The translations under genes were made by a program, and so were the position numbers. A stretch of DNA of 64,000 nt from Aquirufa lenticrescens (GTDB lineage Bacteria; Bacteroidota; Bacteroidia; Cytophagales; Spirosomataceae): the NCBI RefSeq assembly GCF_019916085.1, contig NZ_CP049834.1:403501-467500 (forward strand), written 5' to 3'. Positions 1-64,000 of the stretch are shown here, piece by piece. A model generated the notes under the pieces. It made no database searches. It had not been told where the DNA came from and saw only the letters and a program-made list of their open reading frames with translations. Position 1 is the first letter of the stretch; each line of letters starts with the position of its first letter.

Positions 1-156
1 ACTGGTCATGTAGAAGATCCAAAAATAGGAACGTCGAATTTCCTCTGGGTTAGTGGAATTCGTATTCGGTCCTAGCAGGATAGGAAGTGCAATCAGGAAA
101 GCCCAAAAAAACAGGTGTAATAACAGATTCCTGAATGTAGACGATTTATTTATCAT
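1..156 (-). CDS. N-terminal fragment of a membrane protein, possibly a LytS-type sensor histidine kinase
   Basis: Reading the minus strand from an ATG at 156 gives 52 open codons that run off the window edge, so only the N-terminus is visible. The fragment starts MINKSSTFRN and continues with a hydrophobic stretch (residues about 11-30, LLLHLFFWAF LIALPILLG), then a polar loop and a second aromatic segment beginning near residue 44. A short polar start, an 'H-x-x-F-W' first helix and a conserved Pro are common in the membrane part of Bacteroidota histidine kinases of the His_kinase (LytS/YehU) family, so that is my best guess. The catalytic part is outside the window, so any membrane protein remains possible. 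It is divergent from the gene at 304. Confidence 0.5.
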   Translation of the reverse strand, partial: MINKSSTFRNLLLHLFFWAFLIALPILLGPNTNSTNPEEIRRSYFWIFYMTS

Positions 157-275
157 GGGTTTTATGTTGCTTTTTGTATTCAGCGAATTCAAATTAAGAG
201 AATCTTCCTTATATTTCCAGTATATTTTCTACCACTGTCCTGAATGTGCCGATGAATTGGCTAAATGGTTTTAGG

Positions 276-283
276 TAGATTTG
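276..283 (+). promoter_or_regulatory. Putative -7 element of a Bacteroidota promoter
   Basis: TAGATTTG matches the Bacteroidota -7 consensus TAnnTTTG exactly and ends 20 nt before the ATG at 304. A TTG lies at 257-259, giving a spacer of 16 bp, shorter than the usual 19-20, so the -33 assignment is weak. Confidence 0.45.
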
Positions 284-303
284 TCTAAACCTATCTTTTC
301 AAA

Positions 304-2094
304 ATGAAAAAATTGCTCTTTTCGTTGCTACTTGCCTCGCCATTAGGTGCTTGGGCTCAGCAATCGATTCCCCTCACAGATTTGTCTGCTTTTGATCAGC
401 CTAGTAAGAACTGGACAATCGAGCAGGCTGTTTTTGCTAAGTATTCGGATACCCTTTTTCAGGTAAGTCCTGGTAGTGGTGTTTTGGTTAATACGTTGAG
501 AGGCGGAAAGTACCATCGTACAGATGATTTGAAGTCCAAAATGCAGCACGGCGACATCCGTTTATTAGTCGACTTTATGTTGCCTAGAGGAATGAATTCA
601 GGCATTTATTTGCAAGGTCGTTACGAGGTACAATTGTACGATTCTTGGGGTAAGAAAACCGTAAAATATGATGACTGCGGTGGTATTTATGAGCGTTGGG
701 ATGACGCAAGAGGAAAAGGAAAGGAAGGATATGAGGGCTATGCACCACGCCAAAACGCTAGCAAAGCCCCAGGTTTATGGCAGACTTTAGAAATCGATTT
801 TCAAGCTCCTCGATTCGATGCAAACGGTAAAAAAATTGCCAATGCCATCTTCAAAAAAGTGATCTTGAACGGTTTAGTCGTACAGGAAAATATTGAAGTA
901 TCGGGTATGACACGCGGAGCGATTTTCGATAAAGAAGCGCCATTTGGCCCTGTTCTAATCCAAGGCGATCATGGTCCGGTAGCGTTTAGAAACTTGCGTT
1001 TTGAGACCTATGAAAAACCAACGGCTTCTCTAGGAGAGGTTTCTTATGACTATTACACGGGTAAATTTACCGACCCAATTGTTCCTACAACAAAGCCAGC
1101 TTCTTCAGGTAAATTGCCTGCCTTGACGTACCGCGTTATTCCAGTAAACAATGATTATTTGATTCATTACAAAGCTGAATTGACGATTCCGGAGGATGAT
1201 AATTACGAGTTTCAAACCTATTGGACAGGTTCTGGTGAATTAAAAATTGACGGAAAGGTGCTTAATCAAGGGGCTCATTGGTTCAATGAGATGGTGCCGG
1301 CGTCCACTTTTTTGAAAGCAGGAAAACATCAACTGGAAATTATTCATATCAAGGATTTCCCTTGGGGACCTAAGGCCTTAGGCTTACATGTGAAGCGCAT
1401 CGGCTCTCGTTTGGTTTCCCTTCACGAAAGAACGTCTTTGTTAGATCCTGATGCGGTAGGTCTTATCGAGGTGAAAGCGAATGCAGAACCTGTGTTGCAG
1501 CGTTCATTTGCCTTTCATCAAGGAAAGAAAAAGACGCACGTGATTCACGTAGGTGACCCTGCTGGATTGCATTACAGTTATGACTTAAAACAAGGAGCGA
1601 TTCTTCAAGTTTGGCGAGGTAAATTCCTAGATGCCACCCAAATGTGGGACAACCGAGGCGAGCCTCAGACTTCAGAGCCTTTGGGTTTAACGGTCATTCA
1701 AGACGGGAAATTCCCCTTAGCCTTAGCGCATCAAGCGCAAGCAGATTCAACGGATTTAGTCTATAAAGGATATCGTTTAGAGGCGGGACGTCCCATCTTT
1801 ATGTACGAATGGACAGCGGCGAAGTTACGTGTAGAAGATCGCATTCAGCCAGCAGGAAATGGGTTAAAGCGTACGCTGACCTTAGTAGGTGCAAGTCCGC
1901 AAAAGACCGATGTAGAGGCTGTTTTAGCCACCGGACATCATTTGTCCATCTTACAAAATGGCCTGGCTTCGCAACCAGGTAACTTTATCGAATGGAAAGG
2001 GGCCACTGCTGAACTATTGAAAATAGCTTCCGGTGCTCAACAGATTCGTGTGCCATTTTCTGGGGCACAATTCACTTATGACTTGATTTGGTAA
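304..2094 (+). CDS. Secreted DUF1080 (3-keto-disaccharide hydrolase-like) protein with a PA14-like segment
   Basis: The 596-residue product has a signal peptide (MKKLLFSLLLASPLGAWAQ, cleavage after AQ near residue 19). Residues about 25-235 look like a DUF1080 domain (PF06439, concanavalin-like fold); the characteristic motif NSGIYLQGRYEVQLYDSWG is near residues 98-117. Residues about 275-360 resemble a PA14-type beta-barrel with the usual 'Y.F.....G...L.IDG' pattern. The remaining C-terminal part, about 200 residues, I do not recognise. Some DUF1080 proteins hydrolyse 3-keto-glycosides, and others only bind carbohydrate. The gene is two bases upstream of a propeller/cytochrome c gene, so the two probably form an operon for oxidative glycan processing in the periplasm; that role is an inference. 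Confidence 0.8.
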   Translation: MKKLLFSLLLASPLGAWAQQSIPLTDLSAFDQPSKNWTIEQAVFAKYSDTLFQVSPGSGVLVNTLRGGKYHRTDDLKSKMQHGDIRLLVDFMLPRGMNSGIYLQGRYEVQLYDSWGKKTVKYDDCGGIYERWDDARGKGKEGYEGYAPRQNASKAPGLWQTLEIDFQAPRFDANGKKIANAIFKKVILNGLVVQENIEVSGMTRGAIFDKEAPFGPVLIQGDHGPVAFRNLRFETYEKPTASLGEVSYDYYTGKFTDPIVPTTKPASSGKLPALTYRVIPVNNDYLIHYKAELTIPEDDNYEFQTYWTGSGELKIDGKVLNQGAHWFNEMVPASTFLKAGKHQLEIIHIKDFPWGPKALGLHVKRIGSRLVSLHERTSLLDPDAVGLIEVKANAEPVLQRSFAFHQGKKKTHVIHVGDPAGLHYSYDLKQGAILQVWRGKFLDATQMWDNRGEPQTSEPLGLTVIQDGKFPLALAHQAQADSTDLVYKGYRLEAGRPIFMYEWTAAKLRVEDRIQPAGNGLKRTLTLVGASPQKTDVEAVLATGHHLSILQNGLASQPGNFIEWKGATAELLKIASGAQQIRVPFSGAQFTYDLIW

Positions 2095-2096
2095 CG

Positions 2097-3938
2097 ATGA
2101 AAAAATATACAGCCTTTGTTTTATTGTTTGCAGTAGCCCTAGGGGCGTTTGCGCAAACAAAACCGGCTCCTAAAAAGGAGCAAGATTATTACGAAATTAA
2201 GACACTTCCGATCCCCAAAGAGATCTATCTAGAGGTGGGCGGCTTGGCAACGATGCCGGATGGCCGTTTGGCGGTCAGTACGCGGAGAGGGGAGATTTGG
2301 ATTGTGGAAAATCCCTACCAAAAAACAAGTCACCAAACCTATTACCGTCGTTTCGCGAGCGGATTGCACGAGGTGTTAGGCTTGGCTTACAAGGATGGCG
2401 CATTTTATTGCTCACAACGCGGCGAGTTAACAAAGATTTCGGATACCGATCGCGATGGAGTAGCGGATTTATATGAGCCGATCTATCAATTTGATTTGTC
2501 TGGAAACTACCACGAATACACCTATGGCCCTGTGATTGATAAGAACGGAGATATGTGGGTGAGTTTGAATTTAGCGTGGGTAGGTTTTGGCGAGGGGAAG
2601 TTTGCCAAATGGCGTGGCTGGTTCGTGAAAATCACCCCAGACGGCAAATTAGAGCCTTTTGCCGGTGGTTTGCGTTCTCCAGCGGGTTACAGTTTTAACG
2701 AGGAGGGAGACTTGTTCTACGGCGAAAACCAAGGAGATTGGGTCGGTTCTGGTCGTGTCACGCATTTAGCTAAGGGTGAATTTGCTGGGAATCCAGGCGG
2801 TCTTAAATGGGCGAAAGAACCCAATAGCCCCTTGAAACTTAGCTTAGAAGAGATTCAAGATAATGGTTCGCCTATGTTTGAGGCGGCGAAGAAAAATCCT
2901 AAGATCAAATTACCAGCTGTTTGGTTTCCTCACGCGATTATGGGGATTTCCACTTCAGACATATTGCAAGACACCACTAAGGGCAAGTTTAGCCCATTTC
3001 CCGGCCAGTATTTCGTGGCAGACCAAGGGCAATCCAAGGTAATGCGTATGGGGCTGGAGAAAGTGAATGGGGTGTACCAAGGTTTTGCCATCAACTACCG
3101 CGAGGGATTCCAGTCGGGTATTTTGCGCGAACGTTTTGGCTTGGATGGTAGCATGTTCGTAGGTATGACCTCTCGTGGCTGGGGAAGTACTGGGAAAGAT
3201 GATTTCGGTTTGCAACGATTGTTTTGGAATGGAAATATGCCATTCGAAATCGATATGATCAAAGCGAAGTCAGATGGTTTTGAGTTTAGCTTTACACAGC
3301 CAGTGGATGTGAATTCCGTGAAGAAAGCCGCTTCTTATGCGATTCGGTCGTATATATACAAATATCAACACCAGTATGGTAGCCCGATTATCGAATTAAA
3401 AGACTTGAAAATCAAAGGGGTGGAAGTGTCAGCAGATCGCAAGAAAGTACGCATTTCCATTGATGGAATTCGCCAGTTCTTTATCCATGAATTCACCTTG
3501 AAAGGGGTGTTGAATGAGAAAGGGGAGCCATTATTGCACGAAACGGCTTATTATACCTTGAATGAGATTCCAGCGGGTCCTGCTTTAGTGGCGGCGGCAC
3601 CTCAAGATCAAATCTTCACGAAGGTGACAGAAATAAGAGTGGTAAAAAATTCGATGGGTTATGAATTAGGGATTGCGGGTCTATTGAAGAAACATACTTG
3701 TTCCGCTTGCCACGCGAAAGACAGTAAATTAATAGGACCTGCCTTTACGGAAATCGCCAAACGTAATTATTCGAACCAGAAGATTTTAGAATTAGTATAC
3801 AAACCTAATCCGCAAAACTGGCCAGACTTTGCTACGGAAATGGCGCCCATGAGTCATGTACCTAAGGCGGACGTTCTAAAGATCGCAGGTTGGATTAATG
3901 GTCTGAGAGAAACAGAAGGGCTAAAGAACCGCGACTAA
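2097..3938 (+). CDS. Periplasmic beta-propeller dehydrogenase-like protein with C-terminal monoheme cytochrome c domain
   Basis: I chose ATG 2097 (MKKYTAFVLLFAVALGAFAQ signal peptide) over an upstream TTG at 2088 that overlaps the previous stop. The product is 613 residues. Residues about 30-400 resemble the PQQ-type/sorbosone dehydrogenase beta-propeller family ('GGLATMPDGRLAVSTRRGEI', and 'NEEGDLFYGENQGDW'). The C-terminal 90 residues carry a c-type heme site CSACH (C535, C538, H539) followed by 'GPAF' and a probable axial Met in the 'MAPMSHV' segment, as in small class I cytochromes. Related proteins often occur beside DUF1080 genes in Bacteroidota and Planctomycetes. I infer a periplasmic sugar or alcohol oxidoreductase that passes electrons through its own heme. 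Neither the substrate nor PQQ binding can be read from the sequence. Confidence 0.75.
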   Translation: MKKYTAFVLLFAVALGAFAQTKPAPKKEQDYYEIKTLPIPKEIYLEVGGLATMPDGRLAVSTRRGEIWIVENPYQKTSHQTYYRRFASGLHEVLGLAYKDGAFYCSQRGELTKISDTDRDGVADLYEPIYQFDLSGNYHEYTYGPVIDKNGDMWVSLNLAWVGFGEGKFAKWRGWFVKITPDGKLEPFAGGLRSPAGYSFNEEGDLFYGENQGDWVGSGRVTHLAKGEFAGNPGGLKWAKEPNSPLKLSLEEIQDNGSPMFEAAKKNPKIKLPAVWFPHAIMGISTSDILQDTTKGKFSPFPGQYFVADQGQSKVMRMGLEKVNGVYQGFAINYREGFQSGILRERFGLDGSMFVGMTSRGWGSTGKDDFGLQRLFWNGNMPFEIDMIKAKSDGFEFSFTQPVDVNSVKKAASYAIRSYIYKYQHQYGSPIIELKDLKIKGVEVSADRKKVRISIDGIRQFFIHEFTLKGVLNEKGEPLLHETAYYTLNEIPAGPALVAAAPQDQIFTKVTEIRVVKNSMGYELGIAGLLKKHTCSACHAKDSKLIGPAFTEIAKRNYSNQKILELVYKPNPQNWPDFATEMAPMSHVPKADVLKIAGWINGLRETEGLKNRD

Positions 3939-3941
3939 ATG

Positions 3942-3977
3942 AAAAAGCTCTCTGCGATGAACAGAGAGCTTTTTTTA
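3942..3977. terminator. Bidirectional intrinsic terminator
   Basis: AGCTCTCTG (3946-3954) pairs perfectly with CAGAGAGCT (3962-3970), flanked by an A-run on the left and seven T on the right. It lies between the stop of the propeller/cytochrome gene and the convergent DUF1573 gene and can serve both. Confidence 0.85.
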
Positions 3978-3992
3978 TAAGTAATATTATGC

Positions 3993-4370
3993 TTATTTCT
4001 TTGCAGCTACGCTACCTTGAATCGCTAAAACGATTTGAGAAACTTGACCGTTGTTAATCACGGTAACCGTTTTGTTAAAGTTTCCTGGGCGACCTGCAGA
4101 ATTATAAGAAGCCGTTACTTTACCTGTTTTACCTGGCATAACTGGCTCTCTTGTCCAATCTGGAGTAGTGCATCCGCAAGATGGCTGAACGTTAGAAATA
4201 ACGACTGGAGTTTTTCCTGTATTCGTGAATTCAAAGCTATAGGTAGCGATTGTTCCCTCCGTGATTGTTCCGAAATCGTGCTTTTCTTGTTTGAATTTTA
4301 AAGCACCTTGCGCGTTCGAAGTGAAGGCAAAGCCTAAAACAAGCGCAAATAGGGCGATTAATTTTTTCAT
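3993..4370 (-). CDS. Secreted DUF1573 protein (Ig-like beta-sandwich)
   Basis: The 125-residue product starts with a signal peptide (MKKLIALFALVLGFAFTSNAQ). The mature part is a single DUF1573 domain (PF07610), with the family motifs 'HDFGTI.EG' , 'FEFTNTGKTPVVI' and 'PSCGCTTP.W'. It is an ASPM/SPD-2/Hydin-like beta-sandwich found in many copies in Bacteroidota; the function is not known and it probably sits in the periplasm or at the surface. A second in-frame ATG at 4382 (MKLDMKK) is possible: the promoter at 4400-4430 lies 17 nt before that ATG and 29 nt before the one chosen. The open frame continues further upstream to 4502 but that part has no signal peptide logic and covers the promoter. 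Confidence 0.85.
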   Translation of the reverse strand: MKKLIALFALVLGFAFTSNAQGALKFKQEKHDFGTITEGTIATYSFEFTNTGKTPVVISNVQPSCGCTTPDWTREPVMPGKTGKVTASYNSAGRPGNFNKTVTVINNGQVSQIVLAIQGSVAAKK

Positions 4371-4399
4371 ATCTAATTTCATTGGTTTTATATACGATT

Positions 4400-4430
4400 C
4401 AAATCTATAAACAATAAAAGATTTCGGCAA
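4400..4430 (-). promoter_or_regulatory. Strong Bacteroidota-type promoter for the DUF1573 gene
   Basis: On the minus strand, TTG (complement of 4428-4430) is followed by a 20-nt spacer and then TAGATTTG (complement of 4400-4407). Both elements match the TTG-N19/20-TAnnTTTG consensus exactly. It is one of the cleanest promoters in the window. Confidence 0.7.
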
Positions 4431-4502
4431 GTTTCTTGTCCGGATTCTGTTTGGACGCCGAGGATTTTGTTGTATTTTTACGTGTTTAATAAGACCAAGC
4501 AT

Positions 4503-6914
4503 TTGAATTCATTTACTTTTTCTAATCCTTCACTTTCCTTCGATCCTGCCCAGGTGCTCGAGGACTATCGTTTGGCTGCTATTAGCCGTGCTTGTAGTCT
4601 TTTGGTGCGTAAAGAAGTATTTTCTGGACGGGCGAAGTTTGGTATTTATGGGGATGGTAAAGAGTTGTGCCAAATTGCTTTAGCGCGTTCCATGCGCCCC
4701 GGTGACTATATATCTGGTTATTACAGAGACCAAACCATTGGTGCTGCGATCGGGGATTTAACATGGCCACAGTATTTCGCGCAATTATACGGTCATCCGG
4801 ACATTCAATTTGATCCGCATTCAGGTGGACGTCAGATGAATAATCACCATGCTACGCGCTGGTTAGATGAGGACGGAAAATGGTTAGACCAAACTTCTCG
4901 TTACAATACGGTAGCAGGAATTTCGTCCACGGCAGGTCAAATTCCACGCGCTCTAGGCATTGCCTATGCCTCTAAAATGTACCGCGAAAGAGCGGATTTG
5001 AAAGAGCATGAGGCGCTTTTCTCTAAACAAGGTCAAGAAGTTTGTTTCACCACGATTGGGGATGCATCCACGTCTGAAGGAATGTTTTTGGAGTGTATCA
5101 ATGCCGCTGGAGTATTACAAATTCCCATCGTCTTTTCAGTCTGGGATGATGGTTATGGAATCTCGGTTCCTATTGAGTTTCAAACGACAAAATCATCTAT
5201 TTCGAAGGCTCTAGCTGGTTATCAGCGTAATGAGCTGGAAAAAGGATTAGAAATCATACAAGTGAAAGCCTGGGATTATCCAGGTTTAGTGGCGGCATAT
5301 CAAAAGGCAACAGAACTAGCTAGAAAGGACTTTGTTCCTTGCTTAGTTCACGTGGTAGAATGTACGCAACCACAAGGTCACTCCGCGTCCGGATCACATG
5401 AACGCTATAAGTCAGCTGAGCGTCTAGCGTGGGAGTTAGAGGCGGATTGTAACGTGTTATTCCGTCAATGGGTATTGTCTCAAAAAATCGCCTCAGAAGA
5501 AGAGCTAAAAGCGATCGATGAGGAGGCTGTTATTTTAGCACGTAAATACCAAAAAGAAGCCTTTGCAGCCTATATGGCCTCAGTAGATGTGGATAAAAAA
5601 GGGTTTTTACGTATCGCAAAGAACCTGTTAGAGTCCACGAATGAGCCAGGGTTATTGCAGCCCATTATTGATGAATTAAACGCCCTTCCTTATCCTATTT
5701 TTAGTGATTTAGTGCGGGCTGGTCGCAAGACTTTGCGTGCTTTTCGTTTCTATCAAGGGCCTGCGGTTAAGTTGCTACGTAAATGGCTAGATGACCTCGA
5801 AAAATTGAATCGAAGACGCTTTAGCTCGCATCAAATGAGTGAGTCAGACGAGTCGCCTTTGTTGATTGAAGGGGTTAAGCCAACCTATGAAAAAGAGCCG
5901 TCCTTAGTAGACGGAAGAGAGATTTTAAACAAGGCATTTTCGCAGTTCTTGCAAGATCCACGCGTATTTATCTTAGGAGAGGACGTAGGGAAAATAGGGG
6001 ACGTGAATCAAACATTGGCAGGGTTACAAGATATCTACGGTCCATTGAAAGTAACGGATACGGGTATTCGCGAAGTAAGTATTGTAGGCCAAGGAATTGG
6101 TGCCGCGATGCGCGGTCTAAAGCCTATTGTTGAGATTCAATATTTGGATTATATATTTTACCCTTTCCCTATTTTGTCGGATGATTGGGCTTGTTTGCAT
6201 TATAGAACAGCAGGAGGTCAAAAAGCACCCATGATTCTTCGCACGAGGGGTCACCGTTTGGAGGGGATTTGGCATTCTGGAAGTCCGATGGCCGTTTTAA
6301 TTAATGGTTTGCGGGGAGTACATTTCTGTGTGCCTCGTAATATGACTCAAGCGGCGGGTATGTACCGCACGCTTTTAAAGGGCGATGATCCGGGTATTGT
6401 GATCGAATGTTTGAACGGATACCGTTTGAAAGAGCCCATGCCGTCTAATTTGACAGAAATTGAGGTGCCATTAGGCATTCCTGAAATATTGCGTGAGGGG
6501 ACTGATATTACCGTGGTGACCTATGGTTCGATGTGCCGGATTGTGATGGAAGCGGCGGAGACGTTGGCGGGATTAGGAATTTCTGTGGAAGTAATTGATG
6601 CACAGACTTTATTGCCTTTTGATCGCCATCACAGCATTTTGGCTTCTATTCAAAAGACACACCGCGTTATTTTTGCCGATGAAGATATGCCAGGAGGCGC
6701 ATCTGCCTATATGATGCAAGAGGTGTTGGACAAACAGGGAGCCTTTACCTGGTTAGAAAGTCCAGCCGTTTGTATCGCAGCGACGGCTCACCGTCCTGCC
6801 TATAGTTCGGATGGGGATTATTTCTCCAAACCGAATACAGAAAATATCGTAGATGCCGTCTACGAAATCATGCGCGAATCGGATCCTTCGACCTACCCAG
6901 CCATCTATTTTTAA
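4503..6914 (+). CDS. 2-oxoacid dehydrogenase E1 component, alpha and beta subunits fused
   Basis: The product (803 residues from this start) is a thiamine-diphosphate-dependent E1 of the branched-chain/pyruvate dehydrogenase type, in which the alpha and beta subunits are one chain, as often in Bacteroidota. The alpha half (about 1-350) has the ThDP motif beginning GDASTSEGMF and ending DDGYG. A helical linker (about 350-470) follows, and the beta half (about 470-800) contains 'EDVGKIGD', 'REVSIVGQGIG' and 'ADEDMPGG'. The partner lipoyl E2 and E3 are not in the window. The first in-frame ATG is about 75 codons in, after conserved sequence, so the start must be non-ATG: I chose TTG 4503; GTG 4482 and TTG 4467 are alternatives. 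It is one base from nuoI, so they are probably co-transcribed. Confidence 0.85.
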   Translation: MNSFTFSNPSLSFDPAQVLEDYRLAAISRACSLLVRKEVFSGRAKFGIYGDGKELCQIALARSMRPGDYISGYYRDQTIGAAIGDLTWPQYFAQLYGHPDIQFDPHSGGRQMNNHHATRWLDEDGKWLDQTSRYNTVAGISSTAGQIPRALGIAYASKMYRERADLKEHEALFSKQGQEVCFTTIGDASTSEGMFLECINAAGVLQIPIVFSVWDDGYGISVPIEFQTTKSSISKALAGYQRNELEKGLEIIQVKAWDYPGLVAAYQKATELARKDFVPCLVHVVECTQPQGHSASGSHERYKSAERLAWELEADCNVLFRQWVLSQKIASEEELKAIDEEAVILARKYQKEAFAAYMASVDVDKKGFLRIAKNLLESTNEPGLLQPIIDELNALPYPIFSDLVRAGRKTLRAFRFYQGPAVKLLRKWLDDLEKLNRRRFSSHQMSESDESPLLIEGVKPTYEKEPSLVDGREILNKAFSQFLQDPRVFILGEDVGKIGDVNQTLAGLQDIYGPLKVTDTGIREVSIVGQGIGAAMRGLKPIVEIQYLDYIFYPFPILSDDWACLHYRTAGGQKAPMILRTRGHRLEGIWHSGSPMAVLINGLRGVHFCVPRNMTQAAGMYRTLLKGDDPGIVIECLNGYRLKEPMPSNLTEIEVPLGIPEILREGTDITVVTYGSMCRIVMEAAETLAGLGISVEVIDAQTLLPFDRHHSILASIQKTHRVIFADEDMPGGASAYMMQEVLDKQGAFTWLESPAVCIAATAHRPAYSSDGDYFSKPNTENIVDAVYEIMRESDPSTYPAIYF

Positions 6915-6915
6915 G

Positions 6916-7614
6916 ATGAAAGCCTATTTCAAATCGATATTGGATGGAATTCAAAGCACTCGAAAGGGGATGGCTTTGACGTGGAAGCACGCTTGGGCGG
7001 CCCGCAACCAGCGTGGCATTCAAAATGTCCAAGATCCTGATTATTTTAATCAAAAGGCTGGTATTGTAACGCTACAATATCCGCAGCAACAAATACCTAC
7101 TCCCGTTAACGGACGCTACCAATTACACAATGAGATGGACGATTGCATTGTCTGTGATAAATGTGTGAAAGTATGTCCGGTGGATTGCATCGAAATCGAT
7201 CCGATCAAAGCGACGGGTTTAGTAGGAACGGCATCGGATGGTTCACCTATTCGATTATATGCCGCGAAATTTGATATTGATATGTCCAAATGCTGCTTCT
7301 GCGGCCTTTGTACCACGGTTTGTCCGACAGAATGTTTGACGATGACCTCGGAATATGATTTCTCTGTCTTCGACGTAAAAGAACATAACTTTGAATTCGC
7401 GAATTTGACACCCGAGCAAGCGGCTGAAAAACGTGCGCTGTACGAGCAATTTGTAGCAGAGAAGGAAGCGGCGAAAGAGGCAGCGAAAACGGCAGCACCT
7501 ACCGAAGCGCCAACTGCTGAAACATCAGAAGAAAAACCTGCTACTCCTAAACCAGCCTTCAAACCAGCTTTCAAGCCTAGTTTTAAACCAAAGCCAAAAC
7601 CAGACACCGAATGA
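6916..7614 (+). CDS. nuoI: NADH-quinone oxidoreductase subunit I (2x 4Fe-4S ferredoxin)
   Basis: The ATG at 6916 follows the E1 stop by one base; the frame is open further upstream but overlaps E1. The 232-residue product has two 4Fe-4S motifs, CIVCDKCVKVCP and CCFCGLCTTVCP, in the NuoI arrangement that carries electrons toward N2 and the quinone site in the peripheral arm of complex I. Past residue about 165 the protein has a low-complexity tail rich in Ala, Glu, Lys and Pro ending in repeated KPAF/KPSF/KPKP units; NuoI proteins are usually shorter and lack such a tail. The stop overlaps the nuoJ start (ATGA). Confidence 0.93.
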   Translation: MKAYFKSILDGIQSTRKGMALTWKHAWAARNQRGIQNVQDPDYFNQKAGIVTLQYPQQQIPTPVNGRYQLHNEMDDCIVCDKCVKVCPVDCIEIDPIKATGLVGTASDGSPIRLYAAKFDIDMSKCCFCGLCTTVCPTECLTMTSEYDFSVFDVKEHNFEFANLTPEQAAEKRALYEQFVAEKEAAKEAAKTAAPTEAPTAETSEEKPATPKPAFKPAFKPSFKPKPKPDTE

Positions 7615-8117
7615 GTCCCTTAGTTGTCGCTTTCTTGGTGTTAGCCTTATTGACGTGCGGAAGCGCATTATCAATGTTGTGGACGAAGAATTTATTGCAC
7701 GCGGCTTTGGCCATGTTCTTAACCATGCTCGGCTTAGCCGGTTTGTACGTCTTAGCCTATGCGGACGTCTTAGCGGTCGCGCACTTATTAGTGTATGTGG
7801 GAGGGGTGTTAATATTGATCTTATTTGGGATTATGTTAACGAATCAAACGGATTCAGCCACCGGGAAGAACCACTTGATGACGCGGGAATCAGGTCGATT
7901 GTTGCCTTTTTCGATTGGATTATCTTTTTTCTTAGGCCTTTTCTGGTTATTCACGAAAGGACCTTGGATCAATAATTTGCCGGTGACCGGTGATTCTAAA
8001 TTACGGGAAGTAGGTCTAGGCTTATTGACCGAGTATGCCTTTCCGTTCGAATTAGCAGGTGTGTTTTTATTGATTGCCTTAATAGGCGCCACTTTTGTCG
8101 CGAAGAGCCATGACTGA
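7611..8117 (+). CDS. nuoJ: NADH-quinone oxidoreductase subunit J
   Basis: The 168-residue product has five predicted membrane helices, with the typical N-terminal 'NLLHAALAMFLTMLGLAGLYVL' region and the 'HLLVYVGGVLILILFGIML' helix that carries the pi-bulge segment in NuoJ. Its length fits the family. The ATG overlaps the nuoI stop by four bases and the 3' end overlaps nuoK by eight, a translationally coupled arrangement. It acts in the membrane arm of complex I. Confidence 0.93.
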   Translation: MSPLVVAFLVLALLTCGSALSMLWTKNLLHAALAMFLTMLGLAGLYVLAYADVLAVAHLLVYVGGVLILILFGIMLTNQTDSATGKNHLMTRESGRLLPFSIGLSFFLGLFWLFTKGPWINNLPVTGDSKLREVGLGLLTEYAFPFELAGVFLLIALIGATFVAKSHD

Positions 8118-8415
8118 TATTCCAGTAATCTATTTCTTGTGGGTGTCTGCTTTTCTGTTTGCGACGGGATTATCGATTTTGCTATTAAAGAAGAATACGA
8201 TTTTCGTGTTAATGGGTATCGAATTGATTTTGAATGCGGCGAATTTGAACTTGGTGGCTTTTTCGAAAAATGATCCTTCGCTGCAAGGCCTGTATCTAAG
8301 TGTTTTCGTGTTAGTCGTGGGTGTTTGCGAGATGGCGATTGCCTTGGCGATTGTATTGCAAGTGTATCGAAACTACCGCGCGATCGAGGTGGATCAGTTC
8401 AAATCCGAATATTAG
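8110..8415 (+). CDS. nuoK: NADH-quinone oxidoreductase subunit K
   Basis: The ATG at 8110 gives 101 residues, the normal NuoK length; a start at 8095 would overlap nuoJ more. Three membrane helices are visible, with the acidic residues of the Mrp-like antiporter family in 'LMGIELILNAANLNLVAF' and 'VCEMAIALAIVLQVYR'. The gene ends the cluster: the next gene is the convergent uvrC, whose stop overlaps by four bases. nuoL, nuoM and nuoN, which often follow nuoK, are not here. Confidence 0.93.
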   Translation: MTDIPVIYFLWVSAFLFATGLSILLLKKNTIFVLMGIELILNAANLNLVAFSKNDPSLQGLYLSVFVLVVGVCEMAIALAIVLQVYRNYRAIEVDQFKSEY

Positions 8416-10214
8416 AGGTTTTCTAATTGCTTTTTGAATTTGAGGGCTTTCATTTTGCCTAGGACTTTGGCCAAATCCTCTTCTGAAGCCTCCTTCAGTT
8501 GTGCCACCGTCCCAAAAGCTTTCAACAACTTCGACGCCGTCAACTTCCCAATACCATCCATCGTCTCTAATTGCGAAACGATGAAATTCTTGCTCCGCTT
8601 ATTTCTGTGTGCCGTAATCCCAAATCGGTGCGCCTCATCCCGCAACTGCTGAATCAGTTTCAGTGACTCGGATTTCTTATCAATATATAAGGGCAAGCTA
8701 TCCTCAGGGAAATAAATCTCCTCTAAACGCTTCGCAATGCCGATGATGGGGATTTGTCCATACAAACCGATAGCCTTCAATGCATCACAAGCGGAACTTA
8801 GCTGGCCTTTTCCTCCATCGACGATGATTAAATCAGGTAATTCAGCTTCTTCTTCTAAAAGTCGTGTATACCGACGGGTAATCACTTCGTACATAGTCGC
8901 AAAATCGTCCGGACCTTCGACCGTTTTAGGTGTGAAGGTGCGGTAATCTTTCTTAGATGGTAGCGAATTCTTGAAACACACCATCGCAGAAACTGGATTT
9001 GTGCCTTGCAAGTTCGAGTTATCGAAACATTCAATGTGTTTAGGCAAATCGTTCAAGCGCAAATCGTTTTTCAACTTGATCATCACGCGCATCTTGCGAT
9101 CGCCACCACTTTCTTCCGCCGCCTTGCGATCTGCCTTCTCTTTTCTAAAGTACAAGACGTTCTTCAAAGACATATCCAATAGCTTCCGCTTGTCGCCTTG
9201 ACTAGGCAGCGTATTTTTTGCGCCCTCAAATTCGATCGACATTGGGATGTTGGTAATAATTTCTTTGGCCTTACTTTGAAATTGATCGCGCTTCTCCCAA
9301 ATCAACATCGTTAACAACTCCGCCTCATCCTCTTCTAATTTCTTTTTCACCTCCCAGGTCTGTGACTGTAAAATCGTCCCATTGATGACCTTCATGAAGT
9401 TAATATAGGCCAAAGACTCATCCGACACCATCGAAAACACATCTACATCGTGGATAGAAGGATTCACGACAGTCGACTTCGCTTGGAAGTTTTCCAATAG
9501 CTGCCACTTCTCTTTCCACTCCTGTGCCTGCTCAAAAGCGAGGCGGGTGGAGGCATCCTGCATTTGGCCAATAAAAAAGGTCTTCGCCTTCTGGTAATTC
9601 CCCTTCAAAATTTGCGACACTTGATCGATGTATTCCATATAGCGGGACTCTTGCTCCAAACCCTCGCAAGGGCCTTTGCAATTCCCAATATGGTATTCTA
9701 AACAGACCTTGTATTTCCCTGTTTCTACGTTCGACTCCTTTAAATTCAACGCGCAAGTCCGCAAAGGATACAGCTGGTGCAACATTTCGAGAAGCGCATT
9801 CATTAATTTGGGATTCGCATAGGGGCCAAAAAACGTTCCCAAGGAATGGTTAATTCTCCTTTCTGTAATTAAGCGAGGAAAACGCTCGCGGGTTAAACAA
9901 ATAAACGGATAGGTCTTGTCGTCTCTTAATAAGATGTTGTACTTCGGTTGAAATTGCTTGATAAGCGTGTTCTCTAAAAGAAGTGCATCAAATTCCGAGT
10001 GAACAATCGTGAACTCCAGCTTCCTAATCTGTGAAACCAGTCGCCTCGTCTTATTGTCCTTGCCTTTTGTATTCGTGAAATACGAACTAACCCGGTTTTT
10101 TAAATTCTTGGCCTTCCCTATATAGATGATGGTTCCGCTTTCATCAAAATAGCGGTACACCCCCGGATCTTCGGGTAAGGTGGGTAGGATAGATTTAGGG
10201 TCAAAAGTAGACAT
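8412..10214 (-). CDS. uvrC: Excinuclease ABC subunit C
   Basis: The product from ATG 10214 (MSTFDPKSILPTLPEDPGVY) has 600 residues, the usual UvrC length. An N-terminal GIY-YIG nuclease domain (about 10-95, 'PGVYRYF' and 'IIYIGKAKNLKNRVSSYF'), a cysteine-bearing middle region, the RNase H-like C-terminal nuclease ('HIECFDNSNLQGTNPVSAMV') and a terminal helix-hairpin-helix ('MDGIGKLTASKLLKAFG') are all present. UvrC makes both incisions in nucleotide excision repair. The frame is open to 10283, but the added residues lie before the conserved PGVY start and are unlike UvrC. It is convergent with nuoK. Confidence 0.95.
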   Translation of the reverse strand: MSTFDPKSILPTLPEDPGVYRYFDESGTIIYIGKAKNLKNRVSSYFTNTKGKDNKTRRLVSQIRKLEFTIVHSEFDALLLENTLIKQFQPKYNILLRDDKTYPFICLTRERFPRLITERRINHSLGTFFGPYANPKLMNALLEMLHQLYPLRTCALNLKESNVETGKYKVCLEYHIGNCKGPCEGLEQESRYMEYIDQVSQILKGNYQKAKTFFIGQMQDASTRLAFEQAQEWKEKWQLLENFQAKSTVVNPSIHDVDVFSMVSDESLAYINFMKVINGTILQSQTWEVKKKLEEDEAELLTMLIWEKRDQFQSKAKEIITNIPMSIEFEGAKNTLPSQGDKRKLLDMSLKNVLYFRKEKADRKAAEESGGDRKMRVMIKLKNDLRLNDLPKHIECFDNSNLQGTNPVSAMVCFKNSLPSKKDYRTFTPKTVEGPDDFATMYEVITRRYTRLLEEEAELPDLIIVDGGKGQLSSACDALKAIGLYGQIPIIGIAKRLEEIYFPEDSLPLYIDKKSESLKLIQQLRDEAHRFGITAHRNKRSKNFIVSQLETMDGIGKLTASKLLKAFGTVAQLKEASEEDLAKVLGKMKALKFKKQLENL

Positions 10215-10708
10215 AGGCCAAAAATAAGCAAAAATCTCTTCTTTGTGTTTTTTGTAATTATCTAAGGTGACTACTTCTTTCATTTATTCAGATTACCTCT
10301 CTGTTATCAGGTGATTAAGACAAGGTGAAATCACGACAAAAACCGCAATTCTGCCGACCAAAGACGTCTTCTGTATTGTATTCAACAGATCAAATAGGCC
10401 TTCTTAGAGCGCATTAAGGGAATACTTCTATTTAAAATAAAAAAAATGAAAAAATATCTTGCGAAAACTTGTGCAGGTTGTAAGAATTGGACATATTTGG
10501 CAGTATGTAATAGTGTAGCATAGTTGTGGGCGGTATTCTATTTCCGAATCATTCGCCATCCTACGTTGTACTATTTAAAGATTTGTTTGACAGTTAAACC
10601 TATTTAAAGAACGTAAAATTATTTATTAACCATTATCAGAAAGGAGGCCTATCGAACTTTAACACATGAAACCCAAAATTTAATTTAAAAACTAACTTAA
10701 TCTTTATT
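10215..10708. other. Intergenic region between uvrC and susC of locus A
   Basis: This is a 494-bp divergent region with no convincing gene. It contains a candidate promoter for susC (10469-10499) and an 11-bp direct repeat, CTATTTAAAGA, at 10571-10581 and 10600-10610 (29 bp apart). On the minus strand a TATTTTTG stands four bases before the uvrC ATG, too close for an ordinary leader. The susC leader would be about 200 nt, much longer than most leaders suggested elsewhere in the window. Confidence 0.6.
10469..10499 (+). promoter_or_regulatory. Candidate promoter for the locus A susC-susD operon
   Basis: TTG (10469-10471), a 20-nt spacer and CATATTTG (10492-10499) match the Bacteroidota consensus except for the first base of the -7 box. 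It is the best candidate I found in this region, but the leader would be about 200 nt long. Confidence 0.35.
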
Positions 10709-13700
10709 ATGAAAAACAATTTTTACCAAAGTCTACGAAGCTTTCTTTTGCTAGCGATAGTGATGCTAGGAAGCTTTTCGTCATTTGCCCAAGACCGTAA
10801 GGTTACAGGTAAAGTCTCTGGGACAGATTCTCAGGGAATTCCAGGTGTAAGTATCTTAGTAAAAGGAACAAACACAGGAGCTACTACAGATGTTAATGGT
10901 ACATTCTCTGTAACTGTTAAATCTGGATCAGCTGTTTTAAATATCTCAGCTGTAGGCTATAAGTCTCAATCAATTACAGTGGGTTCACAAACTTCTATCA
11001 ATGTAACGTTAGCAGAAGATAATTCTCAGTTAGATGAGGTAATCGTAACAGGTTACTCTGTAACGAACAAGAAGGAATCTACAGCTGCTGCTTCTATCGT
11101 TAAAGCGAAAGATTTACAAATCTCTCCTTCAGGTAACGTAGAGCAACAATTACAAGGTCGTGTAGCCGGTGTTACTTTGATCACTAACGGACAACCAGGT
11201 ACGAACAGTATCATCCGTGTACGTGGTTTTGGTGCATTTGGTGGTAACGAACCATTATACGTAGTTGATGGAGTTCCAGTAGGTACAACAGATTTTATCT
11301 CTCCAGATGATATCGAGTCAGTTACGGTCCTTAAGGATGCAGCAGCGGCTTCTATCTATGGTGCTCGTGCAGCGAATGGTGTAATCGTTTACACTACGAA
11401 GCGTGGTACGCGTAATAAAGGTATTACTGTTACTTATGATGGATTGTATGGTGGTACTGATCCTAACGTAGGTGGTGTAGCTAAAATGTTAACTCCACAG
11501 GAGCAAGCAGACTGGACTCACGTAGCTTACCGTAACAATGCGGCGGCTAACGGAACGGCAGTAGGTTATACTCACCCTCAATATGGTACTTCAGCGCAAG
11601 CTACTTTACCTACTTACTTGCACTTCAATGGCGCAAATGGTGTAAACTCTGGTGATATGGCAGCAGCTCAAGCAGCTTTTGCTTCTAATCCATTGAACAC
11701 ATTCGTAATCAAAACAAACAAAGCTGGTACTAACTGGTATGATGAAATCACTCGTTTTGGTACTACAATGCGTCACTCATTAGGTATCCAAGGTGGAACT
11801 TCAACTGGTCGTTTCTACTTAGGTTTATCTGGACAAGAGCAACAAGGTATCTTGATTCAAAATGATTTCAAACGTTATTCAGCACGTTTCAACTCAGAAT
11901 TTGATTTAGGTAAAAAAGTACGTGTAGGAGAAAACATCCAAATGACATATCGTTCAGTACGTGGTCAAGCGGGTGGTAACAACGGTTTAGGTGTGGCTGC
12001 TGATGAATCAGTAATCTTATCTGCTTACCGTATGCCTACTGCGATTCCAGTTTACGATGAGTTCGGAAGCTTTGCATCTACTAAGGCTGCAGGTTTTAAC
12101 AACCCACGTAACCCAGTTCGTCAAATCTTACGTAACAACTCAAACGATAACAACTACAATGCGTCTGCATTCGGTAACGTTTACGTTGAGTATGAGCCAA
12201 TCAAGGATTTAATTATCAAATCTTCAATCGGTGGTCAATATGCAGGTTATGCATACAAAGATTATAACTACAAATATTTAGGTGATTCAGAGCCAGAGGC
12301 TTCTAACTCATTCTATGAAGGTTCTGGTTATAACTTCGCTTATACTTTCACAAATACAGCTGCTTACAAATACCAATGGAGAAAACATGGTGTTAAAGCG
12401 TTAGTAGGTATGGAAGCATTGAACACAGGTGCTGGTCGTCAGATCTCTGGTTCAGGTATCAATCCATTCTCAATGGATACGGATTTCGTAACTTTATCAT
12501 CTGTACAATCTCCTGTAGTTAACTCAGGTTTATATTCTGGTGTTAATTTCTACTCTTTATTCTCTAAGTTAGACTATAACTTCAATGAGAAGTATTACTT
12601 AACGGGAGTTGTTCGTCGTGACGGATCATCTCGTTTCGGTTCTGAGAATCGTTATGGTATCTTCCCTGCAGTATCTGCTGCTTGGAGAGTAACTTCTGAG
12701 GAATTCATGAAAGATCTTCCTGCTATTTCTGATTTAAAAATCCGTGGTGGTTGGGGTTTAATGGGTAACTCGAATAACGTAGACCCTGCTAACCAGTACT
12801 CTTTATACGCTGCTAACCGTGGTACTTCATTCTATGCAATTGAAGGTCAATCATCAGGAGCGAACGAAGGATACTTCCGTTCTCGTATTGGTAACCCAGC
12901 TGCGAAGTGGGAGACTTCAGAAACAATGAACATTGGTTTTGATGCAACTCTTTACAATGGTAAGTGGGAAGTAGTTTTAGACGTTTGGAGAAAAGATACT
13001 CGTGATCTATTATTCAACGTACCTCTTCCAGCGGTAGTAGGTAACTCAGCTTCTGCACCTTCAGTAAACGTTGCTAAGATGCGTAACCAAGGTATTGATT
13101 TCCAAATCATCAACCGTGGTAACTTAACTTCAGATTTGAAATATGAATTAACATTCAATAACTCATTCTTGAAGAACGAAATCGTAGCATTTGCTCCAGG
13201 TATCACAAACTTAACAGGTGGTGCATTCCGTGGAATCACGCCAGTACGTATGGAAGTAGGTCGTTCTCTATCTTCTTTCTACGGTTACCAAGTGATCGGT
13301 TACTTCAACTCAGCTGCTGAAGTAGCTTCTTCTCCAGCGCAAGATGGTAAAGGCTTAGGTCGTTTCCGTTATGCTGATATCAATGGTGATGGTAAAATTA
13401 CTACTGATGACCGTACGTTCTTAGGTTCTCCAGTTCCTACTTACACAGGTGGTATCAACATTGGATTGACTTACAAAGATTTTGAATTCGCAACGTATTT
13501 ATATGCATCAGCTGGAAACAAAATTTGGAACCAATCTAAGTGGTTTACAGACTTCTTCGGAACGTTTGAAGGATCAGGTAAAGGTGAGCGTGCGAAGCAA
13601 TCATGGACTCCAGAATTAGGAAACAGCGCTGCTGCTCCGATTTGGGAATCAAATTCAAACATGTCGACTTCAGGTGCTGCTAACTCATGGTATGTAGAAG

Positions 13701-13942
13701 ATGGTGATTACATTCGTATTCAAAACATCTCTTTAGGATACAATATTCCTAAGAATTATACTTCTAAGTTAGGTATCAAGCGTGCGAAGTTTACTTTGTC
13801 AGCTAACAATATCTTCACTATTACTAAATACAAAGGTTTAGATCCTGGTGTTGGTGGTGCTGCTGATACAGGATTTGGTATTGATGTGGGTAACTACCCA
13901 GTGACTCGTTCATTCAACGCATCTATCAACTTGAGTTTTTAA
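10709..13942 (+). CDS. SusC/RagA family TonB-linked outer membrane protein (locus A)
   Basis: The 1077-residue product has a signal peptide (cleavage near FAQ-D, residue 28), a CarboxypepD_reg-like domain (about 31-105), a TonB-box-like segment (DEVIVTGYS), a plug domain (about 120-235, including the family motif 'LYVVDGVP' and 'VLKDAAAASIYGARAANGVI'), and a 22-stranded barrel ending in an aromatic residue (SINLSF). SusC proteins import oligosaccharides or peptides through the outer membrane together with a SusD lid. The downstream SusD gene is 31 bp away. Codon choice here and in susD is strongly biased to GGT, GCT, AAC and CGT, unlike the neighbours, as expected for highly expressed genes. 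The substrate cannot be assigned. Confidence 0.95.
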   Translation: MKNNFYQSLRSFLLLAIVMLGSFSSFAQDRKVTGKVSGTDSQGIPGVSILVKGTNTGATTDVNGTFSVTVKSGSAVLNISAVGYKSQSITVGSQTSINVTLAEDNSQLDEVIVTGYSVTNKKESTAAASIVKAKDLQISPSGNVEQQLQGRVAGVTLITNGQPGTNSIIRVRGFGAFGGNEPLYVVDGVPVGTTDFISPDDIESVTVLKDAAAASIYGARAANGVIVYTTKRGTRNKGITVTYDGLYGGTDPNVGGVAKMLTPQEQADWTHVAYRNNAAANGTAVGYTHPQYGTSAQATLPTYLHFNGANGVNSGDMAAAQAAFASNPLNTFVIKTNKAGTNWYDEITRFGTTMRHSLGIQGGTSTGRFYLGLSGQEQQGILIQNDFKRYSARFNSEFDLGKKVRVGENIQMTYRSVRGQAGGNNGLGVAADESVILSAYRMPTAIPVYDEFGSFASTKAAGFNNPRNPVRQILRNNSNDNNYNASAFGNVYVEYEPIKDLIIKSSIGGQYAGYAYKDYNYKYLGDSEPEASNSFYEGSGYNFAYTFTNTAAYKYQWRKHGVKALVGMEALNTGAGRQISGSGINPFSMDTDFVTLSSVQSPVVNSGLYSGVNFYSLFSKLDYNFNEKYYLTGVVRRDGSSRFGSENRYGIFPAVSAAWRVTSEEFMKDLPAISDLKIRGGWGLMGNSNNVDPANQYSLYAANRGTSFYAIEGQSSGANEGYFRSRIGNPAAKWETSETMNIGFDATLYNGKWEVVLDVWRKDTRDLLFNVPLPAVVGNSASAPSVNVAKMRNQGIDFQIINRGNLTSDLKYELTFNNSFLKNEIVAFAPGITNLTGGAFRGITPVRMEVGRSLSSFYGYQVIGYFNSAAEVASSPAQDGKGLGRFRYADINGDGKITTDDRTFLGSPVPTYTGGINIGLTYKDFEFATYLYASAGNKIWNQSKWFTDFFGTFEGSGKGERAKQSWTPELGNSAAAPIWESNSNMSTSGAANSWYVEDGDYIRIQNISLGYNIPKNYTSKLGIKRAKFTLSANNIFTITKYKGLDPGVGGAADTGFGIDVGNYPVTRSFNASINLSF

Positions 13943-13973
13943 TTAGCGAAAGCCAAATTTAAAGAATATAAAA

Positions 13974-15722
13974 ATGAAAAATAATCAGATTTTAAAGCGA
14001 ATAGCTTTAGTGAGTGTGTCAGCTCTTACGTTGACCTTCGCTTGTAAAGATCAGTTCTTAGAAGTTCCGCCAACAGCCTCTTTGGCTCAAGCGCAATTAT
14101 CTTCTAAAGAAGGTGTAGAAGGTACCTTAATTGGTGCTTACGCTCAGTTAGCTGCAAAAGGATATACTCGTCTTGCTGCAGGTAATAACTGGGTATGGGG
14201 TTCTATCCGTGGTGGTGAGAACAACAAAGGTACGGATGCGGGTGACTTTACGTCAATCAACCCTATGCAACGTTATGAAGTTCAACCAACAGATGGTGAC
14301 TTGAACTCTACATGGCAAGCAAAATACGAGGGTATTGCTCGTTGTAATGCGACGATTAACTTAGCAAATGGTTCGAAAGAATTATCTGCTGCAGATAAGA
14401 CTCGTATCATCGGGGAAGCACGTTTCTTACGTGGTCACTTCTACTTCGAATTGAAGAAGTTATTCAACTCTGTTCCTTATGTTGATGAGACACAAGATTA
14501 CGGAAAAGGAATCGAAAAAGTAGCTAACACAGAAGCATTCTGGGATAAGATCGAAGCTGATTTTGCTTTTGCTTATGCTAACTTGCCAGCTACGTCTTCT
14601 TCTGCAGGTCGCGCTAACAAATGGGCTGCTCAAGCTTATTTAGGAAAAGCGTTATTGTACCAAGGAAAGTTTGCTGATGCGAAAGCTAAGTTTACTGACG
14701 TTATCGCTAACGGTGTAACTACAAATGGTAAGAAATACGGTTTAGTTCCTAAGTTTGCTGAAATCTTCAATGCGGAGAATGACAACAACGAAGAAGCTAT
14801 TTTCGCTATCCAATCTTCGATGAATACAGGTAACGTGAATAACGCGAACGGTTTCGATGACTTGAACTACCCATACAACACGGGTTCTGATGGTCCAGGT
14901 AACTGCTGCGGATTCTTCCAACCTTCGTTCTCTTTAGCGAATGCGTATCGTACAGTTAACGGTTTACCTATCTTAACTGAAACAGCTGGTGCTCCAGATT
15001 ACAACTCTGATGCAAATGCAGTGAAGAATGACTTTAAAATCGCTTCTTCTGCAGCATTTACTGAAGATGCAGGTCCATTAGATCCTCGTATTGACCACAC
15101 TATCGGTCGTCGTGGTATCCAATACTTAGACTGGATCGAGCACCCTGGTAAGAACTGGATTCGTGATCAAACGTACGCAGGTCCTTACTCACCTAAGAAA
15201 TACGTTTACTACAAGCGTCAAGAGAATACATTAACTGATGGTTCTTCTTGGACACGTGGTTATGCTACAATGAACTTCAACATCATTCGTTTCGCAGACG
15301 TTTTATTAATGGCTGCTGAGGCTGAAATCGAAGCGGGTACATTAGCGAAAGCATTAGAGTATGTGAACTTAGTTCGTGCTCGTGCAGCTAACCCTGCTGG
15401 TTTCGTAATGAAAGGTGGAGTACCTGAGGCTAACTATGTAATCGCACCTTACACAGCATTTGCTGACAAGGCTACTGCTCAAAAAGCAGTTCGTATGGAG
15501 CGTATGTTAGAATTAGCTACAGAAGGTCACCGTTTCTTCGACTTAGTTCGTTGGGGTACAGACGTTACTACGTTAAATGCTTATTTATCGTACGAGTCTA
15601 AATTCTTAGTAACTAAGTTTGGTGGAGCTTCTTACCAAGCAACGGATAAGTATTTACCTATCCCACAAGCTCAAATCGATATCCAAGGTTCTTCAGTATT
15701 GAAGCAAAACGCAGGATATTAA
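13974..15722 (+). CDS. SusD/RagB family nutrient-binding outer membrane lipoprotein (locus A)
   Basis: The 582-residue product has a lipoprotein signal (lipobox LTFAC; Cys near residue 24) and the SusD fold: N-terminal 'FLEVPPTASL', TPR-like helices ('ARFLRGHFYFELKKLFNSVPYV'), and the C-terminal RagB/SusD signature 'RMLELATEGHRFFDLVRWG' with 'YLPIPQAQID'. It forms the surface lid over the SusC barrel and binds the incoming substrate. A strong terminator follows the stop, so susC-susD form a two-gene unit and the next gene probably has its own promoter. Confidence 0.95.
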   Translation: MKNNQILKRIALVSVSALTLTFACKDQFLEVPPTASLAQAQLSSKEGVEGTLIGAYAQLAAKGYTRLAAGNNWVWGSIRGGENNKGTDAGDFTSINPMQRYEVQPTDGDLNSTWQAKYEGIARCNATINLANGSKELSAADKTRIIGEARFLRGHFYFELKKLFNSVPYVDETQDYGKGIEKVANTEAFWDKIEADFAFAYANLPATSSSAGRANKWAAQAYLGKALLYQGKFADAKAKFTDVIANGVTTNGKKYGLVPKFAEIFNAENDNNEEAIFAIQSSMNTGNVNNANGFDDLNYPYNTGSDGPGNCCGFFQPSFSLANAYRTVNGLPILTETAGAPDYNSDANAVKNDFKIASSAAFTEDAGPLDPRIDHTIGRRGIQYLDWIEHPGKNWIRDQTYAGPYSPKKYVYYKRQENTLTDGSSWTRGYATMNFNIIRFADVLLMAAEAEIEAGTLAKALEYVNLVRARAANPAGFVMKGGVPEANYVIAPYTAFADKATAQKAVRMERMLELATEGHRFFDLVRWGTDVTTLNAYLSYESKFLVTKFGGASYQATDKYLPIPQAQIDIQGSSVLKQNAGY

Positions 15723-15740
15723 TTTGTTCTAATTTTTCTT

Positions 15741-15772
15741 AAAAAAGGTGGGATATTAATCCCACCTTTTTT
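15741..15772 (+). terminator. Intrinsic terminator after susD of locus A
   Basis: GGTGGGAT (15747-15754) and ATCCCACC (15759-15766) form a perfect stem with an ATTA loop, preceded by six A and followed by six T. Confidence 0.9.
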
Positions 15773-15779
15773 ATTTTCG
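15772..15779 (+). promoter_or_regulatory. Candidate -7 element for the giant FG-GAP gene of locus A
   Basis: TATTTTCG differs from TAnnTTTG at one base and ends 20 nt before the ATG at 15800, directly after the susD terminator. No good -33 TTG is seen because the terminator occupies that position. Confidence 0.35.
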
Positions 15780-15799
15780 CTTAAGTTTAAAAATGCCCT

Positions 15800-18700
15800 A
15801 TGAAGCCTATTTACGTCTATTTAGTACTTGCTAGTACCTTGCTAGTTTTCTCTTGTAAAAACGCCACGACTTTCGAGCTTTTATCCGGTGATGATACCGG
15901 TATTCATTTTTCAAACAAGATCGTGGAGAACGATTCTTTATCTATTTTGAAGTATGAATACCTCTACAACGGAAGCGGTGTGGGCATGGGAGATTTTAAT
16001 AATGATGGACTGTTAGATGTGATTTTCTCAGGCTCTCAAGCAAATGCTACGCTGTATTTGAACAAGGGTGAGATGAAGTTTGAGGAGCTAAGTAAGAGCG
16101 CTGGTTTGGATACCAAAGACCGTTGGTGTTCTGGTGTTAGTCTAGTGGATATTAATGGTGACGGTTTATTAGATGTCTATGTTTCTGCAACGATGAAGAA
16201 TGCGGAACGAGATCGGCAGAATATGCTGTTCGTTAACCAAGGGATTAAAGACGGGAAACCAAGCTTTAAAGAAATGGCTACCGAGTATGGAATTAACGAC
16301 AATGGCCATAGCGAGCACGCGGCTTTCTTTGATTACGATCGGGATGGAGATTTAGATCTCTATGTTTTGACAGATGTTATTGATCAAGTTCCCTCGTTAT
16401 ATCGCCCTAAAGTGACAGATGGATCCTATCCGAATACGGATCGTTTGTACCGTAATGATTGGTCGAAAGAAAAGAATCATCCCGTGTTTACGAATGTGTC
16501 GAAAGAGGCTGGAATTACCATTGAGGGATATGGTTTAGGGATTAATATCTGTGATATCAACCAAGATAACTGGCCAGATATCTATGTGACGAATGATTAT
16601 GTGTCGGATGATATTTTATACATCAATAACCACGATGGGACATTTACGGATCAGGCAAAAGCGTATTTTAAGCATACTAGTTTGTCCGCCATGGGTAACG
16701 ACGTAGCGGATATCAATAATGATGGACGTCCGGATATCGTGGCTTTGGATATGTTGCCAAAGGACAACGAGCGTAAGAAGCAATTAGCACCACCTAATAG
16801 TTACCAATCCTATCAAAACAGTGATTTACACGGGTATACTTACCAGTATATGCGTAATTCCTTGCAACTAAATGCAGGTAAAAAGGCAGATGGTTCTCCA
16901 GCACCTTTCCAAGAAATAAGCTTGCTAGCAGGTGTTGCAGAGACAGAGTGGAGCTGGTGCCCATCCTTAGCGGATTTTGATAATGACGGTTTCCGTGATT
17001 TGATGATCACGAACGGTTTCCCGCGTGACGTGACGGACCGTGATTTTATGTTATACCGCGCGAACTCTGCGCGATTAGCGTCTGATGCGATTCTTTTAGC
17101 GCAAATGCCCGTGATTAAAGTGAATAATTATGCGTTTAAGAATAAGGGCGGAATGCACTTTGACGATGTGAGTGCGGCGTGGGGAATACAGCGTCCGTCT
17201 TTTTCGAATGGGGCTTCTTATGGGGATTTAGATAATGATGGTGACCTTGATTACGTCGTGAATAATATCAATGACGAGGCATTTGTTTATAAGAACAATA
17301 CGGTAGAAACGAATGCAGATAAAGGGCATTATTTACGGGTGAAGTTTGAAGGAAAGGGCCAAAATACGCAAGGAATCGGTACCCGTATCGAAGGTGTTTA
17401 TGCGGATGGCACTTATTTCTATTACGAGAATTCACCTTATAGAGGCTATTTATCTAGTGTGGAAGCCGTGGCGCATATCGGTTTAGGCGCGAAGCAAAAG
17501 ATTAAAGAATTGCGGGTTATTTGGCCAAATGATTCCATGCAGGTGATCACAAAGCCGGGTCTGGATCAAATTTTAAAGGTAAAATTAGCCGATGCTAAGC
17601 AGCCTTATGTTTCCTTATATCAACAACAGGCACCTTTAATGCAAGACGTGACAAATCAAATGCAATTAACGGATGTGCATAAGGAATACGATTTTATCGA
17701 TTTTAACTACCAGAGTTTAATTCCATTTAAAATGTCTCAACTAGGCCCAGGAGCCTCAGTGGGGGATGTGAATGGCGATGGTTTAGAGGATTTCTTCGTG
17801 GGAGGAGCTAAGTTTTACTCGGGTATATTCTACTTACAGCAGGCAAATGGAAAATTCGTACAGAAATTCCTGGAGGGAACAGCGGAGAAAAAGGAAAAAT
17901 TAGGGGAGGATTTAGGTTCGCTCCTGATTGATATGGATAAGGATGGGGATTTGGATTTATATATTGCCAGAGGGGGCACAGAGAGTCAAATAGGAGCTTC
18001 TAACTTCCAAGATGTGGTCTATGCGAATGATGGAAAAGGAAACTTTAGTTTAGTCACATCAGCCTTGCCTAGTTTCACAGAGAGTAATGCGGCTGTGAGA
18101 GCGGTGGACTTTGATAAGGATGGTGATTTAGATCTTTTTGTGAGTGGTCGTAATGTGCCATTCTCTTATCCTCAAGGAACGCCATCTCGTTTATTGCGCA
18201 ATGATTCGAAAGCAGGAACGATTAAATACACGGATGCGACAGCTAAATGGGCACCTGATTTATTGAAACCGGCGCTGGCTTGTGATGCGATTTGGACGGA
18301 TCTGAATAACGATGGTTGGTCAGATTTAGTCGTGGCCGGGGAGTTTATGCCGATTCATGTCTACCAAAATGAGAAAGGCCGTTTAGTTAAGGTAGAAAAG
18401 ACGGGGTTAGAGGAGATGACGGGACTTTGGGGTTCTGTAGCTGCGGCGGATTTTGACCAGGATGGAGATATGGATTTAGTGGCCGGTAATATGGGTAAGA
18501 ATACCTTATTGCGTGCGAATGCGAAACAGCCGGTGGATGTATTACACGGAGATGTGGATGGAAATGGCGTGTATGATGTGTTCCCTTTCGTGTATTTCCA
18601 AAGCGCGTCTGGAGTGCCGGTATCTGCGCCTTTGTTTGGCAAAGATGACGTGCATAAACAATTGAATTCGACTCGTCAGCGCTGGGTATACTACAAAGAC

Positions 18701-19285
18701 TATGGTAAGATTACACAGGATGATTTTCTGACAGAGAAGGAAAAGGTAAAAGCGTCTAAATTATCTTTAACCGAAAATGCCTCGATGTATATCGAGAATT
18801 TAGGTGGAGGGCATTTTAAAGCGCAAGCTTTGCCAGATATGGCGCAGCTTTCTTCATTGAATGGGATGCAGATATTGGACGTGAATGCGGATGGTTATCT
18901 AGATATCCTATTCGTGGGGAATAACTTTGCGAATGAAGTAGCGATGGGTCGTTATGATGCATCCAATGGTGGTGTATTATTAGGCAATGGCAAAGGCTTT
19001 ACTTATGCACAGAATTCTGGGATGATGGTGCCTGCAGATGCAAAATCCCTAGTGGGTATTCAAGTTGGCTCAGAATTAGCCTTTATCGCTATGCAGAACA
19101 GAGGACCGATGAAAGTGTTTAAGCCTACGGGTTCATTTGTAAAAGCTGCAGTAAAGCCTGGTGCGTCGTTTAAATATACTTTGAACGGTCACAAACAAAA
19201 GATGGATTGGAACTATGGCTCTTCTTATTTGAGCCAAAGCGCTAGCGCACAAAGCTTTATTCCTAAGGGAGCAAAACTCAATTAG
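15800..19285 (+). CDS. Giant FG-GAP/VCBS-repeat lipoprotein with ASPIC/UnbV domain (CRTAC1-like), locus A
   Basis: The 1161-residue product begins with a lipoprotein signal (lipobox VFSC, Cys near residue 19). About 14 Ca-loop motifs of the form D-x-D/N-x-D/N-G-x-x-D (for example DFNNDGLLD, DYDRDGDLD, DVNGDGLED) are spread over two FG-GAP/VCBS beta-propeller-like halves. Between them, at about residues 520-595, is an ASPIC/UnbV module ('GIGTRIEGV', 'VAHIGLGAKQKIKELRVIWPND'). CRTAC1-like proteins are thought to be extracellular Ca-stabilised propellers; their role in bacteria is not known. The gene follows a SusCD pair and ends four bases inside the convergent cytochrome c/FG-GAP gene, so I infer a surface protein acting with the SusCD system. 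Confidence 0.88.
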   Translation: MKPIYVYLVLASTLLVFSCKNATTFELLSGDDTGIHFSNKIVENDSLSILKYEYLYNGSGVGMGDFNNDGLLDVIFSGSQANATLYLNKGEMKFEELSKSAGLDTKDRWCSGVSLVDINGDGLLDVYVSATMKNAERDRQNMLFVNQGIKDGKPSFKEMATEYGINDNGHSEHAAFFDYDRDGDLDLYVLTDVIDQVPSLYRPKVTDGSYPNTDRLYRNDWSKEKNHPVFTNVSKEAGITIEGYGLGINICDINQDNWPDIYVTNDYVSDDILYINNHDGTFTDQAKAYFKHTSLSAMGNDVADINNDGRPDIVALDMLPKDNERKKQLAPPNSYQSYQNSDLHGYTYQYMRNSLQLNAGKKADGSPAPFQEISLLAGVAETEWSWCPSLADFDNDGFRDLMITNGFPRDVTDRDFMLYRANSARLASDAILLAQMPVIKVNNYAFKNKGGMHFDDVSAAWGIQRPSFSNGASYGDLDNDGDLDYVVNNINDEAFVYKNNTVETNADKGHYLRVKFEGKGQNTQGIGTRIEGVYADGTYFYYENSPYRGYLSSVEAVAHIGLGAKQKIKELRVIWPNDSMQVITKPGLDQILKVKLADAKQPYVSLYQQQAPLMQDVTNQMQLTDVHKEYDFIDFNYQSLIPFKMSQLGPGASVGDVNGDGLEDFFVGGAKFYSGIFYLQQANGKFVQKFLEGTAEKKEKLGEDLGSLLIDMDKDGDLDLYIARGGTESQIGASNFQDVVYANDGKGNFSLVTSALPSFTESNAAVRAVDFDKDGDLDLFVSGRNVPFSYPQGTPSRLLRNDSKAGTIKYTDATAKWAPDLLKPALACDAIWTDLNNDGWSDLVVAGEFMPIHVYQNEKGRLVKVEKTGLEEMTGLWGSVAAADFDQDGDMDLVAGNMGKNTLLRANAKQPVDVLHGDVDGNGVYDVFPFVYFQSASGVPVSAPLFGKDDVHKQLNSTRQRWVYYKDYGKITQDDFLTEKEKVKASKLSLTENASMYIENLGGGHFKAQALPDMAQLSSLNGMQILDVNADGYLDILFVGNNFANEVAMGRYDASNGGVLLGNGKGFTYAQNSGMMVPADAKSLVGIQVGSELAFIAMQNRGPMKVFKPTGSFVKAAVKPGASFKYTLNGHKQKMDWNYGSSYLSQSASAQSFIPKGAKLN

Positions 19286-20751
19286 TGGATTGAATTACGT
19301 AAGAGTCTAACTTGAAGGCCAGGTGTTAGTTTAACGCCTGGCTTTGGTTTTCCAAATTGAAAATTGCCTAGCAGTAGGTCTATATCTCCATCTTTGTCAA
19401 AGTCCCCAGCATCCATTGACATATAGCGAGCATCATCTGGAAGGTTTAAGTTACTGACTTGAAATTGTAATTTGCCTTGGTTTTGGAAGTATAAAAAAGA
19501 TTCGTTTTTGCCTTTGTCGTTTTCAGAAAAGAAGGCAATCATCGCTAAATCGACATCCCCATCCCCATCAAAATCGCGTGCAAGTGTTTTAGTAGCACCA
19601 TAGGCTGGGTAGAAATACCCTTCTTTGAAATTGTTCTTCTGGTCATTCAAAAAGAGGTGAACGCCGTGGTAGGCCTTCTTTATGATGGAGTTATCCGCAT
19701 TATCGCCATTGGAAATAATGATATCATCGAATCCATCCTTGTTTAGGTCTGCGACTTCCATATAACTACTTCCCCAAACAGCGTCAAATTGAAGCAAAGG
19801 CTTCTCCACAAATAGGCCGTTTCCTTTATTAATAAAGAGCGATACGCCTTCATTCGCTTCTGCCATCAACACTAAAATATCAGGCTTCCCATCCTTCGAA
19901 TAATCCTTTATAATGACGTTTCTGGATCCAGGTTGTGACTTTAATACGTGTCTCTCTTTGCTTTTTCCATCAACCCAAACTAATTGACCTGCTTGGAATC
20001 CATATTCGCAGATCAAATAATCCATTGCTCCATCGCCATTAAAATCAGCTACTTGCATATCAACGGGACGCTTCAGGCCATCCACTAATTTGACTAGTTT
20101 ATTTTTAGGCAGAACTTCATACAAGGCTCCGATTTTTTCATCGTTCGGCAGTATTTTTCCTACACTTAATAGATAATGGTTATTTTGTAGAAAGGCCGTA
20201 TGAACAGTAGGACTTGGTGTTCTAAGGGTAGCATTAACGTGAAGTTTACTATCTAAAATAAGGGTTTCGTTTGTATTCAGCCCTAACCAAGCTTCCGCTT
20301 TATTGGGGTGTATTTTAACGGAGGTGATTCTGCCTGACTGATAGGCAGGAGAAATGAAATCTTCTTGTTTAAAATACAGCGGAGTCGTTAAAATAGGACT
20401 TTTTGTTTTTTGAGGAAGCGCATTTTCGGGCGCATTGCTTACATAATAATCGACGATTGCCTGCCAATCTTCCACACTCATGGCCGGCGTTTCTGGATAG
20501 ATTTTCATCGCTACGGCTGTTTGGAATTGTTCCTCTGGAATTTTAGCGGCTAGTTCAAATTTATTGCGCATACCTAAGCGATAGGACATATCTATCAGAA
20601 CCTGGTCGTTCCAGGTTTTTTTGTCCAAAAGGCTCGGGTCTGGAAACTTGTGGCAAGAACTACAATTTTCTTTAGCTAACTCTTCTCCTGTTTTTTTAGA
20701 ACTACAAGCAAAAGTCAATAAAGCAATAAAAATAATAGCTACAATTCTCAT
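19282..20751 (-). CDS. Cytochrome c / FG-GAP-repeat lipoprotein (locus A)
   Basis: The 489-residue product has a lipobox (LTFAC, Cys16) followed at once by a monoheme cytochrome c module: CSSCH at C30, C33, H34, and a probable axial Met in 'PAMSVEDWQAIVDYYV' near residue 90-105. The rest is a propeller with about five Ca-loop motifs (DFNGDGAMD, DLNKDGFDD, DFDGDGDVD). It therefore joins an electron carrier to an FG-GAP propeller. A close architectural match is encoded at 53607-55082 in locus B. The ATG overlaps the stop of the PBP1A gene by four bases (ATGA), so it is the third gene of the porW-PBP operon, while its 3' end overlaps that of the giant FG-GAP gene. The electron acceptor is not known. 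Confidence 0.85.
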   Translation of the reverse strand: MRIVAIIFIALLTFACSSKKTGEELAKENCSSCHKFPDPSLLDKKTWNDQVLIDMSYRLGMRNKFELAAKIPEEQFQTAVAMKIYPETPAMSVEDWQAIVDYYVSNAPENALPQKTKSPILTTPLYFKQEDFISPAYQSGRITSVKIHPNKAEAWLGLNTNETLILDSKLHVNATLRTPSPTVHTAFLQNNHYLLSVGKILPNDEKIGALYEVLPKNKLVKLVDGLKRPVDMQVADFNGDGAMDYLICEYGFQAGQLVWVDGKSKERHVLKSQPGSRNVIIKDYSKDGKPDILVLMAEANEGVSLFINKGNGLFVEKPLLQFDAVWGSSYMEVADLNKDGFDDIIISNGDNADNSIIKKAYHGVHLFLNDQKNNFKEGYFYPAYGATKTLARDFDGDGDVDLAMIAFFSENDKGKNESFLYFQNQGKLQFQVSNLNLPDDARYMSMDAGDFDKDGDIDLLLGNFQFGKPKPGVKLTPGLQVRLLRNSIH

Positions 20752-23069
20752 TCTGGTAAGGCGGTTGCGGTTGAACTAGTCAGGGTGGAATCTCCTCCGA
20801 TTCCTCCCACACAACTAAAGTCAAAGGCGATATTTTCAGGTTTGATAAAAGGCATTTTTTGGTAGCCATCTAAAGCGAGAGATCGGTCGCTGTAGACTTT
20901 TTCCATAAACTTAGTGAAGGCTGGCATCGCCATTTTAGCACCCTGTCCTAGTTGAATATTTCTAAAGTGAATGCTTCGGTCATCGCCACCTACCCAAACT
21001 CCGGTGACTAATTTTTGGGTGACACCCATAAACCAACCGTCAGAGAAGTTCGAAGTAGTACCCGTTTTAGCACCGATTTCATTTCCAGCTGCGATGAAGC
21101 TGCGGTTCAGGCCTTCTGCTGTTCCACCTGGTTCGCGTACCGCGCCTTGTAACATGAAGGTCATCAGATAGGCCGTTTCAGGCTTCATAACAGCTTTAGC
21201 GGTAGGGGAGAACTCACGAAGCACGACTCCGTTTTTATCCGTAATCTTTAAGATGATAATGGGATCGATTTTTTCCCCTCCATTTGCGAAGGTGCTGTAA
21301 GCAGACACTTGTTCGAATACGGAGACTTCGGATGTGCCTAAACAAAGGGATGGGCCTTCGTAAAGGGAGCTGGTTATACCTGCTTTGTGGGCGAAGTCCG
21401 CGATTTTGCTAGCCCCAAGCGACTTCATTAGTTTGGCTGAAATCGTGTTGATTGAGCGACCCATCGCGCGGCGAAGGGTTAAACTTTCGTAACTGTATTT
21501 GCCGTCGGAGTTTTGGGGAGTCCACGTGTCGTTTGTTAATCCATCCTCTGTCCCAAAAGTCACCGGCTCATCTACGTATTTATCGCACGGTGTCGCGATC
21601 TCGTTTTCAATGGCCGCCCCATAAACGAATGGTTTGAAGGTAGAGCCTGGCTGGCGCTTACTTTGGGCGATATGATCATACTTGAAATACTTGTAATTGA
21701 TGCCACCTATCCAAGCCTTCACGTGGCCATTCGTCGGGTCCATCGACATCATACCCACGTTTAGTATGCGTTTGTAATAACGCATCGAGTCCAAAGGGCT
21801 CAAAGTCGTGTCGATATCCCCGTGGTAAGAGAAAACGGTCATTTTGATGGGACGATTCAATTCCTCCCAAACCCGCATCTCATCATTGTTGTAGGCCTCC
21901 ATTAAATCGCGGTAGCGTTGCGTGCGTTTCATCGCCGTTGAAATGAAGCCTTTAATCTCTTGCATCTTTTCATTTACCCACGGATTTCTGCCCGCCCAAT
22001 GCTGGTTGAACGCAATTTGCTGGGCCTTCATATGCTCTTGAACTGCATCCTGCGCGTATTTCTGCATACGCGAATCGATGGTCGTATGAATGCGCAAGCC
22101 GCTGGTATATAAATTGAGTTGTTGGTCTTCTGGGCGGTCTTTGTTGATCTCTTGAATGATTCCCAAAATTTCTTTTCGGATTGACTCCCGTAAATACGGC
22201 GCAGCACCCGTGTTTTGATTCTCTACTTTGTATTTCAAATTCAATGGATCAGCCTGCATCTTTTCCGCATCCTCTTCTGTCAAGTATTCGTATTTCGCTA
22301 ATTGACCTAGAACCGTATTTCGACGTGCTAACGTGCGTTCTGGACGAATGCGCGGGTCATACAAGGATGGATTTTGCAATAAACCGATCAATGTTGCCGC
22401 TTCTGGGTAGGTGACGGTTTGTACGTTTTTCTGGAAATAGGTGCGGCAAGCAACTTGAATGCCATAAGCATTATTACCAAAGCTGACTTCGTTTAAATAC
22501 ATCGCCAAAATCTCTTGCTTCGTATAGCGACGTTCTAATTTGATGGCTAGAATCCATTCTTTGATTTTGGCAATCGCTGTCTTCAACCCTCCTACTTTCA
22601 TCAGCAAGCCCATATAAATGGGATCGTCTTCCCCGTATTCTAAGGAGCGCGTGTGAAAGAGGTTCTTCGCTAATTGCTGGGAAATCGTACTACCTCCGCC
22701 GGATGTTCCAAAAGAAAACAATACGCGCGCCATAGAGCGCACATCAATGCCGGAGTGGCTAATGAAACGCGCATCTTCCGTCGCCATCAAGGTGTTCACT
22801 AAGATGGGTGAGAGTTCCTCGAATTCCACCGGATTACGATTTTCTCTAAAGTATTTGCCGATTTCCTCCCCATCTTCTGAAATTAAAAGAGAGGCTTCTT
22901 GGCTCTTCGGGTTTTCTAATTCCTGTAAGCTGGGCATTCCCCCAAAAAGCCACAGAAAATTATAGTTCACCGCCGTAATAAACAGGATGGCAAATAGGAG
23001 TGTGCCTCCAAAGATCTTGTAGGCTAAGGTAATTTTATTCAATTTAGATTCCTTTATAGGTTCTATCAT
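20748..23069 (-). CDS. Class A penicillin-binding protein (PBP1A-type transglycosylase/transpeptidase)
   Basis: The 773-residue product has one N-terminal membrane helix (about 16-37), a GT51 glycosyltransferase domain with the catalytic Glu at 98 in 'LMATEDARF' and the motif 'GGGSTISQQLAKNLF', and a penicillin-binding transpeptidase domain with SxxK at S476-K479 ('PGSTFKPF'), SxN in 'GRSINTISA', and KTG at 668-670 ('GAKTGTTSNFSDGWF'). It polymerises and cross-links peptidoglycan in the periplasm. It is translationally coupled to porW upstream (ATGA overlap) and to the cytochrome c/FG-GAP gene downstream. Confidence 0.95.
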   Translation of the reverse strand: MIEPIKESKLNKITLAYKIFGGTLLFAILFITAVNYNFLWLFGGMPSLQELENPKSQEASLLISEDGEEIGKYFRENRNPVEFEELSPILVNTLMATEDARFISHSGIDVRSMARVLFSFGTSGGGSTISQQLAKNLFHTRSLEYGEDDPIYMGLLMKVGGLKTAIAKIKEWILAIKLERRYTKQEILAMYLNEVSFGNNAYGIQVACRTYFQKNVQTVTYPEAATLIGLLQNPSLYDPRIRPERTLARRNTVLGQLAKYEYLTEEDAEKMQADPLNLKYKVENQNTGAAPYLRESIRKEILGIIQEINKDRPEDQQLNLYTSGLRIHTTIDSRMQKYAQDAVQEHMKAQQIAFNQHWAGRNPWVNEKMQEIKGFISTAMKRTQRYRDLMEAYNNDEMRVWEELNRPIKMTVFSYHGDIDTTLSPLDSMRYYKRILNVGMMSMDPTNGHVKAWIGGINYKYFKYDHIAQSKRQPGSTFKPFVYGAAIENEIATPCDKYVDEPVTFGTEDGLTNDTWTPQNSDGKYSYESLTLRRAMGRSINTISAKLMKSLGASKIADFAHKAGITSSLYEGPSLCLGTSEVSVFEQVSAYSTFANGGEKIDPIIILKITDKNGVVLREFSPTAKAVMKPETAYLMTFMLQGAVREPGGTAEGLNRSFIAAGNEIGAKTGTTSNFSDGWFMGVTQKLVTGVWVGGDDRSIHFRNIQLGQGAKMAMPAFTKFMEKVYSDRSLALDGYQKMPFIKPENIAFDFSCVGGIGGDSTLTSSTATALPE

Positions 23070-25099
23070 TTGTTAATCAGCTTTAGCATTTCAGAAGCCT
23101 CTTTTACTAGCGGACTTGCGGGGAATAATTGGATAAATTCTTCCAACATTCGTTTCGCATCTGCCGTCTCGTGTAAACCTGCTTTTGAAAGCGCCATTAA
23201 AAATACGATTTTATCTTCCAATTTGCTACCCGGGTAGTTTTGTTGGGCAAAAAAGCATGCCTCGTAGCTTTCTGTAAATTGACCAGCTTCAAAACGTTCA
23301 AAGGCTGCCTCATATTTCTTTTGGGCTAAAATTTCTTTGTTTTCAGACAAGGTGCCATTCTCTAATTTGAGAATCATGGTCTTAAAATAGCTACTAGGAT
23401 AGCGTTCAAATAAGTGGGAACGGAAGGTGGTTTTTGCAGCACCCTCGTTGCTTAAATAAAGCACATACAAGGCTTCCGCTTCAAATGCTGTACTCGGATA
23501 TTCTCCCAATAAGCGTTTAAGAGTCGTGTTCGCTAATTCATTTTCACCTAATTCCAAGCGGGCTAATTTTCCTAGTTTGAACAAGGTTTCTTCAATCGTT
23601 TTTGCGGCTTTTAACTTAGCTGCGGGCGTCGAAGGAATGGATTTTAGCCAGTTATCTTCTAGCACTGATTCTGTGCGGACCGTTTTTTCAACAGGTACAT
23701 TGCTCGCAACAGCTTGCGTCATCGTGGCATTTTTGTTTTTTCGATTCCAAAAATCTTCCAACGTTCGATTCCCCCAGCGGTTACTAAATTCGATTGCCCC
23801 CTGAATACGGGCTTGCTCATTGTTGAAATAGAAGTTTTGTTGATCTGCGTTAAAGGGACGTCGGGTAAAAATGGGTGCAGCTGTTTTCTGCACCACGGTT
23901 TTAACGGTGTCCTTTTGTTGTTTTAAAAATAACTCATGCAAGGCTGCCGGACTTAGGTTGGCTAAGCGGAGCAAGGAATCTTGCAGGCTAATTTGTTTCG
24001 CAAAGCCGCTGTAGGTTCCCCAGGACTTTTTGAGTTTTTGGGCCTTTGCATAATCCGGATGATTCGAAGCGAGATAAGTTGCGGCACTATCATAATAGTG
24101 GGCTGCTAGGTCGTAATCCTTCATTTGTTTCGCAAACAAGCCTCCTAATTGAAAGTATAATTCGCCCTTGTTGGGATTGTTTTCTCCACCCTTTTCCCAA
24201 TTCTCCTTGGCTTTTTTGAAGTCTTTCTTCCCGTAATAGTATTGACCAATTTTGACGTAAATAAGGGATTTACTATCCTCATTCTTTGGGTCCTTTAGCA
24301 TGTTGAGCAAAGCCGCTAAATTGCCTTCTTGTTGGTTGATGGCCAGATGTGCCTGTAATTGTAAATCGTAACTTGGTTTATTTTTTAGTACTTCTCGGTA
24401 GTTATCTAATGCCAAAGCGGGTTGATTATTTTCGCTCAATAACTGCGCCATGATGAAAGAGATGCGGGCTTTTTCTTCGCCCTTTTTCAAATAGCGCTGA
24501 GCCTCTTGTAATACGGCAACGGCTTTAATGGGTTCGTTTAACAGCTGAAAAGAATAAGCTTTCAAGAGAAGAAACTGCTTTTTCTCGTTTGTATTCAACG
24601 GATTTTCGCTCAAAAATTCTTCTATTTTTTCAGCGGAACTAAATTCCTGTTGTTGCAAGTAGATCTCGTATAAGGCGATTAGAGCCTCAGGTCTGATGTC
24701 TAATGAATTAACGTATTTATAGGTTTCGATGGCGTTTTTTAGGTCATTTTGGTATAAACGACCTCGCGCAATGAGCAAATAGGCATCGATGATGTAATGG
24801 GAATTTTGGTGCCGATCGATCACTAAAGAAGCTTTGCGAATCAATTCCTTAATGTCCTTTTCATTACCTTGTTTGAAGCTAGAATCGCGTGGGATGACAA
24901 TGGGTAAAACGGAGTTGTAGCTCTCTTTGCGTTCTGCAAAGTATTTTTTCTGTAGTTCTTTGTCTAATCTAGAAGCCTGCCAAATCGCATTGTATTTCGC
25001 ATTCACATTGTGAAAAGCAACGGCCATGGGCTTGTTGCTATACTGTGAACAAGACCAAGTGCTGAGGGCTAGAAAAAGAATGACGAGACTCCGGTGCAT
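23066..25099 (-). CDS. porW: PorW/SprE-like TPR lipoprotein of the type IX secretion system
   Basis: The 677-residue product has a lipobox (LSTWSC, Cys17), then a segment 'FHNVNAKYNAIW' and 'SYNSVLPIVIP' followed by 'KASLVIDRH', which is the conserved N-terminal pattern I know from PorW (Porphyromonas) and SprE (Flavobacterium). The rest is tetratricopeptide helices (about 95-360 and 520-677) separated by a less ordered region. PorW/SprE is an outer-membrane lipoprotein needed for type IX secretion and gliding. The recognition rests on pattern memory, and a generic TPR lipoprotein is the alternative. A class A PBP gene follows with a four-base overlap. A promoter with an exact TAnnTTTG lies 21 nt before the ATG. 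Confidence 0.68.
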   Translation of the reverse strand: MHRSLVILFLALSTWSCSQYSNKPMAVAFHNVNAKYNAIWQASRLDKELQKKYFAERKESYNSVLPIVIPRDSSFKQGNEKDIKELIRKASLVIDRHQNSHYIIDAYLLIARGRLYQNDLKNAIETYKYVNSLDIRPEALIALYEIYLQQQEFSSAEKIEEFLSENPLNTNEKKQFLLLKAYSFQLLNEPIKAVAVLQEAQRYLKKGEEKARISFIMAQLLSENNQPALALDNYREVLKNKPSYDLQLQAHLAINQQEGNLAALLNMLKDPKNEDSKSLIYVKIGQYYYGKKDFKKAKENWEKGGENNPNKGELYFQLGGLFAKQMKDYDLAAHYYDSAATYLASNHPDYAKAQKLKKSWGTYSGFAKQISLQDSLLRLANLSPAALHELFLKQQKDTVKTVVQKTAAPIFTRRPFNADQQNFYFNNEQARIQGAIEFSNRWGNRTLEDFWNRKNKNATMTQAVASNVPVEKTVRTESVLEDNWLKSIPSTPAAKLKAAKTIEETLFKLGKLARLELGENELANTTLKRLLGEYPSTAFEAEALYVLYLSNEGAAKTTFRSHLFERYPSSYFKTMILKLENGTLSENKEILAQKKYEAAFERFEAGQFTESYEACFFAQQNYPGSKLEDKIVFLMALSKAGLHETADAKRMLEEFIQLFPASPLVKEASEMLKLINK

Positions 25100-25120
25100 A
25101 AGGTTCTAAAGAACAATTTT

Positions 25121-25128
25121 CAAATTTA
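25121..25128 (-). promoter_or_regulatory. Putative -7 element for the porW-PBP1A-cytochrome operon
   Basis: The minus strand reads TAAATTTG, an exact TAnnTTTG, ending 21 nt before the ATG at 25099. The -33 position has a T-rich stretch but no clear TTG. Confidence 0.5.
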
Positions 25129-25167
25129 CGATTTATCTTCCCGAAAATTGGATAATTTTAGGTGAAT

Positions 25168-25353
25168 ATGAATTCTTACCAAAAATTCTTGGGCGCCGCT
25201 TTTCAGATGCTTGTTACCATCGTGGCGGGCGTTTTTGCGGGGCGCTATTTAGACGCTTATTTTTTTACAGACAAGCCCTGGTTTACGATTATTTTCTCGC
25301 TAGGATCGATTGCCTTTGCGCTTTTGGCACTCATCAAAAGTCTTCCCAAATAG
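25168..25353 (+). CDS. AtpZ/AtpI-like small membrane protein
   Basis: The 61-residue product (ATG 25168; a GTG at 25162 is possible) has two membrane helices separated by a short polar loop: 'FQMLVTIVAGVFAGRYLDAY' and 'WFTIIFSLGSIAFALLALI'. The G-x-x-x-G-R-x-L-D pattern in the first helix and the 'KPWFTI' turn fit the AtpZ/putative F0F1 ATPase subunit family (PF09527). Such genes usually lie at the head of the atp operon, but here the atp genes begin nearly 9 kb away on the other strand, and this gene precedes the PBP2 and RodA genes. It is divergent from porW. Confidence 0.75.
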   Translation: MNSYQKFLGAAFQMLVTIVAGVFAGRYLDAYFFTDKPWFTIIFSLGSIAFALLALIKSLPK

Positions 25354-25379
25354 CGTTCGCAGAAGCGCAGGAAATTCGT

Positions 25380-25387
25380 TATTTTTG
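25380..25387 (+). promoter_or_regulatory. Putative -7 element for mrdA-rodA
   Basis: TATTTTTG is an exact TAnnTTTG and ends 19 nt before the TTG start codon at 25407, the same distance as at other genes in this window. This supports the TTG start. Confidence 0.5.
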
Positions 25388-25406
25388 TCATTAAAATCTA
25401 ATTCAT

Positions 25407-27263
25407 TTGTTTAGTCAGCGGCGAAATCTCATCTTCTTGTTCTTCGGCATCGTGGGGCTCCTGTTCATAGGGAAATTATTTTTCCTACAGGTGATCGATG
25501 ATACCTATGAAAAAGCAGCCGACAATAACGCGATTCGCAAGATTATTCAGATTCCTTTTCGTGGTGAAGTGTATGACCGTTACGGAAAATTAATTGTCTA
25601 TAACACGCCGGTCTACGATTTGTATATGATTCCCCGCAAAGCGGTGGTGAAGGATACGAATCATTTTTGCCGCGTTTTCAGGGTGACAAAAGAGTATTTT
25701 ATCAAGACGACTCAGCACGCTCGTGCCTATTCTCGGGTGAAACCAAGTTTATTTTTGAAGCATTTATCTAAAGAGGATTTTGCCAGTGTACAAGATGCGA
25801 TGGTGGATTTTCCTGGCTTCTTTTTTGAAACGAATGCCTTTCGTACCTATCAATCCCGCTCTTTTTCAAATGCCTTAGGTTATGTGGCTGAAATTAGTCC
25901 AAATGCTTTAGAAGACCAGAAGGATGATTATTACCGCCAAGGCGACTATGTGGGTATCTCCGGCATTGAATCATTCTATGAAGAAACTTTACGCGGTCAA
26001 CGTGGGGTGAAGTACCGCATGGTGAACAGTAATGGGGTGGAAAAAGGGGATTATAAGAATGGTTCATTGAACATTAATCCCGTTTCGGGCAATAATCTTT
26101 ATACTTCTATCGATCTCGCGATTCAAGAATATGCGGATAGTTTGATGCACCACAAGGTGGGCAGTTTAGTGGCGATTGAGCCTTCGACGGGGGAAATTTT
26201 GGCGATGGTTTCTGCGCCTTCGTATGATGCGAGTCAATTGACGGGGAATAATTTTTCCAAATATTATCAGCAACTAGCTTTAGATCCCATGAAGCCTTTG
26301 TTGAACCGTCCGCCATCGGCTTATTACCGTCCGGGTTCTACCTTTAAACTAGTACAAGCTCTGGTAGGACAGCAATTAGGATTTATTGGTCCAGGGACAG
26401 TGTTTTCACATGCCGGGGCTCCAGTGAAATGCCACGGCCACGGACCAGTGGATTTGCGCGGAGCTATTCGCGTTTCCTGTAATCCGTATTTCTATCACGC
26501 ATTCCGTAAGATGATTTACGATAATACGAGCGGAGACACTTACGAACGCTCTGCGAAAGGTTTGCAGCGTTGGGCGGACTTAGTGGCTAATTTCGGTTTT
26601 GGACGTAAACTAGGGGTCGATTTAGGAAATGAAAAGAAGGGTATTTTGCCCAATGTAGAATATTATAACTCCGTCTACAAAGGCGAAAAAATGTGGAAGT
26701 TCTCGAACATCTACTCAATCAGTATAGGGGAGGGCGAAATCGTGGTGAGTCCTCTGAAAATGGCCAATTTAGCCGCGATCATTGCGAATCGGGGTTGGTA
26801 CATTCCACCTCACGTGGTGAAAGGAGTGGGTCTTCAGAAATCAATTGACCCTTTCTACAAGACGCCGGTGAAGGTAGGGGTAGAGTCTAAATATTTCAAT
26901 GTCGTCATCGACGGAATGGAAGATGCGGTGACGCACGGAACGGTAGAAGCGGATGGCCGTATTCCTGATATTAAGATGGTGGGTAAGACGGGTACGTCCC
27001 AAAACCAAAAAGGCAAAGATCACTCCATCTTCATCGCCTTTGCCCCACGGGATAATCCGAAGATTGCGATTGCGGTATTTGTGGAGAACGCCGGTTTTGG
27101 AGGATCTGCCGCTGCACCGATTGCCTCTTTAGTGGTAGAAAAATACTTGAAACGAAAGGTCGACCGCAAGGCGGTAGAAACCAAGTTTATGAATATGAAT
27201 TACCTGCCTAATGCCTACAGTGTGGTGCGCAAAAAGGCAGCCCCAGATTCCACGAAAAAATGA
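25407..27263 (+). CDS. mrdA: Penicillin-binding protein 2 (elongasome transpeptidase)
   Basis: The 618-residue product starts with TTG; the residues that follow (FSQRRNLIFLFFGIVGLLFI) are the usual short cytoplasmic tail and single membrane helix of PBP2, and no ATG precedes the helix. A dimerisation domain follows ('IPFRGEVYDRYGKLIVYN'), then the transpeptidase with SxxK at S311-K314 ('RPGSTFKLVQ'), SxN in 'RVSCNPYFYH', and KTG at 527-529. It cross-links peptidoglycan during side-wall growth together with RodA, whose gene overlaps by four bases. mreBCD, often upstream, is not in the window. Confidence 0.95.
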   Translation: MFSQRRNLIFLFFGIVGLLFIGKLFFLQVIDDTYEKAADNNAIRKIIQIPFRGEVYDRYGKLIVYNTPVYDLYMIPRKAVVKDTNHFCRVFRVTKEYFIKTTQHARAYSRVKPSLFLKHLSKEDFASVQDAMVDFPGFFFETNAFRTYQSRSFSNALGYVAEISPNALEDQKDDYYRQGDYVGISGIESFYEETLRGQRGVKYRMVNSNGVEKGDYKNGSLNINPVSGNNLYTSIDLAIQEYADSLMHHKVGSLVAIEPSTGEILAMVSAPSYDASQLTGNNFSKYYQQLALDPMKPLLNRPPSAYYRPGSTFKLVQALVGQQLGFIGPGTVFSHAGAPVKCHGHGPVDLRGAIRVSCNPYFYHAFRKMIYDNTSGDTYERSAKGLQRWADLVANFGFGRKLGVDLGNEKKGILPNVEYYNSVYKGEKMWKFSNIYSISIGEGEIVVSPLKMANLAAIIANRGWYIPPHVVKGVGLQKSIDPFYKTPVKVGVESKYFNVVIDGMEDAVTHGTVEADGRIPDIKMVGKTGTSQNQKGKDHSIFIAFAPRDNPKIAIAVFVENAGFGGSAAAPIASLVVEKYLKRKVDRKAVETKFMNMNYLPNAYSVVRKKAAPDSTKK

Positions 27264-28549
27264 CAGATTCGAATCACATACAAGGCCGGATTGACTGGAT
27301 CACTGTGGGATTCTACGTCTTGTTCGTAGGCTTAGGCTGGTTGAATATTTATTCGGCTGTCTATAGCCCAGACGCGCCTTTGGCTTTTTCTGATCCCGCA
27401 TTTTACAATTCCAATGCAGGTAAGCAACTCGTTTGGATCGGTACGAGCTTCGTGTTGATTGTCTGTATATTGGTGATAGATTTTCGATTTTTTGAATCCT
27501 TCGCCCTCTTTATTTACCTCGGTTTGTTGCTCTTATTAATCGCAGTGCCCTTTTTAGGAGTAACAATCAACGGATCTCATTCGTGGTTTAAATTTGGGTC
27601 TGTAACCATTCAGCCGGCGGAGTTTGCAAAAACTGCCACCGCACTTTTACTCGCCAAATACCTGAATGATCCCTTGGTCAACTTGACGAAATTTCCCTTT
27701 CAATGGAAAGCGGCGCTCATTATCGGTATTCCGATGGTATTAATCATTGGTTCCAATGAGACGGGTTCCGCCTTGGTGTTCGCCTCGTTTATGATTTTGT
27801 TATACCGGGAAGGATTGCCAGGAGCTTATCCAGCCTTATTCATTGGGGGAATTGTCTTGTTCGTTTCTGCTTTATTAGTCCAAGCATGGATCATCCTAGT
27901 CGTTTTAGTTGTATTAGCCGGACTTTTGGTCTTGTTTATGCCCATCTACATGCAACGCGACCCTAAGACCTATTTGCGCCTTTCGGGTGCTATTGCCGGG
28001 ATTATGACGCTTGCCTTATTAGTGGATTGGGTGGTGAATAATGTGTTGAAAGAACACCAGAGAAATCGAATTCGTGTCTTGATTGACCCTGGTTTTGATC
28101 CTCGAGGTTTGGGTTATCAGGTGACGCAATCGAAGATTGCGATTGGTTCAGGAGGATTTTGGGGGAAAGGATTTTTAGGAGGCACGCAGACGAAATTCGA
28201 TTTCGTACCGGAGCAAAGCACGGATATGGTTTTCTGCACGATAGGGGAAGAGCACGGGTTTGTGGGCGTGATGTTGATGATTATATTCTTCTTGGGATTT
28301 TTGTGGCGATTGATGTATTTAGCGGACTTGCAGCGCTCGCGATTTGCGAGGGCCTATGGATTCGGATTAGTAGGAATTCTGTTTTTTCACTTTTTAGTAA
28401 ATATAGGGATGACGATCGGTTTGATGCCTATTATGGGAATACCATTGCCTTTCTTCAGTTACGGCGGGTCCTCTTTGTGGTCCTTCACTATTTTACTATT
28501 TATCTTTTTAAAGTTAGACTCTCACCGGTCTGATATGCTTTCTCGCTAG
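27260..28549 (+). CDS. rodA: Rod-shape-determining SEDS glycosyltransferase RodA
   Basis: The 429-residue product has ten predicted membrane helices and SEDS signatures: 'NGSHSWFKFGSVTIQPAEFAK', 'PEQSTDMVFCTIGEEHGFVG' and the C-terminal 'PLPFFSYGGSSLW'. RodA polymerises glycan strands for the elongasome and pairs with PBP2, encoded just upstream with an ATGA overlap. The family is well defined, and FtsW is the only realistic alternative; pairing with PBP2 favours RodA. Confidence 0.95.
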   Translation: MTDSNHIQGRIDWITVGFYVLFVGLGWLNIYSAVYSPDAPLAFSDPAFYNSNAGKQLVWIGTSFVLIVCILVIDFRFFESFALFIYLGLLLLLIAVPFLGVTINGSHSWFKFGSVTIQPAEFAKTATALLLAKYLNDPLVNLTKFPFQWKAALIIGIPMVLIIGSNETGSALVFASFMILLYREGLPGAYPALFIGGIVLFVSALLVQAWIILVVLVVLAGLLVLFMPIYMQRDPKTYLRLSGAIAGIMTLALLVDWVVNNVLKEHQRNRIRVLIDPGFDPRGLGYQVTQSKIAIGSGGFWGKGFLGGTQTKFDFVPEQSTDMVFCTIGEEHGFVGVMLMIIFFLGFLWRLMYLADLQRSRFARAYGFGLVGILFFHFLVNIGMTIGLMPIMGIPLPFFSYGGSSLWSFTILLFIFLKLDSHRSDMLSR

Positions 28550-28550
28550 T

Positions 28551-29783
28551 ATGGAAAACGAAACTATTTCTGCCAAAGCCAAAATGCTCATCGCCGTCGC
28601 CGCACTCGGCTACTTCGTAGATGTGTATGATCTTATTTTATTTTCTGTCGTGAGAAATCCTAGCTTGATGAGCCTAGGCCTGAAGGGGGATGACTTGTTG
28701 AATCAGGGTTTGAACTTGATGAATGTGCAGATGGGTGGGATGTTGCTGGGTGGAATTTTGTGGGGCATTTATGGCGATAAGAAAGGACGTAAATCGGTTT
28801 TGTTCGGTTCCATCTTACTTTATTCTGCTGCAAATGCCTTGAATGGATTAGTCACCGATTTGAATACCTATGCCATCTTACGTTTTATAGCTGGGATAGG
28901 TTTAGCGGGGGAATTAGGCGCTGGAATTACGTTAGTGAATGAAACTTTACCTCCCTCTAAGCGAGGAATTGGTACCTTAATCATTGCAGGGGTGGGTGCG
29001 GCAGGAGCCGTTTTTGCTCCCATCATTGCAGGCTTAAGCCCGGATCCTGAGTGGTGGAGATCTTGTTATTTTATTGGTGGGGGAATGGGATTAGCCCTTC
29101 TATTATTGCGTTTAGGCACCTTTGAATCTTCGATGTATACGGAGATGGATGACAAAGTGGAACGGGGTAATTTCTTTCAATTATTTTCGAATGGAGCCAC
29201 TTTCAAGAAATACCTGTATTGCATTTTGATGGGTTTACCCATTTGGTACATCATCGGCATTCTCGTTTTCTCGGCGCCAGAAATCGCCAAACTCATCGGT
29301 ATCGACGGAAAAATTAGCGGAGGCGATGCGATTATGTTTTGCTATCTAGGACTTGCGCTGGGTGACTTTGCCTCGGGAGCCCTGAGTCAGTGGCTGAAAA
29401 GCCGAGGAAAGGCGGTTTTAACGTATTTATTTATTGCCGTAGGTATTTGTGTGTATTACCTATTCGGTATGTCGAATATTACCACGACACATGCATACGT
29501 GATGATTACGCTCTTAGGCTTTTTTGGGGGCTATTGGGCCGTGTTTTTGACCTATTCGTCTGAGCAGTTTGGGACGAATGTGCGGATGACCGTGACGACG
29601 ACGGTGCCTAATTTTGTGCGTGGCGCCTTGATTCCGATTTCTTTGCTCTTTAAGTTTTTGATTCCATCAGTGGGCTTGATTCATGCTGCTGCTTATGTGG
29701 GTGTTTTATGCTTTACTTTGGCCATCTACTCTGTTATTCAGTTGAAAGAAACGTTTGGTAGATCCCTAGACTACACAGAATAA
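28551..29783 (+). CDS. MFS transporter of the metabolite:H+ symporter type
   Basis: The 410-residue product has about twelve membrane helices and the MFS loop motif between helices 2 and 3 ('GIYGDKKGRKSVLFG'), plus 'RFIAGIGLAGELGAGITLVNE' in helix 4. The start region 'AVAALGYFVDVYDLILFSVV' is typical of sugar-phosphate, organic acid or aromatic acid:H+ symporters. The substrate cannot be assigned. It starts two bases after the rodA stop, and its stop overlaps the next ATG (TAATG), so it is inside the PBP2-RodA transcription unit. Confidence 0.85.
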   Translation: MENETISAKAKMLIAVAALGYFVDVYDLILFSVVRNPSLMSLGLKGDDLLNQGLNLMNVQMGGMLLGGILWGIYGDKKGRKSVLFGSILLYSAANALNGLVTDLNTYAILRFIAGIGLAGELGAGITLVNETLPPSKRGIGTLIIAGVGAAGAVFAPIIAGLSPDPEWWRSCYFIGGGMGLALLLLRLGTFESSMYTEMDDKVERGNFFQLFSNGATFKKYLYCILMGLPIWYIIGILVFSAPEIAKLIGIDGKISGGDAIMFCYLGLALGDFASGALSQWLKSRGKAVLTYLFIAVGICVYYLFGMSNITTTHAYVMITLLGFFGGYWAVFLTYSSEQFGTNVRMTVTTTVPNFVRGALIPISLLFKFLIPSVGLIHAAAYVGVLCFTLAIYSVIQLKETFGRSLDYTE

Positions 29784-30805
29784 TGGCGCTCATCTCGAAG
29801 AAGAAAAATCTGTATCGGATTAATCAGCAGCTGCGGCGGTATTTGCATAAATACAACCGGGAGCACGCGATGAATATTAGTTATGCGGATTTATTGCGCT
29901 ATGATAATGCGATCGTGCTGTATGATAAGAACGAGGTGGATACGCTTTGGGAGACCGTCTTTTATTCACCAGGAGATCAGGAAGAGGTATATGAGGCGCT
30001 AAAGCAGATCTATGCGGATTTAAAAACGGATGGAAATGAGGAGGTTATCAAGCACTTAGTGATTGATCGCGTGGATTATTGTACCTATGGCAATACACAC
30101 CCTTTCCGGATTCGGATAGTTAACCGGGTGAATGATAACTTTGATTATTTCTACATTAAAATCGCGGATGCCTCTCGCGTGTATGGCCTAGAATTAGAAC
30201 ATATTTTATCTCCAAACCGTATCAATTATGTCACTTGCGACAATACACTTGTCGAGGAGCACATTGCCGGTGTGCCTGGCGATGCCTTTCTAAAGCAAGA
30301 TTTGGAGACGGATTTAGAGTCGCCTATTCGTCTTGCCAAAGAGTTTGTGAAGTTCAACGAGCGTTGCCTTGTACAACTATTGGGCGATATGCACAGCGCT
30401 AACTTTGTCATTATTACGACTCCGGATTTTGAGGAGATTTATTACCGGATTCGCCCGATTGACTTTGATCAGCAGTGTTACGAAGGCAAAAAAACGGTGT
30501 ACCTTCCGCAGTATTTCAAGCAAAACAATGCCCTGATTGAGCTCGGGATGAAGTATATGACGCCGGAATCGGTTTGGCAATACCAGATTGAAGAACGATC
30601 GATGATCTCCTCTCGTCTGAAGTCAGAAAGTCAACGCGTGTACGATTTAATGAACGTGATGGCAAAAGATGAGATTGCGCCGCCTGAAAATGTGGAACAA
30701 TTGAAAACAGAATTAGCGAAACATTATGAAGATGATCGCTTTTTGAAATGCCAAACGATGGGAGAGATCGTATGGTTAAGCCTTGAATTAGTGATGCGTC
30801 ACTAA
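29783..30805 (+). CDS. Uncharacterised protein with kinase-fold (APH/choline-kinase-like) motifs
   Basis: I do not know this 340-residue family by name. The order of visible motifs resembles a protein-kinase-like phosphotransferase: a possible N-lobe Lys at 126 in 'YFYIKIAD', a Glu at 136 or 138 in 'YGLELEHIL', a hinge-like 'TLVEEHIAGVPGDAF' at 155-169, the catalytic loop pattern G-D-x-H-x-x-N at 201-208 ('GDMHSANF', D202, N208), and a metal-binding 'IDFD' at 226-229. No signal peptide or membrane helix is present, so it is probably cytoplasmic. It is the last gene of the mrdA-rodA-MFS unit and abuts the convergent DUF423 gene. The substrate is not known. A degenerate, inactive kinase is also possible. 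Confidence 0.6.
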   Translation: MALISKKKNLYRINQQLRRYLHKYNREHAMNISYADLLRYDNAIVLYDKNEVDTLWETVFYSPGDQEEVYEALKQIYADLKTDGNEEVIKHLVIDRVDYCTYGNTHPFRIRIVNRVNDNFDYFYIKIADASRVYGLELEHILSPNRINYVTCDNTLVEEHIAGVPGDAFLKQDLETDLESPIRLAKEFVKFNERCLVQLLGDMHSANFVIITTPDFEEIYYRIRPIDFDQQCYEGKKTVYLPQYFKQNNALIELGMKYMTPESVWQYQIEERSMISSRLKSESQRVYDLMNVMAKDEIAPPENVEQLKTELAKHYEDDRFLKCQTMGEIVWLSLELVMRH

Positions 30806-31177
30806 TTACTTCTTAAAGATGGACCACATCATCAGTCCATAACCCATGAGGAAGCACAAACCACCAATAGGTGCCACGGCTCCGAAAATTCCCAGATTAG
30901 TCAAGCAGATCAAATACAAAGAACCCGGAAAAATAATGCATCCGGCAAAATGAAAATAGGCAGCTGTCTTCAAGTGCTTATTGCTGAAATTCATTTGCCA
31001 AACTCCTAAGATCAACAACGTAATTCCTCCATACATTTGGTAGCGTGCTGCTGTCTCAAATGTCTCCAGGCGATTAATCTCGCGTAAATAGTCCTTCCAC
31101 GCGTGCGCTCCAAAGGCGCCTAAGGCAACTGATAACCCCGCAATCAGTGAACCAGTAAATAACGCAAATTTTTTCAT
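30806..31177 (-). CDS. DUF423 family small membrane protein
   Basis: The 123-residue product (ATG 31177, MKKFALFTGSLIAGLSVALG) has four membrane helices and the family motifs 'ALGAFGAHAWKDYL', 'FETAARYQMYGGITLL' and 'CLTNLGIFGAVAPIGGLCFLMGY'. DUF423/YgdD proteins are widespread inner-membrane proteins without an established role. The frame is open to 31240, but that extension covers the atp terminator and has no membrane logic. It ends against the stop of the kinase-fold gene. Confidence 0.9.
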   Translation of the reverse strand: MKKFALFTGSLIAGLSVALGAFGAHAWKDYLREINRLETFETAARYQMYGGITLLILGVWQMNFSNKHLKTAAYFHFAGCIIFPGSLYLICLTNLGIFGAVAPIGGLCFLMGYGLMMWSIFKK

Positions 31178-31208
31178 GGGGGAAATGCCGCGTGGCTTTT
31201 GGGGTGAT

Positions 31209-31236
31209 AAAAAAAGGCCTTGTTTCCAAGGCCTTT
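31209..31236 (-). terminator. Intrinsic terminator at the end of the atp operon
   Basis: AAAGGCCTTG (31213-31222) and CAAGGCCTTT (31227-31236) form a perfect 10-bp stem with a four-base loop. Read on the minus strand, it is followed by a run of seven T. It begins four bases after the atpH stop, so transcription of the atp genes ends here. Confidence 0.88.
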
Positions 31237-31239
31237 CCA

Positions 31240-31776
31240 TTAAGATGCTAAAGAAACTTTTAAATCGTTCAGCTTCCGCTTGATCGAATCATCAATCTGT
31301 TGGTCGCCTACTTTCAAAATGAATCCACCAATCAGGCTTTCATCAATTTGTTCGATCAATTCTACTTCTTTACCGGTGTAGTCTTTAACGATTTTCGCTA
31401 CCGTAGCTTTTTGATCTGCTGTTAAAGTAGAAGCAGTGGTAACCGTTGCTTTTTGGATTCCTTTGTAATCTGTGTACATCGAGATGAATTCTTTTGCTAC
31501 AGCAGGAAGAATCTTCTCACGGTTTTTGTTCGTGATAATCACGAAGATACCGTAGGTAACTGGATTGAATTTATCCTTAAATAGCTTCGCTAGGATCGCT
31601 AATTTCGTATAATGCTTAATGATTGGGCTCTTTAGCGCTAACACTAATTCGTGACTGGCTTCGCAAGTTTCTGCGAAATCAATCATGTCTTTAGCTACTG
31701 CCTCTACCGCGTTCTTTTCGATCGCGAAGTCTAGCAGGGATTTAGCGTAACGGTGAGCTACAATTAATTCTGACAT
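31240..31776 (-). CDS. atpH: F-type ATP synthase subunit delta
   Basis: The 178-residue product matches the OSCP/delta family in length and pattern: N-terminal 'VAHRYAKSLLDFAIEKNAVEAV', central 'FVIITNKNREKILPAVAKEFI', and C-terminal 'VELIEQIDESLIGGFILKVGDQQIDDSIKRKLNDLK'. Delta is part of the peripheral stalk that holds F1 against rotation. It is eleven bases after atpF. A terminator follows directly and atpA and atpG, which usually come next, are absent. Confidence 0.95.
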   Translation of the reverse strand: MSELIVAHRYAKSLLDFAIEKNAVEAVAKDMIDFAETCEASHELVLALKSPIIKHYTKLAILAKLFKDKFNPVTYGIFVIITNKNREKILPAVAKEFISMYTDYKGIQKATVTTASTLTADQKATVAKIVKDYTGKEVELIEQIDESLIGGFILKVGDQQIDDSIKRKLNDLKVSLAS

Positions 31777-31787
31777 GGTCTATGCGA

Positions 31788-32282
31788 TTAAGATAATTTA
31801 ACGTCAGCCATCCACTCAGTCACTAATTTTTCCTGAGCTGCTTTGTCTTTTAATTGGCTTTTTAACACTTTCTCCGCTAGGTCTAACGAAAGAGATGCCG
31901 CTTCCTTACGGATCGCTGCTACAGCACTTGCTTTCTCTTGTTCGAATGCTACGCGCGCTTTTTCGATTTCTTGGTTAGCTGCTGTTTGTGCATCTAATTT
32001 AGCTTGAGAGATCATCGCATCGGATGCTTCTTTCGCTTGTTTGATCAACGCATCACGTTCAGCACGTGCTGATGCGATTAATTGCTCATTACCTGCTTTC
32101 AACTCGGCCATTTCAGCGCGTGTTGTTTCAGATAATTTGATAGCCTCGTCGATTGATTGCTCGCGCTCAGCTAACGATTGAATGATCGGTTTCCAAGCAA
32201 ATTTGGCTAAAAGGAAGAATAGAATTCCAAAGACAATTAGTTGCCAGAAGATAAGTCCAAAGTCTGGGGTGATTAACTCCAT
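31788..32282 (-). CDS. atpF: F-type ATP synthase subunit b
   Basis: The 164-residue product from ATG 32282 (MELITPDFGLIFWQLIVFGI) has one N-terminal membrane helix and a long charged coiled coil ('AEREQSIDEAIKLSETTRAE', Ala/Glu/Lys-rich to the C-terminus), the form of subunit b in the peripheral stalk. The frame is open to 32321, but those codons lie before the conserved start. A terminator-like hairpin separates it from atpE. Confidence 0.95.
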   Translation of the reverse strand: MELITPDFGLIFWQLIVFGILFFLLAKFAWKPIIQSLAEREQSIDEAIKLSETTRAEMAELKAGNEQLIASARAERDALIKQAKEASDAMISQAKLDAQTAANQEIEKARVAFEQEKASAVAAIRKEAASLSLDLAEKVLKSQLKDKAAQEKLVTEWMADVKLS

Positions 32283-32310
32283 AGTATGTTCATTTTTTGT
32301 AAATCGTGTC

Positions 32311-32353
32311 AAAAAACGCAATTTGGCACCTAATGTAAACCAAATTGCGTTTT
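32311..32353 (-). terminator. Terminator-like hairpin between atpE and atpF
   Basis: AAAACGCAATTTGG (32313-32326) pairs perfectly with CCAAATTGCGTTTT (32340-32353) around a 13-nt loop. On the minus strand it is followed by six T, as in an intrinsic terminator, but atpF and atpH follow. It may end part of the transcripts after atpE or protect the 3' end of the atpB-atpE message. Confidence 0.7.
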
Positions 32354-32407
32354 AAATGGGGTAGAATCGGTTCAAAGGCTAACCCTTTGGAGATTCTGAT
32401 TGGTTTC

Positions 32408-32653
32408 TTATTTCAAAGTAACCAATAGACAAATTACAGCAGCGAATAACGCAACCGCCTCAACGAAGGCAGCAACGATTAACATCGCACCTTGAATTTT
32501 TCCAGACGCTTCTGGTTGGCGAGCGATAGCTTCCATAGCAGAACCACCGATACGACCGATACCCATTCCAGCTCCTAAAGCAGCTAAACCAGCACCAATA
32601 CCTGCAAGACCAAGACCTACAGAAACTTCTAATAAAATCGATAAAATAGACAT
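32408..32653 (-). CDS. atpE: F-type ATP synthase subunit c
   Basis: The 81-residue product is a two-helix hairpin with the glycine-rich first helix ('GLAGIGAGLAALGAGMGIGRIGG'), the polar loop 'ARQPEASGKIQ' and the ion-binding Glu65 in 'AFVEAVALFAAV'. The neighbours of Glu65 lack the Ser/Thr ligands typical of sodium-binding rings, so proton coupling is more likely. It forms the rotor ring. Confidence 0.95.
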   Translation of the reverse strand: MSILSILLEVSVGLGLAGIGAGLAALGAGMGIGRIGGSAMEAIARQPEASGKIQGAMLIVAAFVEAVALFAAVICLLVTLK

Positions 32654-32688
32654 ACGATTTGGGTTTATATAAAAAAATAATTTACAAA

Positions 32689-33798
32689 TTAATGGTGATG
32701 CTCTTCTACCGCTGCTCCGATGTAGGTCGAAACTAACATCGTAAAGATGAAGGCTTGAATGAAGGCAACAATCAGCTCAATTACGTTCATGAAAAGCGAG
32801 AAAGGAACTACTGCTAGACCTAAAGCCGCATTTTCAAAAATGAAAATCAAGGATACTAAACTTAATAAAATGATGTGACCCGCTGTAATGTTCGCAAACA
32901 AACGAACCATTAAAGAGAAAGGCTTCATGAAAATACCTACGATCTCTACTGGCGTTAAAATAACTAACATCCACTTAGGAACACCTGGCATCGCGAAAAT
33001 GTGCGTCCAATACGTAGAACGGCCATTGAAGTTCGTAACAAAGAAGGCAATGATCGCTAAAACCAAGGTTACAGCGATATTTCCAGTTAAGTTAGCTCCA
33101 CCAGGAATCAAACCTAACATGTTATTAAACCAAATAAAGAAGAAGATCGTCAATAAATACGGCATGAAACGACGGTAGTGTTTCTCGCCAATGTTATTCT
33201 TCGCAATTTCATCGCGTACGAAAATGATGATCGGTTCGAACATCGACTGCAAGCCTTTAGGAGCTCTGTGAGGATTTTCTTTGTATTTACGACCGATACC
33301 GATGAAGATAGACAATAATAAAACCGCTGAAAGTAATAAAGACGCTACGTTCTTAGTGATAGAGAAGTCATATACTTTCTCGCCATTCTCTGCGTGAATC
33401 TTTCCGTGTTCTAAAACGAAACCGTTGTACGGAATTTCTTCGTGGTGTTCGTTTTTGAAATTAGATGACGAGAATACCTGAACACCTGCTGATTCCGTAT
33501 AAACGATGCAAGGTAAAGGTAAAGTCGCGTGGAAATGGCCAATCGTGAAGAAATGCCAATCGTGCTCATCCGCAATGTGGTGTAGAATTAATTTACCTGG
33601 ATCAAATTTTTCAGATGGAGCTTCGTGCGCAGACACAGGAGCAGCCGAGTGAGCCGCCGTATCTGCGTGAGCAGAATCGTGCGCTACAACCGGTTCGTTT
33701 GCGAACACATTTAGGCTAATAAAGCTTAAGAAAAGCCCTAGTAGTATATTCGAAAAGTACATTTTTTGTGTTGAAGTCTTGACCTGCATCTGAAACAT
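32689..33798 (-). CDS. atpB: F-type ATP synthase subunit a
   Basis: The 369-residue product has an N-terminal signal-like helix, a His- and Ala-rich periplasmic extension (about 35-150, many His in 'HDSAHADTAAHSAAPVSAHE'), and then the conserved a-subunit membrane domain with 'FMPYLLTIFFFIWFNNMLGL' and the essential Arg in 'LMVRLFANITAGHI'. Long N-terminal extensions of this kind are usual in Bacteroidota. It ends in three His. The start is uncertain: ATG at 33798, 33789 and 33762 are in frame; I kept the longest because the lysines before the helix would serve as the n-region. Confidence 0.92.
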   Translation of the reverse strand: MFQMQVKTSTQKMYFSNILLGLFLSFISLNVFANEPVVAHDSAHADTAAHSAAPVSAHEAPSEKFDPGKLILHHIADEHDWHFFTIGHFHATLPLPCIVYTESAGVQVFSSSNFKNEHHEEIPYNGFVLEHGKIHAENGEKVYDFSITKNVASLLLSAVLLLSIFIGIGRKYKENPHRAPKGLQSMFEPIIIFVRDEIAKNNIGEKHYRRFMPYLLTIFFFIWFNNMLGLIPGGANLTGNIAVTLVLAIIAFFVTNFNGRSTYWTHIFAMPGVPKWMLVILTPVEIVGIFMKPFSLMVRLFANITAGHIILLSLVSLIFIFENAALGLAVVPFSLFMNVIELIVAFIQAFIFTMLVSTYIGAAVEEHHH

Positions 33799-33813
33799 TA
33801 ATCTTGCTATTTT

Positions 33814-34173
33814 CTAAAAACGTCGCAAGTTACGAAGCAAACCAAAAATTTCAAAATTTGTACTACATAAATAGAGTACAAAAAAGTTGCTAACGAATAA
33901 GACCATATCTGGCGTGTGGATATAGGCGAAAAAACCGATGAAAATCACGCTTAAAATAAAGCGAATCGTCAAGGAAATCATTTGAAATGGAATGAATTTC
34001 TCTCCTTCGTTTTTTAAACCAAGTTGGGAGAGGTTGAAGGTTAAGTAGGTTTGGAACAACAGAAAGACAAAGATGAATTTCAAGTCCGGGTGTAAATAGG
34101 TTAGGAAAGATGTCTGTGCAAGAGCAAACAGAATACCTCCCAATAGACCATAAAAAATCACCATTTTTAACAT
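33814..34173 (-). CDS. Small membrane protein at the head of the atp operon (ATP synthase-associated)
   Basis: The 119-residue product has about four hydrophobic helices ('MVIFYGLLGGILFALAQ', 'KFIFVFLLFQTYLTFN', 'MISLTIRFILSVIFIGFFAY', 'DMVLFVSNFFVLYLCSTNFEI') and a basic tail. It lies 15 bp upstream of atpB. Bacteroidota atp operons usually have an uncharacterised membrane protein in this position, sometimes annotated as ATP synthase subunit I; the family match is by position and topology only. A second in-frame ATG is at 34164. Confidence 0.75.
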   Translation of the reverse strand: MLKMVIFYGLLGGILFALAQTSFLTYLHPDLKFIFVFLLFQTYLTFNLSQLGLKNEGEKFIPFQMISLTIRFILSVIFIGFFAYIHTPDMVLFVSNFFVLYLCSTNFEIFGLLRNLRRF

Positions 34174-34274
34174 GGGGCAAATATCGGTAGAAAGGAATTA
34201 ATCGGCAAAGTTTTTGGAAAAAAGCGATTTCGGCTGTTAATTGCATCCTCAAATCAAAAAGCCTCGCTTGTTGA

Positions 34275-34388
34275 TTTATAAAGAAGAAGGGAGAGACTAG
34301 GCTCAATGAACTTCTGGCAACCCGTCTGCAATTGTAGACCCCGGTGCTAATTCCTACCCCAGGCGGTGCCTGTTTAGGGAAATATAAA
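34275..34388 (+). promoter_or_regulatory. SAM-I (S-box) riboswitch
   Basis: The segment shows the SAM-I pattern. TTTATA (34275-34280) and TATAAA (34383-34388) close P1. The P2/kink-turn part contains GGGAGAGACTAGGC and TGAACTTCTGGCAACC. P3 is GTCT/AGAC (34324-34339). The core GGTGCTAATTCC is at 34343-34354. P4 is CAGGC/GCCTG (34360-34372). It stands directly before metX, a typical target. No terminator stem with a U-run follows, and P1 ends only 11 nt before the ATG, so control of translation initiation is likely. Confidence 0.92.
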
Positions 34389-34399
34389 CCATTTTGTGC

Positions 34400-35500
34400 A
34401 TGCAAGCTGAGTTTCACCATTTTCATTCCGCGTCCCCATTTTCCCTTGAATTAGGGGGAGAAATACCTGCTTTGGATTTAGCTTACCAAACCTGGGGCAA
34501 ACTCAACGCTAAAAAAGACAATGTGGTCTGGATTTGCCACGCCTTCACTGGAAGTCACGATGTGGCAGAATGGTGGCAAGGCCTCGTAGGCCCAGGCAAG
34601 CTGTTTAATCCAGAAAATAATTTAATCGTTTGCGTGAATATTTTGGGTTCTCATTACGGTTCCTCTGGTCCCTTAACGGTGGATCCGAGAACTGGAAAGC
34701 CTTATTTTCATTCGTTTCCGGACGTGACGATTCGCGATGTGGTTTCGAGTTTCGAAATCCTACGCAAAGAATTAAAGATCAATCGGATCAAAACCTGCAT
34801 TGGGGGCTCCTTAGGTGGTCAACAGGCAGTAGAATGGGCGATTGTGAATCCTGGTTTGATTGAAAACTTGATTTTAGTGGCCACGAATGCGGTACATTCC
34901 CCTTGGGGCATCGCCTTTAATGAGTCCCAAAGAATGGCCATCGAAGTCGACCCCTCGTGGAAAGAATCACAGCCGAAAGCCGGTTTGGAAGGAATGAAGG
35001 CTGCTCGTGCGACCGCTTTGATCTCTTACCGGAATTACGAAACCTATCAGATTACTCAAGCTAGAAAGGAAAATTCCTATGGATCTTCTTTGCGCGCCGT
35101 TTCTTATCAACGCTACCAGGGCGAGAAATTAGCCCAACGCTTCAATGCCTATTCGTATTTTCAGTTATCGAAAATGATGGATTCGCAGGATGTGGGTAGA
35201 AATCGCGGTGGCGCCATTGCTGCATTAAAATTGATTCAATCAAAAACGCTGGTCATTGGTATTAAATCCGATGCCTTGTTCCCGATTGTGGAGCAAGAGT
35301 TTTTGGCCAAATACATTCCAGGTGCTTCTTTCCACGTCATCGACTCCCTGTATGGACACGATGGATTCTTAATTGAAAGTGGATTGATGACCAAAGCCGT
35401 TCGTTTATGGCAGAAATTACAACGCCTCGAAGTCAACCCGATGGCCGATTTCTTCCAAGCCTTAGAAGCAAAACTCGCATCCCATGAAATTTCACAATAA
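34400..35500 (+). CDS. metX: Homoserine O-acetyltransferase
   Basis: The 366-residue product from ATG 34400 (a TTG at 34394 is less likely) is an alpha/beta hydrolase of the MetX family: 'ICHAFTGSHDVAEWW', the nucleophile Ser137 in 'IGGSLGGQQAVEW', and the C-terminal His320 in 'YGHDGFLIE'. MetX activates homoserine with acetyl-CoA in methionine synthesis. The SAM-I riboswitch just upstream fits repression when S-adenosylmethionine is plentiful. The 3' end overlaps the next gene by 17 bases. Succinyl specificity cannot be ruled out from the sequence. Confidence 0.93.
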   Translation: MQAEFHHFHSASPFSLELGGEIPALDLAYQTWGKLNAKKDNVVWICHAFTGSHDVAEWWQGLVGPGKLFNPENNLIVCVNILGSHYGSSGPLTVDPRTGKPYFHSFPDVTIRDVVSSFEILRKELKINRIKTCIGGSLGGQQAVEWAIVNPGLIENLILVATNAVHSPWGIAFNESQRMAIEVDPSWKESQPKAGLEGMKAARATALISYRNYETYQITQARKENSYGSSLRAVSYQRYQGEKLAQRFNAYSYFQLSKMMDSQDVGRNRGGAIAALKLIQSKTLVIGIKSDALFPIVEQEFLAKYIPGASFHVIDSLYGHDGFLIESGLMTKAVRLWQKLQRLEVNPMADFFQALEAKLASHEISQ

Positions 35501-36269
35501 AGTTGTTTGGATAACGGGGGCTTCCTCTGGAATCGGTGAAGCCTTAGCTTATGCATTTGCAGCGGAAGGTGCACAATTAGTCTTGTCTGCGCGCAGAGAA
35601 GAGGAGTTGCAGCGAGTGGCCAAAGCCTGCGGCAATGCCTACGTGCTTCCTTTCGACATGCTCTCCTTGTCAGAACACGCGGATCGCGTGCAGGATGTCA
35701 TTCAAACCTATGGTCGCATTGATTACTTGGTTTTGAATGCCGGCGTTTCTCAGCGTTCTTTTGTGAAAGACACGGAATTCTACGTCTATCGCCGTCTTTT
35801 TGAGGTGAATTTCTTTTCGATAGTCTCTTTGACGAAGGCCGTTTTGCCCGTTTATACTGCCCAAAAATCGGGCGTTTTCGTTCCGATTGCTTCGGTCGCT
35901 GGACGAATTTCTACTCCACGCAGAGCCGCTTATGGAGCTACGAAACACGCATTAATCGGATTCTTTGACTCGGTTCGCGCGGAAGTTTTCAACGATGGCA
36001 TTCGCGTGACCACGATTTTACCGGGTTACATCAAGACGAATATTTCCCTTCACGCGATGAACGAAAAAGGGGAGGCTTATGGAAAGATGGATCCGAATCA
36101 GGCCAAAGGCTTAGATCCCAACGTTACCGCTCAGAAAATCTTGCAAGCCGTTTTAGCAGAGAAAAATGAATTCTTTGTAGGAGGTTTCCTTGAAGGATTT
36201 GGCCTATTCGTCAAACGTTTCTTTCCTTCAATTATGCCCTTTATGTTGCGGAAGATTAAGAATACGTAG
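35484..36269 (+). CDS. Short-chain dehydrogenase/reductase
   Basis: The 261-residue product is a classical SDR: the NAD(P)-binding 'WITGASSGIGEALAYAF' near the N-terminus, 'LVLNAGVS' in the middle, and the catalytic Ser and Y-x-x-x-K in 'PIASVAGRISTPRRAAYGATK'. It resembles the DHRS7B/YqjQ-like group, with a hydrophobic C-terminus. The start overlaps the 3' end of metX, so both are under the riboswitch-controlled message, though the link to methionine is not obvious. The 3' end overlaps that of the convergent transporter. Confidence 0.9.
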   Translation: MKFHNKVVWITGASSGIGEALAYAFAAEGAQLVLSARREEELQRVAKACGNAYVLPFDMLSLSEHADRVQDVIQTYGRIDYLVLNAGVSQRSFVKDTEFYVYRRLFEVNFFSIVSLTKAVLPVYTAQKSGVFVPIASVAGRISTPRRAAYGATKHALIGFFDSVRAEVFNDGIRVTTILPGYIKTNISLHAMNEKGEAYGKMDPNQAKGLDPNVTAQKILQAVLAEKNEFFVGGFLEGFGLFVKRFFPSIMPFMLRKIKNT

Positions 36270-37452
36270 GTTTGCTTTTGCTTTCGCTAAAGAAGAATAC
36301 GAACAGAAGCAGAACCACCCCAGCAATCGCAGCTGGAACCATCCAAACCGCTTGCCAATCTTTCACCTCATTCACCGTATAGTAATCGAGCACAATGCCT
36401 GAAAGCTTTGACCCGATCCCCATTCCGATGCCATAGGTTGCAAAAGTGATGAGGCCTTGTGCGGAATTCTTGATTTTCTCGCCTGCTTTTTGGTCTGTAT
36501 AAATCTGACCAGTCACAAAGAAGAAATCGTAGCAAACCCCGTGCAGAATAATCCCAATATACAAGATCCATTCGCTCGAAATCCCATCACCGTATCCGAA
36601 GCAAAGGAATCGAATTATCCAAGCCAATAAACCCACTACGAGCATTTTTTTAACCCCTAAGCGTGTAAAGGCGATTGGAATCAACAACATGAAAATCACT
36701 TCAGAAGCCTGACCTAAGGACATTTTGTTTTCCACATTGCTCATGTGCGAATCCGTTAACGATGGATTTGCCATCGCGTAATAGAATGACAAGGGAATGC
36801 AGATCAGAATGGAAGAAATAAAGAAAATTAAGAAAGAGCGGTCTTTGAAAAGCTTCAGTGCATCTAAACCCAAAATTTGTGCCACTGACGCGTTCTTATC
36901 GGCTTTAGGAGGCGTATTAGGTAAGGTAAACGAGTAGATTCCTAGAAGGAAGGAAGTGTACATCGCGATCTCAAAAATAGCCACCTTGTCTCCCAGCGCA
37001 TAGAATCCGATAATGTTGGTCACCACAATCCAGGCGATGGTTCCGGTCACTCGGATGCTAGGGAATTCCTTTTCCGGATTGGACATTTGGTTCATCGCAA
37101 TCGAGTTCGAAAGGGCTAAATTAGGGGCAAAGCAGAGTGTGTAGGCTAAAATATACCAAAAGAAGGCCTCGGGATCTCTTTCTAAACTCAAGAAGTAGAG
37201 GATTATACCGCCTAAAATATTCAAAAATCCCATGACTTTTTGGGCGGCAAAAAAGCGGTCAGAAATCAAGCCCACGAAGAAGGGGGCAAAGATGGAAGCA
37301 ATTGCAAAAGTGGTATAAGCATTTCCCACTTGATCACCGGTAGCGTGTAAATTATCTAATAAGTATTTACTCATTTGACCATACCAGGCGCCCCATCCGA
37401 AGAACATCAGGAACATCATGGACATGAGTTGGAATTTTACGCTACTTTTCAT
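36256..37452 (-). CDS. NupG-like MFS transporter (nucleoside:H+ symporter family)
   Basis: The 398-residue product has about twelve membrane helices. The N-terminal 'MSMMFLMFFGWGAWYGQMSKYL' and 'SIFAPFFVGLISDRFFAAQKVMG' are typical of the Nuc_H_symport family (NupG, XapB). Related Bacteroidota carriers take up nucleosides or other small polar compounds; the substrate is not certain. An exact -7 box (complement of 37475-37482) lies 22 nt before the ATG. Confidence 0.85.
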   Translation of the reverse strand: MKSSVKFQLMSMMFLMFFGWGAWYGQMSKYLLDNLHATGDQVGNAYTTFAIASIFAPFFVGLISDRFFAAQKVMGFLNILGGIILYFLSLERDPEAFFWYILAYTLCFAPNLALSNSIAMNQMSNPEKEFPSIRVTGTIAWIVVTNIIGFYALGDKVAIFEIAMYTSFLLGIYSFTLPNTPPKADKNASVAQILGLDALKLFKDRSFLIFFISSILICIPLSFYYAMANPSLTDSHMSNVENKMSLGQASEVIFMLLIPIAFTRLGVKKMLVVGLLAWIIRFLCFGYGDGISSEWILYIGIILHGVCYDFFFVTGQIYTDQKAGEKIKNSAQGLITFATYGIGMGIGSKLSGIVLDYYTVNEVKDWQAVWMVPAAIAGVVLLLFVFFFSESKSKPTYS

Positions 37453-37474
37453 CGTTTTTTAGGTTTAGAGAGAC

Positions 37475-37482
37475 CAAAAATA
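37475..37482 (-). promoter_or_regulatory. Putative -7 element for the NupG-like gene
   Basis: The minus strand reads TATTTTTG, an exact TAnnTTTG, ending 22 nt before the ATG at 37452. The -33 position is T-rich but has no TTG. Confidence 0.5.
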
Positions 37483-37686
37483 CAAATTTGTGTGATATTT
37501 AAAATTTTCTGAAAATATATTTTTCGGGTGTTTTGTCGGTTTTTGAATACCTCTTTTCGGTAATTTTTGACTTTTTTCTACTAAGTAGTCTGTTTTTGAA
37601 TCGAGTTTTTGCAATTGTTGCAAAAATCTCATTTTATCACCCAAAAACACAACTTAGGGGTAAATTCTGTCGAATAGCTAAATATT

Positions 37687-37717
37687 TGACAATCAGTATT
37701 ATTTGTCGTTTTTTTGA
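37687..37717 (+). promoter_or_regulatory. Candidate promoter for the DUF3592 gene
   Basis: TTG (37687-37689), a 20-nt spacer and TTTTTTTG (37710-37717; one mismatch to TAnnTTTG) end 26 nt before the ATG at 37744. The rest of the 291-bp gap between the two divergent genes is AT-rich without a convincing gene. Confidence 0.35.
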
Positions 37718-37743
37718 GCACTGAATTGTATTCAGACCCCATT

Positions 37744-38208
37744 ATGTTAGGAATCTTATTAATATCAGCTCGGCCAACTGGCGAATTTCACGGATCGATG
37801 CCCTTGTTCTTGGGTGCGTTCACGGTGATCTCCTTGGTATTAATTGGATTTGGCATTGTCCTTTTCAAAAAGCGTAAAGAGTGGGTCCACAACTCAAAGA
37901 TGACCTACGGTAAAATCGTTGAAATCTCGAAGCGCTATTCCCGCGATGACCACAGTGGTCGCTTCCCTATTTATTTCCCTATCGTTTCTTACCATGTGAA
38001 TGGGTTGGAATTTAGACGCGAGGCGGACAAAGGTTTGGCCAAAACCTGCGAAATAGGGCAAGAAATCCCCGTTCGTTACCTTTCAGAAAATCCTTACGAG
38101 GCATCTTTAGCAGAAAACACTGTGCCTGGATTAAATCCATCGATCTTCTTTGCGATGGGCCTATTGATGCTTGCTAGCGCGATCATCTTATTGATCATGA
38201 AGTCCTAA
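37744..38208 (+). CDS. DUF3592 membrane protein
   Basis: The 154-residue product (ATG 37744) has two membrane helices, near residues 15-40 and 128-152, around a soluble domain with the DUF3592 pattern: 'TYGKIVEISKRYS', 'YFPIVSYHVNGLEF', and 'IGQEIPVRYLSENPYEA'. The family is common and uncharacterised. A TTG at 37714 would extend it by ten codons but overlaps the candidate promoter. Confidence 0.8.
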   Translation: MLGILLISARPTGEFHGSMPLFLGAFTVISLVLIGFGIVLFKKRKEWVHNSKMTYGKIVEISKRYSRDDHSGRFPIYFPIVSYHVNGLEFRREADKGLAKTCEIGQEIPVRYLSENPYEASLAENTVPGLNPSIFFAMGLLMLASAIILLIMKS

Positions 38209-38255
38209 TTTCATTTTTCGAAGCCTTTTTGTAAATTAGTCCAAAATCTAGGACT

Positions 38256-39083
38256 ATGGAAACCCCTATTAAAGAAAAAGAGCAGTTCAGGAATTACGAG
38301 CAAGGTGATATCACCGCTGCCGTAAAAGAACATTACCGCAAAATGCGCTCTCGCCAAACATACGATTATGTTCAGCGCATGAAGGCCAAATACCTCACGT
38401 TCGAACGTCCTATGGATCTATGGGAAATGATGGAGCGCCTAAACGTCCTCATCGATGTTTCCGATCCGGATTTAAATCTACCTAATATTATTCACCTTTT
38501 GCAATCCGCAGAAGGCATGCGCGCGGACAATCGCCCTGATTGGATGCAGTTAGTAGGCCTAATCCACGATTTAGGTAAAGCCATGTACCTGTTTGGATCT
38601 GATGAAGACGGGACCTCGCAAGCCGAGCAATGGGGATTAGTAGGCGATGTATTTGTCGTAGGTTGCAAATTACCAGACTCTTGTGTCTATCCAGAATTCA
38701 ATGCCTTAAATCCTGATATGCAGGATCCTCGTTACAACACCGAATTAGGTATTTACCAAGCAGGCTGTGGTCTAGATAATGTCCACCTTGCCTGGGGACA
38801 CGATGAATATTTATTCCAAGTACTACGTAATCACAAAGAAAATAGCATTCCAGAAGCTGGAATGGCCATGATTCGTTATCATTCATTCTATCCTTGGCAC
38901 TCAGGCGGTAGCTATAAAGCTTTGTTAAGCGAAAAAGACGCTCAATACCTCGAGTGGATCCGCGACTTTAATCAATACGATTTATACACCAAATCCCCGG
39001 TGATTCCGGTGTATGAGGAATTGAAGGAATATTATAAGCCGATTGCGGAGAAGTATCTCGGTAAAGGGCCTATATTCTGGTAA
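38256..39083 (+). CDS. Inositol oxygenase homologue (MIOX family)
   Basis: The 275-residue product resembles myo-inositol oxygenase over its whole length, including the N-terminal 'FRNY' patch. All six di-iron ligands of the family can be placed: H80 ('PNIIHLLQSAEGMR'), H104 and D105 ('GLIHDLGK'), H182 ('AWGHDEYLF'), H209 ('MIRYHSFYPWH') and D242 ('QYDLYTKS'). MIOX opens the ring of myo-inositol with oxygen to give D-glucuronate. The enzyme is best known from eukaryotes but occurs in some Bacteroidota. No other inositol or uronate genes are adjacent. It is flanked by a DUF3592 gene and a VOC protein, and its stop codon is inside a long inverted repeat. Confidence 0.9.
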   Translation: METPIKEKEQFRNYEQGDITAAVKEHYRKMRSRQTYDYVQRMKAKYLTFERPMDLWEMMERLNVLIDVSDPDLNLPNIIHLLQSAEGMRADNRPDWMQLVGLIHDLGKAMYLFGSDEDGTSQAEQWGLVGDVFVVGCKLPDSCVYPEFNALNPDMQDPRYNTELGIYQAGCGLDNVHLAWGHDEYLFQVLRNHKENSIPEAGMAMIRYHSFYPWHSGGSYKALLSEKDAQYLEWIRDFNQYDLYTKSPVIPVYEELKEYYKPIAEKYLGKGPIFW

Positions 39084-39146
39084 ATAAAAGACCCGAAGTC
39101 TCCTTGTTCCTGGCGAAAAGACTCGACTTCGGGTCTTTTATTTACC
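39079..39146. terminator. Perfect 22-bp inverted repeat, probable terminator
   Basis: The arms 39079-39100 and 39125-39146 are perfectly complementary over 22 bases, with core ACCCGAAGTC/GACTTCGGGT, around a 24-nt loop. The TTTTATTTA on the right arm and TAAATAAAA on the left would allow termination in both directions. The stem contains the MIOX stop codon, which is unusual. Confidence 0.7.
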
Positions 39147-39176
39147 AAGAATTACGGCTCTTTCTAAAATTCAACT

Positions 39177-39569
39177 ATGATCAAATTTGCCTATACCATT
39201 CTATATGTAGAGGACGTGGTGAAAACCATGGATTTTTACCAGCGCGCATTTGGGTTTTGTGAAAAAATGCTTGCACCCGATAATTCCTATGGCGAAGTTG
39301 AATCAGGTAAAACAATCTTATCTTTTGCACACAAATCCTTAGCCAAATCAAACCTCAAAAACGGATTTATTGAAAGCGATTTGTCAAAGCAACCGTTCGG
39401 AATCGAAATTGGATTTACAACGGATAATGTAGCAAGGACTCTTGCTGGTGCAGTCGCCGCAGGTGCACTGTTGTTAGAAGAGCCTAAAACGAAGCCTTGG
39501 GGGCAAGTGGTAGCTTATGTTAGGGATCTTGATGGCTTTTTGATAGAGATTTGTTCTGAAATGAATTAA
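39177..39569 (+). CDS. VOC family (glyoxalase/bleomycin resistance-like) protein
   Basis: The 130-residue product has the paired beta-alpha-beta-beta-beta modules of the vicinal oxygen chelate fold: 'FAYTILYVEDVVKTMDFYQRAF', 'YGEVESGKTILSF', 'GIEIGFTTDNVARTLAGAVAAGA' and the C-terminal 'VAYVRDLDGFLIEI' with a probable metal-ligand Glu. The reaction cannot be predicted from the fold. It is isolated between two inverted-repeat regions. Confidence 0.88.
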   Translation: MIKFAYTILYVEDVVKTMDFYQRAFGFCEKMLAPDNSYGEVESGKTILSFAHKSLAKSNLKNGFIESDLSKQPFGIEIGFTTDNVARTLAGAVAAGALLLEEPKTKPWGQVVAYVRDLDGFLIEICSEMN

Positions 39570-39826
39570 AACAAAGTGCCCCTTGAAAATACGGCATTAA
39601 AACTAAAATACCCCTTGAAAATGGCGCGAGCACATATTTTCTACGGGGTATTTTAGTTTTAGTCTCTATCTGAAATAAGTTTCTTCCCTTTCAGAGATAA
39701 ATTTCTTCTCCCTGCTACAAAACATGTGCTTGCGCCGTTTTAGGAATCGAGCTTTATAGATTATTTGTAGTATCGTGGCCAAAAATATTTATGTAATAAC
39801 ATTTTAGGCTACGATACTACAAATGA
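39570..39826. repeat. Palindrome-rich intergenic element
   Basis: This 257-bp gap has three inverted repeats. (1) A perfect 17-bp pair at 39598-39614 and 39645-39661 (TAAAACTAAAATACCCC and its complement). (2) An imperfect pair, 39619-39645 with 39715-39740, whose core GGCGCGAGCACAT (39623-39635) and ATGTGCTTGCGCC (39724-39736) match at 12 of 13. (3) A pair 39759-39780 with 39807-39828 matching at about 20 of 22. There is also a direct repeat, CCCCTTGAAAAT, at 39579-39590 and 39611-39622. The last repeat runs into the stop of the minus-strand gene. It may be a terminator cluster, a REP/MITE-like remnant or a structured RNA. Confidence 0.75.
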
Positions 39827-40345
39827 TCACCATCCATCGTCTTTCTTAGCCTTCGGCGCTGGAGCAGTTTGTTTCTTTGCTGCCGGAGTCGTCTTCCCTG
39901 CACCCACTTTGGCACCCTGACCCGAAGCCAGATTCACATCCAAAGCAACACGGCTAAATACGCGGCAAACGATTTTCCACTCATCGTTGATTTTCATGAG
40001 ACTTAAGAGGTCGATGTATTTGAAATCATCGAACTTAAATTCTACGGTCGCCACGGCTGAAGTTCCAGCATAAGAGTAGTTTAACAGAGCTCCCGTTGCC
40101 TTCGCCCCACCTACTGGCATACCGGCAATGAATTTACGCAAAGGCATATCTGCGATTTTTCCAGTCGACGTATTTAAATTTCTTAATAGGGCATTGCTAG
40201 CGAAGGCACGACCTAAACTCGCTGTGTCCCCTTTTGTGAAGCCTTCTGTGTAAGAGGTGATGGCAGATTTGATGCCCTCGTCTTCTGATTGTGCAAATGC
40301 GGTGCTGCCGATAAGGCAAAATAGCGCAATAAATACGTTTTTCAT
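39827..40345 (-). CDS. Secreted NTF2-like (SnoaL/lumazine-binding type) protein
   Basis: The 172-residue product has a signal peptide (MKNVFIALFCLIGSTAFAQ) and an NTF2-like domain ('DEGIKSAITSYTEGFTKGDT', 'ALLRNLN', 'YIDLLSLMKINDEWKIVCRVF'), close to the putative lumazine-binding family PF12893. The C-terminus is a low-complexity Ala/Lys/Pro tail ending DDGW. It is 11 bp downstream of the serine hydrolase gene on the same strand, so the two are probably an operon. The function is not known. Confidence 0.8.
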   Translation of the reverse strand: MKNVFIALFCLIGSTAFAQSEDEGIKSAITSYTEGFTKGDTASLGRAFASNALLRNLNTSTGKIADMPLRKFIAGMPVGGAKATGALLNYSYAGTSAVATVEFKFDDFKYIDLLSLMKINDEWKIVCRVFSRVALDVNLASGQGAKVGAGKTTPAAKKQTAPAPKAKKDDGW

Positions 40346-40356
40346 GGTTTGTTTAA

Positions 40357-41583
40357 TTAATTGCCTCCTGAGGATTCGCTTTCTGCTGGGAGATTTTCTC
40401 CTTTCAAGAAATATTTAGCCTTCTCAGGGTACAAGATGGATTGAACGATATTGACTTTGGCCAACGAATGATTCGCCATATTACCCAAAATAATAATGGC
40501 CGAATTGTCTTTTTGATTGTGTAAATAATAGTTTTTGAATCCGTGCCACCAACCTGTGTGGTAGGTAAGCCATTCGCCATTCTCTAATTGTTTTAGTCGC
40601 CAGCCCAAGCCGTAGTTTGTAGTTAACACTTTAGGCTTCGTATGTTGTGGTGTAAATGCCTCAGCTAAAGAGCTAAGTTTAACGACTGTTTCTGAATTCA
40701 ATGCCTGGTCCCAAAGAAACATATCCTCCACCGTAGAATAAATTCCTTTATCACCCGTCACTCCGTCTAAGTGGTCGAAACCTACAACGGCTAATCCAGA
40801 TCGCTTGGGTTGGTAACCGGTTGCAGATGTTTTCAATAATTCTGGATGCTGCGGATCGTAGACGAATGATTCAGTCATTCCAGCGGGAGTGAAAATGTTT
40901 TCTTTAACATATTCTCTAAAACCTTTGCCGCTGATGCGCTCCACGATATAAGCTAATAAAATGTAATTGGTATTATTGTAATGAAACTGGCGATTCGGGT
41001 GGTAGTCGATGCCTGGTTTGATCTTGTTAAATAGTTCCACTACTTTGGCATTCGTCAAAGGGCTTTTCTTGTCGTAGTATTTATCTAAACAATAGGCATA
41101 ATTAGGAAGGCCTGATTTATGCGTTAATAAACTGCGGATGGTGATGCTGGAGTCGTAGGGGAATCCAGGAATATGCTGTTCCACGCGATCGTCTAACTTT
41201 AATTTCCCTTGTTCCATTAATTGCAAAATAGAAACAGCGGTGAATTGCTTGGAAACGGAGGCAAGTTGAAAGGGGGTGCGGGTATTTAATTGAGCTTTAG
41301 TGAAGTTATTAGCAATGCCAAAGGCTCTTTTATAAATGATCTTCCCATATTGAGCTACCAGTACTGTTCCATTAAAGCCCGTTTTCTTTTGTAGGGTTTT
41401 AAAGAAAGTGTCTAATTTGATGGCTTTTTGGGCGGCTATTTTAGGGTCGAATAAACTCGCAATGCTATCATTTCGCTTTTCTACGGCACTGTTTTTGGTA
41501 AATAAATGGCCGGGAATGTTGTTGCAGGAGGCCATGCAAAATAAGGTTGCCAAAATACTGAGTGCTAAAGACCTCCGATTCAT
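40357..41583 (-). CDS. Serine hydrolase lipoprotein of the beta-lactamase class C/PBP4 family
   Basis: The 408-residue product has a lipobox (FCMASC, Cys near 20) and the class C-type fold: SxxK in 'FQLASVSKQFTAVSILQLME', YxN in 'FHYNNTNYILLAYIVE', and the third motif 'YHTGWWHGFKNY' (HTG replaces KTG). Such proteins are more often esterases or D-aminopeptidases than true beta-lactamases. It is probably anchored in the periplasm or at the surface, with the NTF2-like gene as operon partner. Confidence 0.9.
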   Translation of the reverse strand: MNRRSLALSILATLFCMASCNNIPGHLFTKNSAVEKRNDSIASLFDPKIAAQKAIKLDTFFKTLQKKTGFNGTVLVAQYGKIIYKRAFGIANNFTKAQLNTRTPFQLASVSKQFTAVSILQLMEQGKLKLDDRVEQHIPGFPYDSSITIRSLLTHKSGLPNYAYCLDKYYDKKSPLTNAKVVELFNKIKPGIDYHPNRQFHYNNTNYILLAYIVERISGKGFREYVKENIFTPAGMTESFVYDPQHPELLKTSATGYQPKRSGLAVVGFDHLDGVTGDKGIYSTVEDMFLWDQALNSETVVKLSSLAEAFTPQHTKPKVLTTNYGLGWRLKQLENGEWLTYHTGWWHGFKNYYLHNQKDNSAIIILGNMANHSLAKVNIVQSILYPEKAKYFLKGENLPAESESSGGN

Positions 41584-41653
41584 ATGCGAAATTGCGAATT
41601 GTATTTGTTAATTTTAAAGCAATTTAATCAGAAAAGGCTTTAATTCAAACCCT

Positions 41654-41878
41654 ATGCTGCAGCGGATTTTCGTTTTCTTTTTTCTTCTTCTAATCCGTAT
41701 TTATCAAGGGTTGATTTCTCCCTTTTTACCCCCTGCTTGTCGCTACACGCCTACTTGTTCCGAATATGCAAAACAGGCACTTCAAAAACACGGGTTGATA
41801 GAAGGATTACGCCTTACCATTAAGCGTGTTAGCAGTTGTCATCCTTGGGGTGGGAGTGGACATGATCCGGTACCTTGA
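41654..41878 (+). CDS. yidD: Membrane protein insertion efficiency factor YidD
   Basis: The 74-residue product matches YidD over its whole length: '[19 protein letters not shown]', '[15 protein letters not shown]', and '[12 protein letters not shown]'. YidD assists insertion of membrane proteins together with YidC. In many genomes it lies beside rnpA and yidC; here it is alone between a divergent hydrolase gene and the locus B susC region. Confidence 0.95.
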
Positions 41879-41887
41879 TTGAATGGC

Positions 41888-41906
41888 AACAGTGTAGCAC
41901 TGTTTT
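41888..41906 (+). terminator. Probable intrinsic terminator after yidD
   Basis: AACAGTG (41888-41894) and CACTGTT (41898-41904) form a seven-base stem with a TAG loop, followed by TT and an AT-rich stretch. It is short but perfectly placed nine bases after the stop. Confidence 0.55.
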
Positions 41907-42370
41907 AATTGTACTATTCTAATTTTATCCTAAATTATTTTTGGCATTAGATTACCGAAAAAAAACTGATTTTTTTTTCAAAAAATTTTCTATTGAAAAA
42001 ATACAATCGATTAGAAGCTGTTTTGGCGGTTTTGCATCTAATTTGATTTCAAAATAGGGTCTCTATTTAAAATTAGCTAACAATTAGATTATTTTCAGAT
42101 TCTGTCCTACACTGTGCTAGTTTTCAAGAAAATCTGACTTTTGTACAATTTATGTCCCCATAGTCATCGATTCATTATCTAATTTCATTTTTTTATTCAA
42201 TTTATTCTTACTTTTTTTGTGTCGGTTTTGAAATTAGTCATATTGTGTAAACGATTACATGGGCATTTCAATAGGCTTCGGCCAGCTAAAACTCATTCTT
42301 CTTTATATAAAGGAATAATAACAAGACCAACAAGAATCATTAATCATTTTTAACCCTTAATTTTTCACTT
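41907..42370. other. AT-rich intergenic region upstream of susC of locus B
   Basis: This 464-bp stretch has no convincing gene. It is very AT-rich with several A and T runs. The only clear signal is a LacI/GalR-type operator at 42246-42259. A weak promoter-like pair just upstream of it (TTG, 19 nt, CATATTGT) ends next to the operator. The leader from there to the susC ATG would be about 120 nt. Confidence 0.6.
42246..42259. promoter_or_regulatory. LacI/GalR-family operator-like palindrome
   Basis: TGTAAACGATTACA fits the LacI/GalR-family consensus TGnAAnCGnTTnCA at every fixed position. It is 111 bp before the susC ATG. The regulator is not in the window. Confidence 0.6.
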
Positions 42371-45367
42371 ATGATTCATTCTTACAAAAGAGTGGGTCGC
42401 CTTGTGCGATCAGGTGTTAGTAACCTAGGCTTCAAGCAAGCTTTTAGTGTTGCTGTAGCACTAGTAATTTCCTTGGGTGCTTTCGCCCAAGATGTGGTTT
42501 CAGGGAAAGTAACTGACTCGAAAGACGGTTCAGCTATTCCTGGTGTTTCTGTTACAGTTAAAGGTACTACTAAAGGTGCTCAAACTGATATTAACGGTAC
42601 TTACAAAGTTAATGCAGGAAGTGGTAGCACTTTGGTATTCTCTTTCGTAGGTTATACTAAAAAAGAAGTTAAGGCTACAGGTTCTGTAGTTAACGTTTCT
42701 TTAGCTGCTGACAATCAATCTTTAGAAGAAGTTGTGGTAGTAGGTTACGGTACTCAAAAGAGAAAAGAGATTTCTGGAACTGTTACAAGTTTAGGATCTC
42801 GTGATTTCAACGCGGGTGTTGTGACTAACCCATTAGCTGCTGCTCAAGGTAAAGTAGCTGGTTTAGTGATTACTCAGTCTTCTGGTGATCCTAACGCTCG
42901 TCCAACTGTACGTTTACGTGGTACAGGTTCATTGAACGCAGGTTCTGAGCCATTATACGTAATTGACGGTGTGATTGGTGCTCCTATCGAAAACGTTGCT
43001 CCAGAAGATATCTTATCTATGGACGTGTTACGTGATGCATCTTCTGCAGCTATCTACGGTTCTCGTGGTGCGAACGGTGTTATCTTGATCAACACAAAAC
43101 GTGGTAAGTCAGGTGCTCCTACAGTTGATTATTCAGCTTACGTAGGTGCTGAGACGATCTCTCAACGTCCAGAATTATTAAATGCTGCTGAATTCCGCGC
43201 TGCTGCTGCGAAATACAAGCAATCATTTGACGATAATGGTGCTAACACAGATTGGTTAGACGTAATTACACGTACTGCGGTTTCTCAAAACCACAACGTA
43301 GGTGTTTCTGGCGGTTCTGAAAACTTATCATACCGTGCTTCAGTTGGTTATTTAGACCAAACTGGTACGTTGATCGGTTCAGGTAAAGATCGTTTAACAG
43401 GTCGTTTGAACTTAGATGCAAAAGCATTAGACGGTAAATTGATGATGAAATTCAACATGTCAGCAATGCAAACTAACGGTACATTCTCTGATAACCGTGC
43501 AGTAGGTTTTGCTATGAACATGCGTCCAACTGATCCAGTGTATGCTGCAAACGGAAACTACTTCCAATTACCAGGTACATTTGCGAACTTTAACCCATTA
43601 GCGGCTTTAGAGAAGAAATCTAACACTCAACGTTTACAAGATTTCTTATTCAACGCTTCTGCTGCTTATACTATCTTAGATGGTTTAGTATTTAACGTTT
43701 CAGGTACATTACGTACTCAAAACGCGAACAACTCTTATTTCGCTGCAACTACTCCAGGTAACTTATTGTCTACTGTAGGTGGTAACTCTGCTTCTCGTTC
43801 ATTGAACTCAGTAACTGATAAGCAATTAGAAGCTACTTTGAACTGGACTAAGAAATTATCTGATGTTTCTACTTTAACTGTATTAGGTGGTTACACTTAC
43901 CAAGATGTAGTTAATGATGGTTTCGGTGCTTCTAACAACAACTTCTTAACAGATGCGTTTGGTGCTGATAACATTGGTTCTGGTTTAGGTATTCGTACGA
44001 ATCCTTCTTTATTGTATTCATACAAAAACGAATACAAATTGGTTTCTTTCTTAGCTCGTGCACAATACTCGTTAATGAACAAGTATTTCGCTACTGTTAA
44101 CATGCGTCGTGATGGTTCGACTAAATTCGGTGATAACAACAAATGGGGTTTATTCCCATCAGTTTCAGTGGGTTGGTCATTATCTGAAGAAGCATTCTTA
44201 AAAGGAAATACAACAATCGACAACTTGAAGCTTCGTGTTTCTTGGGGTAGAACAGGTAACTCGGAAGGTATTCGTCCATTGTTATCTAAATCATTCTACG
44301 GTCCATCAGGTTCTTACTATGATGGTTCAGCTGATGACTTCTTGCCTGCATACGCTATCCAATCTAACCCTAACCCTAACTTGAAGTGGGAGGTTAACGA
44401 AAACTACGGTGCTGGTATTGACTTCTCTATCTTGAAAGGTAAATTAACTGGTTCATTAGACTGGTATACTCGCCAAACTAAAGATTTATTATACACAGTT
44501 AACGCTCCTCAAGAAAAAGGATATGTTTATCCAACTATCTTAGCGAACATTGGTTCGATGCAAAACCGTGGTATTGAAGTTTCGGCTACTTACCAATGGT
44601 TAGATACGCAAGATTGGTCTATTAGCTCTACATTCGCTGGTTCATTCAACCAAAACGAATTGATCTCATTGAAAAATGATGAGTTCGCAGCTGCTGACCA
44701 AGTATTCTTGTCTACTTCTTTAGGTAGCTACATCCGTGGTACTTCTGCAGTAAACTTCTCTGTATTACAAGCTGGTCAACCAGTAGGTGTATTCTACGGA
44801 GCTAAGATTGCTAAAATCGAAAACGGTAAATATGTATTCCAAGACCTTAACGGTGATGGTGTGGTAGACCCTAATGCTAAAGATCGTACTTACTTAGGAA
44901 ATCCTAACCCTACTTTCGTAGGTGGTTTAACTACTAACGTACGTTACAAAGCATTCGATTTACAATTCCAATTCACAGGAAATGCTGGTGCTAAGATTGT
45001 TAACACGAACAACTTATTGTTAGGTCGTCAAGATGGTCGTTTAGCTGAATCTAACGCATTGAAATCTGCTGCAACTTCTATCATCAATGATGAGCGTACA
45101 ATCCCTATGGACTACTACGTAGAATCAGGAGATCACATCCGTTTAAACAACGCGTCTTTAGGTTATACTTTACCAGTTAAAGGTGTATTCAAAAGAGCTC
45201 GTATTTATGTAGCTGGTAACAACTTATTGTTGTTCACTAATTACACTGGTGTTGATCCAGAAGTTAGCCAAAACCTAGCTATTGGTTCAGCTGCTCCGGG
45301 TATCGATGTTCGTGAGACATATTACAAAACTCGTGCATTTACTGCGGGTATTAACTTGTCTTTCTAA
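42371..45367 (+). CDS. SusC/RagA family TonB-linked outer membrane protein (locus B)
   Basis: The 998-residue product has a long n-region and signal peptide (cleavage near FAQ-D, residue 40), a CarboxypepD_reg-like domain (about 42-115), a TonB-box-like 'LEEVVVVGYGTQ', a plug domain ('LYVIDGV', 'VLRDASSAAIYGSRGANGVI') and a barrel ending in 'AGINLSF'. It imports a substrate through the outer membrane with the SusD partner 54 bp downstream. Like the locus A pair it uses a narrow codon set, which suggests high expression. It is about 80 residues shorter than the locus A SusC, so the two need not share a substrate. Confidence 0.95.
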   Translation: MIHSYKRVGRLVRSGVSNLGFKQAFSVAVALVISLGAFAQDVVSGKVTDSKDGSAIPGVSVTVKGTTKGAQTDINGTYKVNAGSGSTLVFSFVGYTKKEVKATGSVVNVSLAADNQSLEEVVVVGYGTQKRKEISGTVTSLGSRDFNAGVVTNPLAAAQGKVAGLVITQSSGDPNARPTVRLRGTGSLNAGSEPLYVIDGVIGAPIENVAPEDILSMDVLRDASSAAIYGSRGANGVILINTKRGKSGAPTVDYSAYVGAETISQRPELLNAAEFRAAAAKYKQSFDDNGANTDWLDVITRTAVSQNHNVGVSGGSENLSYRASVGYLDQTGTLIGSGKDRLTGRLNLDAKALDGKLMMKFNMSAMQTNGTFSDNRAVGFAMNMRPTDPVYAANGNYFQLPGTFANFNPLAALEKKSNTQRLQDFLFNASAAYTILDGLVFNVSGTLRTQNANNSYFAATTPGNLLSTVGGNSASRSLNSVTDKQLEATLNWTKKLSDVSTLTVLGGYTYQDVVNDGFGASNNNFLTDAFGADNIGSGLGIRTNPSLLYSYKNEYKLVSFLARAQYSLMNKYFATVNMRRDGSTKFGDNNKWGLFPSVSVGWSLSEEAFLKGNTTIDNLKLRVSWGRTGNSEGIRPLLSKSFYGPSGSYYDGSADDFLPAYAIQSNPNPNLKWEVNENYGAGIDFSILKGKLTGSLDWYTRQTKDLLYTVNAPQEKGYVYPTILANIGSMQNRGIEVSATYQWLDTQDWSISSTFAGSFNQNELISLKNDEFAAADQVFLSTSLGSYIRGTSAVNFSVLQAGQPVGVFYGAKIAKIENGKYVFQDLNGDGVVDPNAKDRTYLGNPNPTFVGGLTTNVRYKAFDLQFQFTGNAGAKIVNTNNLLLGRQDGRLAESNALKSAATSIINDERTIPMDYYVESGDHIRLNNASLGYTLPVKGVFKRARIYVAGNNLLLFTNYTGVDPEVSQNLAIGSAAPGIDVRETYYKTRAFTAGINLSF

Positions 45368-45421
45368 ACATAATAGCCACACTATTAGTTATATAACTTA
45401 ATTAATAAAATAATTAAAAAA

Positions 45422-46891
45422 ATGAAAAAATATATCTATAAAGTACTTTCAGTAGGTGTTTTCGCTTCGTTAGCCCTATCGTCTTGTACAGATTTAACTG
45501 AGCCAGTTTACGATTCGATCCCAGCGGATCAATTCTTGAAAACTGATGCTCAAATTGCTGCGGCATTAGGACCTGCTTATGGTGGTCTTCGTGGTATCAC
45601 TTGGGATTGGTTCAATCCAAGTGAGGCATCTTCGGATGAGTTGATCGTTCCTACACGTGGTGGTGACTGGTATGATGGTGGTGACTGGTTGGCGTATTCT
45701 CGTCACACTTGGACTCCACAACACGGTCCTATCAACGGAATGTGGGGATTCATTTTTGGTAACATCTCTCAGGTGAACCAATTGATCCCAGTGGTTGCTT
45801 CTAACCAAAAAGCAGTAGATGAGTTACGTGCAGTACGTGCTATCTACTACTTCATGGCAGTGGATGCATTCGGTAATGTGCCTATCGTAACAGATAACAA
45901 ATCATCTGCAGCGACTAAGCCTCGTGCTGAAGTGTACAACTTTATCGTTTCTGAATTGACTTCTGCTATCCCTAACTTACCTACAGGTAAAGCTTACTCT
46001 CGTATGACGCAAGATGCTGCTAAAGCATTGTTAGCGAAAGTATACTTGAACGCAGGTGTGTATAAAGGCGCAACTGAGTGGCAAAAAGCATATGATACAG
46101 CTGATCAAGTAATCAAATCTTCGAACAACTGGTCATTATCTTCTTCTACTTTGTCTAACTTTATCGTTCAAAACCAAGGTTCAAACGAGAACATCTTTGC
46201 TATCCCTTACGATTCATTCAAAGCGGGTGGTATGAACTTCCAAATGAGAACGTTACACTATGCTAACCAACAAACGTATGGTTTAGGTAACTCTCCTTGG
46301 AATGGTTTCTGTACTTTAGCTGATTTCTACAACTCATTTGAGTCGAATGACTTACGTGGTGCTATGTGGATCAAAGGACAGCAATATGCTGCTTCTGGAG
46401 CTAAGTTAAAAGATGCAAAAGGTGCTGATTTAGCATTCGTTGCAGATTGGGAAAAAGATCAAATGACTGATGCTGATGCAGTTTACCAAGTAGCTGGTAT
46501 CCGTTCTCAGAAATATGAGATCCAAAAGAACAACCCGAACGGTGATCAATCAAATGACTACGTATTCTTACGTTTAGCTGACGTTATCTTAATGCGTGCT
46601 GAAGCTGCTTTCCGTTTAGGAAATACTGCTCAAGCGTTAACTGATATCAACGCTATCCGTACGCGTTCAGGTGTTGCTCCTTTAACTGCGGTTACTGCTG
46701 ACGATATCTTAGCTGAGCGTGGTCGTGAATTAGCTTGGGAAGGATGGAGACGTAATGACTTAATTCGTTTCGGTAAGTTCTCTGTTGAGCGTAAGTTCAT
46801 GAAGGTTACTGACAAGACTCGTGAATTGTTCCCAATTCCACAACCTCGTCGTGATGCTAACCCATTATTGACTCAAAACCCAGGATATTAA
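45422..46891 (+). CDS. SusD/RagB family nutrient-binding outer membrane lipoprotein (locus B)
   Basis: The 489-residue product has a lipobox (LALSSC, Cys near 22), a typical SusD N-terminus ('YDSIPADQFLKTDAQIAAALG'), the helical 'ELRAVRAIYYFMAVDAFGNVPIV' and the C-terminal signature 'ILAERGRELAWEGWRRNDLIRFG' with 'LFPIPQPRRDANPLLTQNPGY'. It is the substrate lid of the SusC upstream. A terminator follows. Confidence 0.95.
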   Translation: MKKYIYKVLSVGVFASLALSSCTDLTEPVYDSIPADQFLKTDAQIAAALGPAYGGLRGITWDWFNPSEASSDELIVPTRGGDWYDGGDWLAYSRHTWTPQHGPINGMWGFIFGNISQVNQLIPVVASNQKAVDELRAVRAIYYFMAVDAFGNVPIVTDNKSSAATKPRAEVYNFIVSELTSAIPNLPTGKAYSRMTQDAAKALLAKVYLNAGVYKGATEWQKAYDTADQVIKSSNNWSLSSSTLSNFIVQNQGSNENIFAIPYDSFKAGGMNFQMRTLHYANQQTYGLGNSPWNGFCTLADFYNSFESNDLRGAMWIKGQQYAASGAKLKDAKGADLAFVADWEKDQMTDADAVYQVAGIRSQKYEIQKNNPNGDQSNDYVFLRLADVILMRAEAAFRLGNTAQALTDINAIRTRSGVAPLTAVTADDILAERGRELAWEGWRRNDLIRFGKFSVERKFMKVTDKTRELFPIPQPRRDANPLLTQNPGY

Positions 46892-46909
46892 TAGCTAGGT
46901 TTTTAATAG

Positions 46910-46939
46910 AAAGGCAGGACCATTTGGTTCTGCCTTTTT
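46910..46939 (+). terminator. Intrinsic terminator after susD of locus B
   Basis: AAAGGCAGGACC (46910-46921), an ATTT loop and GGTTCTGCCTTT form a stem with one G-T pair, followed by T residues to 46939. Confidence 0.85.
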
Positions 46940-46974
46940 GTTTTATAGGGGTTTTATATGCCCCTCGTATTTTG

Positions 46975-46982
46975 TATTTTTG
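46975..46982 (+). promoter_or_regulatory. Putative -7 element for the locus B FG-GAP operon
   Basis: TATTTTTG, an exact TAnnTTTG, ends 25 nt before the ATG at 47008 and 36 bp after the susD terminator. No TTG is seen at the -33 position. Confidence 0.45.
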
Positions 46983-47007
46983 TAGCGCAAAAATTCGATC
47001 ATTAAGA

Positions 47008-50000
47008 ATGAAAAATTATTCCTTATTCTTCCTTATTTCCCTTTGTCTTTTCTCTTGTTCTCAGAAAGAAGACACTCTTTTTGAAGAGTTACCTGCTGAA
47101 CAAACTGGTATCGATTTTGTGAACCGGAGTTTAGAGAAAAAGGAGTTTAATATCTTCAATTACCGCAACTTTTATAATGGAGGTGGCGTGGCGATAGGCG
47201 ACGTGAACAACGATGGTTTGTCGGATCTTTTTGTGACCTCTAATTTCGAAGACAATAAGTTGTATTTGAATAAAGGGGCGATGAAGTTCGAGGATATTAC
47301 GGTGAAGTCAGGGATTGTGGGGAAGAAGTTTTGGTCTACAGGTGTCACCTTTGCTGATGTGAATGGGGATGGCTTGATGGACATTTATGTGTGTAATTCA
47401 GGTTCGCGTGATCAGCGTGGGAATCAATTGTACATTAATCAGGGGATCAAAGGTGGCGTTCCTACCTATAAGGATCAAGCGAAAGAGGCAGGTCTGGAAG
47501 ATGGTGGATTTTCGACGCACGCGGCCTTCTTCGATTACGATCGGGATGGCGATTTAGATATGTATTTGTTGAATAACAGTTTTACCCCGATTGATAAATT
47601 AGGGTATACGAATTTGCGGGAGGAGCGAGATAAATTAGGGGGTGATAAGTTATTTAGAAATGATAGTAAGGATGGGAAGGAACTTCATTTTACCGATGTG
47701 TCGGAGACGGCGGGTATTTATGGAAGTTTGATTGGTTTTGGTTTAGGAATTACGATAGGTGATGTCAACAATGACAACTGGCCTGATATTTATATTTCGA
47801 ATGACTTTTACGAGCGCGATTATTTGTATATCAACCAAAAGAACGGCACGTTTAAAGAAGATTTAGAGAATGAGATGCCGCATATTTCGTTGAGCTCGAT
47901 GGGCGCGGATATGGCGGATTTAAACGACGATGGCTATATGGACATCTTCGTGACGGATATGTTGCCGGGGGATGATCGCCGTTTAAAGACGACGTCGGTT
48001 TTTGAGGGCTATAACTTAGTGGAGTTGAAGAAGAAACGTGGGTTTTGGCATCAATATATGCGCAATAACTTGCAGCTGAATAATGGCGATGGTTCTTTCT
48101 CAGAAGTGGGTCAATTAGCCGGTGTGCATGCGACGGATTGGAGCTGGGGCGCCTTGATCTTTGACATGGACAATGACGGGAAGAAGGATATTTTCGTGGC
48201 GAATGGTATTGCGAAAGACTTAACGGATCAAGATTTCGTCGATTTCCTAGGGGATCGCAACACGATGCAGCAAATGCTAGACGGGAAGAAATTCGACTAC
48301 AAAGAGTTTACAGACAAAATTTCCTCTGTACCTATCCCGAATTACGCCTACAAAAATGAAGGAGATTTGAAGTTCTCGAACCAGGTGAAAGCGTGGGGAT
48401 TAGAAGGTCCAGGATTCTCGAACGGTTCTGCCTATGGTGACTTAGACAATGATGGGGATTTGGACTTAGTCGTGAACAATGTCAATGCACCTTTGTCAGT
48501 GTACAAAAACAAGACAAACGAGAAGTTAAAGAATCATTATTTGACCGTACACCTAAAAGGAACGGATCGCAACTTGAATGGTATCGGTGCACGGGTAACG
48601 GTGTACCAGAAAGGTGGATTCAAAGTATTGCAACAAATGCCTAATCGTGGTTTCCAATCTTCGAGTGACCACCAAATGGTGTTCGGCTTAGGAGCGAATG
48701 GGGCGATTGATTCAGTACAGGTTTTATGGCCGAATGATAAGATCGAAACGATTAAAACGGTGAAAGCGGATCAGATCATTACTCTTAAGCAGGAGAATGC
48801 AAAAGAGATCTTCCATTTCTTCGAGGCAAAACAAACACCGATTTTTGCGGATGTGACGTCTGGTTTATTGGATTATCTACATGTGGAAAGTATGTTCAAT
48901 GACTATGACCGCGATGTTTTATTAAAGCAAAAGTATTCTACGCAGGGTCCAGCTTTAGCGGTGGGCGATGTAAACGGAGATGGTTTGGAAGATATTTACC
49001 TAGGTGGTGCAGCAGGTCAAATCAAGCAATTATTTGTCCAAAAACCTGGAGGTCAGTTCGTCAATTCTCCACAAGCAGATTTTAGCCTAGATCAAACAAC
49101 GGAAAATACGGATGCGATTTTCTTCGATGCGGATAAAGACGGAGACCAGGATTTATTTGTGGTCACTGGAAGTAATGAGTTCGCGGAGAATGCCCCGGAA
49201 TTACATGATTTGTTGTATTTGAATGACGGTAAAGGAAATTTGAAGCGTGATGTTCGATTCCCGATGATTTATGAAAATGGGTCGAGCGTTTCGGCGGCGG
49301 ATTACGATAAAGATGGTGACATCGATTTATTCGTAGGAACACGTATGGTCAATGCGAAATATGGCCAAAGCACACAAAGCAATCTGTTCATTAACGATGG
49401 AACGGGGGGATTCAAGAATCAGTCGAAACGCTATATGCCACAAGTGACGGAGCTAGGCATGGTGACGGATTCAGAATGGTCTGATGTGAATGGCGATGGC
49501 TATGTGGATCTTTTAGTAACACAAGATTGGGGTCCAGTGGTTGTGTTTAAGAATGAAAGAGGTAGAAAATTAACCAAGCAGGAGCCAGTGGCGGGATCGG
49601 AAGGACTCTGGTCGTGTATCAAGCCGGCGGATATTGATGGCGATGGTGATATGGATTTTGTGCTGGGGAACTTTGGCCTAAATTCTAAGATTAAAGCCTC
49701 AGCTGAGTCACCGGCCTACTTACATGTAGGGGATTTTGATAAGAATGGGGTTGTAGAACAAATCATCTCTTGTGTAACGGAGGATGGAAATACGTATCCA
49801 ATGGTCTTGAAAGGGGAGATGCAACGTGCGCTTCCGATGATCAAGAAGAAATTTATTAAGTATAAGGATTATGCGAACAAAACGGTGGACGAATTGTTCA
49901 GTGATGAGCAACGTGAGGGGGGTACTGTGCGCCAAATCACGACAACGCAATCATCCTTTATGATCAACGATGGCAAAGGTAATTTCAGCTTGCAAGCACT

Positions 50001-50307
50001 TCCTTACCAGGCTCAATTCTCTCCTATTAGAGGCATTCAAGCCGCAGATTTCAATAAGGATGGCAAACTAGATATTTTATTAGCCGGTAATTTCTTTGAT
50101 TCGCTTCCAGAGTGGGGGCGGTTCGATGCGAATTATGGACTTCTATTAGAAGGACAAGGTAAAGGTAAATTCGCGGTCAAATTATCGAAGCAAACTGGAT
50201 TTAAAACCCTCGGTCAAGTACGTAATATGGCGCTCGTAAAAGGAGGAAAGTCGACGTATGTAGTATTGGCCAAAAATGATGACAAAGCCCAAGTATTTAA
50301 ATTTTAA
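47008..50307 (+). CDS. Giant FG-GAP/VCBS-repeat lipoprotein with ASPIC/UnbV domain, locus B copy 1
   Basis: The start at ATG 47008 gives the lipoprotein signal (MKNYSLFFLISLCLFSC, Cys17) followed by SQKED, an acidic surface-export-like signal. The open frame begins at 46924 but that part overlaps the terminator and promoter. The 1099-residue product has about 13 D-x-D/N-x-D/N-G-x-x-D loops (DVNNDGLSD, DYDRDGDLD, DMDNDGKKD and others) in two halves around an ASPIC/UnbV module (about 520-600: 'GIGARVTVYQKGG', 'MVFGLGANGAIDSVQVLWPND'). It resembles the locus A protein in length, order and motifs. Its role is not known; position after SusCD suggests a surface partner in substrate handling. Confidence 0.88.
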   Translation: MKNYSLFFLISLCLFSCSQKEDTLFEELPAEQTGIDFVNRSLEKKEFNIFNYRNFYNGGGVAIGDVNNDGLSDLFVTSNFEDNKLYLNKGAMKFEDITVKSGIVGKKFWSTGVTFADVNGDGLMDIYVCNSGSRDQRGNQLYINQGIKGGVPTYKDQAKEAGLEDGGFSTHAAFFDYDRDGDLDMYLLNNSFTPIDKLGYTNLREERDKLGGDKLFRNDSKDGKELHFTDVSETAGIYGSLIGFGLGITIGDVNNDNWPDIYISNDFYERDYLYINQKNGTFKEDLENEMPHISLSSMGADMADLNDDGYMDIFVTDMLPGDDRRLKTTSVFEGYNLVELKKKRGFWHQYMRNNLQLNNGDGSFSEVGQLAGVHATDWSWGALIFDMDNDGKKDIFVANGIAKDLTDQDFVDFLGDRNTMQQMLDGKKFDYKEFTDKISSVPIPNYAYKNEGDLKFSNQVKAWGLEGPGFSNGSAYGDLDNDGDLDLVVNNVNAPLSVYKNKTNEKLKNHYLTVHLKGTDRNLNGIGARVTVYQKGGFKVLQQMPNRGFQSSSDHQMVFGLGANGAIDSVQVLWPNDKIETIKTVKADQIITLKQENAKEIFHFFEAKQTPIFADVTSGLLDYLHVESMFNDYDRDVLLKQKYSTQGPALAVGDVNGDGLEDIYLGGAAGQIKQLFVQKPGGQFVNSPQADFSLDQTTENTDAIFFDADKDGDQDLFVVTGSNEFAENAPELHDLLYLNDGKGNLKRDVRFPMIYENGSSVSAADYDKDGDIDLFVGTRMVNAKYGQSTQSNLFINDGTGGFKNQSKRYMPQVTELGMVTDSEWSDVNGDGYVDLLVTQDWGPVVVFKNERGRKLTKQEPVAGSEGLWSCIKPADIDGDGDMDFVLGNFGLNSKIKASAESPAYLHVGDFDKNGVVEQIISCVTEDGNTYPMVLKGEMQRALPMIKKKFIKYKDYANKTVDELFSDEQREGGTVRQITTTQSSFMINDGKGNFSLQALPYQAQFSPIRGIQAADFNKDGKLDILLAGNFFDSLPEWGRFDANYGLLLEGQGKGKFAVKLSKQTGFKTLGQVRNMALVKGGKSTYVVLAKNDDKAQVFKF

Positions 50308-50311
50308 AACA

Positions 50312-53300
50312 ATGCGTACCCATTTTTTCTCTATTCTGTTTTTCTCTTTTGTTCTGTTCGGCTGCAATTCAGGCGATGACGTTGTGCTTTTCGAAAAATT
50401 AGATGCCGAAAAGACCCACATTGACTTTGCGAATAATATCACGGAGACCAAGGATTTTAACATCTTGGACTACTTGTATTTCTACAATGGTGGTGGTGTT
50501 TCTGCTGGGGATATTAATAATGATGGATTAGTGGATTTGTTTTTTGTGTCCAACCAAGGCAAAAACAAATTGTACCTGAACAAGGGCGATATGCAATTTG
50601 AAGACATCTCGGTGAAGGCGGGAATCGAAGGATTCTCTGACTGGAAAACAGGGGTGACGATGGCCGACGTAAACGCGGATGGCTTCTTGGATATCTATAT
50701 TTGCGCGGTGGGGAATTACAAAGGTTTGGAAGGTTCTAACGAATTGTACATCAACAACGGTGACAATACATTCACGGAAAAATCAAATGAATTTGGCTTA
50801 GACTTTACGGGATTCTCTACGCAAGCGGCCTTTTTTGATTATGATAAAGATGGCGATTTAGATTGCTATTTATTGAACCATGCTGTACACAACACCCGTT
50901 CCTATGATCGCGTGAATACGCGTTCGTTGAAAGATAACGAGGCGGGCGATTATTTATACCGAAATGATGGAGGCAAATTTGTGGATGTGTCGAAAGAGTC
51001 TGGTATTTACCAAGCTGCGATGGGTTATGGTCTGGGAATTTCGGTGGCGGACATTAACAATGATGGCTGGTTAGACATCTATGTGAGTAATGACTTTCAC
51101 GAGGATGATTATTACTACATCAATCAAAAGGACGGTACGTATAAAGAAGGCATTCGCGATCACTTCAAGCACTTGAGTCGTTTCTCGATGGGTTCTGATG
51201 TGGCGGACATTAATAACGACGGATTCCAAGATGTGATGACCTTGGATATGTATCCAGATGACGAGAAAGTGGAGAAATCGTCTGTAGGAGAGGATCCATT
51301 GGACATTTATATGTACAAATTGCAGTTCGGTTATTTCAATCAATACAGCCGTAACTGCCTTCAATTAAATATGGGTGGCCAAAAATTCTCCGATATCGCT
51401 GCCTCTTCCGGAGTGGCTGCGACAGACTGGAGCTGGTCGACGTTGATGAACGATTACGATGGGGATGGAATCAAAGATATCTTCATCTCGAACGGTATTT
51501 TACGCCGTCCGAATGACTTGGATTATTTGAAATTCGTGATAGGTGATTCGCTGCATTATGGCTTGCCTACGTCTGAGAAATTGGATCAAGAAGCGATCGA
51601 TTTGATGCCGGATGGTCGTGTACACAATTACATTTTCAAAGGTGCGAAGGATTTACGCTTCGTAGATAAATCCATTAAATGGGGTTTTGAGGACAAAGGG
51701 GTTTCGAACGGATCGACGTATGCGGATTTAGACAACGACGGAGATTTGGATTTAGTAACAAACAACTTGAATGAAAAGGCGAGTGTCTACCAAAATAACA
51801 GCCGCCAATTATTGAAGCACAATTTCGTGAAGGTTAAATTCAAAGGAGATGGCGGAAATACGTTTGGTGTAGGGGCGAAGGTCATCTTGAAAACGAAGGA
51901 CGGGCAGCAATTGCAGCAGATGATGCCCACACGTGGGTTTATGAGTTCAGTAGAGCCTACCTTATTATTTGGGATTGGAGATTTACAGCAGGTGGATGAG
52001 ATGCTTGTGATTTGGGAAAATGAAAAAATGCAGATCGTTAAGAATCCGAAGATTAATTCGACCTTAACGATGGAGCAAAAGAATGCCAACGTAAACGTGA
52101 AGGATTATGTGTTCTCTGCGCCAGTGAAACCTCTTTTTGCTGAAGTGACGGATGGAGTGAATGTTCCGTACCAGCATCAAGAAAATGTCTATTTCGATTT
52201 CAACCGCGAATTGTTAATTCCATTTAAGGTTTCTATCGAGGGGCCAAAAATTGCGGTGGGTGATGTGAATGGGGATGGTCTGGAAGACGTGTATTTAAGC
52301 GGTGCGAAATACCAGGCAGGTCAATTGTTACTACAGAAAGGTGCCGGCTTTGTGGTATCGAATCAGCCCGTATTTAAAGCGGATTCATTGTATGAAGATG
52401 TGGATGCGCTATTCTTTGATGCTGATGGAGATACCGATTTGGACCTTTATGTGGTAACGGGAGGGAATGAATTCTATGATAAAATGCCGGAGCAATTCGA
52501 TCGTTTGTATACGAATGATGGTAAAGGGAATTTCACTCGTGCCTTGAATGCCTTACCTCCGATGTACGACAATAAATCGGTTGTGCGTCCTTGCGATATC
52601 GATCGCGATGGAGACATGGATTTATTCGTAGGTGGTCGCGTGGTAGGTTATTCTTATGGTGCTTCGCCGCGTTCGTATTTATTGGTGAATGATGGCAAGG
52701 GACACTTTGCGGACAAGACGGCGGCTCTAGCTCCGGAATTGCGGGAAGCAGGGATGTTGACGGAGGCGATTTGGGCAGATATTGATAAAGATGGAGATCA
52801 AGATTTAACCGTGGTGGGCGATTGGATGCCGATTAAGACCTTTGAAAACAACAAGGGTAAATTCAAATTAATAGAGAACGGTCTGGAAGAGAAAACAGGA
52901 TTCTGGTCGGGTATTACAGCAGCGGATTTTGACAAAGATGGCGATCTAGATTTCATTGTAGGAAATCTAGGTACGAATACGAAATTACGCAAGGACCTAG
53001 ATGGCCAATTGCGGATGCTGATTAAGGACATTGATAAGAATGATACTAAGGAGCACATCATTGCATATAACCGCGGAAATGATTGGTTCCCAATTAACAG
53101 TAAGGATGAAATGGGGAAACAGATTCCAAGTATCATTAATAAGAAATATACGGCGTACCATATGTTTGCGGGTAAGACGGTGGAAGAGATTTTTGGTGAT
53201 AAGGAATTAGAAGGGGCGGATGAAAAGTGTGTCAATATGTTTGAATCAGTCTACTTAGAAAACCAAGGCAACAAGACCTTCAAAATGGTGGCGCTTCCGG

Positions 53301-53605
53301 CGTTAGCTCAAGTGTCTAAGATCATGGTATTACGCACGGAAGATGTGGATAAAGATGGAAATCTCGACGTCATCGTAGGAGGTAACTTTAACGGTGCTTC
53401 GATGTACCAAGCGCGTTATGACGCATTCTTTGGCCTGATTCTAAAAGGAAATGGCAAAGGCGGATTCAAAACGCTTATCCCGACTGATACCGGATTGATG
53501 CTTGAAGGCGACATTCGCGACATAAAGCAGGTGAAGACTACCACAGGAATTTTGTACCTCGTAGCTCGTAATAACGATAAACTGCAGGTATTTAAGAAAT
53601 TATAG
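50312..53605 (+). CDS. Giant FG-GAP/VCBS-repeat lipoprotein with ASPIC/UnbV domain, locus B copy 2
   Basis: The ATG at 50312 gives a lipobox (FVLFGC, Cys near 18) followed by NSGDD. The 1097-residue product has about 13 Ca-loop motifs (DINNDGLVD, DYDKDGDLD, DYDGDGIKD and others) and an ASPIC/UnbV-like module in the middle ('GVGAKVILKTKDG', 'LLFGIGDLQQVDEMLVIWEN'). It lies four bases after copy 1 and is the same length, so the two probably arose by tandem duplication, though they now differ at most positions. It is followed after one base by the cytochrome c/FG-GAP gene. Confidence 0.88.
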   Translation: MRTHFFSILFFSFVLFGCNSGDDVVLFEKLDAEKTHIDFANNITETKDFNILDYLYFYNGGGVSAGDINNDGLVDLFFVSNQGKNKLYLNKGDMQFEDISVKAGIEGFSDWKTGVTMADVNADGFLDIYICAVGNYKGLEGSNELYINNGDNTFTEKSNEFGLDFTGFSTQAAFFDYDKDGDLDCYLLNHAVHNTRSYDRVNTRSLKDNEAGDYLYRNDGGKFVDVSKESGIYQAAMGYGLGISVADINNDGWLDIYVSNDFHEDDYYYINQKDGTYKEGIRDHFKHLSRFSMGSDVADINNDGFQDVMTLDMYPDDEKVEKSSVGEDPLDIYMYKLQFGYFNQYSRNCLQLNMGGQKFSDIAASSGVAATDWSWSTLMNDYDGDGIKDIFISNGILRRPNDLDYLKFVIGDSLHYGLPTSEKLDQEAIDLMPDGRVHNYIFKGAKDLRFVDKSIKWGFEDKGVSNGSTYADLDNDGDLDLVTNNLNEKASVYQNNSRQLLKHNFVKVKFKGDGGNTFGVGAKVILKTKDGQQLQQMMPTRGFMSSVEPTLLFGIGDLQQVDEMLVIWENEKMQIVKNPKINSTLTMEQKNANVNVKDYVFSAPVKPLFAEVTDGVNVPYQHQENVYFDFNRELLIPFKVSIEGPKIAVGDVNGDGLEDVYLSGAKYQAGQLLLQKGAGFVVSNQPVFKADSLYEDVDALFFDADGDTDLDLYVVTGGNEFYDKMPEQFDRLYTNDGKGNFTRALNALPPMYDNKSVVRPCDIDRDGDMDLFVGGRVVGYSYGASPRSYLLVNDGKGHFADKTAALAPELREAGMLTEAIWADIDKDGDQDLTVVGDWMPIKTFENNKGKFKLIENGLEEKTGFWSGITAADFDKDGDLDFIVGNLGTNTKLRKDLDGQLRMLIKDIDKNDTKEHIIAYNRGNDWFPINSKDEMGKQIPSIINKKYTAYHMFAGKTVEEIFGDKELEGADEKCVNMFESVYLENQGNKTFKMVALPALAQVSKIMVLRTEDVDKDGNLDVIVGGNFNGASMYQARYDAFFGLILKGNGKGGFKTLIPTDTGLMLEGDIRDIKQVKTTTGILYLVARNNDKLQVFKKL

Positions 53606-53606
53606 G

Positions 53607-55082
53607 ATGCGGACTCTGCTGGCAATTGCTCTCTTTTCGATTTTTTCTTATGAGTTTCCAAGTTGCTCGAACAAGGCAGCCGAAGGAAAAGAGCTGGCCA
53701 AAACGTATTGCGCTTCTTGCCATCTACTTCCAGATCCCGCGAGTTTGCCTAAAAATGTGTGGCAATACAGCACACTACCCTATATGGGTATTATGATGGG
53801 CGTGGACAAAGAGATCGGGATGTTAGAGAAACCGCTTTCGGATTACACGATTTTAGGTCCAGGTTCCCAAATGATTCCAGATGAGGATTGGGAAAAGATC
53901 AAAGCCTATTATTTAGAGGAGGCGCCCAAGACCTTGGAAATGCCGGCTTATATTCCTTTGCCTACGCAGACCCTATTCGAAGCCGAACCTATTGTGGCCA
54001 CCTTGCCTGGAACGACTCTCCCTAATATGACGGCGATTCGCATCGATGCACGTCGTCATCAAATCACGGCGGGAGATCAATCGAATCGCGTGATTTGGAA
54101 ATGGGATGCTGCGGGTAAATTACTGGAGACTAAGAAAGATCAAGATGCCTTAACGGATATTACTTTGTTGGGCTCAGAAACCTTGTATACGTTCATTGGA
54201 ACAACGACACAGGCGAATCCGGATGTGAATGGATTTGTGAGTCAAGCTTCAACAGGTAAGAAATTATTGCAAGGATTGAATCGCCCGATTGGATTAGTTT
54301 CGGCTAATTTAGATAAGGAGGCTGGCGATGAATTAATCACGTCTGAATTCGGATTCAAAGTGGGTGGAATGAGTATTTGGAAGCTGAATAAAGGGTCCTT
54401 CAAAAAACAAGTATTGAATCCTCAAACCGGAGCCACAAAAACGATTGTACGCGATTTTACGGGAGACGGTCGACTGGATATTTTAGCGCAATTCGCCCAA
54501 GGTGATGAGCGCATTTTGCTGTATGAGAATCTGGGTGGTTTGAAATTTAAAGAAAAACAGTTGCTTCGCTTTCCGTCTATTTATGGATCCTCCTCTTTCG
54601 ATGTGGTTGATATCGATGGAGACAAGGACTTGGATATCATTTATACGGCAGGGGATAATGCCGATTTTACGACAGTTTTGAAGCCATACCACGGGATGTA
54701 TATTTTCGAGAATACCGGGGGATTTAATTTTAAGCAGAAGGCTTTCTTCTCTCAAAATGGCGCGACTAAAGTGATGCCTGGCGATTTCGATGGCGATGGT
54801 GATGCGGATTTGATATCAATTGCTTTGTTCCCTGATGTGGCGGCTAGACCGGGCGAAGGGGCGATGTATTTTGAAAATAAAAAAGGGACGTTTGTTCCGA
54901 TGACTTTACCTATTCAACATTTGGGTCGTTGGTCTGTGATGGACGTGGCAGATCTAGATGGGGATGGTGATTTAGATGTAGCCTTTGGCTCACATGCTGT
55001 GGCTAAATTCCCACAAGGGGGATTTGACCCTCAATGGAAACAGGCAAAAGGTCTGCTGATTTTACGAAATAAAACAAAATGA
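53607..55082 (+). CDS. Cytochrome c / FG-GAP-repeat lipoprotein (locus B)
   Basis: The 491-residue product has a signal region ending in 'EFPSC' (Cys20, a weak lipobox), a monoheme cytochrome c module with CASCH at C35, C38, H39 followed by 'LLPDPASLP', a probable axial Met in 'QMIPDEDWEKIKAYYLEEAP', and a propeller with about four Ca-loop motifs (DFTGDGRLD, DFDGDGDAD, DLDGDGDLD). It shares this layout and the 'C..CH...PDP' and 'M....W..I..YY' patterns with the locus A protein at 19282-20751. Its stop overlaps the next ATG (ATGA). I infer electron transfer linked to the SusCD/FG-GAP system. Confidence 0.85.
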   Translation: MRTLLAIALFSIFSYEFPSCSNKAAEGKELAKTYCASCHLLPDPASLPKNVWQYSTLPYMGIMMGVDKEIGMLEKPLSDYTILGPGSQMIPDEDWEKIKAYYLEEAPKTLEMPAYIPLPTQTLFEAEPIVATLPGTTLPNMTAIRIDARRHQITAGDQSNRVIWKWDAAGKLLETKKDQDALTDITLLGSETLYTFIGTTTQANPDVNGFVSQASTGKKLLQGLNRPIGLVSANLDKEAGDELITSEFGFKVGGMSIWKLNKGSFKKQVLNPQTGATKTIVRDFTGDGRLDILAQFAQGDERILLYENLGGLKFKEKQLLRFPSIYGSSSFDVVDIDGDKDLDIIYTAGDNADFTTVLKPYHGMYIFENTGGFNFKQKAFFSQNGATKVMPGDFDGDGDADLISIALFPDVAARPGEGAMYFENKKGTFVPMTLPIQHLGRWSVMDVADLDGDGDLDVAFGSHAVAKFPQGGFDPQWKQAKGLLILRNKTK

Positions 55083-57592
55083 AAATAAGCCTAAGGGTAA
55101 TCCTATTATTGCTACTCTGTGGCCACATGACTTTCGCCCAGCGCAAAGGTTATGTCATATTTAGTGGAAAAATTGTTGATGTGGAGAATAAAGCGCCTAT
55201 CGCTGGTGCTTCGGTCTTTTTCTCAGGTTCCTCTGCTGGTGGAACCACGGATTCACTAGGGGTATTTACGGTGACGATTGCGGCTAGATCCTATCAGGTC
55301 ATCGCGAGAAGCCTCGGTTATAAATACAAAACCTTCCGCTTAGATCTCTCTAAAAATACCCAAACCACCATCGAATTAGAACGCTCCGAGCAATTATTAG
55401 GCGAGGTGGTGATCACCGCTGAAAAGGCCGATGCGAATGTGAATCGCGCAATGATGGGGGTGGAGAAAATGTCTTCCAAAACCTTGAAAAAACTGCCTAC
55501 CTTAATGGGAGAGGCCGATGTGATTCGCAGTATTTTGTTGCTACCGGGCGTTTCGACGGTGGGTGAAGGGGCTTCAGGATTCAATGTACGTGGGGGTAAT
55601 GTGGATCAAAATCTCGTTTTACTCGATGGGGTGCCTCTTTTTAATACCTCCCATTTATTCGGATTCTTCACTGGTTTTAATGCCGATATGGTGCAGGATT
55701 TGAGCTTGTACAAAGGTGGTATTCCATCGATGTACGGCGGTCGCGCGTCTTCTGTTTTAGATGTGCGCGTGAAGGAAGGTGACTTTGAGAAGTGGTCATT
55801 GCAAGGTGGTGTAGGACCTATTTCGTCTCGCATTTTAGTCGACGGACCCTTAGTCAAAGGGAAGACCTCTTTAATCGTGGGTGCCCGCGGTTCGATCTCC
55901 GACTTTTATATGAAGTATTTTCCTAATCCGAGTCTTGCGAAAAGCAAGGCGGATTTCTATGATGTGAACTTTAAGTTAACGCATCGTTTTGGAAAAAATC
56001 AGCGTATTTCCTTGTCAGGTTATGCAAGTAATGACGGTTTCAAATTCGCGCAGGATACGCTTTATTCCTGGAATACGAAGGCATTAAGCTTTAAACACAA
56101 TGCCTTATTGAAAGGGGATTTATCCCATAATTTTACCGCCTTTTATAGCGATTATACCTATGGAATTGAGGGTCAAAAAAGCGGCTTGGAATTCGTTTGG
56201 AAACCATCTATCATTCAAACATCCATCAAGGAAGAATTGAGTAAGGACTTAGGTAAATATGGTCGCTTAGATGCTGGTGCGGAATTATCTGCCTTTACGA
56301 ACGATGCGGGCAGTTTCTTGCCTAACTCGTCCTCTTCTAAGGTAGATAAGTTTGCGATGTCTACGGAACACACACGTGAGATGGCGGCTTATGTGGGACA
56401 TAGTTTACCCTTGGGTAAGAAATTAAGTTTGGATTACGGTCTTCGCTATGCTTCTTATCAATTACTAGGTCCGGGTGATTTCTACCAATATAAACTAGGC
56501 ACTCCCCGCGAAATTAATACGATCACGGACACCCTAAGCGCAGCTTCTAACGAGGTCGTGGCGACGTATGGTGGATTCGAACCGCGTCTTTCATTCGCTA
56601 TTAAATTAGATACGAGTTTCTCGATCAAAATCGGTTTCAACCGCATGCAGCAGTTCCGCCACTTATTGTCGAACACGATGGCCGTTTCACCCTCTGATAT
56701 TTGGAAGAATTCGAACCAACAAATTCCACCCCAAATCGCGGATCAATATTCCATCGGTTTCTTCAAGAACTTCACGAATGCCTCGAACGCCGTTTTCGAA
56801 ACCTCAGCGGAGTTCTATTATAAGAACTTAAACAATGTTGTGGATTATGTAGATGGTGCGCAATTATACTTAAATCCTACGGTGGAAACACAGTTATTAG
56901 TGGGGAAAGGGATGGCTTACGGGGGAGAATTCTTCTTGAAAAAGTCACGCGGTAAGCGATTGACGGGTTGGATTTCGTATACCTATGCGCGTACGTTTAG
57001 GACAATTCAGGCGAATGAGAATCAGAAAGAAGCGAACTTTGGGATTCAATTTCCGGCAAACTTTGATACGCCTCACACCTTTAAATTTGTGTTGAATAAT
57101 CGCTGGACGAACCGCATCTCCTTCAATGCGAACTTTACGTATACAACGGGTCGCCCGATCACGTATCCGAATGGGCGTTACAAGATTTATTCGTTTAATG
57201 ATCTGTACGATTATGCCGTGGCGACCGGGATTTTCCCGCGACCAGGTTTGGACCAAACCTCTTACACCTACAACGGGACGAAGTACACCTATCTAACCTC
57301 GAAAGAGATCAAGGAACTATTGGACGGCTATTCTACGGCTTCTTTCACCCTAAGAAACGCGGAACGCATTCCAGATTACATCCGATTAGATGTGGGGATT
57401 ACGATTGATCCAAAACCCGGCAAGCGTTGGCAAGGAAGCTGGAACTTCTCGATCTATAATTTATTAGGTCGCCAAAACGCCTACTCCGTCTATTTCCGTT
57501 CTTCGACAGGCGAAATCAACCAAGCGAAAACCTACCAGTTGTCGGTTTTAGGCGCCGCGATTCCATCCATCACTTATAACTTCAAATTCTAA
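55079..57592 (+). CDS. TonB-dependent receptor with N-terminal carboxypeptidase-regulatory-like domain
   Basis: The 837-residue product has a signal peptide (cleavage near FAQ, residue 20), a CarboxypepD_reg-like domain (about 25-110), a plug ('ADVIRSILLLPGVSTVGEGASGFNVRGG' region, with 'LLDGVPLFNTSHLFGFF') and a barrel with aromatic C-terminus (YNFKF). It is not a SusC: it lacks the 'DGVP..ASIYG' pair and is shorter. Receptors of this type are typically paired with DUF4249 lipoproteins, as here. It is coupled to the cytochrome gene (four-base overlap) and to DUF4249 (one-base overlap). Confidence 0.9.
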   Translation: MKISLRVILLLLLCGHMTFAQRKGYVIFSGKIVDVENKAPIAGASVFFSGSSAGGTTDSLGVFTVTIAARSYQVIARSLGYKYKTFRLDLSKNTQTTIELERSEQLLGEVVITAEKADANVNRAMMGVEKMSSKTLKKLPTLMGEADVIRSILLLPGVSTVGEGASGFNVRGGNVDQNLVLLDGVPLFNTSHLFGFFTGFNADMVQDLSLYKGGIPSMYGGRASSVLDVRVKEGDFEKWSLQGGVGPISSRILVDGPLVKGKTSLIVGARGSISDFYMKYFPNPSLAKSKADFYDVNFKLTHRFGKNQRISLSGYASNDGFKFAQDTLYSWNTKALSFKHNALLKGDLSHNFTAFYSDYTYGIEGQKSGLEFVWKPSIIQTSIKEELSKDLGKYGRLDAGAELSAFTNDAGSFLPNSSSSKVDKFAMSTEHTREMAAYVGHSLPLGKKLSLDYGLRYASYQLLGPGDFYQYKLGTPREINTITDTLSAASNEVVATYGGFEPRLSFAIKLDTSFSIKIGFNRMQQFRHLLSNTMAVSPSDIWKNSNQQIPPQIADQYSIGFFKNFTNASNAVFETSAEFYYKNLNNVVDYVDGAQLYLNPTVETQLLVGKGMAYGGEFFLKKSRGKRLTGWISYTYARTFRTIQANENQKEANFGIQFPANFDTPHTFKFVLNNRWTNRISFNANFTYTTGRPITYPNGRYKIYSFNDLYDYAVATGIFPRPGLDQTSYTYNGTKYTYLTSKEIKELLDGYSTASFTLRNAERIPDYIRLDVGITIDPKPGKRWQGSWNFSIYNLLGRQNAYSVYFRSSTGEINQAKTYQLSVLGAAIPSITYNFKF

Positions 57593-58653
57593 TGAGACAC
57601 TTACTCTTATTTTTCTGTGCCTTGTTTCTTTTGAGTTCTTGCGAGACGGAGATCGAGGATTTTCAAACCCAAAACCTGAGTTCAGCCATCGTTGTCTACG
57701 GCGAAATTTCTAACGTAGATGGTCCCTATAATGTTCGCTTGAATTATGTGAGCGGATATTCCCCTTATGACCCTACTCAATTTTCGGGCCAGCCTATCAC
57801 GGATGCGAATGTGCGCCTGATAGATGGTAATGGCAAGGAAACGGCGTATTATGAGAAGAGTAAGGGCTATTATTTAAGTCCAACAGGATTTAAAGGAGAA
57901 ATAGGCCAAAAGTATAAATTGCGTATCAAGTTATTGGATGGAAAAACAATCGAATCGAATTTCCAAACCATCAACGCGGCCCCGGCTCTCGCTGAATTTT
58001 CGTATTCCTTTAAGGATGCAACGAAGGTAGAGGATATGCGCTTCCCACTCACGGCAAGTATCAAAGATCCCAAGGCTACGGAAGATTTTTATTTCGTGAA
58101 GCGCCAGGATTTCCGTCAGTTTTTATTAACCTGCCCTCCACCGCCTGCACCCCCAGCACCAGTGCCACCATGTAATTGCAAATGTTGGCAAGCTCCGCAA
58201 AATACGCAACCCTATTTAGTAGATGATTTTCTACTGAACGGTAAGAATTTGTCTTTGGATTTAGGTCAACTACCTTATGAAGATTTCAATGATTGGGTGG
58301 TACAACTAGAAGTGTATTCGGTCTCTAAAGAAACACATACGTATTGGAAACGATTAGAGGATCAACGCAAATTAAATGGAGGGATTTTTGATAAGGTGCC
58401 TGCTCAGGTAATTGGTAATTTGAAATGCACGAGCGATCCAACGCAGGAGGTTTTAGGCTATTTTATGGTGGGCGGATTAACACAGAAAAGATTAACGGTG
58501 GATCGTTTTAATGGCATTCCTACGGAGGCTTATCAGAAACTTTTGTTCTACGTAGACTTCAATAATGTGCGCTATAAAGACATCCCACTTTGGAATTGCA
58601 AAGACGCCGCTTTCATCAAATATAACCTCGGATATTCCTTGCCTCCATTATAA
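57592..58653 (+). CDS. DUF4249 lipoprotein
   Basis: The 353-residue product has a lipobox (FLLSSC, Cys17) followed by acidic residues (ETEIED), and the DUF4249 beta-rich pattern: 'SAIVVYGEISNVDGPYNVRLNYV' near the N-terminus, 'GYYLSPTGFKGEIGQKYKLRI', and C-terminal 'YFMVGG' and 'YVDFNN'. An unusual Pro- and Cys-rich insert occurs at about residues 181-200 (CPPPPAPPAPVPPCNCKCW). DUF4249 proteins are thought to act as surface partners of TonB receptors; the function is not known. The ATG overlaps the receptor stop (TAATG). Confidence 0.85.
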   Translation: MRHLLLFFCALFLLSSCETEIEDFQTQNLSSAIVVYGEISNVDGPYNVRLNYVSGYSPYDPTQFSGQPITDANVRLIDGNGKETAYYEKSKGYYLSPTGFKGEIGQKYKLRIKLLDGKTIESNFQTINAAPALAEFSYSFKDATKVEDMRFPLTASIKDPKATEDFYFVKRQDFRQFLLTCPPPPAPPAPVPPCNCKCWQAPQNTQPYLVDDFLLNGKNLSLDLGQLPYEDFNDWVVQLEVYSVSKETHTYWKRLEDQRKLNGGIFDKVPAQVIGNLKCTSDPTQEVLGYFMVGGLTQKRLTVDRFNGIPTEAYQKLLFYVDFNNVRYKDIPLWNCKDAAFIKYNLGYSLPPL

Positions 58654-58664
58654 ATATAGTATGC

Positions 58665-58695
58665 TTGCATAATAGTTTTTTTCTCTGCAAATTTG
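58665..58695 (+). promoter_or_regulatory. Candidate promoter for the acyl-CoA dehydrogenase gene
   Basis: TTG (58665-58667), a 20-nt spacer and CAAATTTG (58688-58695; one mismatch to TAnnTTTG) end 22 nt before the ATG at 58718. Confidence 0.5.
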
Positions 58696-58717
58696 TTACA
58701 ACCTAAACGTTATAACC

Positions 58718-60505
58718 ATGGCAAAAGAATACGACCGTCGCAACCTAGACTTTATTTTAAAAGAGGTTTTTGATACTGCTTCCCTGTGTAACTATCCTCG
58801 TTACGCGGATTATACACCCGATATGTTTGATATGGTATTGGATTCTGCTGATGCCATTGCCGAAAAATATTTACGCCCCATTTATGTAGATTCAGATCGC
58901 AAAGCGGCTGAATTAGTCGATGGAGTCGTACACGTTCACCCCGGAATTGAGCCTTATATGAAGGAGATGGGGGAGTCTGGAATGATCGGTTGTACGTTTG
59001 ATTTCGAACACGGTGGTCAGCAAGTTCCCTCCATGATCGGTGGAGCACACGAATTCATTCGTGGTGCGGCGCACAATTCAGCGGTGATGTTCACGGGATT
59101 ATCCCACGGGGCAGCACATTTAATTGCCTCTTTTGGTTCGAAAGAATTAGCCGATACTTACGTTCCTAACATGCTTTCAGGCAAGTGGGCAGGCACGATG
59201 TGTTTGACCGAGCCTCAGGCAGGAAGTTCCTTGAACGATGCGTCTACTTCTGCTAAAGATTTAGGAGACGGAACGTATGCGATTAAAGGTCAAAAAATAT
59301 TCATTTCAGGAGGAGATAATCACTTCTCAGAAAATATCATTCACTTGGTTTTAGCTCGTTTAGAGGGCGCTCCAGCGGGTACGAAAGGGATTTCCCTTTT
59401 CGTAGTGCCTAAGAAGCGCATCGAAAATGGAACATTAGTGAATAACGAAGTGGTCTCTTTAGGCGTCTATCATAAGATGGGCCAAAAAGCTACACCAGCA
59501 CTTCACCTCTCTTTTGGCGACAAAGGAAACTCGATCGGTTACCTAGTAGGCGAACCGAATAAAGGGTTGTCTTATATGTTCCAAATGATGAACGAAGCGC
59601 GTCTAGGCGTGGGAATGGGTGGAGCTTACATTGCTTCCGCTGCATACCATGCTTCGAAGCAATATGCAAATGAGCGCGCACAGGGTCGTTTATTAACGAA
59701 CAAAGATCCAAACACACCGCCTACATTAATCAAAAACCACCCCGATGTGCAGCGTATGTTGTACTTCCAAAAAGCCATCGTCGAAGGCTCCATGGGCTTA
59801 TTGTTCCAATGCTTTATGTGGGATGATTTAGCGAAAAGCTTAGACGGGGAAGAGAAAAAAGAAGCTCAAATGATGCTGGACTTGATGACAACCGTAGCTA
59901 AAACCTATCCAGCAGAGATGGGAACACAGGCGGTTAATCAAGGCTTGCAAGTATTAGGAGGCTACGGATACACCGAAGATTTCCCATTAGAGCAAATGGC
60001 TCGCGACGTGCGGATTATGTCGATCTACGAAGGAACAACCGGTATTCACGGCTTGACTTTATTAGGTCGCGGTATTCCAGCGAACAATGGAGCGGCTTTG
60101 CAGACCTTAGGAAAGTTAGTTTACGCAGACATTGCCGTGGCAAAAGGTCACGATAACCTAAGCAAATATGCGGAAATGCTAGAGAAAGAATTAGAAAATC
60201 TAACGAAAGTAACGATGCATAAATTAGGTTTCGCGATGAAAGGCGAAATCGAAGTATTCTTAGCGGATTCGACCTTGTATATGGAGTTGTTCGGCTTGAT
60301 TACTGTCGCTTGGCAATGGTTAAAGCAAGGTCATGTGGCGGCCGCGGCCTTAGCCAAAGGTGGTTTAAGCACGGAAGACGAAGCTTTCTACAAGGATAAG
60401 ATTCACACGATGAAATTCTTCTACCACTACGAGGTGCCTAAGGCTTTGGGTTTATCAAAGCGTTTGATGGATGAAGAAGTTTTGACTATTTTTGATCACA
60501 AATAA
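58718..60505 (+). CDS. Acyl-CoA dehydrogenase
   Basis: The 595-residue product is a long-form acyl-CoA dehydrogenase: N-terminal helical domain, the flavin motif '[15 protein letters not shown]', middle beta-domain ('[12 protein letters not shown]'), and C-terminal helices with '[34 protein letters not shown]', which contains the catalytic Glu of the family in 'YEGT'. A 600-residue length with a C-terminal extension is typical of the AidB/FadE-like group used in beta-oxidation in Bacteroidota. The enzyme needs an electron-transfer flavoprotein that is not in the window. The M1 peptidase gene starts eight bases downstream. Confidence 0.93.
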
Positions 60506-60513
60506 GAAGTATT

Positions 60514-62457
60514 ATGTTTAAAAAACACGTATTCCTGGGTTTAGCGTTGTTATTATCAACTGCTGCGTTAGCTCAAAGTAAGTATTCCGCGTACGAATTG
60601 TTTCATCCGCTTTGGAATTATGGACCTGTTTCTCCTGCGCGTTCTGCAGCGGGTGTTCCTGGACCAGGCTACTGGCAGAACTCGGCTGATTACAAGATTG
60701 CCGTTTCATTAGATGATGTAGCAAATAAAATCACGGGCGATGTAGAAATTACCTACAAGAATAATTCTCCAGATAAGTTGCCGTTTTTGTGGTTGCAATT
60801 AGACCAAAATAGCTTCAATACCCAGTCTCGCGGAGGCAAGACGACGCCTATTTCGGGTGGACGTTTTGGGAATTTAGCTTTCCAAGGTGGTTACAAAATC
60901 GAAAGTGTAACGATCGATGGTAAGCCGGCAAACTTCATTGTGGAAGATACACGGATGCAGATTCGTTTGGCTTCACCTTTGGCAGAAAAAATAGGCACTG
61001 CTAAGATCAAAATTGCTTATTCATTCACTTCTCCGGAGAATGCTTCGGACAGAATGGGTATCCAACAAACTAAAAATGGCGCAATCTACACAGTGGCGCA
61101 GTGGTTTCCCCGCGTTTGTGTATACGATGACATCGAGGGATGGAACGTATTGCCTTATTTAGGGGCGGGCGAATTCTATTTAGAATACGGCAATTTCGAA
61201 TATTCAATCAATGCCCCGGCATCACACATCGTGGTGGGTTCAGGTGAATTGTTGAATCCAACGGAAGTTTATACGGCTGATCAGGTAAAGAAATGGGCTG
61301 CGGCTGCGAACTCGGAAACAACGGTCGTAATTCGTTCGGCGGCTGAGGTGACAGATCCAGCTTCTCGTCCGGCGAAAGATCGCTTGACATGGAAATTTAA
61401 GTGCAACAATGCGCGGGATGTGGCTTTTGCATCGTCTAAATCATTTATCCTAGATGCTTGTCGAATCAATCTACCTAGCGGCAAGAAATCTCTAGCTGTG
61501 TCTGTTTATCCGGTAGAATCAGATGGCAAAGACGCTTGGGGGCGTTCATCAGAATACGTGAAAGCATCGATTGAGCATTATTCGAACTGGTTATACGAGT
61601 ATACCTATCCGGTAGCGACGAATGTTGCAGGTATCGTTTCAGGTATGGAATATCCAGGTATCATTTTCTGTGGATACAAGGATAAAACGGCTTCTTTATG
61701 GGGCGTAACGGACCACGAATTTGGCCATAACTGGTTCCCCATGATCGTAGGATCTAACGAGCGCAAATTTGCTTGGATGGATGAGGGGTTCAATACCTTT
61801 ATCAATTTCTATTCGACGGATGCTTTCAATAAAGGCGAATACAAGAATCGTAAATTTGATATGCATACGATGGCGAAATCGATGTTCCGCGAAACGGCAG
61901 ATCCGATTATGTCGATTCCGGATGTGATTCAAACGCGTAATTTAGGCTGGGAGGCGTACAATAAACCTGGTTTTGGATTGCGCATCTTACGTGAGCATAT
62001 CTTAGGACCAGATCGTTTTGATTATGCTTTTAAAAATTATATTGCCAAATGGGCATTCAAACACCCTACTCCAATGGACTTCTTCCGTGCAATGGAAGAT
62101 GGCGCTGGTGAGGATTTAGGTTGGTTCTGGAGAGCTTGGTTCTATGAACTTTGGAAACTAGATCAATCCGTAAAAGATGTAGATTACGTAGAACAAGATC
62201 CTGCAAAGGGTGCTGTCATTACGATCGAAAACTTAGACAAGATGGCGATGCCAGCAGTGGTGGAAGTGGAATTAACGAGCGGAGAAAAAGAACGCTTTAC
62301 GTTCCCGGTGGAGATTTGGCAGCGAGGTTCTAGCTGGACGTTCCGCACTTCGACCAAGCTTCCGATTAAATCGGTGGTGATTGATCCAGATCATTCATTC
62401 CCGGATATGGATTCGAAGAATAATACGTGGAAGCCGCTGAGTGTTCGCTCAAGGTAA
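60514..62457 (+). CDS. Secreted M1 family metallopeptidase
   Basis: The 647-residue product has a signal peptide ([21 protein letters not shown]) and the M1 gluzincin motif HEFGH (H401, E402, H405) with the third zinc ligand Glu424 in 'WMDEGFNTF', the correct HExxH-x18-E spacing. The N-terminal part is the usual beta-saddle domain. The substrate-binding GxMEN is represented by 'SGMEYPG'; replacement of Asn by Tyr is common in this bacterial subgroup. It is an aminopeptidase-like enzyme of the periplasm or surface. It is in an operon with the acyl-CoA dehydrogenase, with no obvious functional link, and a terminator follows. Confidence 0.92.
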
Positions 62458-62461
62458 GAAT

Positions 62462-62493
62462 AAAAGACTCTCAGAAATGGGGGTCTTTTTTTT
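62462..62493 (+). terminator. Intrinsic terminator after the M1 peptidase gene
   Basis: AAAAGACTC (62462-62470) pairs with GGGTCTTTT (one G-T pair) across a ten-base loop, followed by eight T in total. Confidence 0.75.
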
Positions 62494-62556
62494 ATCAGTA
62501 AACTGATAGGTTTGGAGTTGAAATAACATCATCTTAGTGGGAAATAACCCCACTAA
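62493..62556 (+). promoter_or_regulatory. Palindrome, -7 box and hairpin before a small ORF
   Basis: TATCAGTAAACTGATA (62493-62508) is a 7-bp palindrome with an AA centre. It overlaps TAGGTTTG (62507-62514), an exact TAnnTTTG. TTAGTGGG (62534-62541) and CCCACTAA (62549-62556) form a stem with a seven-base loop, ending two bases before the ATG at 62559. Together they suggest a promoter with an operator and a leader hairpin that would mask the start site. Confidence 0.45.
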
Positions 62557-62558
62557 TC

Positions 62559-62678
62559 ATGAAAATACTATTCCTACAATCCCTTTGGTTCGGAGAGTTA
62601 GTCTCTATTTTGATCTATGTGATCCTTATTTTACTCTTAGTGCAGGTCATTCGATGGCTTTACAGAAGACTAAAATAA
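62559..62678 (+). CDS. Possible 39-residue single-pass membrane microprotein
   Basis: The ORF encodes MKILFLQSLWFGELVSILIY followed by VILILLLVQVIRWLYRRLK. It has one strong hydrophobic segment (about residues 14-31) and a basic C-terminus (R32, R36, R37, K39), so the C-terminus would be cytoplasmic. I do not recognise a family. The ATG is directly preceded by a hairpin and a -7 box, and the stop abuts the convergent tyrA stop. It could be a small membrane modulator or toxin-like peptide, or a chance ORF. Confidence 0.45.
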   Translation: MKILFLQSLWFGELVSILIYVILILLLVQVIRWLYRRLK

Positions 62679-63536
62679 TTATCCCTTAAGAATCCTCCCG
62701 ATATCATTCGCCTTTCCTAATTCTTCTTTCAACTTTTCGTAGCTGCCAGAAAGCATCAGGCCTTTGTATTTCAACAGGGTGTTGATGTATTCGTCCAAAA
62801 CGTCGAGCAGATTCTCCTGGTTCTGGTGGAAAATTTGGCTCCAGGTTTCTGGGGAAGATTTCGCTAGACGCACGGTCGATTCGAAACCGGTGGAGGCTAA
62901 TTCAAAAATGCGGGCTTCGTTCTTTTCTTTCTCCAGTACGGTATTTGCCAAAGCAAAGGAACAGATGTGCGAGATGTGCGAAATATAGGCCGTGTGCATA
63001 TCGTGTTCGATAGAACCCATATAGATGAGGTTCATCTCTAAGCCACTGCGGTATAAATCTTCGATTAAAGCTACGGCAGTTGGGTCGCTGAGTTCTTTAT
63101 CGCAAATGACGCCTCTTTTTCCCACAAATAAGCCTTGAACAGCTGCTTCAGGGCCAGAGAATTCGGTTCCTGCCATCGGGTGAGTGGAAACGAATTGAGC
63201 TCTTTTCGGGTGATTTTGTAAAGCTTCGAAAACCGGGGTTTTCGTAGAACCTACCTCGATGATCACTTGTCCAGGTTTTAGCGCATCCAACACGGATGGA
63301 ATTAGCGCCACTAACAGATCAACTGGAATCGCGCAAACGAAGACGTCCACTTGATCGATGGCCTCTTGCCAAGTGGCGATGCGGTCGACTAGTCTTAAAG
63401 AGAGAGCCTTTTTCTGGTGTTCTGTATTCGTATCAATACCAATGATTTCGGAAGCCCAGCCACTCTTGCGAAGACCGAGTGCGATGGATCCACCTATTAA
63501 TCCGATACCGATGATGCCTACTTTAGGAGATGCCAT
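62679..63536 (-). CDS. tyrA: Prephenate dehydrogenase
   Basis: The 285-residue product from ATG 63536 (MASPKVGIIGIGLIGGSIAL) has the N-terminal NAD(P)-binding Rossmann motif GIGLIGGS and the TyrA active-site segment 'STHPMAGTEFSGPEAA', with the helical C-terminal domain containing 'HDMHTAYISHISHICSFALA'. It converts prephenate to 4-hydroxyphenylpyruvate in tyrosine synthesis. The aminotransferase gene upstream overlaps the start by 14 bases, which fits a tyrosine/phenylalanine operon. The start at 63560 is less likely because it precedes the Rossmann strand by a non-conserved stretch. Confidence 0.92.
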   Translation of the reverse strand: MASPKVGIIGIGLIGGSIALGLRKSGWASEIIGIDTNTEHQKKALSLRLVDRIATWQEAIDQVDVFVCAIPVDLLVALIPSVLDALKPGQVIIEVGSTKTPVFEALQNHPKRAQFVSTHPMAGTEFSGPEAAVQGLFVGKRGVICDKELSDPTAVALIEDLYRSGLEMNLIYMGSIEHDMHTAYISHISHICSFALANTVLEKEKNEARIFELASTGFESTVRLAKSSPETWSQIFHQNQENLLDVLDEYINTLLKYKGLMLSGSYEKLKEELGKANDIGRILKG

Positions 63537-64000
63537 TGCTGTGATTTTTGATGCGATCAATCGCTTGAGAGAAAACGGATTCTTGTGCGCAAAGTGAGAT
63601 GCGGATATAGCCGTCGCCTTGTGTTCCGAAGATTCCGCCCGGCGTAATGAACACCGCGTTTTCGTCTAATATTTTATCTGAGAGCGCGTAGCCGGAGTCG
63701 AATGTAGCTGGGATTTTGGCCCAAACAAACATGCCCGACTGTGCCGGATCATACACGCAATCGAGTAAATCCAATAATTCAAATACGAGTTTTTGGCGCG
63801 AACGGTAAATGCGATTCTGATTTGCAAACCACGCGCTGTCTGCAGAAAGAGCTTTAACTGCCGCCTGTTGCAAAGGCAAGAACATTCCAGAATCCATATT
63901 AGATTTGAACTTCAAAACTGGTGCTAGAAACTCTGCTTTCCCAAAGGCCGCCCCAATTCTCCAGCCCGCCATATTGTGGGACTTCGAAAGGGAATTTAAT
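63523..64000 (-). CDS. PLP-dependent aminotransferase class I/II (3' part, cut by the window edge)
   Basis: The open frame runs beyond 64000. The visible part begins with L-N-S-L-S-K-S-H-N-M-A-G-W, the PLP-lysine motif of class I aminotransferases (Lys in 'SLSKSHNM'), then 'WRIGAAFG' and the C-terminal domain with 'GMFVWAKIP' and 'GYIRISLC', whose Arg should bind the substrate carboxylate. The missing N-terminal part holds the rest of the PLP fold. Position before tyrA suggests an aromatic or LL-diaminopimelate/aspartate-type aminotransferase acting on prephenate-derived acids; the substrate is inferred from context only. Confidence 0.9.
   Translation of the reverse strand, partial: LNSLSKSHNMAGWRIGAAFGKAEFLAPVLKFKSNMDSGMFLPLQQAAVKALSADSAWFANQNRIYRSRQKLVFELLDLLDCVYDPAQSGMFVWAKIPATFDSGYALSDKILDENAVFITPGGIFGTQGDGYIRISLCAQESVFSQAIDRIKNHSNGIS

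Follow-up and report, generated by a model that had tools for sequence, protein, structure and literature searches.

Two loci, A and B, were analysed in a window of 64,000 nucleotides (the whole stretch under study of DNA from the freshwater bacterium Aquirufa lenticrescens), and their features are listed in Table 1. In each locus a SusC gene lies next to a SusD gene, accompanied by one or two genes for giant FG-GAP/ASPIC lipoproteins (ASPIC; proteins of about 1,100 residues) and by a gene for a monoheme cytochrome c/FG-GAP protein of 489-491 residues, labelled CYT here, with one CxxCH near the N-terminus of each of the two window proteins. The gene content and the heme motifs given in an earlier note were thus found in place, as was the orientation of CYT, which is opposite to that of SusCD and ASPIC in locus A and the same as that of its neighbours in locus B. 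The 13-14 Ca-loops per giant given there were reproduced by a loose count (14, 14 and 13, respectively), whereas the strict expression D.[DN].[DN]G..[DE] gave 13, 13 and 12, respectively; the strict expression found 4 and 2 such loops in the two window CYT proteins.

Table 1. Coordinates in the window of the genes and heme-attachment motifs of loci A and B.
Feature	Coordinates	Strand	Evidence
Locus A SusC-like TonB-dependent transporter, 1077 aa	10709..13942	+	Pfam Plug and CarbopepD_reg_2; SusC profile built here, 1577 bits
Locus A SusD lipoprotein, 582 aa, mature N-terminus CKDQFLE	13974..15722	+	Pfam SusD_RagB 7.5e-51
Locus A giant FG-GAP/ASPIC lipoprotein, 1161 aa	15800..19285	+	Pfam FG-GAP_3 1.6e-77, UnbV_ASPIC 1.5e-16
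Locus A CYT lipoprotein, 489 aa, N-terminal monoheme cytochrome c-like domain and predicted seven-bladed FG-GAP propeller	19282..20751	-	
CSSCH heme-attachment motif, locus A CYT residues 30-34	20650..20664	-	
Locus B SusC, 998 aa	42371..45367	+	TIGR04056 748 bits, cut-off 368
Locus B SusD, 489 aa, mature N-terminus CTDLTEP	45422..46891	+	Pfam SusD_RagB 2.4e-33
Locus B first giant FG-GAP/ASPIC lipoprotein	47008..50307	+	Likely start inferred from signal peptide and lipobox; longest ORF from 46924
Locus B second giant FG-GAP/ASPIC lipoprotein	50312..53605	+	Likely start inferred from signal peptide and lipobox; longest ORF from 50276
Locus B CYT, 491 aa	53607..55082	+	
CASCH heme-attachment motif, locus B CYT residues 35-39	53709..53723	+	
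Second TonB-dependent receptor of the locus B run, 837 aa	55079..57592	+	Pfam CarbopepD_reg_2 and Plug
DUF4249 lipoprotein, 353 aa, paired with the second TonB-dependent receptor	57592..58653	+	Pfam 2.1e-30

With the likely starts in Table 1, the two ASPIC genes of locus B do not overlap. Locus B had been taken to end with CYT and was found to continue: CYT is preceded by a gap of 1 base, and its stop overlaps the start of the second TonB-dependent receptor by 4 bases, with the DUF4249 lipoprotein following. The pair of TonB-dependent receptor and DUF4249 lipoprotein also lies downstream of CYT in related loci, and the DUF4249 cluster was found in 9/100 CYT loci vs 0/39 controls. When locus B was scanned for promoters and terminators, 25 and 13 sites were found, respectively, vs 39.8 and 14.2 in shuffles, with no excess in either case. 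In locus A, a TPR protein (23066-25099), a penicillin-binding protein (20748-23069) and, last, CYT form a run on the minus strand, joined by 4-base overlaps and conserved in five other Aquirufa loci (L063-L067); because CYT ends this opposite-strand run, it is probably not co-transcribed with SusCD.

The UnbV_ASPIC domain was detected in all three giants (60.5, 71.8 and 73.1 bits; cut-off 23.4), together with FG-GAP repeats. CRTAC1 was the best match of the ASPIC giant by sequence and fold, and its structure 9etn was the best solved-structure match of the locus A giant; the structure model was mediocre (pLDDT 68.6) and was used only for this link. An FG-GAP propeller and an UnbV_ASPIC domain are common to the giants and the CRTAC1/ASPIC-UnbV family, but the giants are about twice as long as CRTAC1, are bacterial lipoproteins and are linked to SusCD. 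In classical Sus loci, the position directly after SusD is that of surface glycan-binding proteins. Both window loci resemble Sus-like loci in the tandem SusC/SusD genes and the large lipoprotein directly after SusD, and differ from them in three respects: the large lipoprotein is one of the FG-GAP/ASPIC giants, there is a cytochrome/propeller gene in addition, and the Pfam scan (not a CAZyme-specific library) revealed among the scanned genes of either locus no carbohydrate-active enzyme, the mark of a polysaccharide utilisation locus. For the giant FG-GAP/ASPIC lipoproteins that accompany some SusCD systems, no established role is known to us, and no description of the combination with a Sus-type system was seen among the matches listed, in the titles and abstract openings of the open-licence literature.

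A search of the whole genome gave two CYT and three ASPIC genes, all inside these two loci. Identities between loci A and B were 30% for CYT, 39-40% for ASPIC and 25-26% for SusD, the two locus B giants being 44% identical to each other, and the two CYT genes fell in different clades of the CYT tree. A recent duplication of one cassette was ruled out by these values and clades, because of which the loci are, as judged from their sequences, old paralogous cassettes and not one rearranged cassette. The earlier suggestion that the association had survived rearrangement should be reworded accordingly. The arrangement does vary across the 39 sampled loci with SusCD and ASPIC, in which the nearest ASPIC gene is on the same strand as CYT (25 loci), convergent (10) or divergent (4). 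Seven of the sampled loci, from five genera (L062, L068, L103, L110, L112, L115 and L125), have the cassette B order C-D-A-A-CYT, and in L099 and L124 a cassette-A-like SusD and ASPIC are combined with a CYT of another lineage.

For the comparison across genomes, 100 CYT loci were used, of which 68 are from the window's family and 7 of these from its genus; two of the loci overlap, and L137 holds two CYT genes. SusCD and ASPIC were present in 39/100 CYT loci (43 genera) vs 1/39 control regions and the full set was missing, in the region read, from the other 61, fractions which are not population estimates because the loci were hand-picked from search matches to cover genera and in which the SusD counts include a second SusD cluster assigned from one scanned member. 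Within the 27 genomes with controls, the counts were 17/47 vs 1/39, respectively (p=7e-5). In 11 single-contig genomes, 7/19 CYT genes lay within 12 kb of an ASPIC gene where 0.5 was expected, with no ASPIC gene within this distance for the remaining 12, and only 9/77 ASPIC genes lay within 12 kb of a CYT gene. CYT was found in 112/121 sampled genomes of one family. The second genome search gave 38 genomes with matches, of which 8 with only weak matches (E above 1e-6) were left out and the strong ones were sampled in part; absence is uncertain in this search, in which scoring covered, for most genomes, the best 9 candidates. The enrichment across genomes, on which the earlier note had staked its proposal, was therefore borne out, as a frequent partnership of CYT with SusCD-ASPIC beyond chance and not as an obligate cassette. 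The association label changed 16 times on the quickly searched CYT tree vs 34 times in shuffles, and the distances covary (Mantel r 0.78 for CYT-ASPIC and 0.70 for CYT-SusD, with 0/2000 permutations as high), although covariation is also favoured by shared species history; on account of these changes and covarying distances, the association is regarded as recurrent.

Such a pattern might also arise if CYT and SusCD-ASPIC gathered in nutrient-acquisition regions with no joint action, a shared niche which is unlikely but deserves serious weight. It would accord with the 61 loci that have no full set, with the locus A CYT in a run with a penicillin-binding protein, and with the diversity of the other CYT neighbours, among which are a purB-like gene, a GMC dehydrogenase and unrelated genes. 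Against it, when Aquirufa was set aside, 16/26 SusCD loci linked to CYT in the window's family carried ASPIC vs at most 69 ASPIC genes per 289 SusC-profile matches (p=1e-4), the background being an upper bound from eight single-contig genomes, with the best 36 SusC candidates used in the larger ones; the enrichment of ASPIC near CYT thus exceeds what proximity to SusCD alone gives. The conserved order of cassette B, the tight spacing around the locus B CYT of the window and the combinations in L099 and L124 also argue against it. The purB-like gene (cluster 12) was read as adenylosuccinate lyase from the start of its sequence and was set aside as a functional clue because it is a housekeeping gene.

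The predicted fold of CYT consists of five helices and a seven-bladed propeller. Exactly one CxxCH was present in 130/130 CYT proteins, in which respect CYT differs from an extracellular electron transfer conduit of multiheme cytochromes and an outer-membrane barrel; with this single motif in an exported helical domain, CYT would be classed as a monoheme c-type cytochrome. The profile matches of the N-terminal domain were weak (Cytochrome_CBB3 in 12/15 and DHC in 11/15 members, E up to 0.1) and, by the scores of one member (member 1 of A4), below the curated Pfam cytochrome c cut-offs (21.9 bits vs 27, 17.2 vs 21.3 and 17 vs 22.2); neither window CYT matched a Pfam cytochrome family at E 0.001, and the single heme and the fused propeller also separate CYT from the DHC and Cytochrome_CBB3 domains. 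Met55, a candidate second axial heme ligand, was conserved with the heme motif in 110/110 aligned proteins, which suggests a working heme, and one-electron transfer by CYT is plausible from this putative heme site. Two cytochrome c assembly (PF01578) matches are carried by the genome.

In the propeller, R228 and H362 are invariant, N351 and K359 are conserved at 99%, and D350 and E301 at 96%; as read from the strand list of the model, all six would map to loops (B-C or D-A) between the 28 strands of the propeller, on the face opposite the Ca loops. The predicted placement of R228, N351, K359 and H362 on one propeller face is compatible with CYT being an enzyme with its active site in the propeller, as in quinohemoproteins or cytochrome cd1, and with the heme domain as a built-in electron exit, a reading to which we give a low probability. 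In quinohemoproteins a monoheme domain is fused to a beta-propeller, and CYT is comparable to them and to cytochrome cd1 in its N-terminal monoheme domain and propeller, but it has a seven-bladed Ca-loop FG-GAP propeller in which no second cofactor or cofactor site was identified, and neither group was among its sequence matches. The Foldseek matches included aldos-2-ulose dehydratase at rank 11 and, at rank 50, a poor match to cytochrome cd1 (TM 0.38, rmsd 16); most of the top ones were partner-binding propellers (LGI1, KICSTOR and integrin), and the propeller matches are generic. Equally improbable in our estimate is the bolder claim that CYT represents a class of periplasmic hemoprotein oxidoreductases not described before, in which a Ca-stabilised FG-GAP propeller would hold the active site (R228, N351, K359 and H362) and the fused heme c would be the electron exit. 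Across Bacteroidota, the uptake of particular nutrients by Sus-type systems would then be linked directly to respiration.

The location of the proteins was estimated from the N-terminal signals, acidic residues after the lipid cysteine being the lipoprotein export signal (LES) for the surface (PMC5080379). The mean number of acidic residues at +2..+6 was 0.65 for CYT, 0.40 for BamD and 1.50 for SusD, with p=2e-9 for CYT vs SusD and p=0.24 for CYT vs BamD, the latter a small control of 15 distinct N-termini; an acid at +2..+4 was present in 21/85 distinct CYT N-termini, counted without the heme-motif cysteine of L079, L090 and L134 as a lipid cysteine, vs 47/57 for SusD. As judged by this signal, which is not established for Cytophagales, CYT lacks the surface-export signature and resembles periplasm-facing BamD, not SusD. 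Lipoprotein-like signals were found in both window CYT proteins. A lipobox was missing in 35/130 CYT proteins by the strict rule and 23 by the loose rule (plus L079, L090 and L134), some of the remaining ones being wrongly extended ORFs; 17/130 homologues had no lipidation cysteine at the hydrophobic core, and in L134, L136 and L142 a CYT without the lipid-anchor cysteine is beside SusCD and ASPIC. CYT thus probably works inside the envelope and not on the cell surface.

The acidic signal of ASPIC was lower than that of SusD by two measures (p=0.016 and 1e-8) and higher than that of BamD by one (p=0.009) but not by another (13/48 vs 2/15, p=0.49), and adjacent acids after the lipid cysteine were as frequent in ASPIC (10/48) as in SusD (13/57; p=1.0). 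Because the signal varies with the measure used, a clear surface exposure of ASPIC, considered at first, was given up.

The earlier note had proposed an outer-membrane or surface machine, that is, a complex with CYT outside among the ASPIC lipoproteins and electrons moved during capture. Locus B as one run, the lipoprotein-like signals and the FG-GAP fold common to CYT and ASPIC would suit it, but it is not supported by the BamD-like CYT N-termini or the homologues without a lipidation cysteine, three of which accompany SusCD and ASPIC; moreover, the outer membrane is not bridged by a single heme alone, and no multiheme cytochrome was among the Pfam matches in the two window loci. In the comparison of compartments, by which the note would have had its proposal judged, the surface reading was weakened by the CYT signal and not refuted, the N-termini of ASPIC and CYT differing under the stricter lipobox rule (p=0.007) but not under the looser one (p=0.15), and it is regarded as highly improbable. 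Least probable of all is a heme with a purely structural or sensory role, CYT then being a Ca-dependent scaffold or binding protein of the periplasm that would dock the importer or signal the redox state; the partner-binding Foldseek matches and varied gene neighbours fit it, but the invariant heme motif and Met55 point to a working heme.

The reading preferred here, held tentatively and at somewhat less than even chances, is that CYT is a periplasm-facing redox accessory repeatedly recruited to Sus-like uptake systems. The analysis itself showed the gene content, the enrichment, the single heme site, the conserved residues, a CYT N-terminus unlike that of SusD and, by prediction, a fold of two domains; that CYT would lie in the periplasm, carry its heme, transfer electrons, meet a substrate and touch SusCD or ASPIC is what we infer. 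A complex organic substrate would be captured and imported by SusCD together with its one or two FG-GAP/ASPIC giants, and CYT would be held in the periplasm, in Aquirufa on the outer membrane at its inner leaflet and in some relatives apparently soluble or anchored in the inner membrane. The conserved propeller face may bind the imported substrate or an enzyme acting on it, and the heme c would hand electrons, one at a time, to the respiratory chain.

Import in Bacteroidota relies mainly on SusCD systems, and the preferential position of CYT beside them suggests that some imported nutrients may be oxidised in the periplasm, with electrons passing straight to a cytochrome; the association also offers a way to identify the binding partners of the ASPIC giants. 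A GMC dehydrogenase with a cytochrome c acceptor is a known kind of system, and in three CYT loci of one clade a GMC oxidoreductase cluster gene and a gluconate 2-dehydrogenase subunit 3 gene lie directly upstream of CYT. This arrangement was not seen in the window loci, where no dehydrogenase partner was found by Pfam in locus A and an acyl-CoA dehydrogenase-like gene at 58718 was the only oxidoreductase near locus B. Among 83 scanned neighbour proteins of the SusCD-ASPIC-CYT loci, which are part of 112 listed from a list that leaves out ten loci, DPPIV_N (5/83) and Peptidase_M1 (3/83) peptidases were found, an observation that is only suggestive. Although too rare to build on, a PAP2-type lipoprotein (cluster 17) recurred near CYT in 11/100 loci vs 0/39 controls (p=0.023).

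The association of CYT (a protein with an N-terminal monoheme cytochrome c-like domain and an FG-GAP propeller, 489-491 residues in the window) with a SusCD pair and ASPIC (the giant FG-GAP/ASPIC lipoprotein, about 1,100 residues in the window) was estimated by using 100 regions of at most 20 kb surrounding CYT genes from 43 genera in 10 family groups. The controls were 39 regions on the same contigs, 200 kb from CYT genes. A SusCD pair was present in 52/100 CYT regions versus 5/39 controls, ASPIC in 41/100 versus 1/39, and both together in 39/100 versus 1/39 (p=3e-6), an enrichment across genomes that upholds the gene association claimed in the earlier note. Within the 27 control-bearing genomes alone, the joint counts were 17/47 and 1/39, respectively (p=7e-5). 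At least one complete locus occurred in 21 of the 43 genera. Among 11 single-contig genomes, 7 of 19 CYT genes had an ASPIC gene no more than 12 kb away, where 0.5 would be expected, and the remaining 12 had none that close; only 9 of 77 ASPIC genes were, by our count, equally near a CYT gene. ASPIC enrichment near CYT goes beyond that of SusCD: for Spirosomataceae excluding Aquirufa, ASPIC accompanied 16/26 CYT-linked SusCD loci, the comparison rate, taken from eight genomes, being at most 69 ASPIC genes for 289 matches to the SusC profile.

The genome carrying the window (2.5 Mb, one contig) was found by genome searches to hold three ASPIC and two CYT genes, every one inside the window; the nearest named match to the window CYT gene was from Aquirufa antheringensis (91%). 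The locus B CYT gene follows a 1-base gap and overlaps the next gene by 4 bases. The locus A copy ends a minus-strand run, so its tie to SusCD is a convergent neighbourhood only. The same run was observed in five sampled regions (L063-L067). The TonB receptor/DUF4249 pair, possibly a second, uncharacterised importer type, also adjoins CYT in L062, L068, L099, L110, L112, L115, L125, L129 and L149. At the window start, the CSACH protein is a possible third cytochrome, and its neighbour hints at 3-keto-sugar metabolism.

Coordinates and contents of the window features
Feature	Position	Content
Hydrolase/PVC-type genes	304-3938	3-keto-disaccharide hydrolase domain protein, then protein weakly matching PVC-type heme-binding family (C-terminal CSACH motif)
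Locus A	10709-20751	SusC, SusD, 1161-residue FG-GAP/ASPIC lipoprotein; CYT convergent
Minus-strand run	19282-25099	CYT, bifunctional penicillin-binding protein, TPR protein, tightly packed
Myo-inositol oxygenase	38256-39083	Pfam MIOX (1.2e-94); between loci A and B
Locus B	42371-58653	SusC, SusD, two ASPIC, CYT (53607-55082), all one strand; then the importer-type pair
Importer-type pair	55079-58653	Second TonB-dependent receptor, then DUF4249 lipoprotein

The AlphaFold2 model of CYT (pLDDT 88.6) contained a helical domain (residues about 22-106) followed by 28 strands, which by our count form seven four-stranded blades. Foldseek matched the propellers of LGI1, KICSTOR, integrin alpha and aldos-2-ulose dehydratase, with cytochrome cd1 at rank 50, and the N-terminal domain weakly matched Cytochrome_CBB3 and DHC. 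A single CxxCH was present in 130/130 proteins. In 110 aligned proteins, Met55 (proposed as the axial heme ligand), Trp47, Arg228 and His362 were invariant, and Asn351 and Lys359 were 99% conserved; as we read the strand order, conserved residues outside the Ca loops would fall on the B-C and D-A loops of one propeller face.

The Bacteroidota lipoprotein export signal is described, in PMC5080379, as an acidic cluster directly after the lipid cysteine. Positions +2 to +6 had a mean of 1.50 acidic residues for SusD (54 distinct N-termini), 1.09 for ASPIC (47) and 0.65 for CYT (77) of the same loci, and 0.40 for the periplasm-facing control lipoprotein BamD (15, from 19 of 20 fetched); CYT differed from SusD (p=2e-9) and ASPIC (p=0.007) and not from BamD (p=0.24). 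Under a looser lipobox rule, an acid at +2 to +4 was found in 47/57 SusD, 13/48 ASPIC, 21/85 CYT and 2/15 BamD, and the CYT-ASPIC difference was gone (p=0.15). With the SusD-type signal in SusD and not in CYT of the same loci, CYT looks periplasm-facing, which weakens a placement on the cell surface; ASPIC is ambiguous by this signal. No cysteine was found at the hydrophobic core in 17/130 CYT proteins, including L134, L136 and L142, each beside SusCD and ASPIC; a lipid anchor is impossible in these proteins provided that their starts were predicted correctly.

The likeliest of the functions proposed for CYT is that of a redox accessory that would serve certain Sus-like systems from within the periplasm. 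Two cytochrome c assembly matches were found in the genome. Three loci (L109, L111, L113), in which CYT directly follows a GMC oxidoreductase cluster gene adjoined by a gluconate 2-dehydrogenase subunit 3 gene, suggest that CYT can accept electrons from a dehydrogenase; they form one CYT clade and were counted as one case. Against an accessory role, the full SusCD and ASPIC set was absent in 61/100 CYT loci, locus A gave no sign of CYT co-transcription with SusCD, and the window has no obvious electron-donor gene next to CYT. A serious rival is that CYT and SusCD-ASPIC are co-located in nutrient-acquisition regions without joint action. CYT distances covary with those of ASPIC and SusD (39 CYT genes having both partners), which shared species history also favours. 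The boldest reading still standing, a propeller that is itself catalytic, is improbable.

CYT matches were obtained in 112/121 genomes of the family and in 38/296 of a phylum sample (30 strong), with Emticicia, Runella, Flavihumibacter, Ulvibacterium, Cyclobacterium and Saprospiraceae MAGs among the named carriers. On the CYT tree (110 proteins, quick search, deep forks weak), the SusCD+ASPIC label required 16 changes, compared with a mean of 34 when shuffled; the link has therefore been repeatedly gained or lost. The CYT genes of loci A and B fell in different clades. L099 and L124 carry SusD and ASPIC like those of locus A, yet a CYT of another lineage, which looks like CYT gene exchange. 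A PAP2-superfamily protein (cluster 17; L136:10529-11854 and related) was observed between ASPIC and CYT or nearby in 11/100 CYT loci and 0/39 controls.
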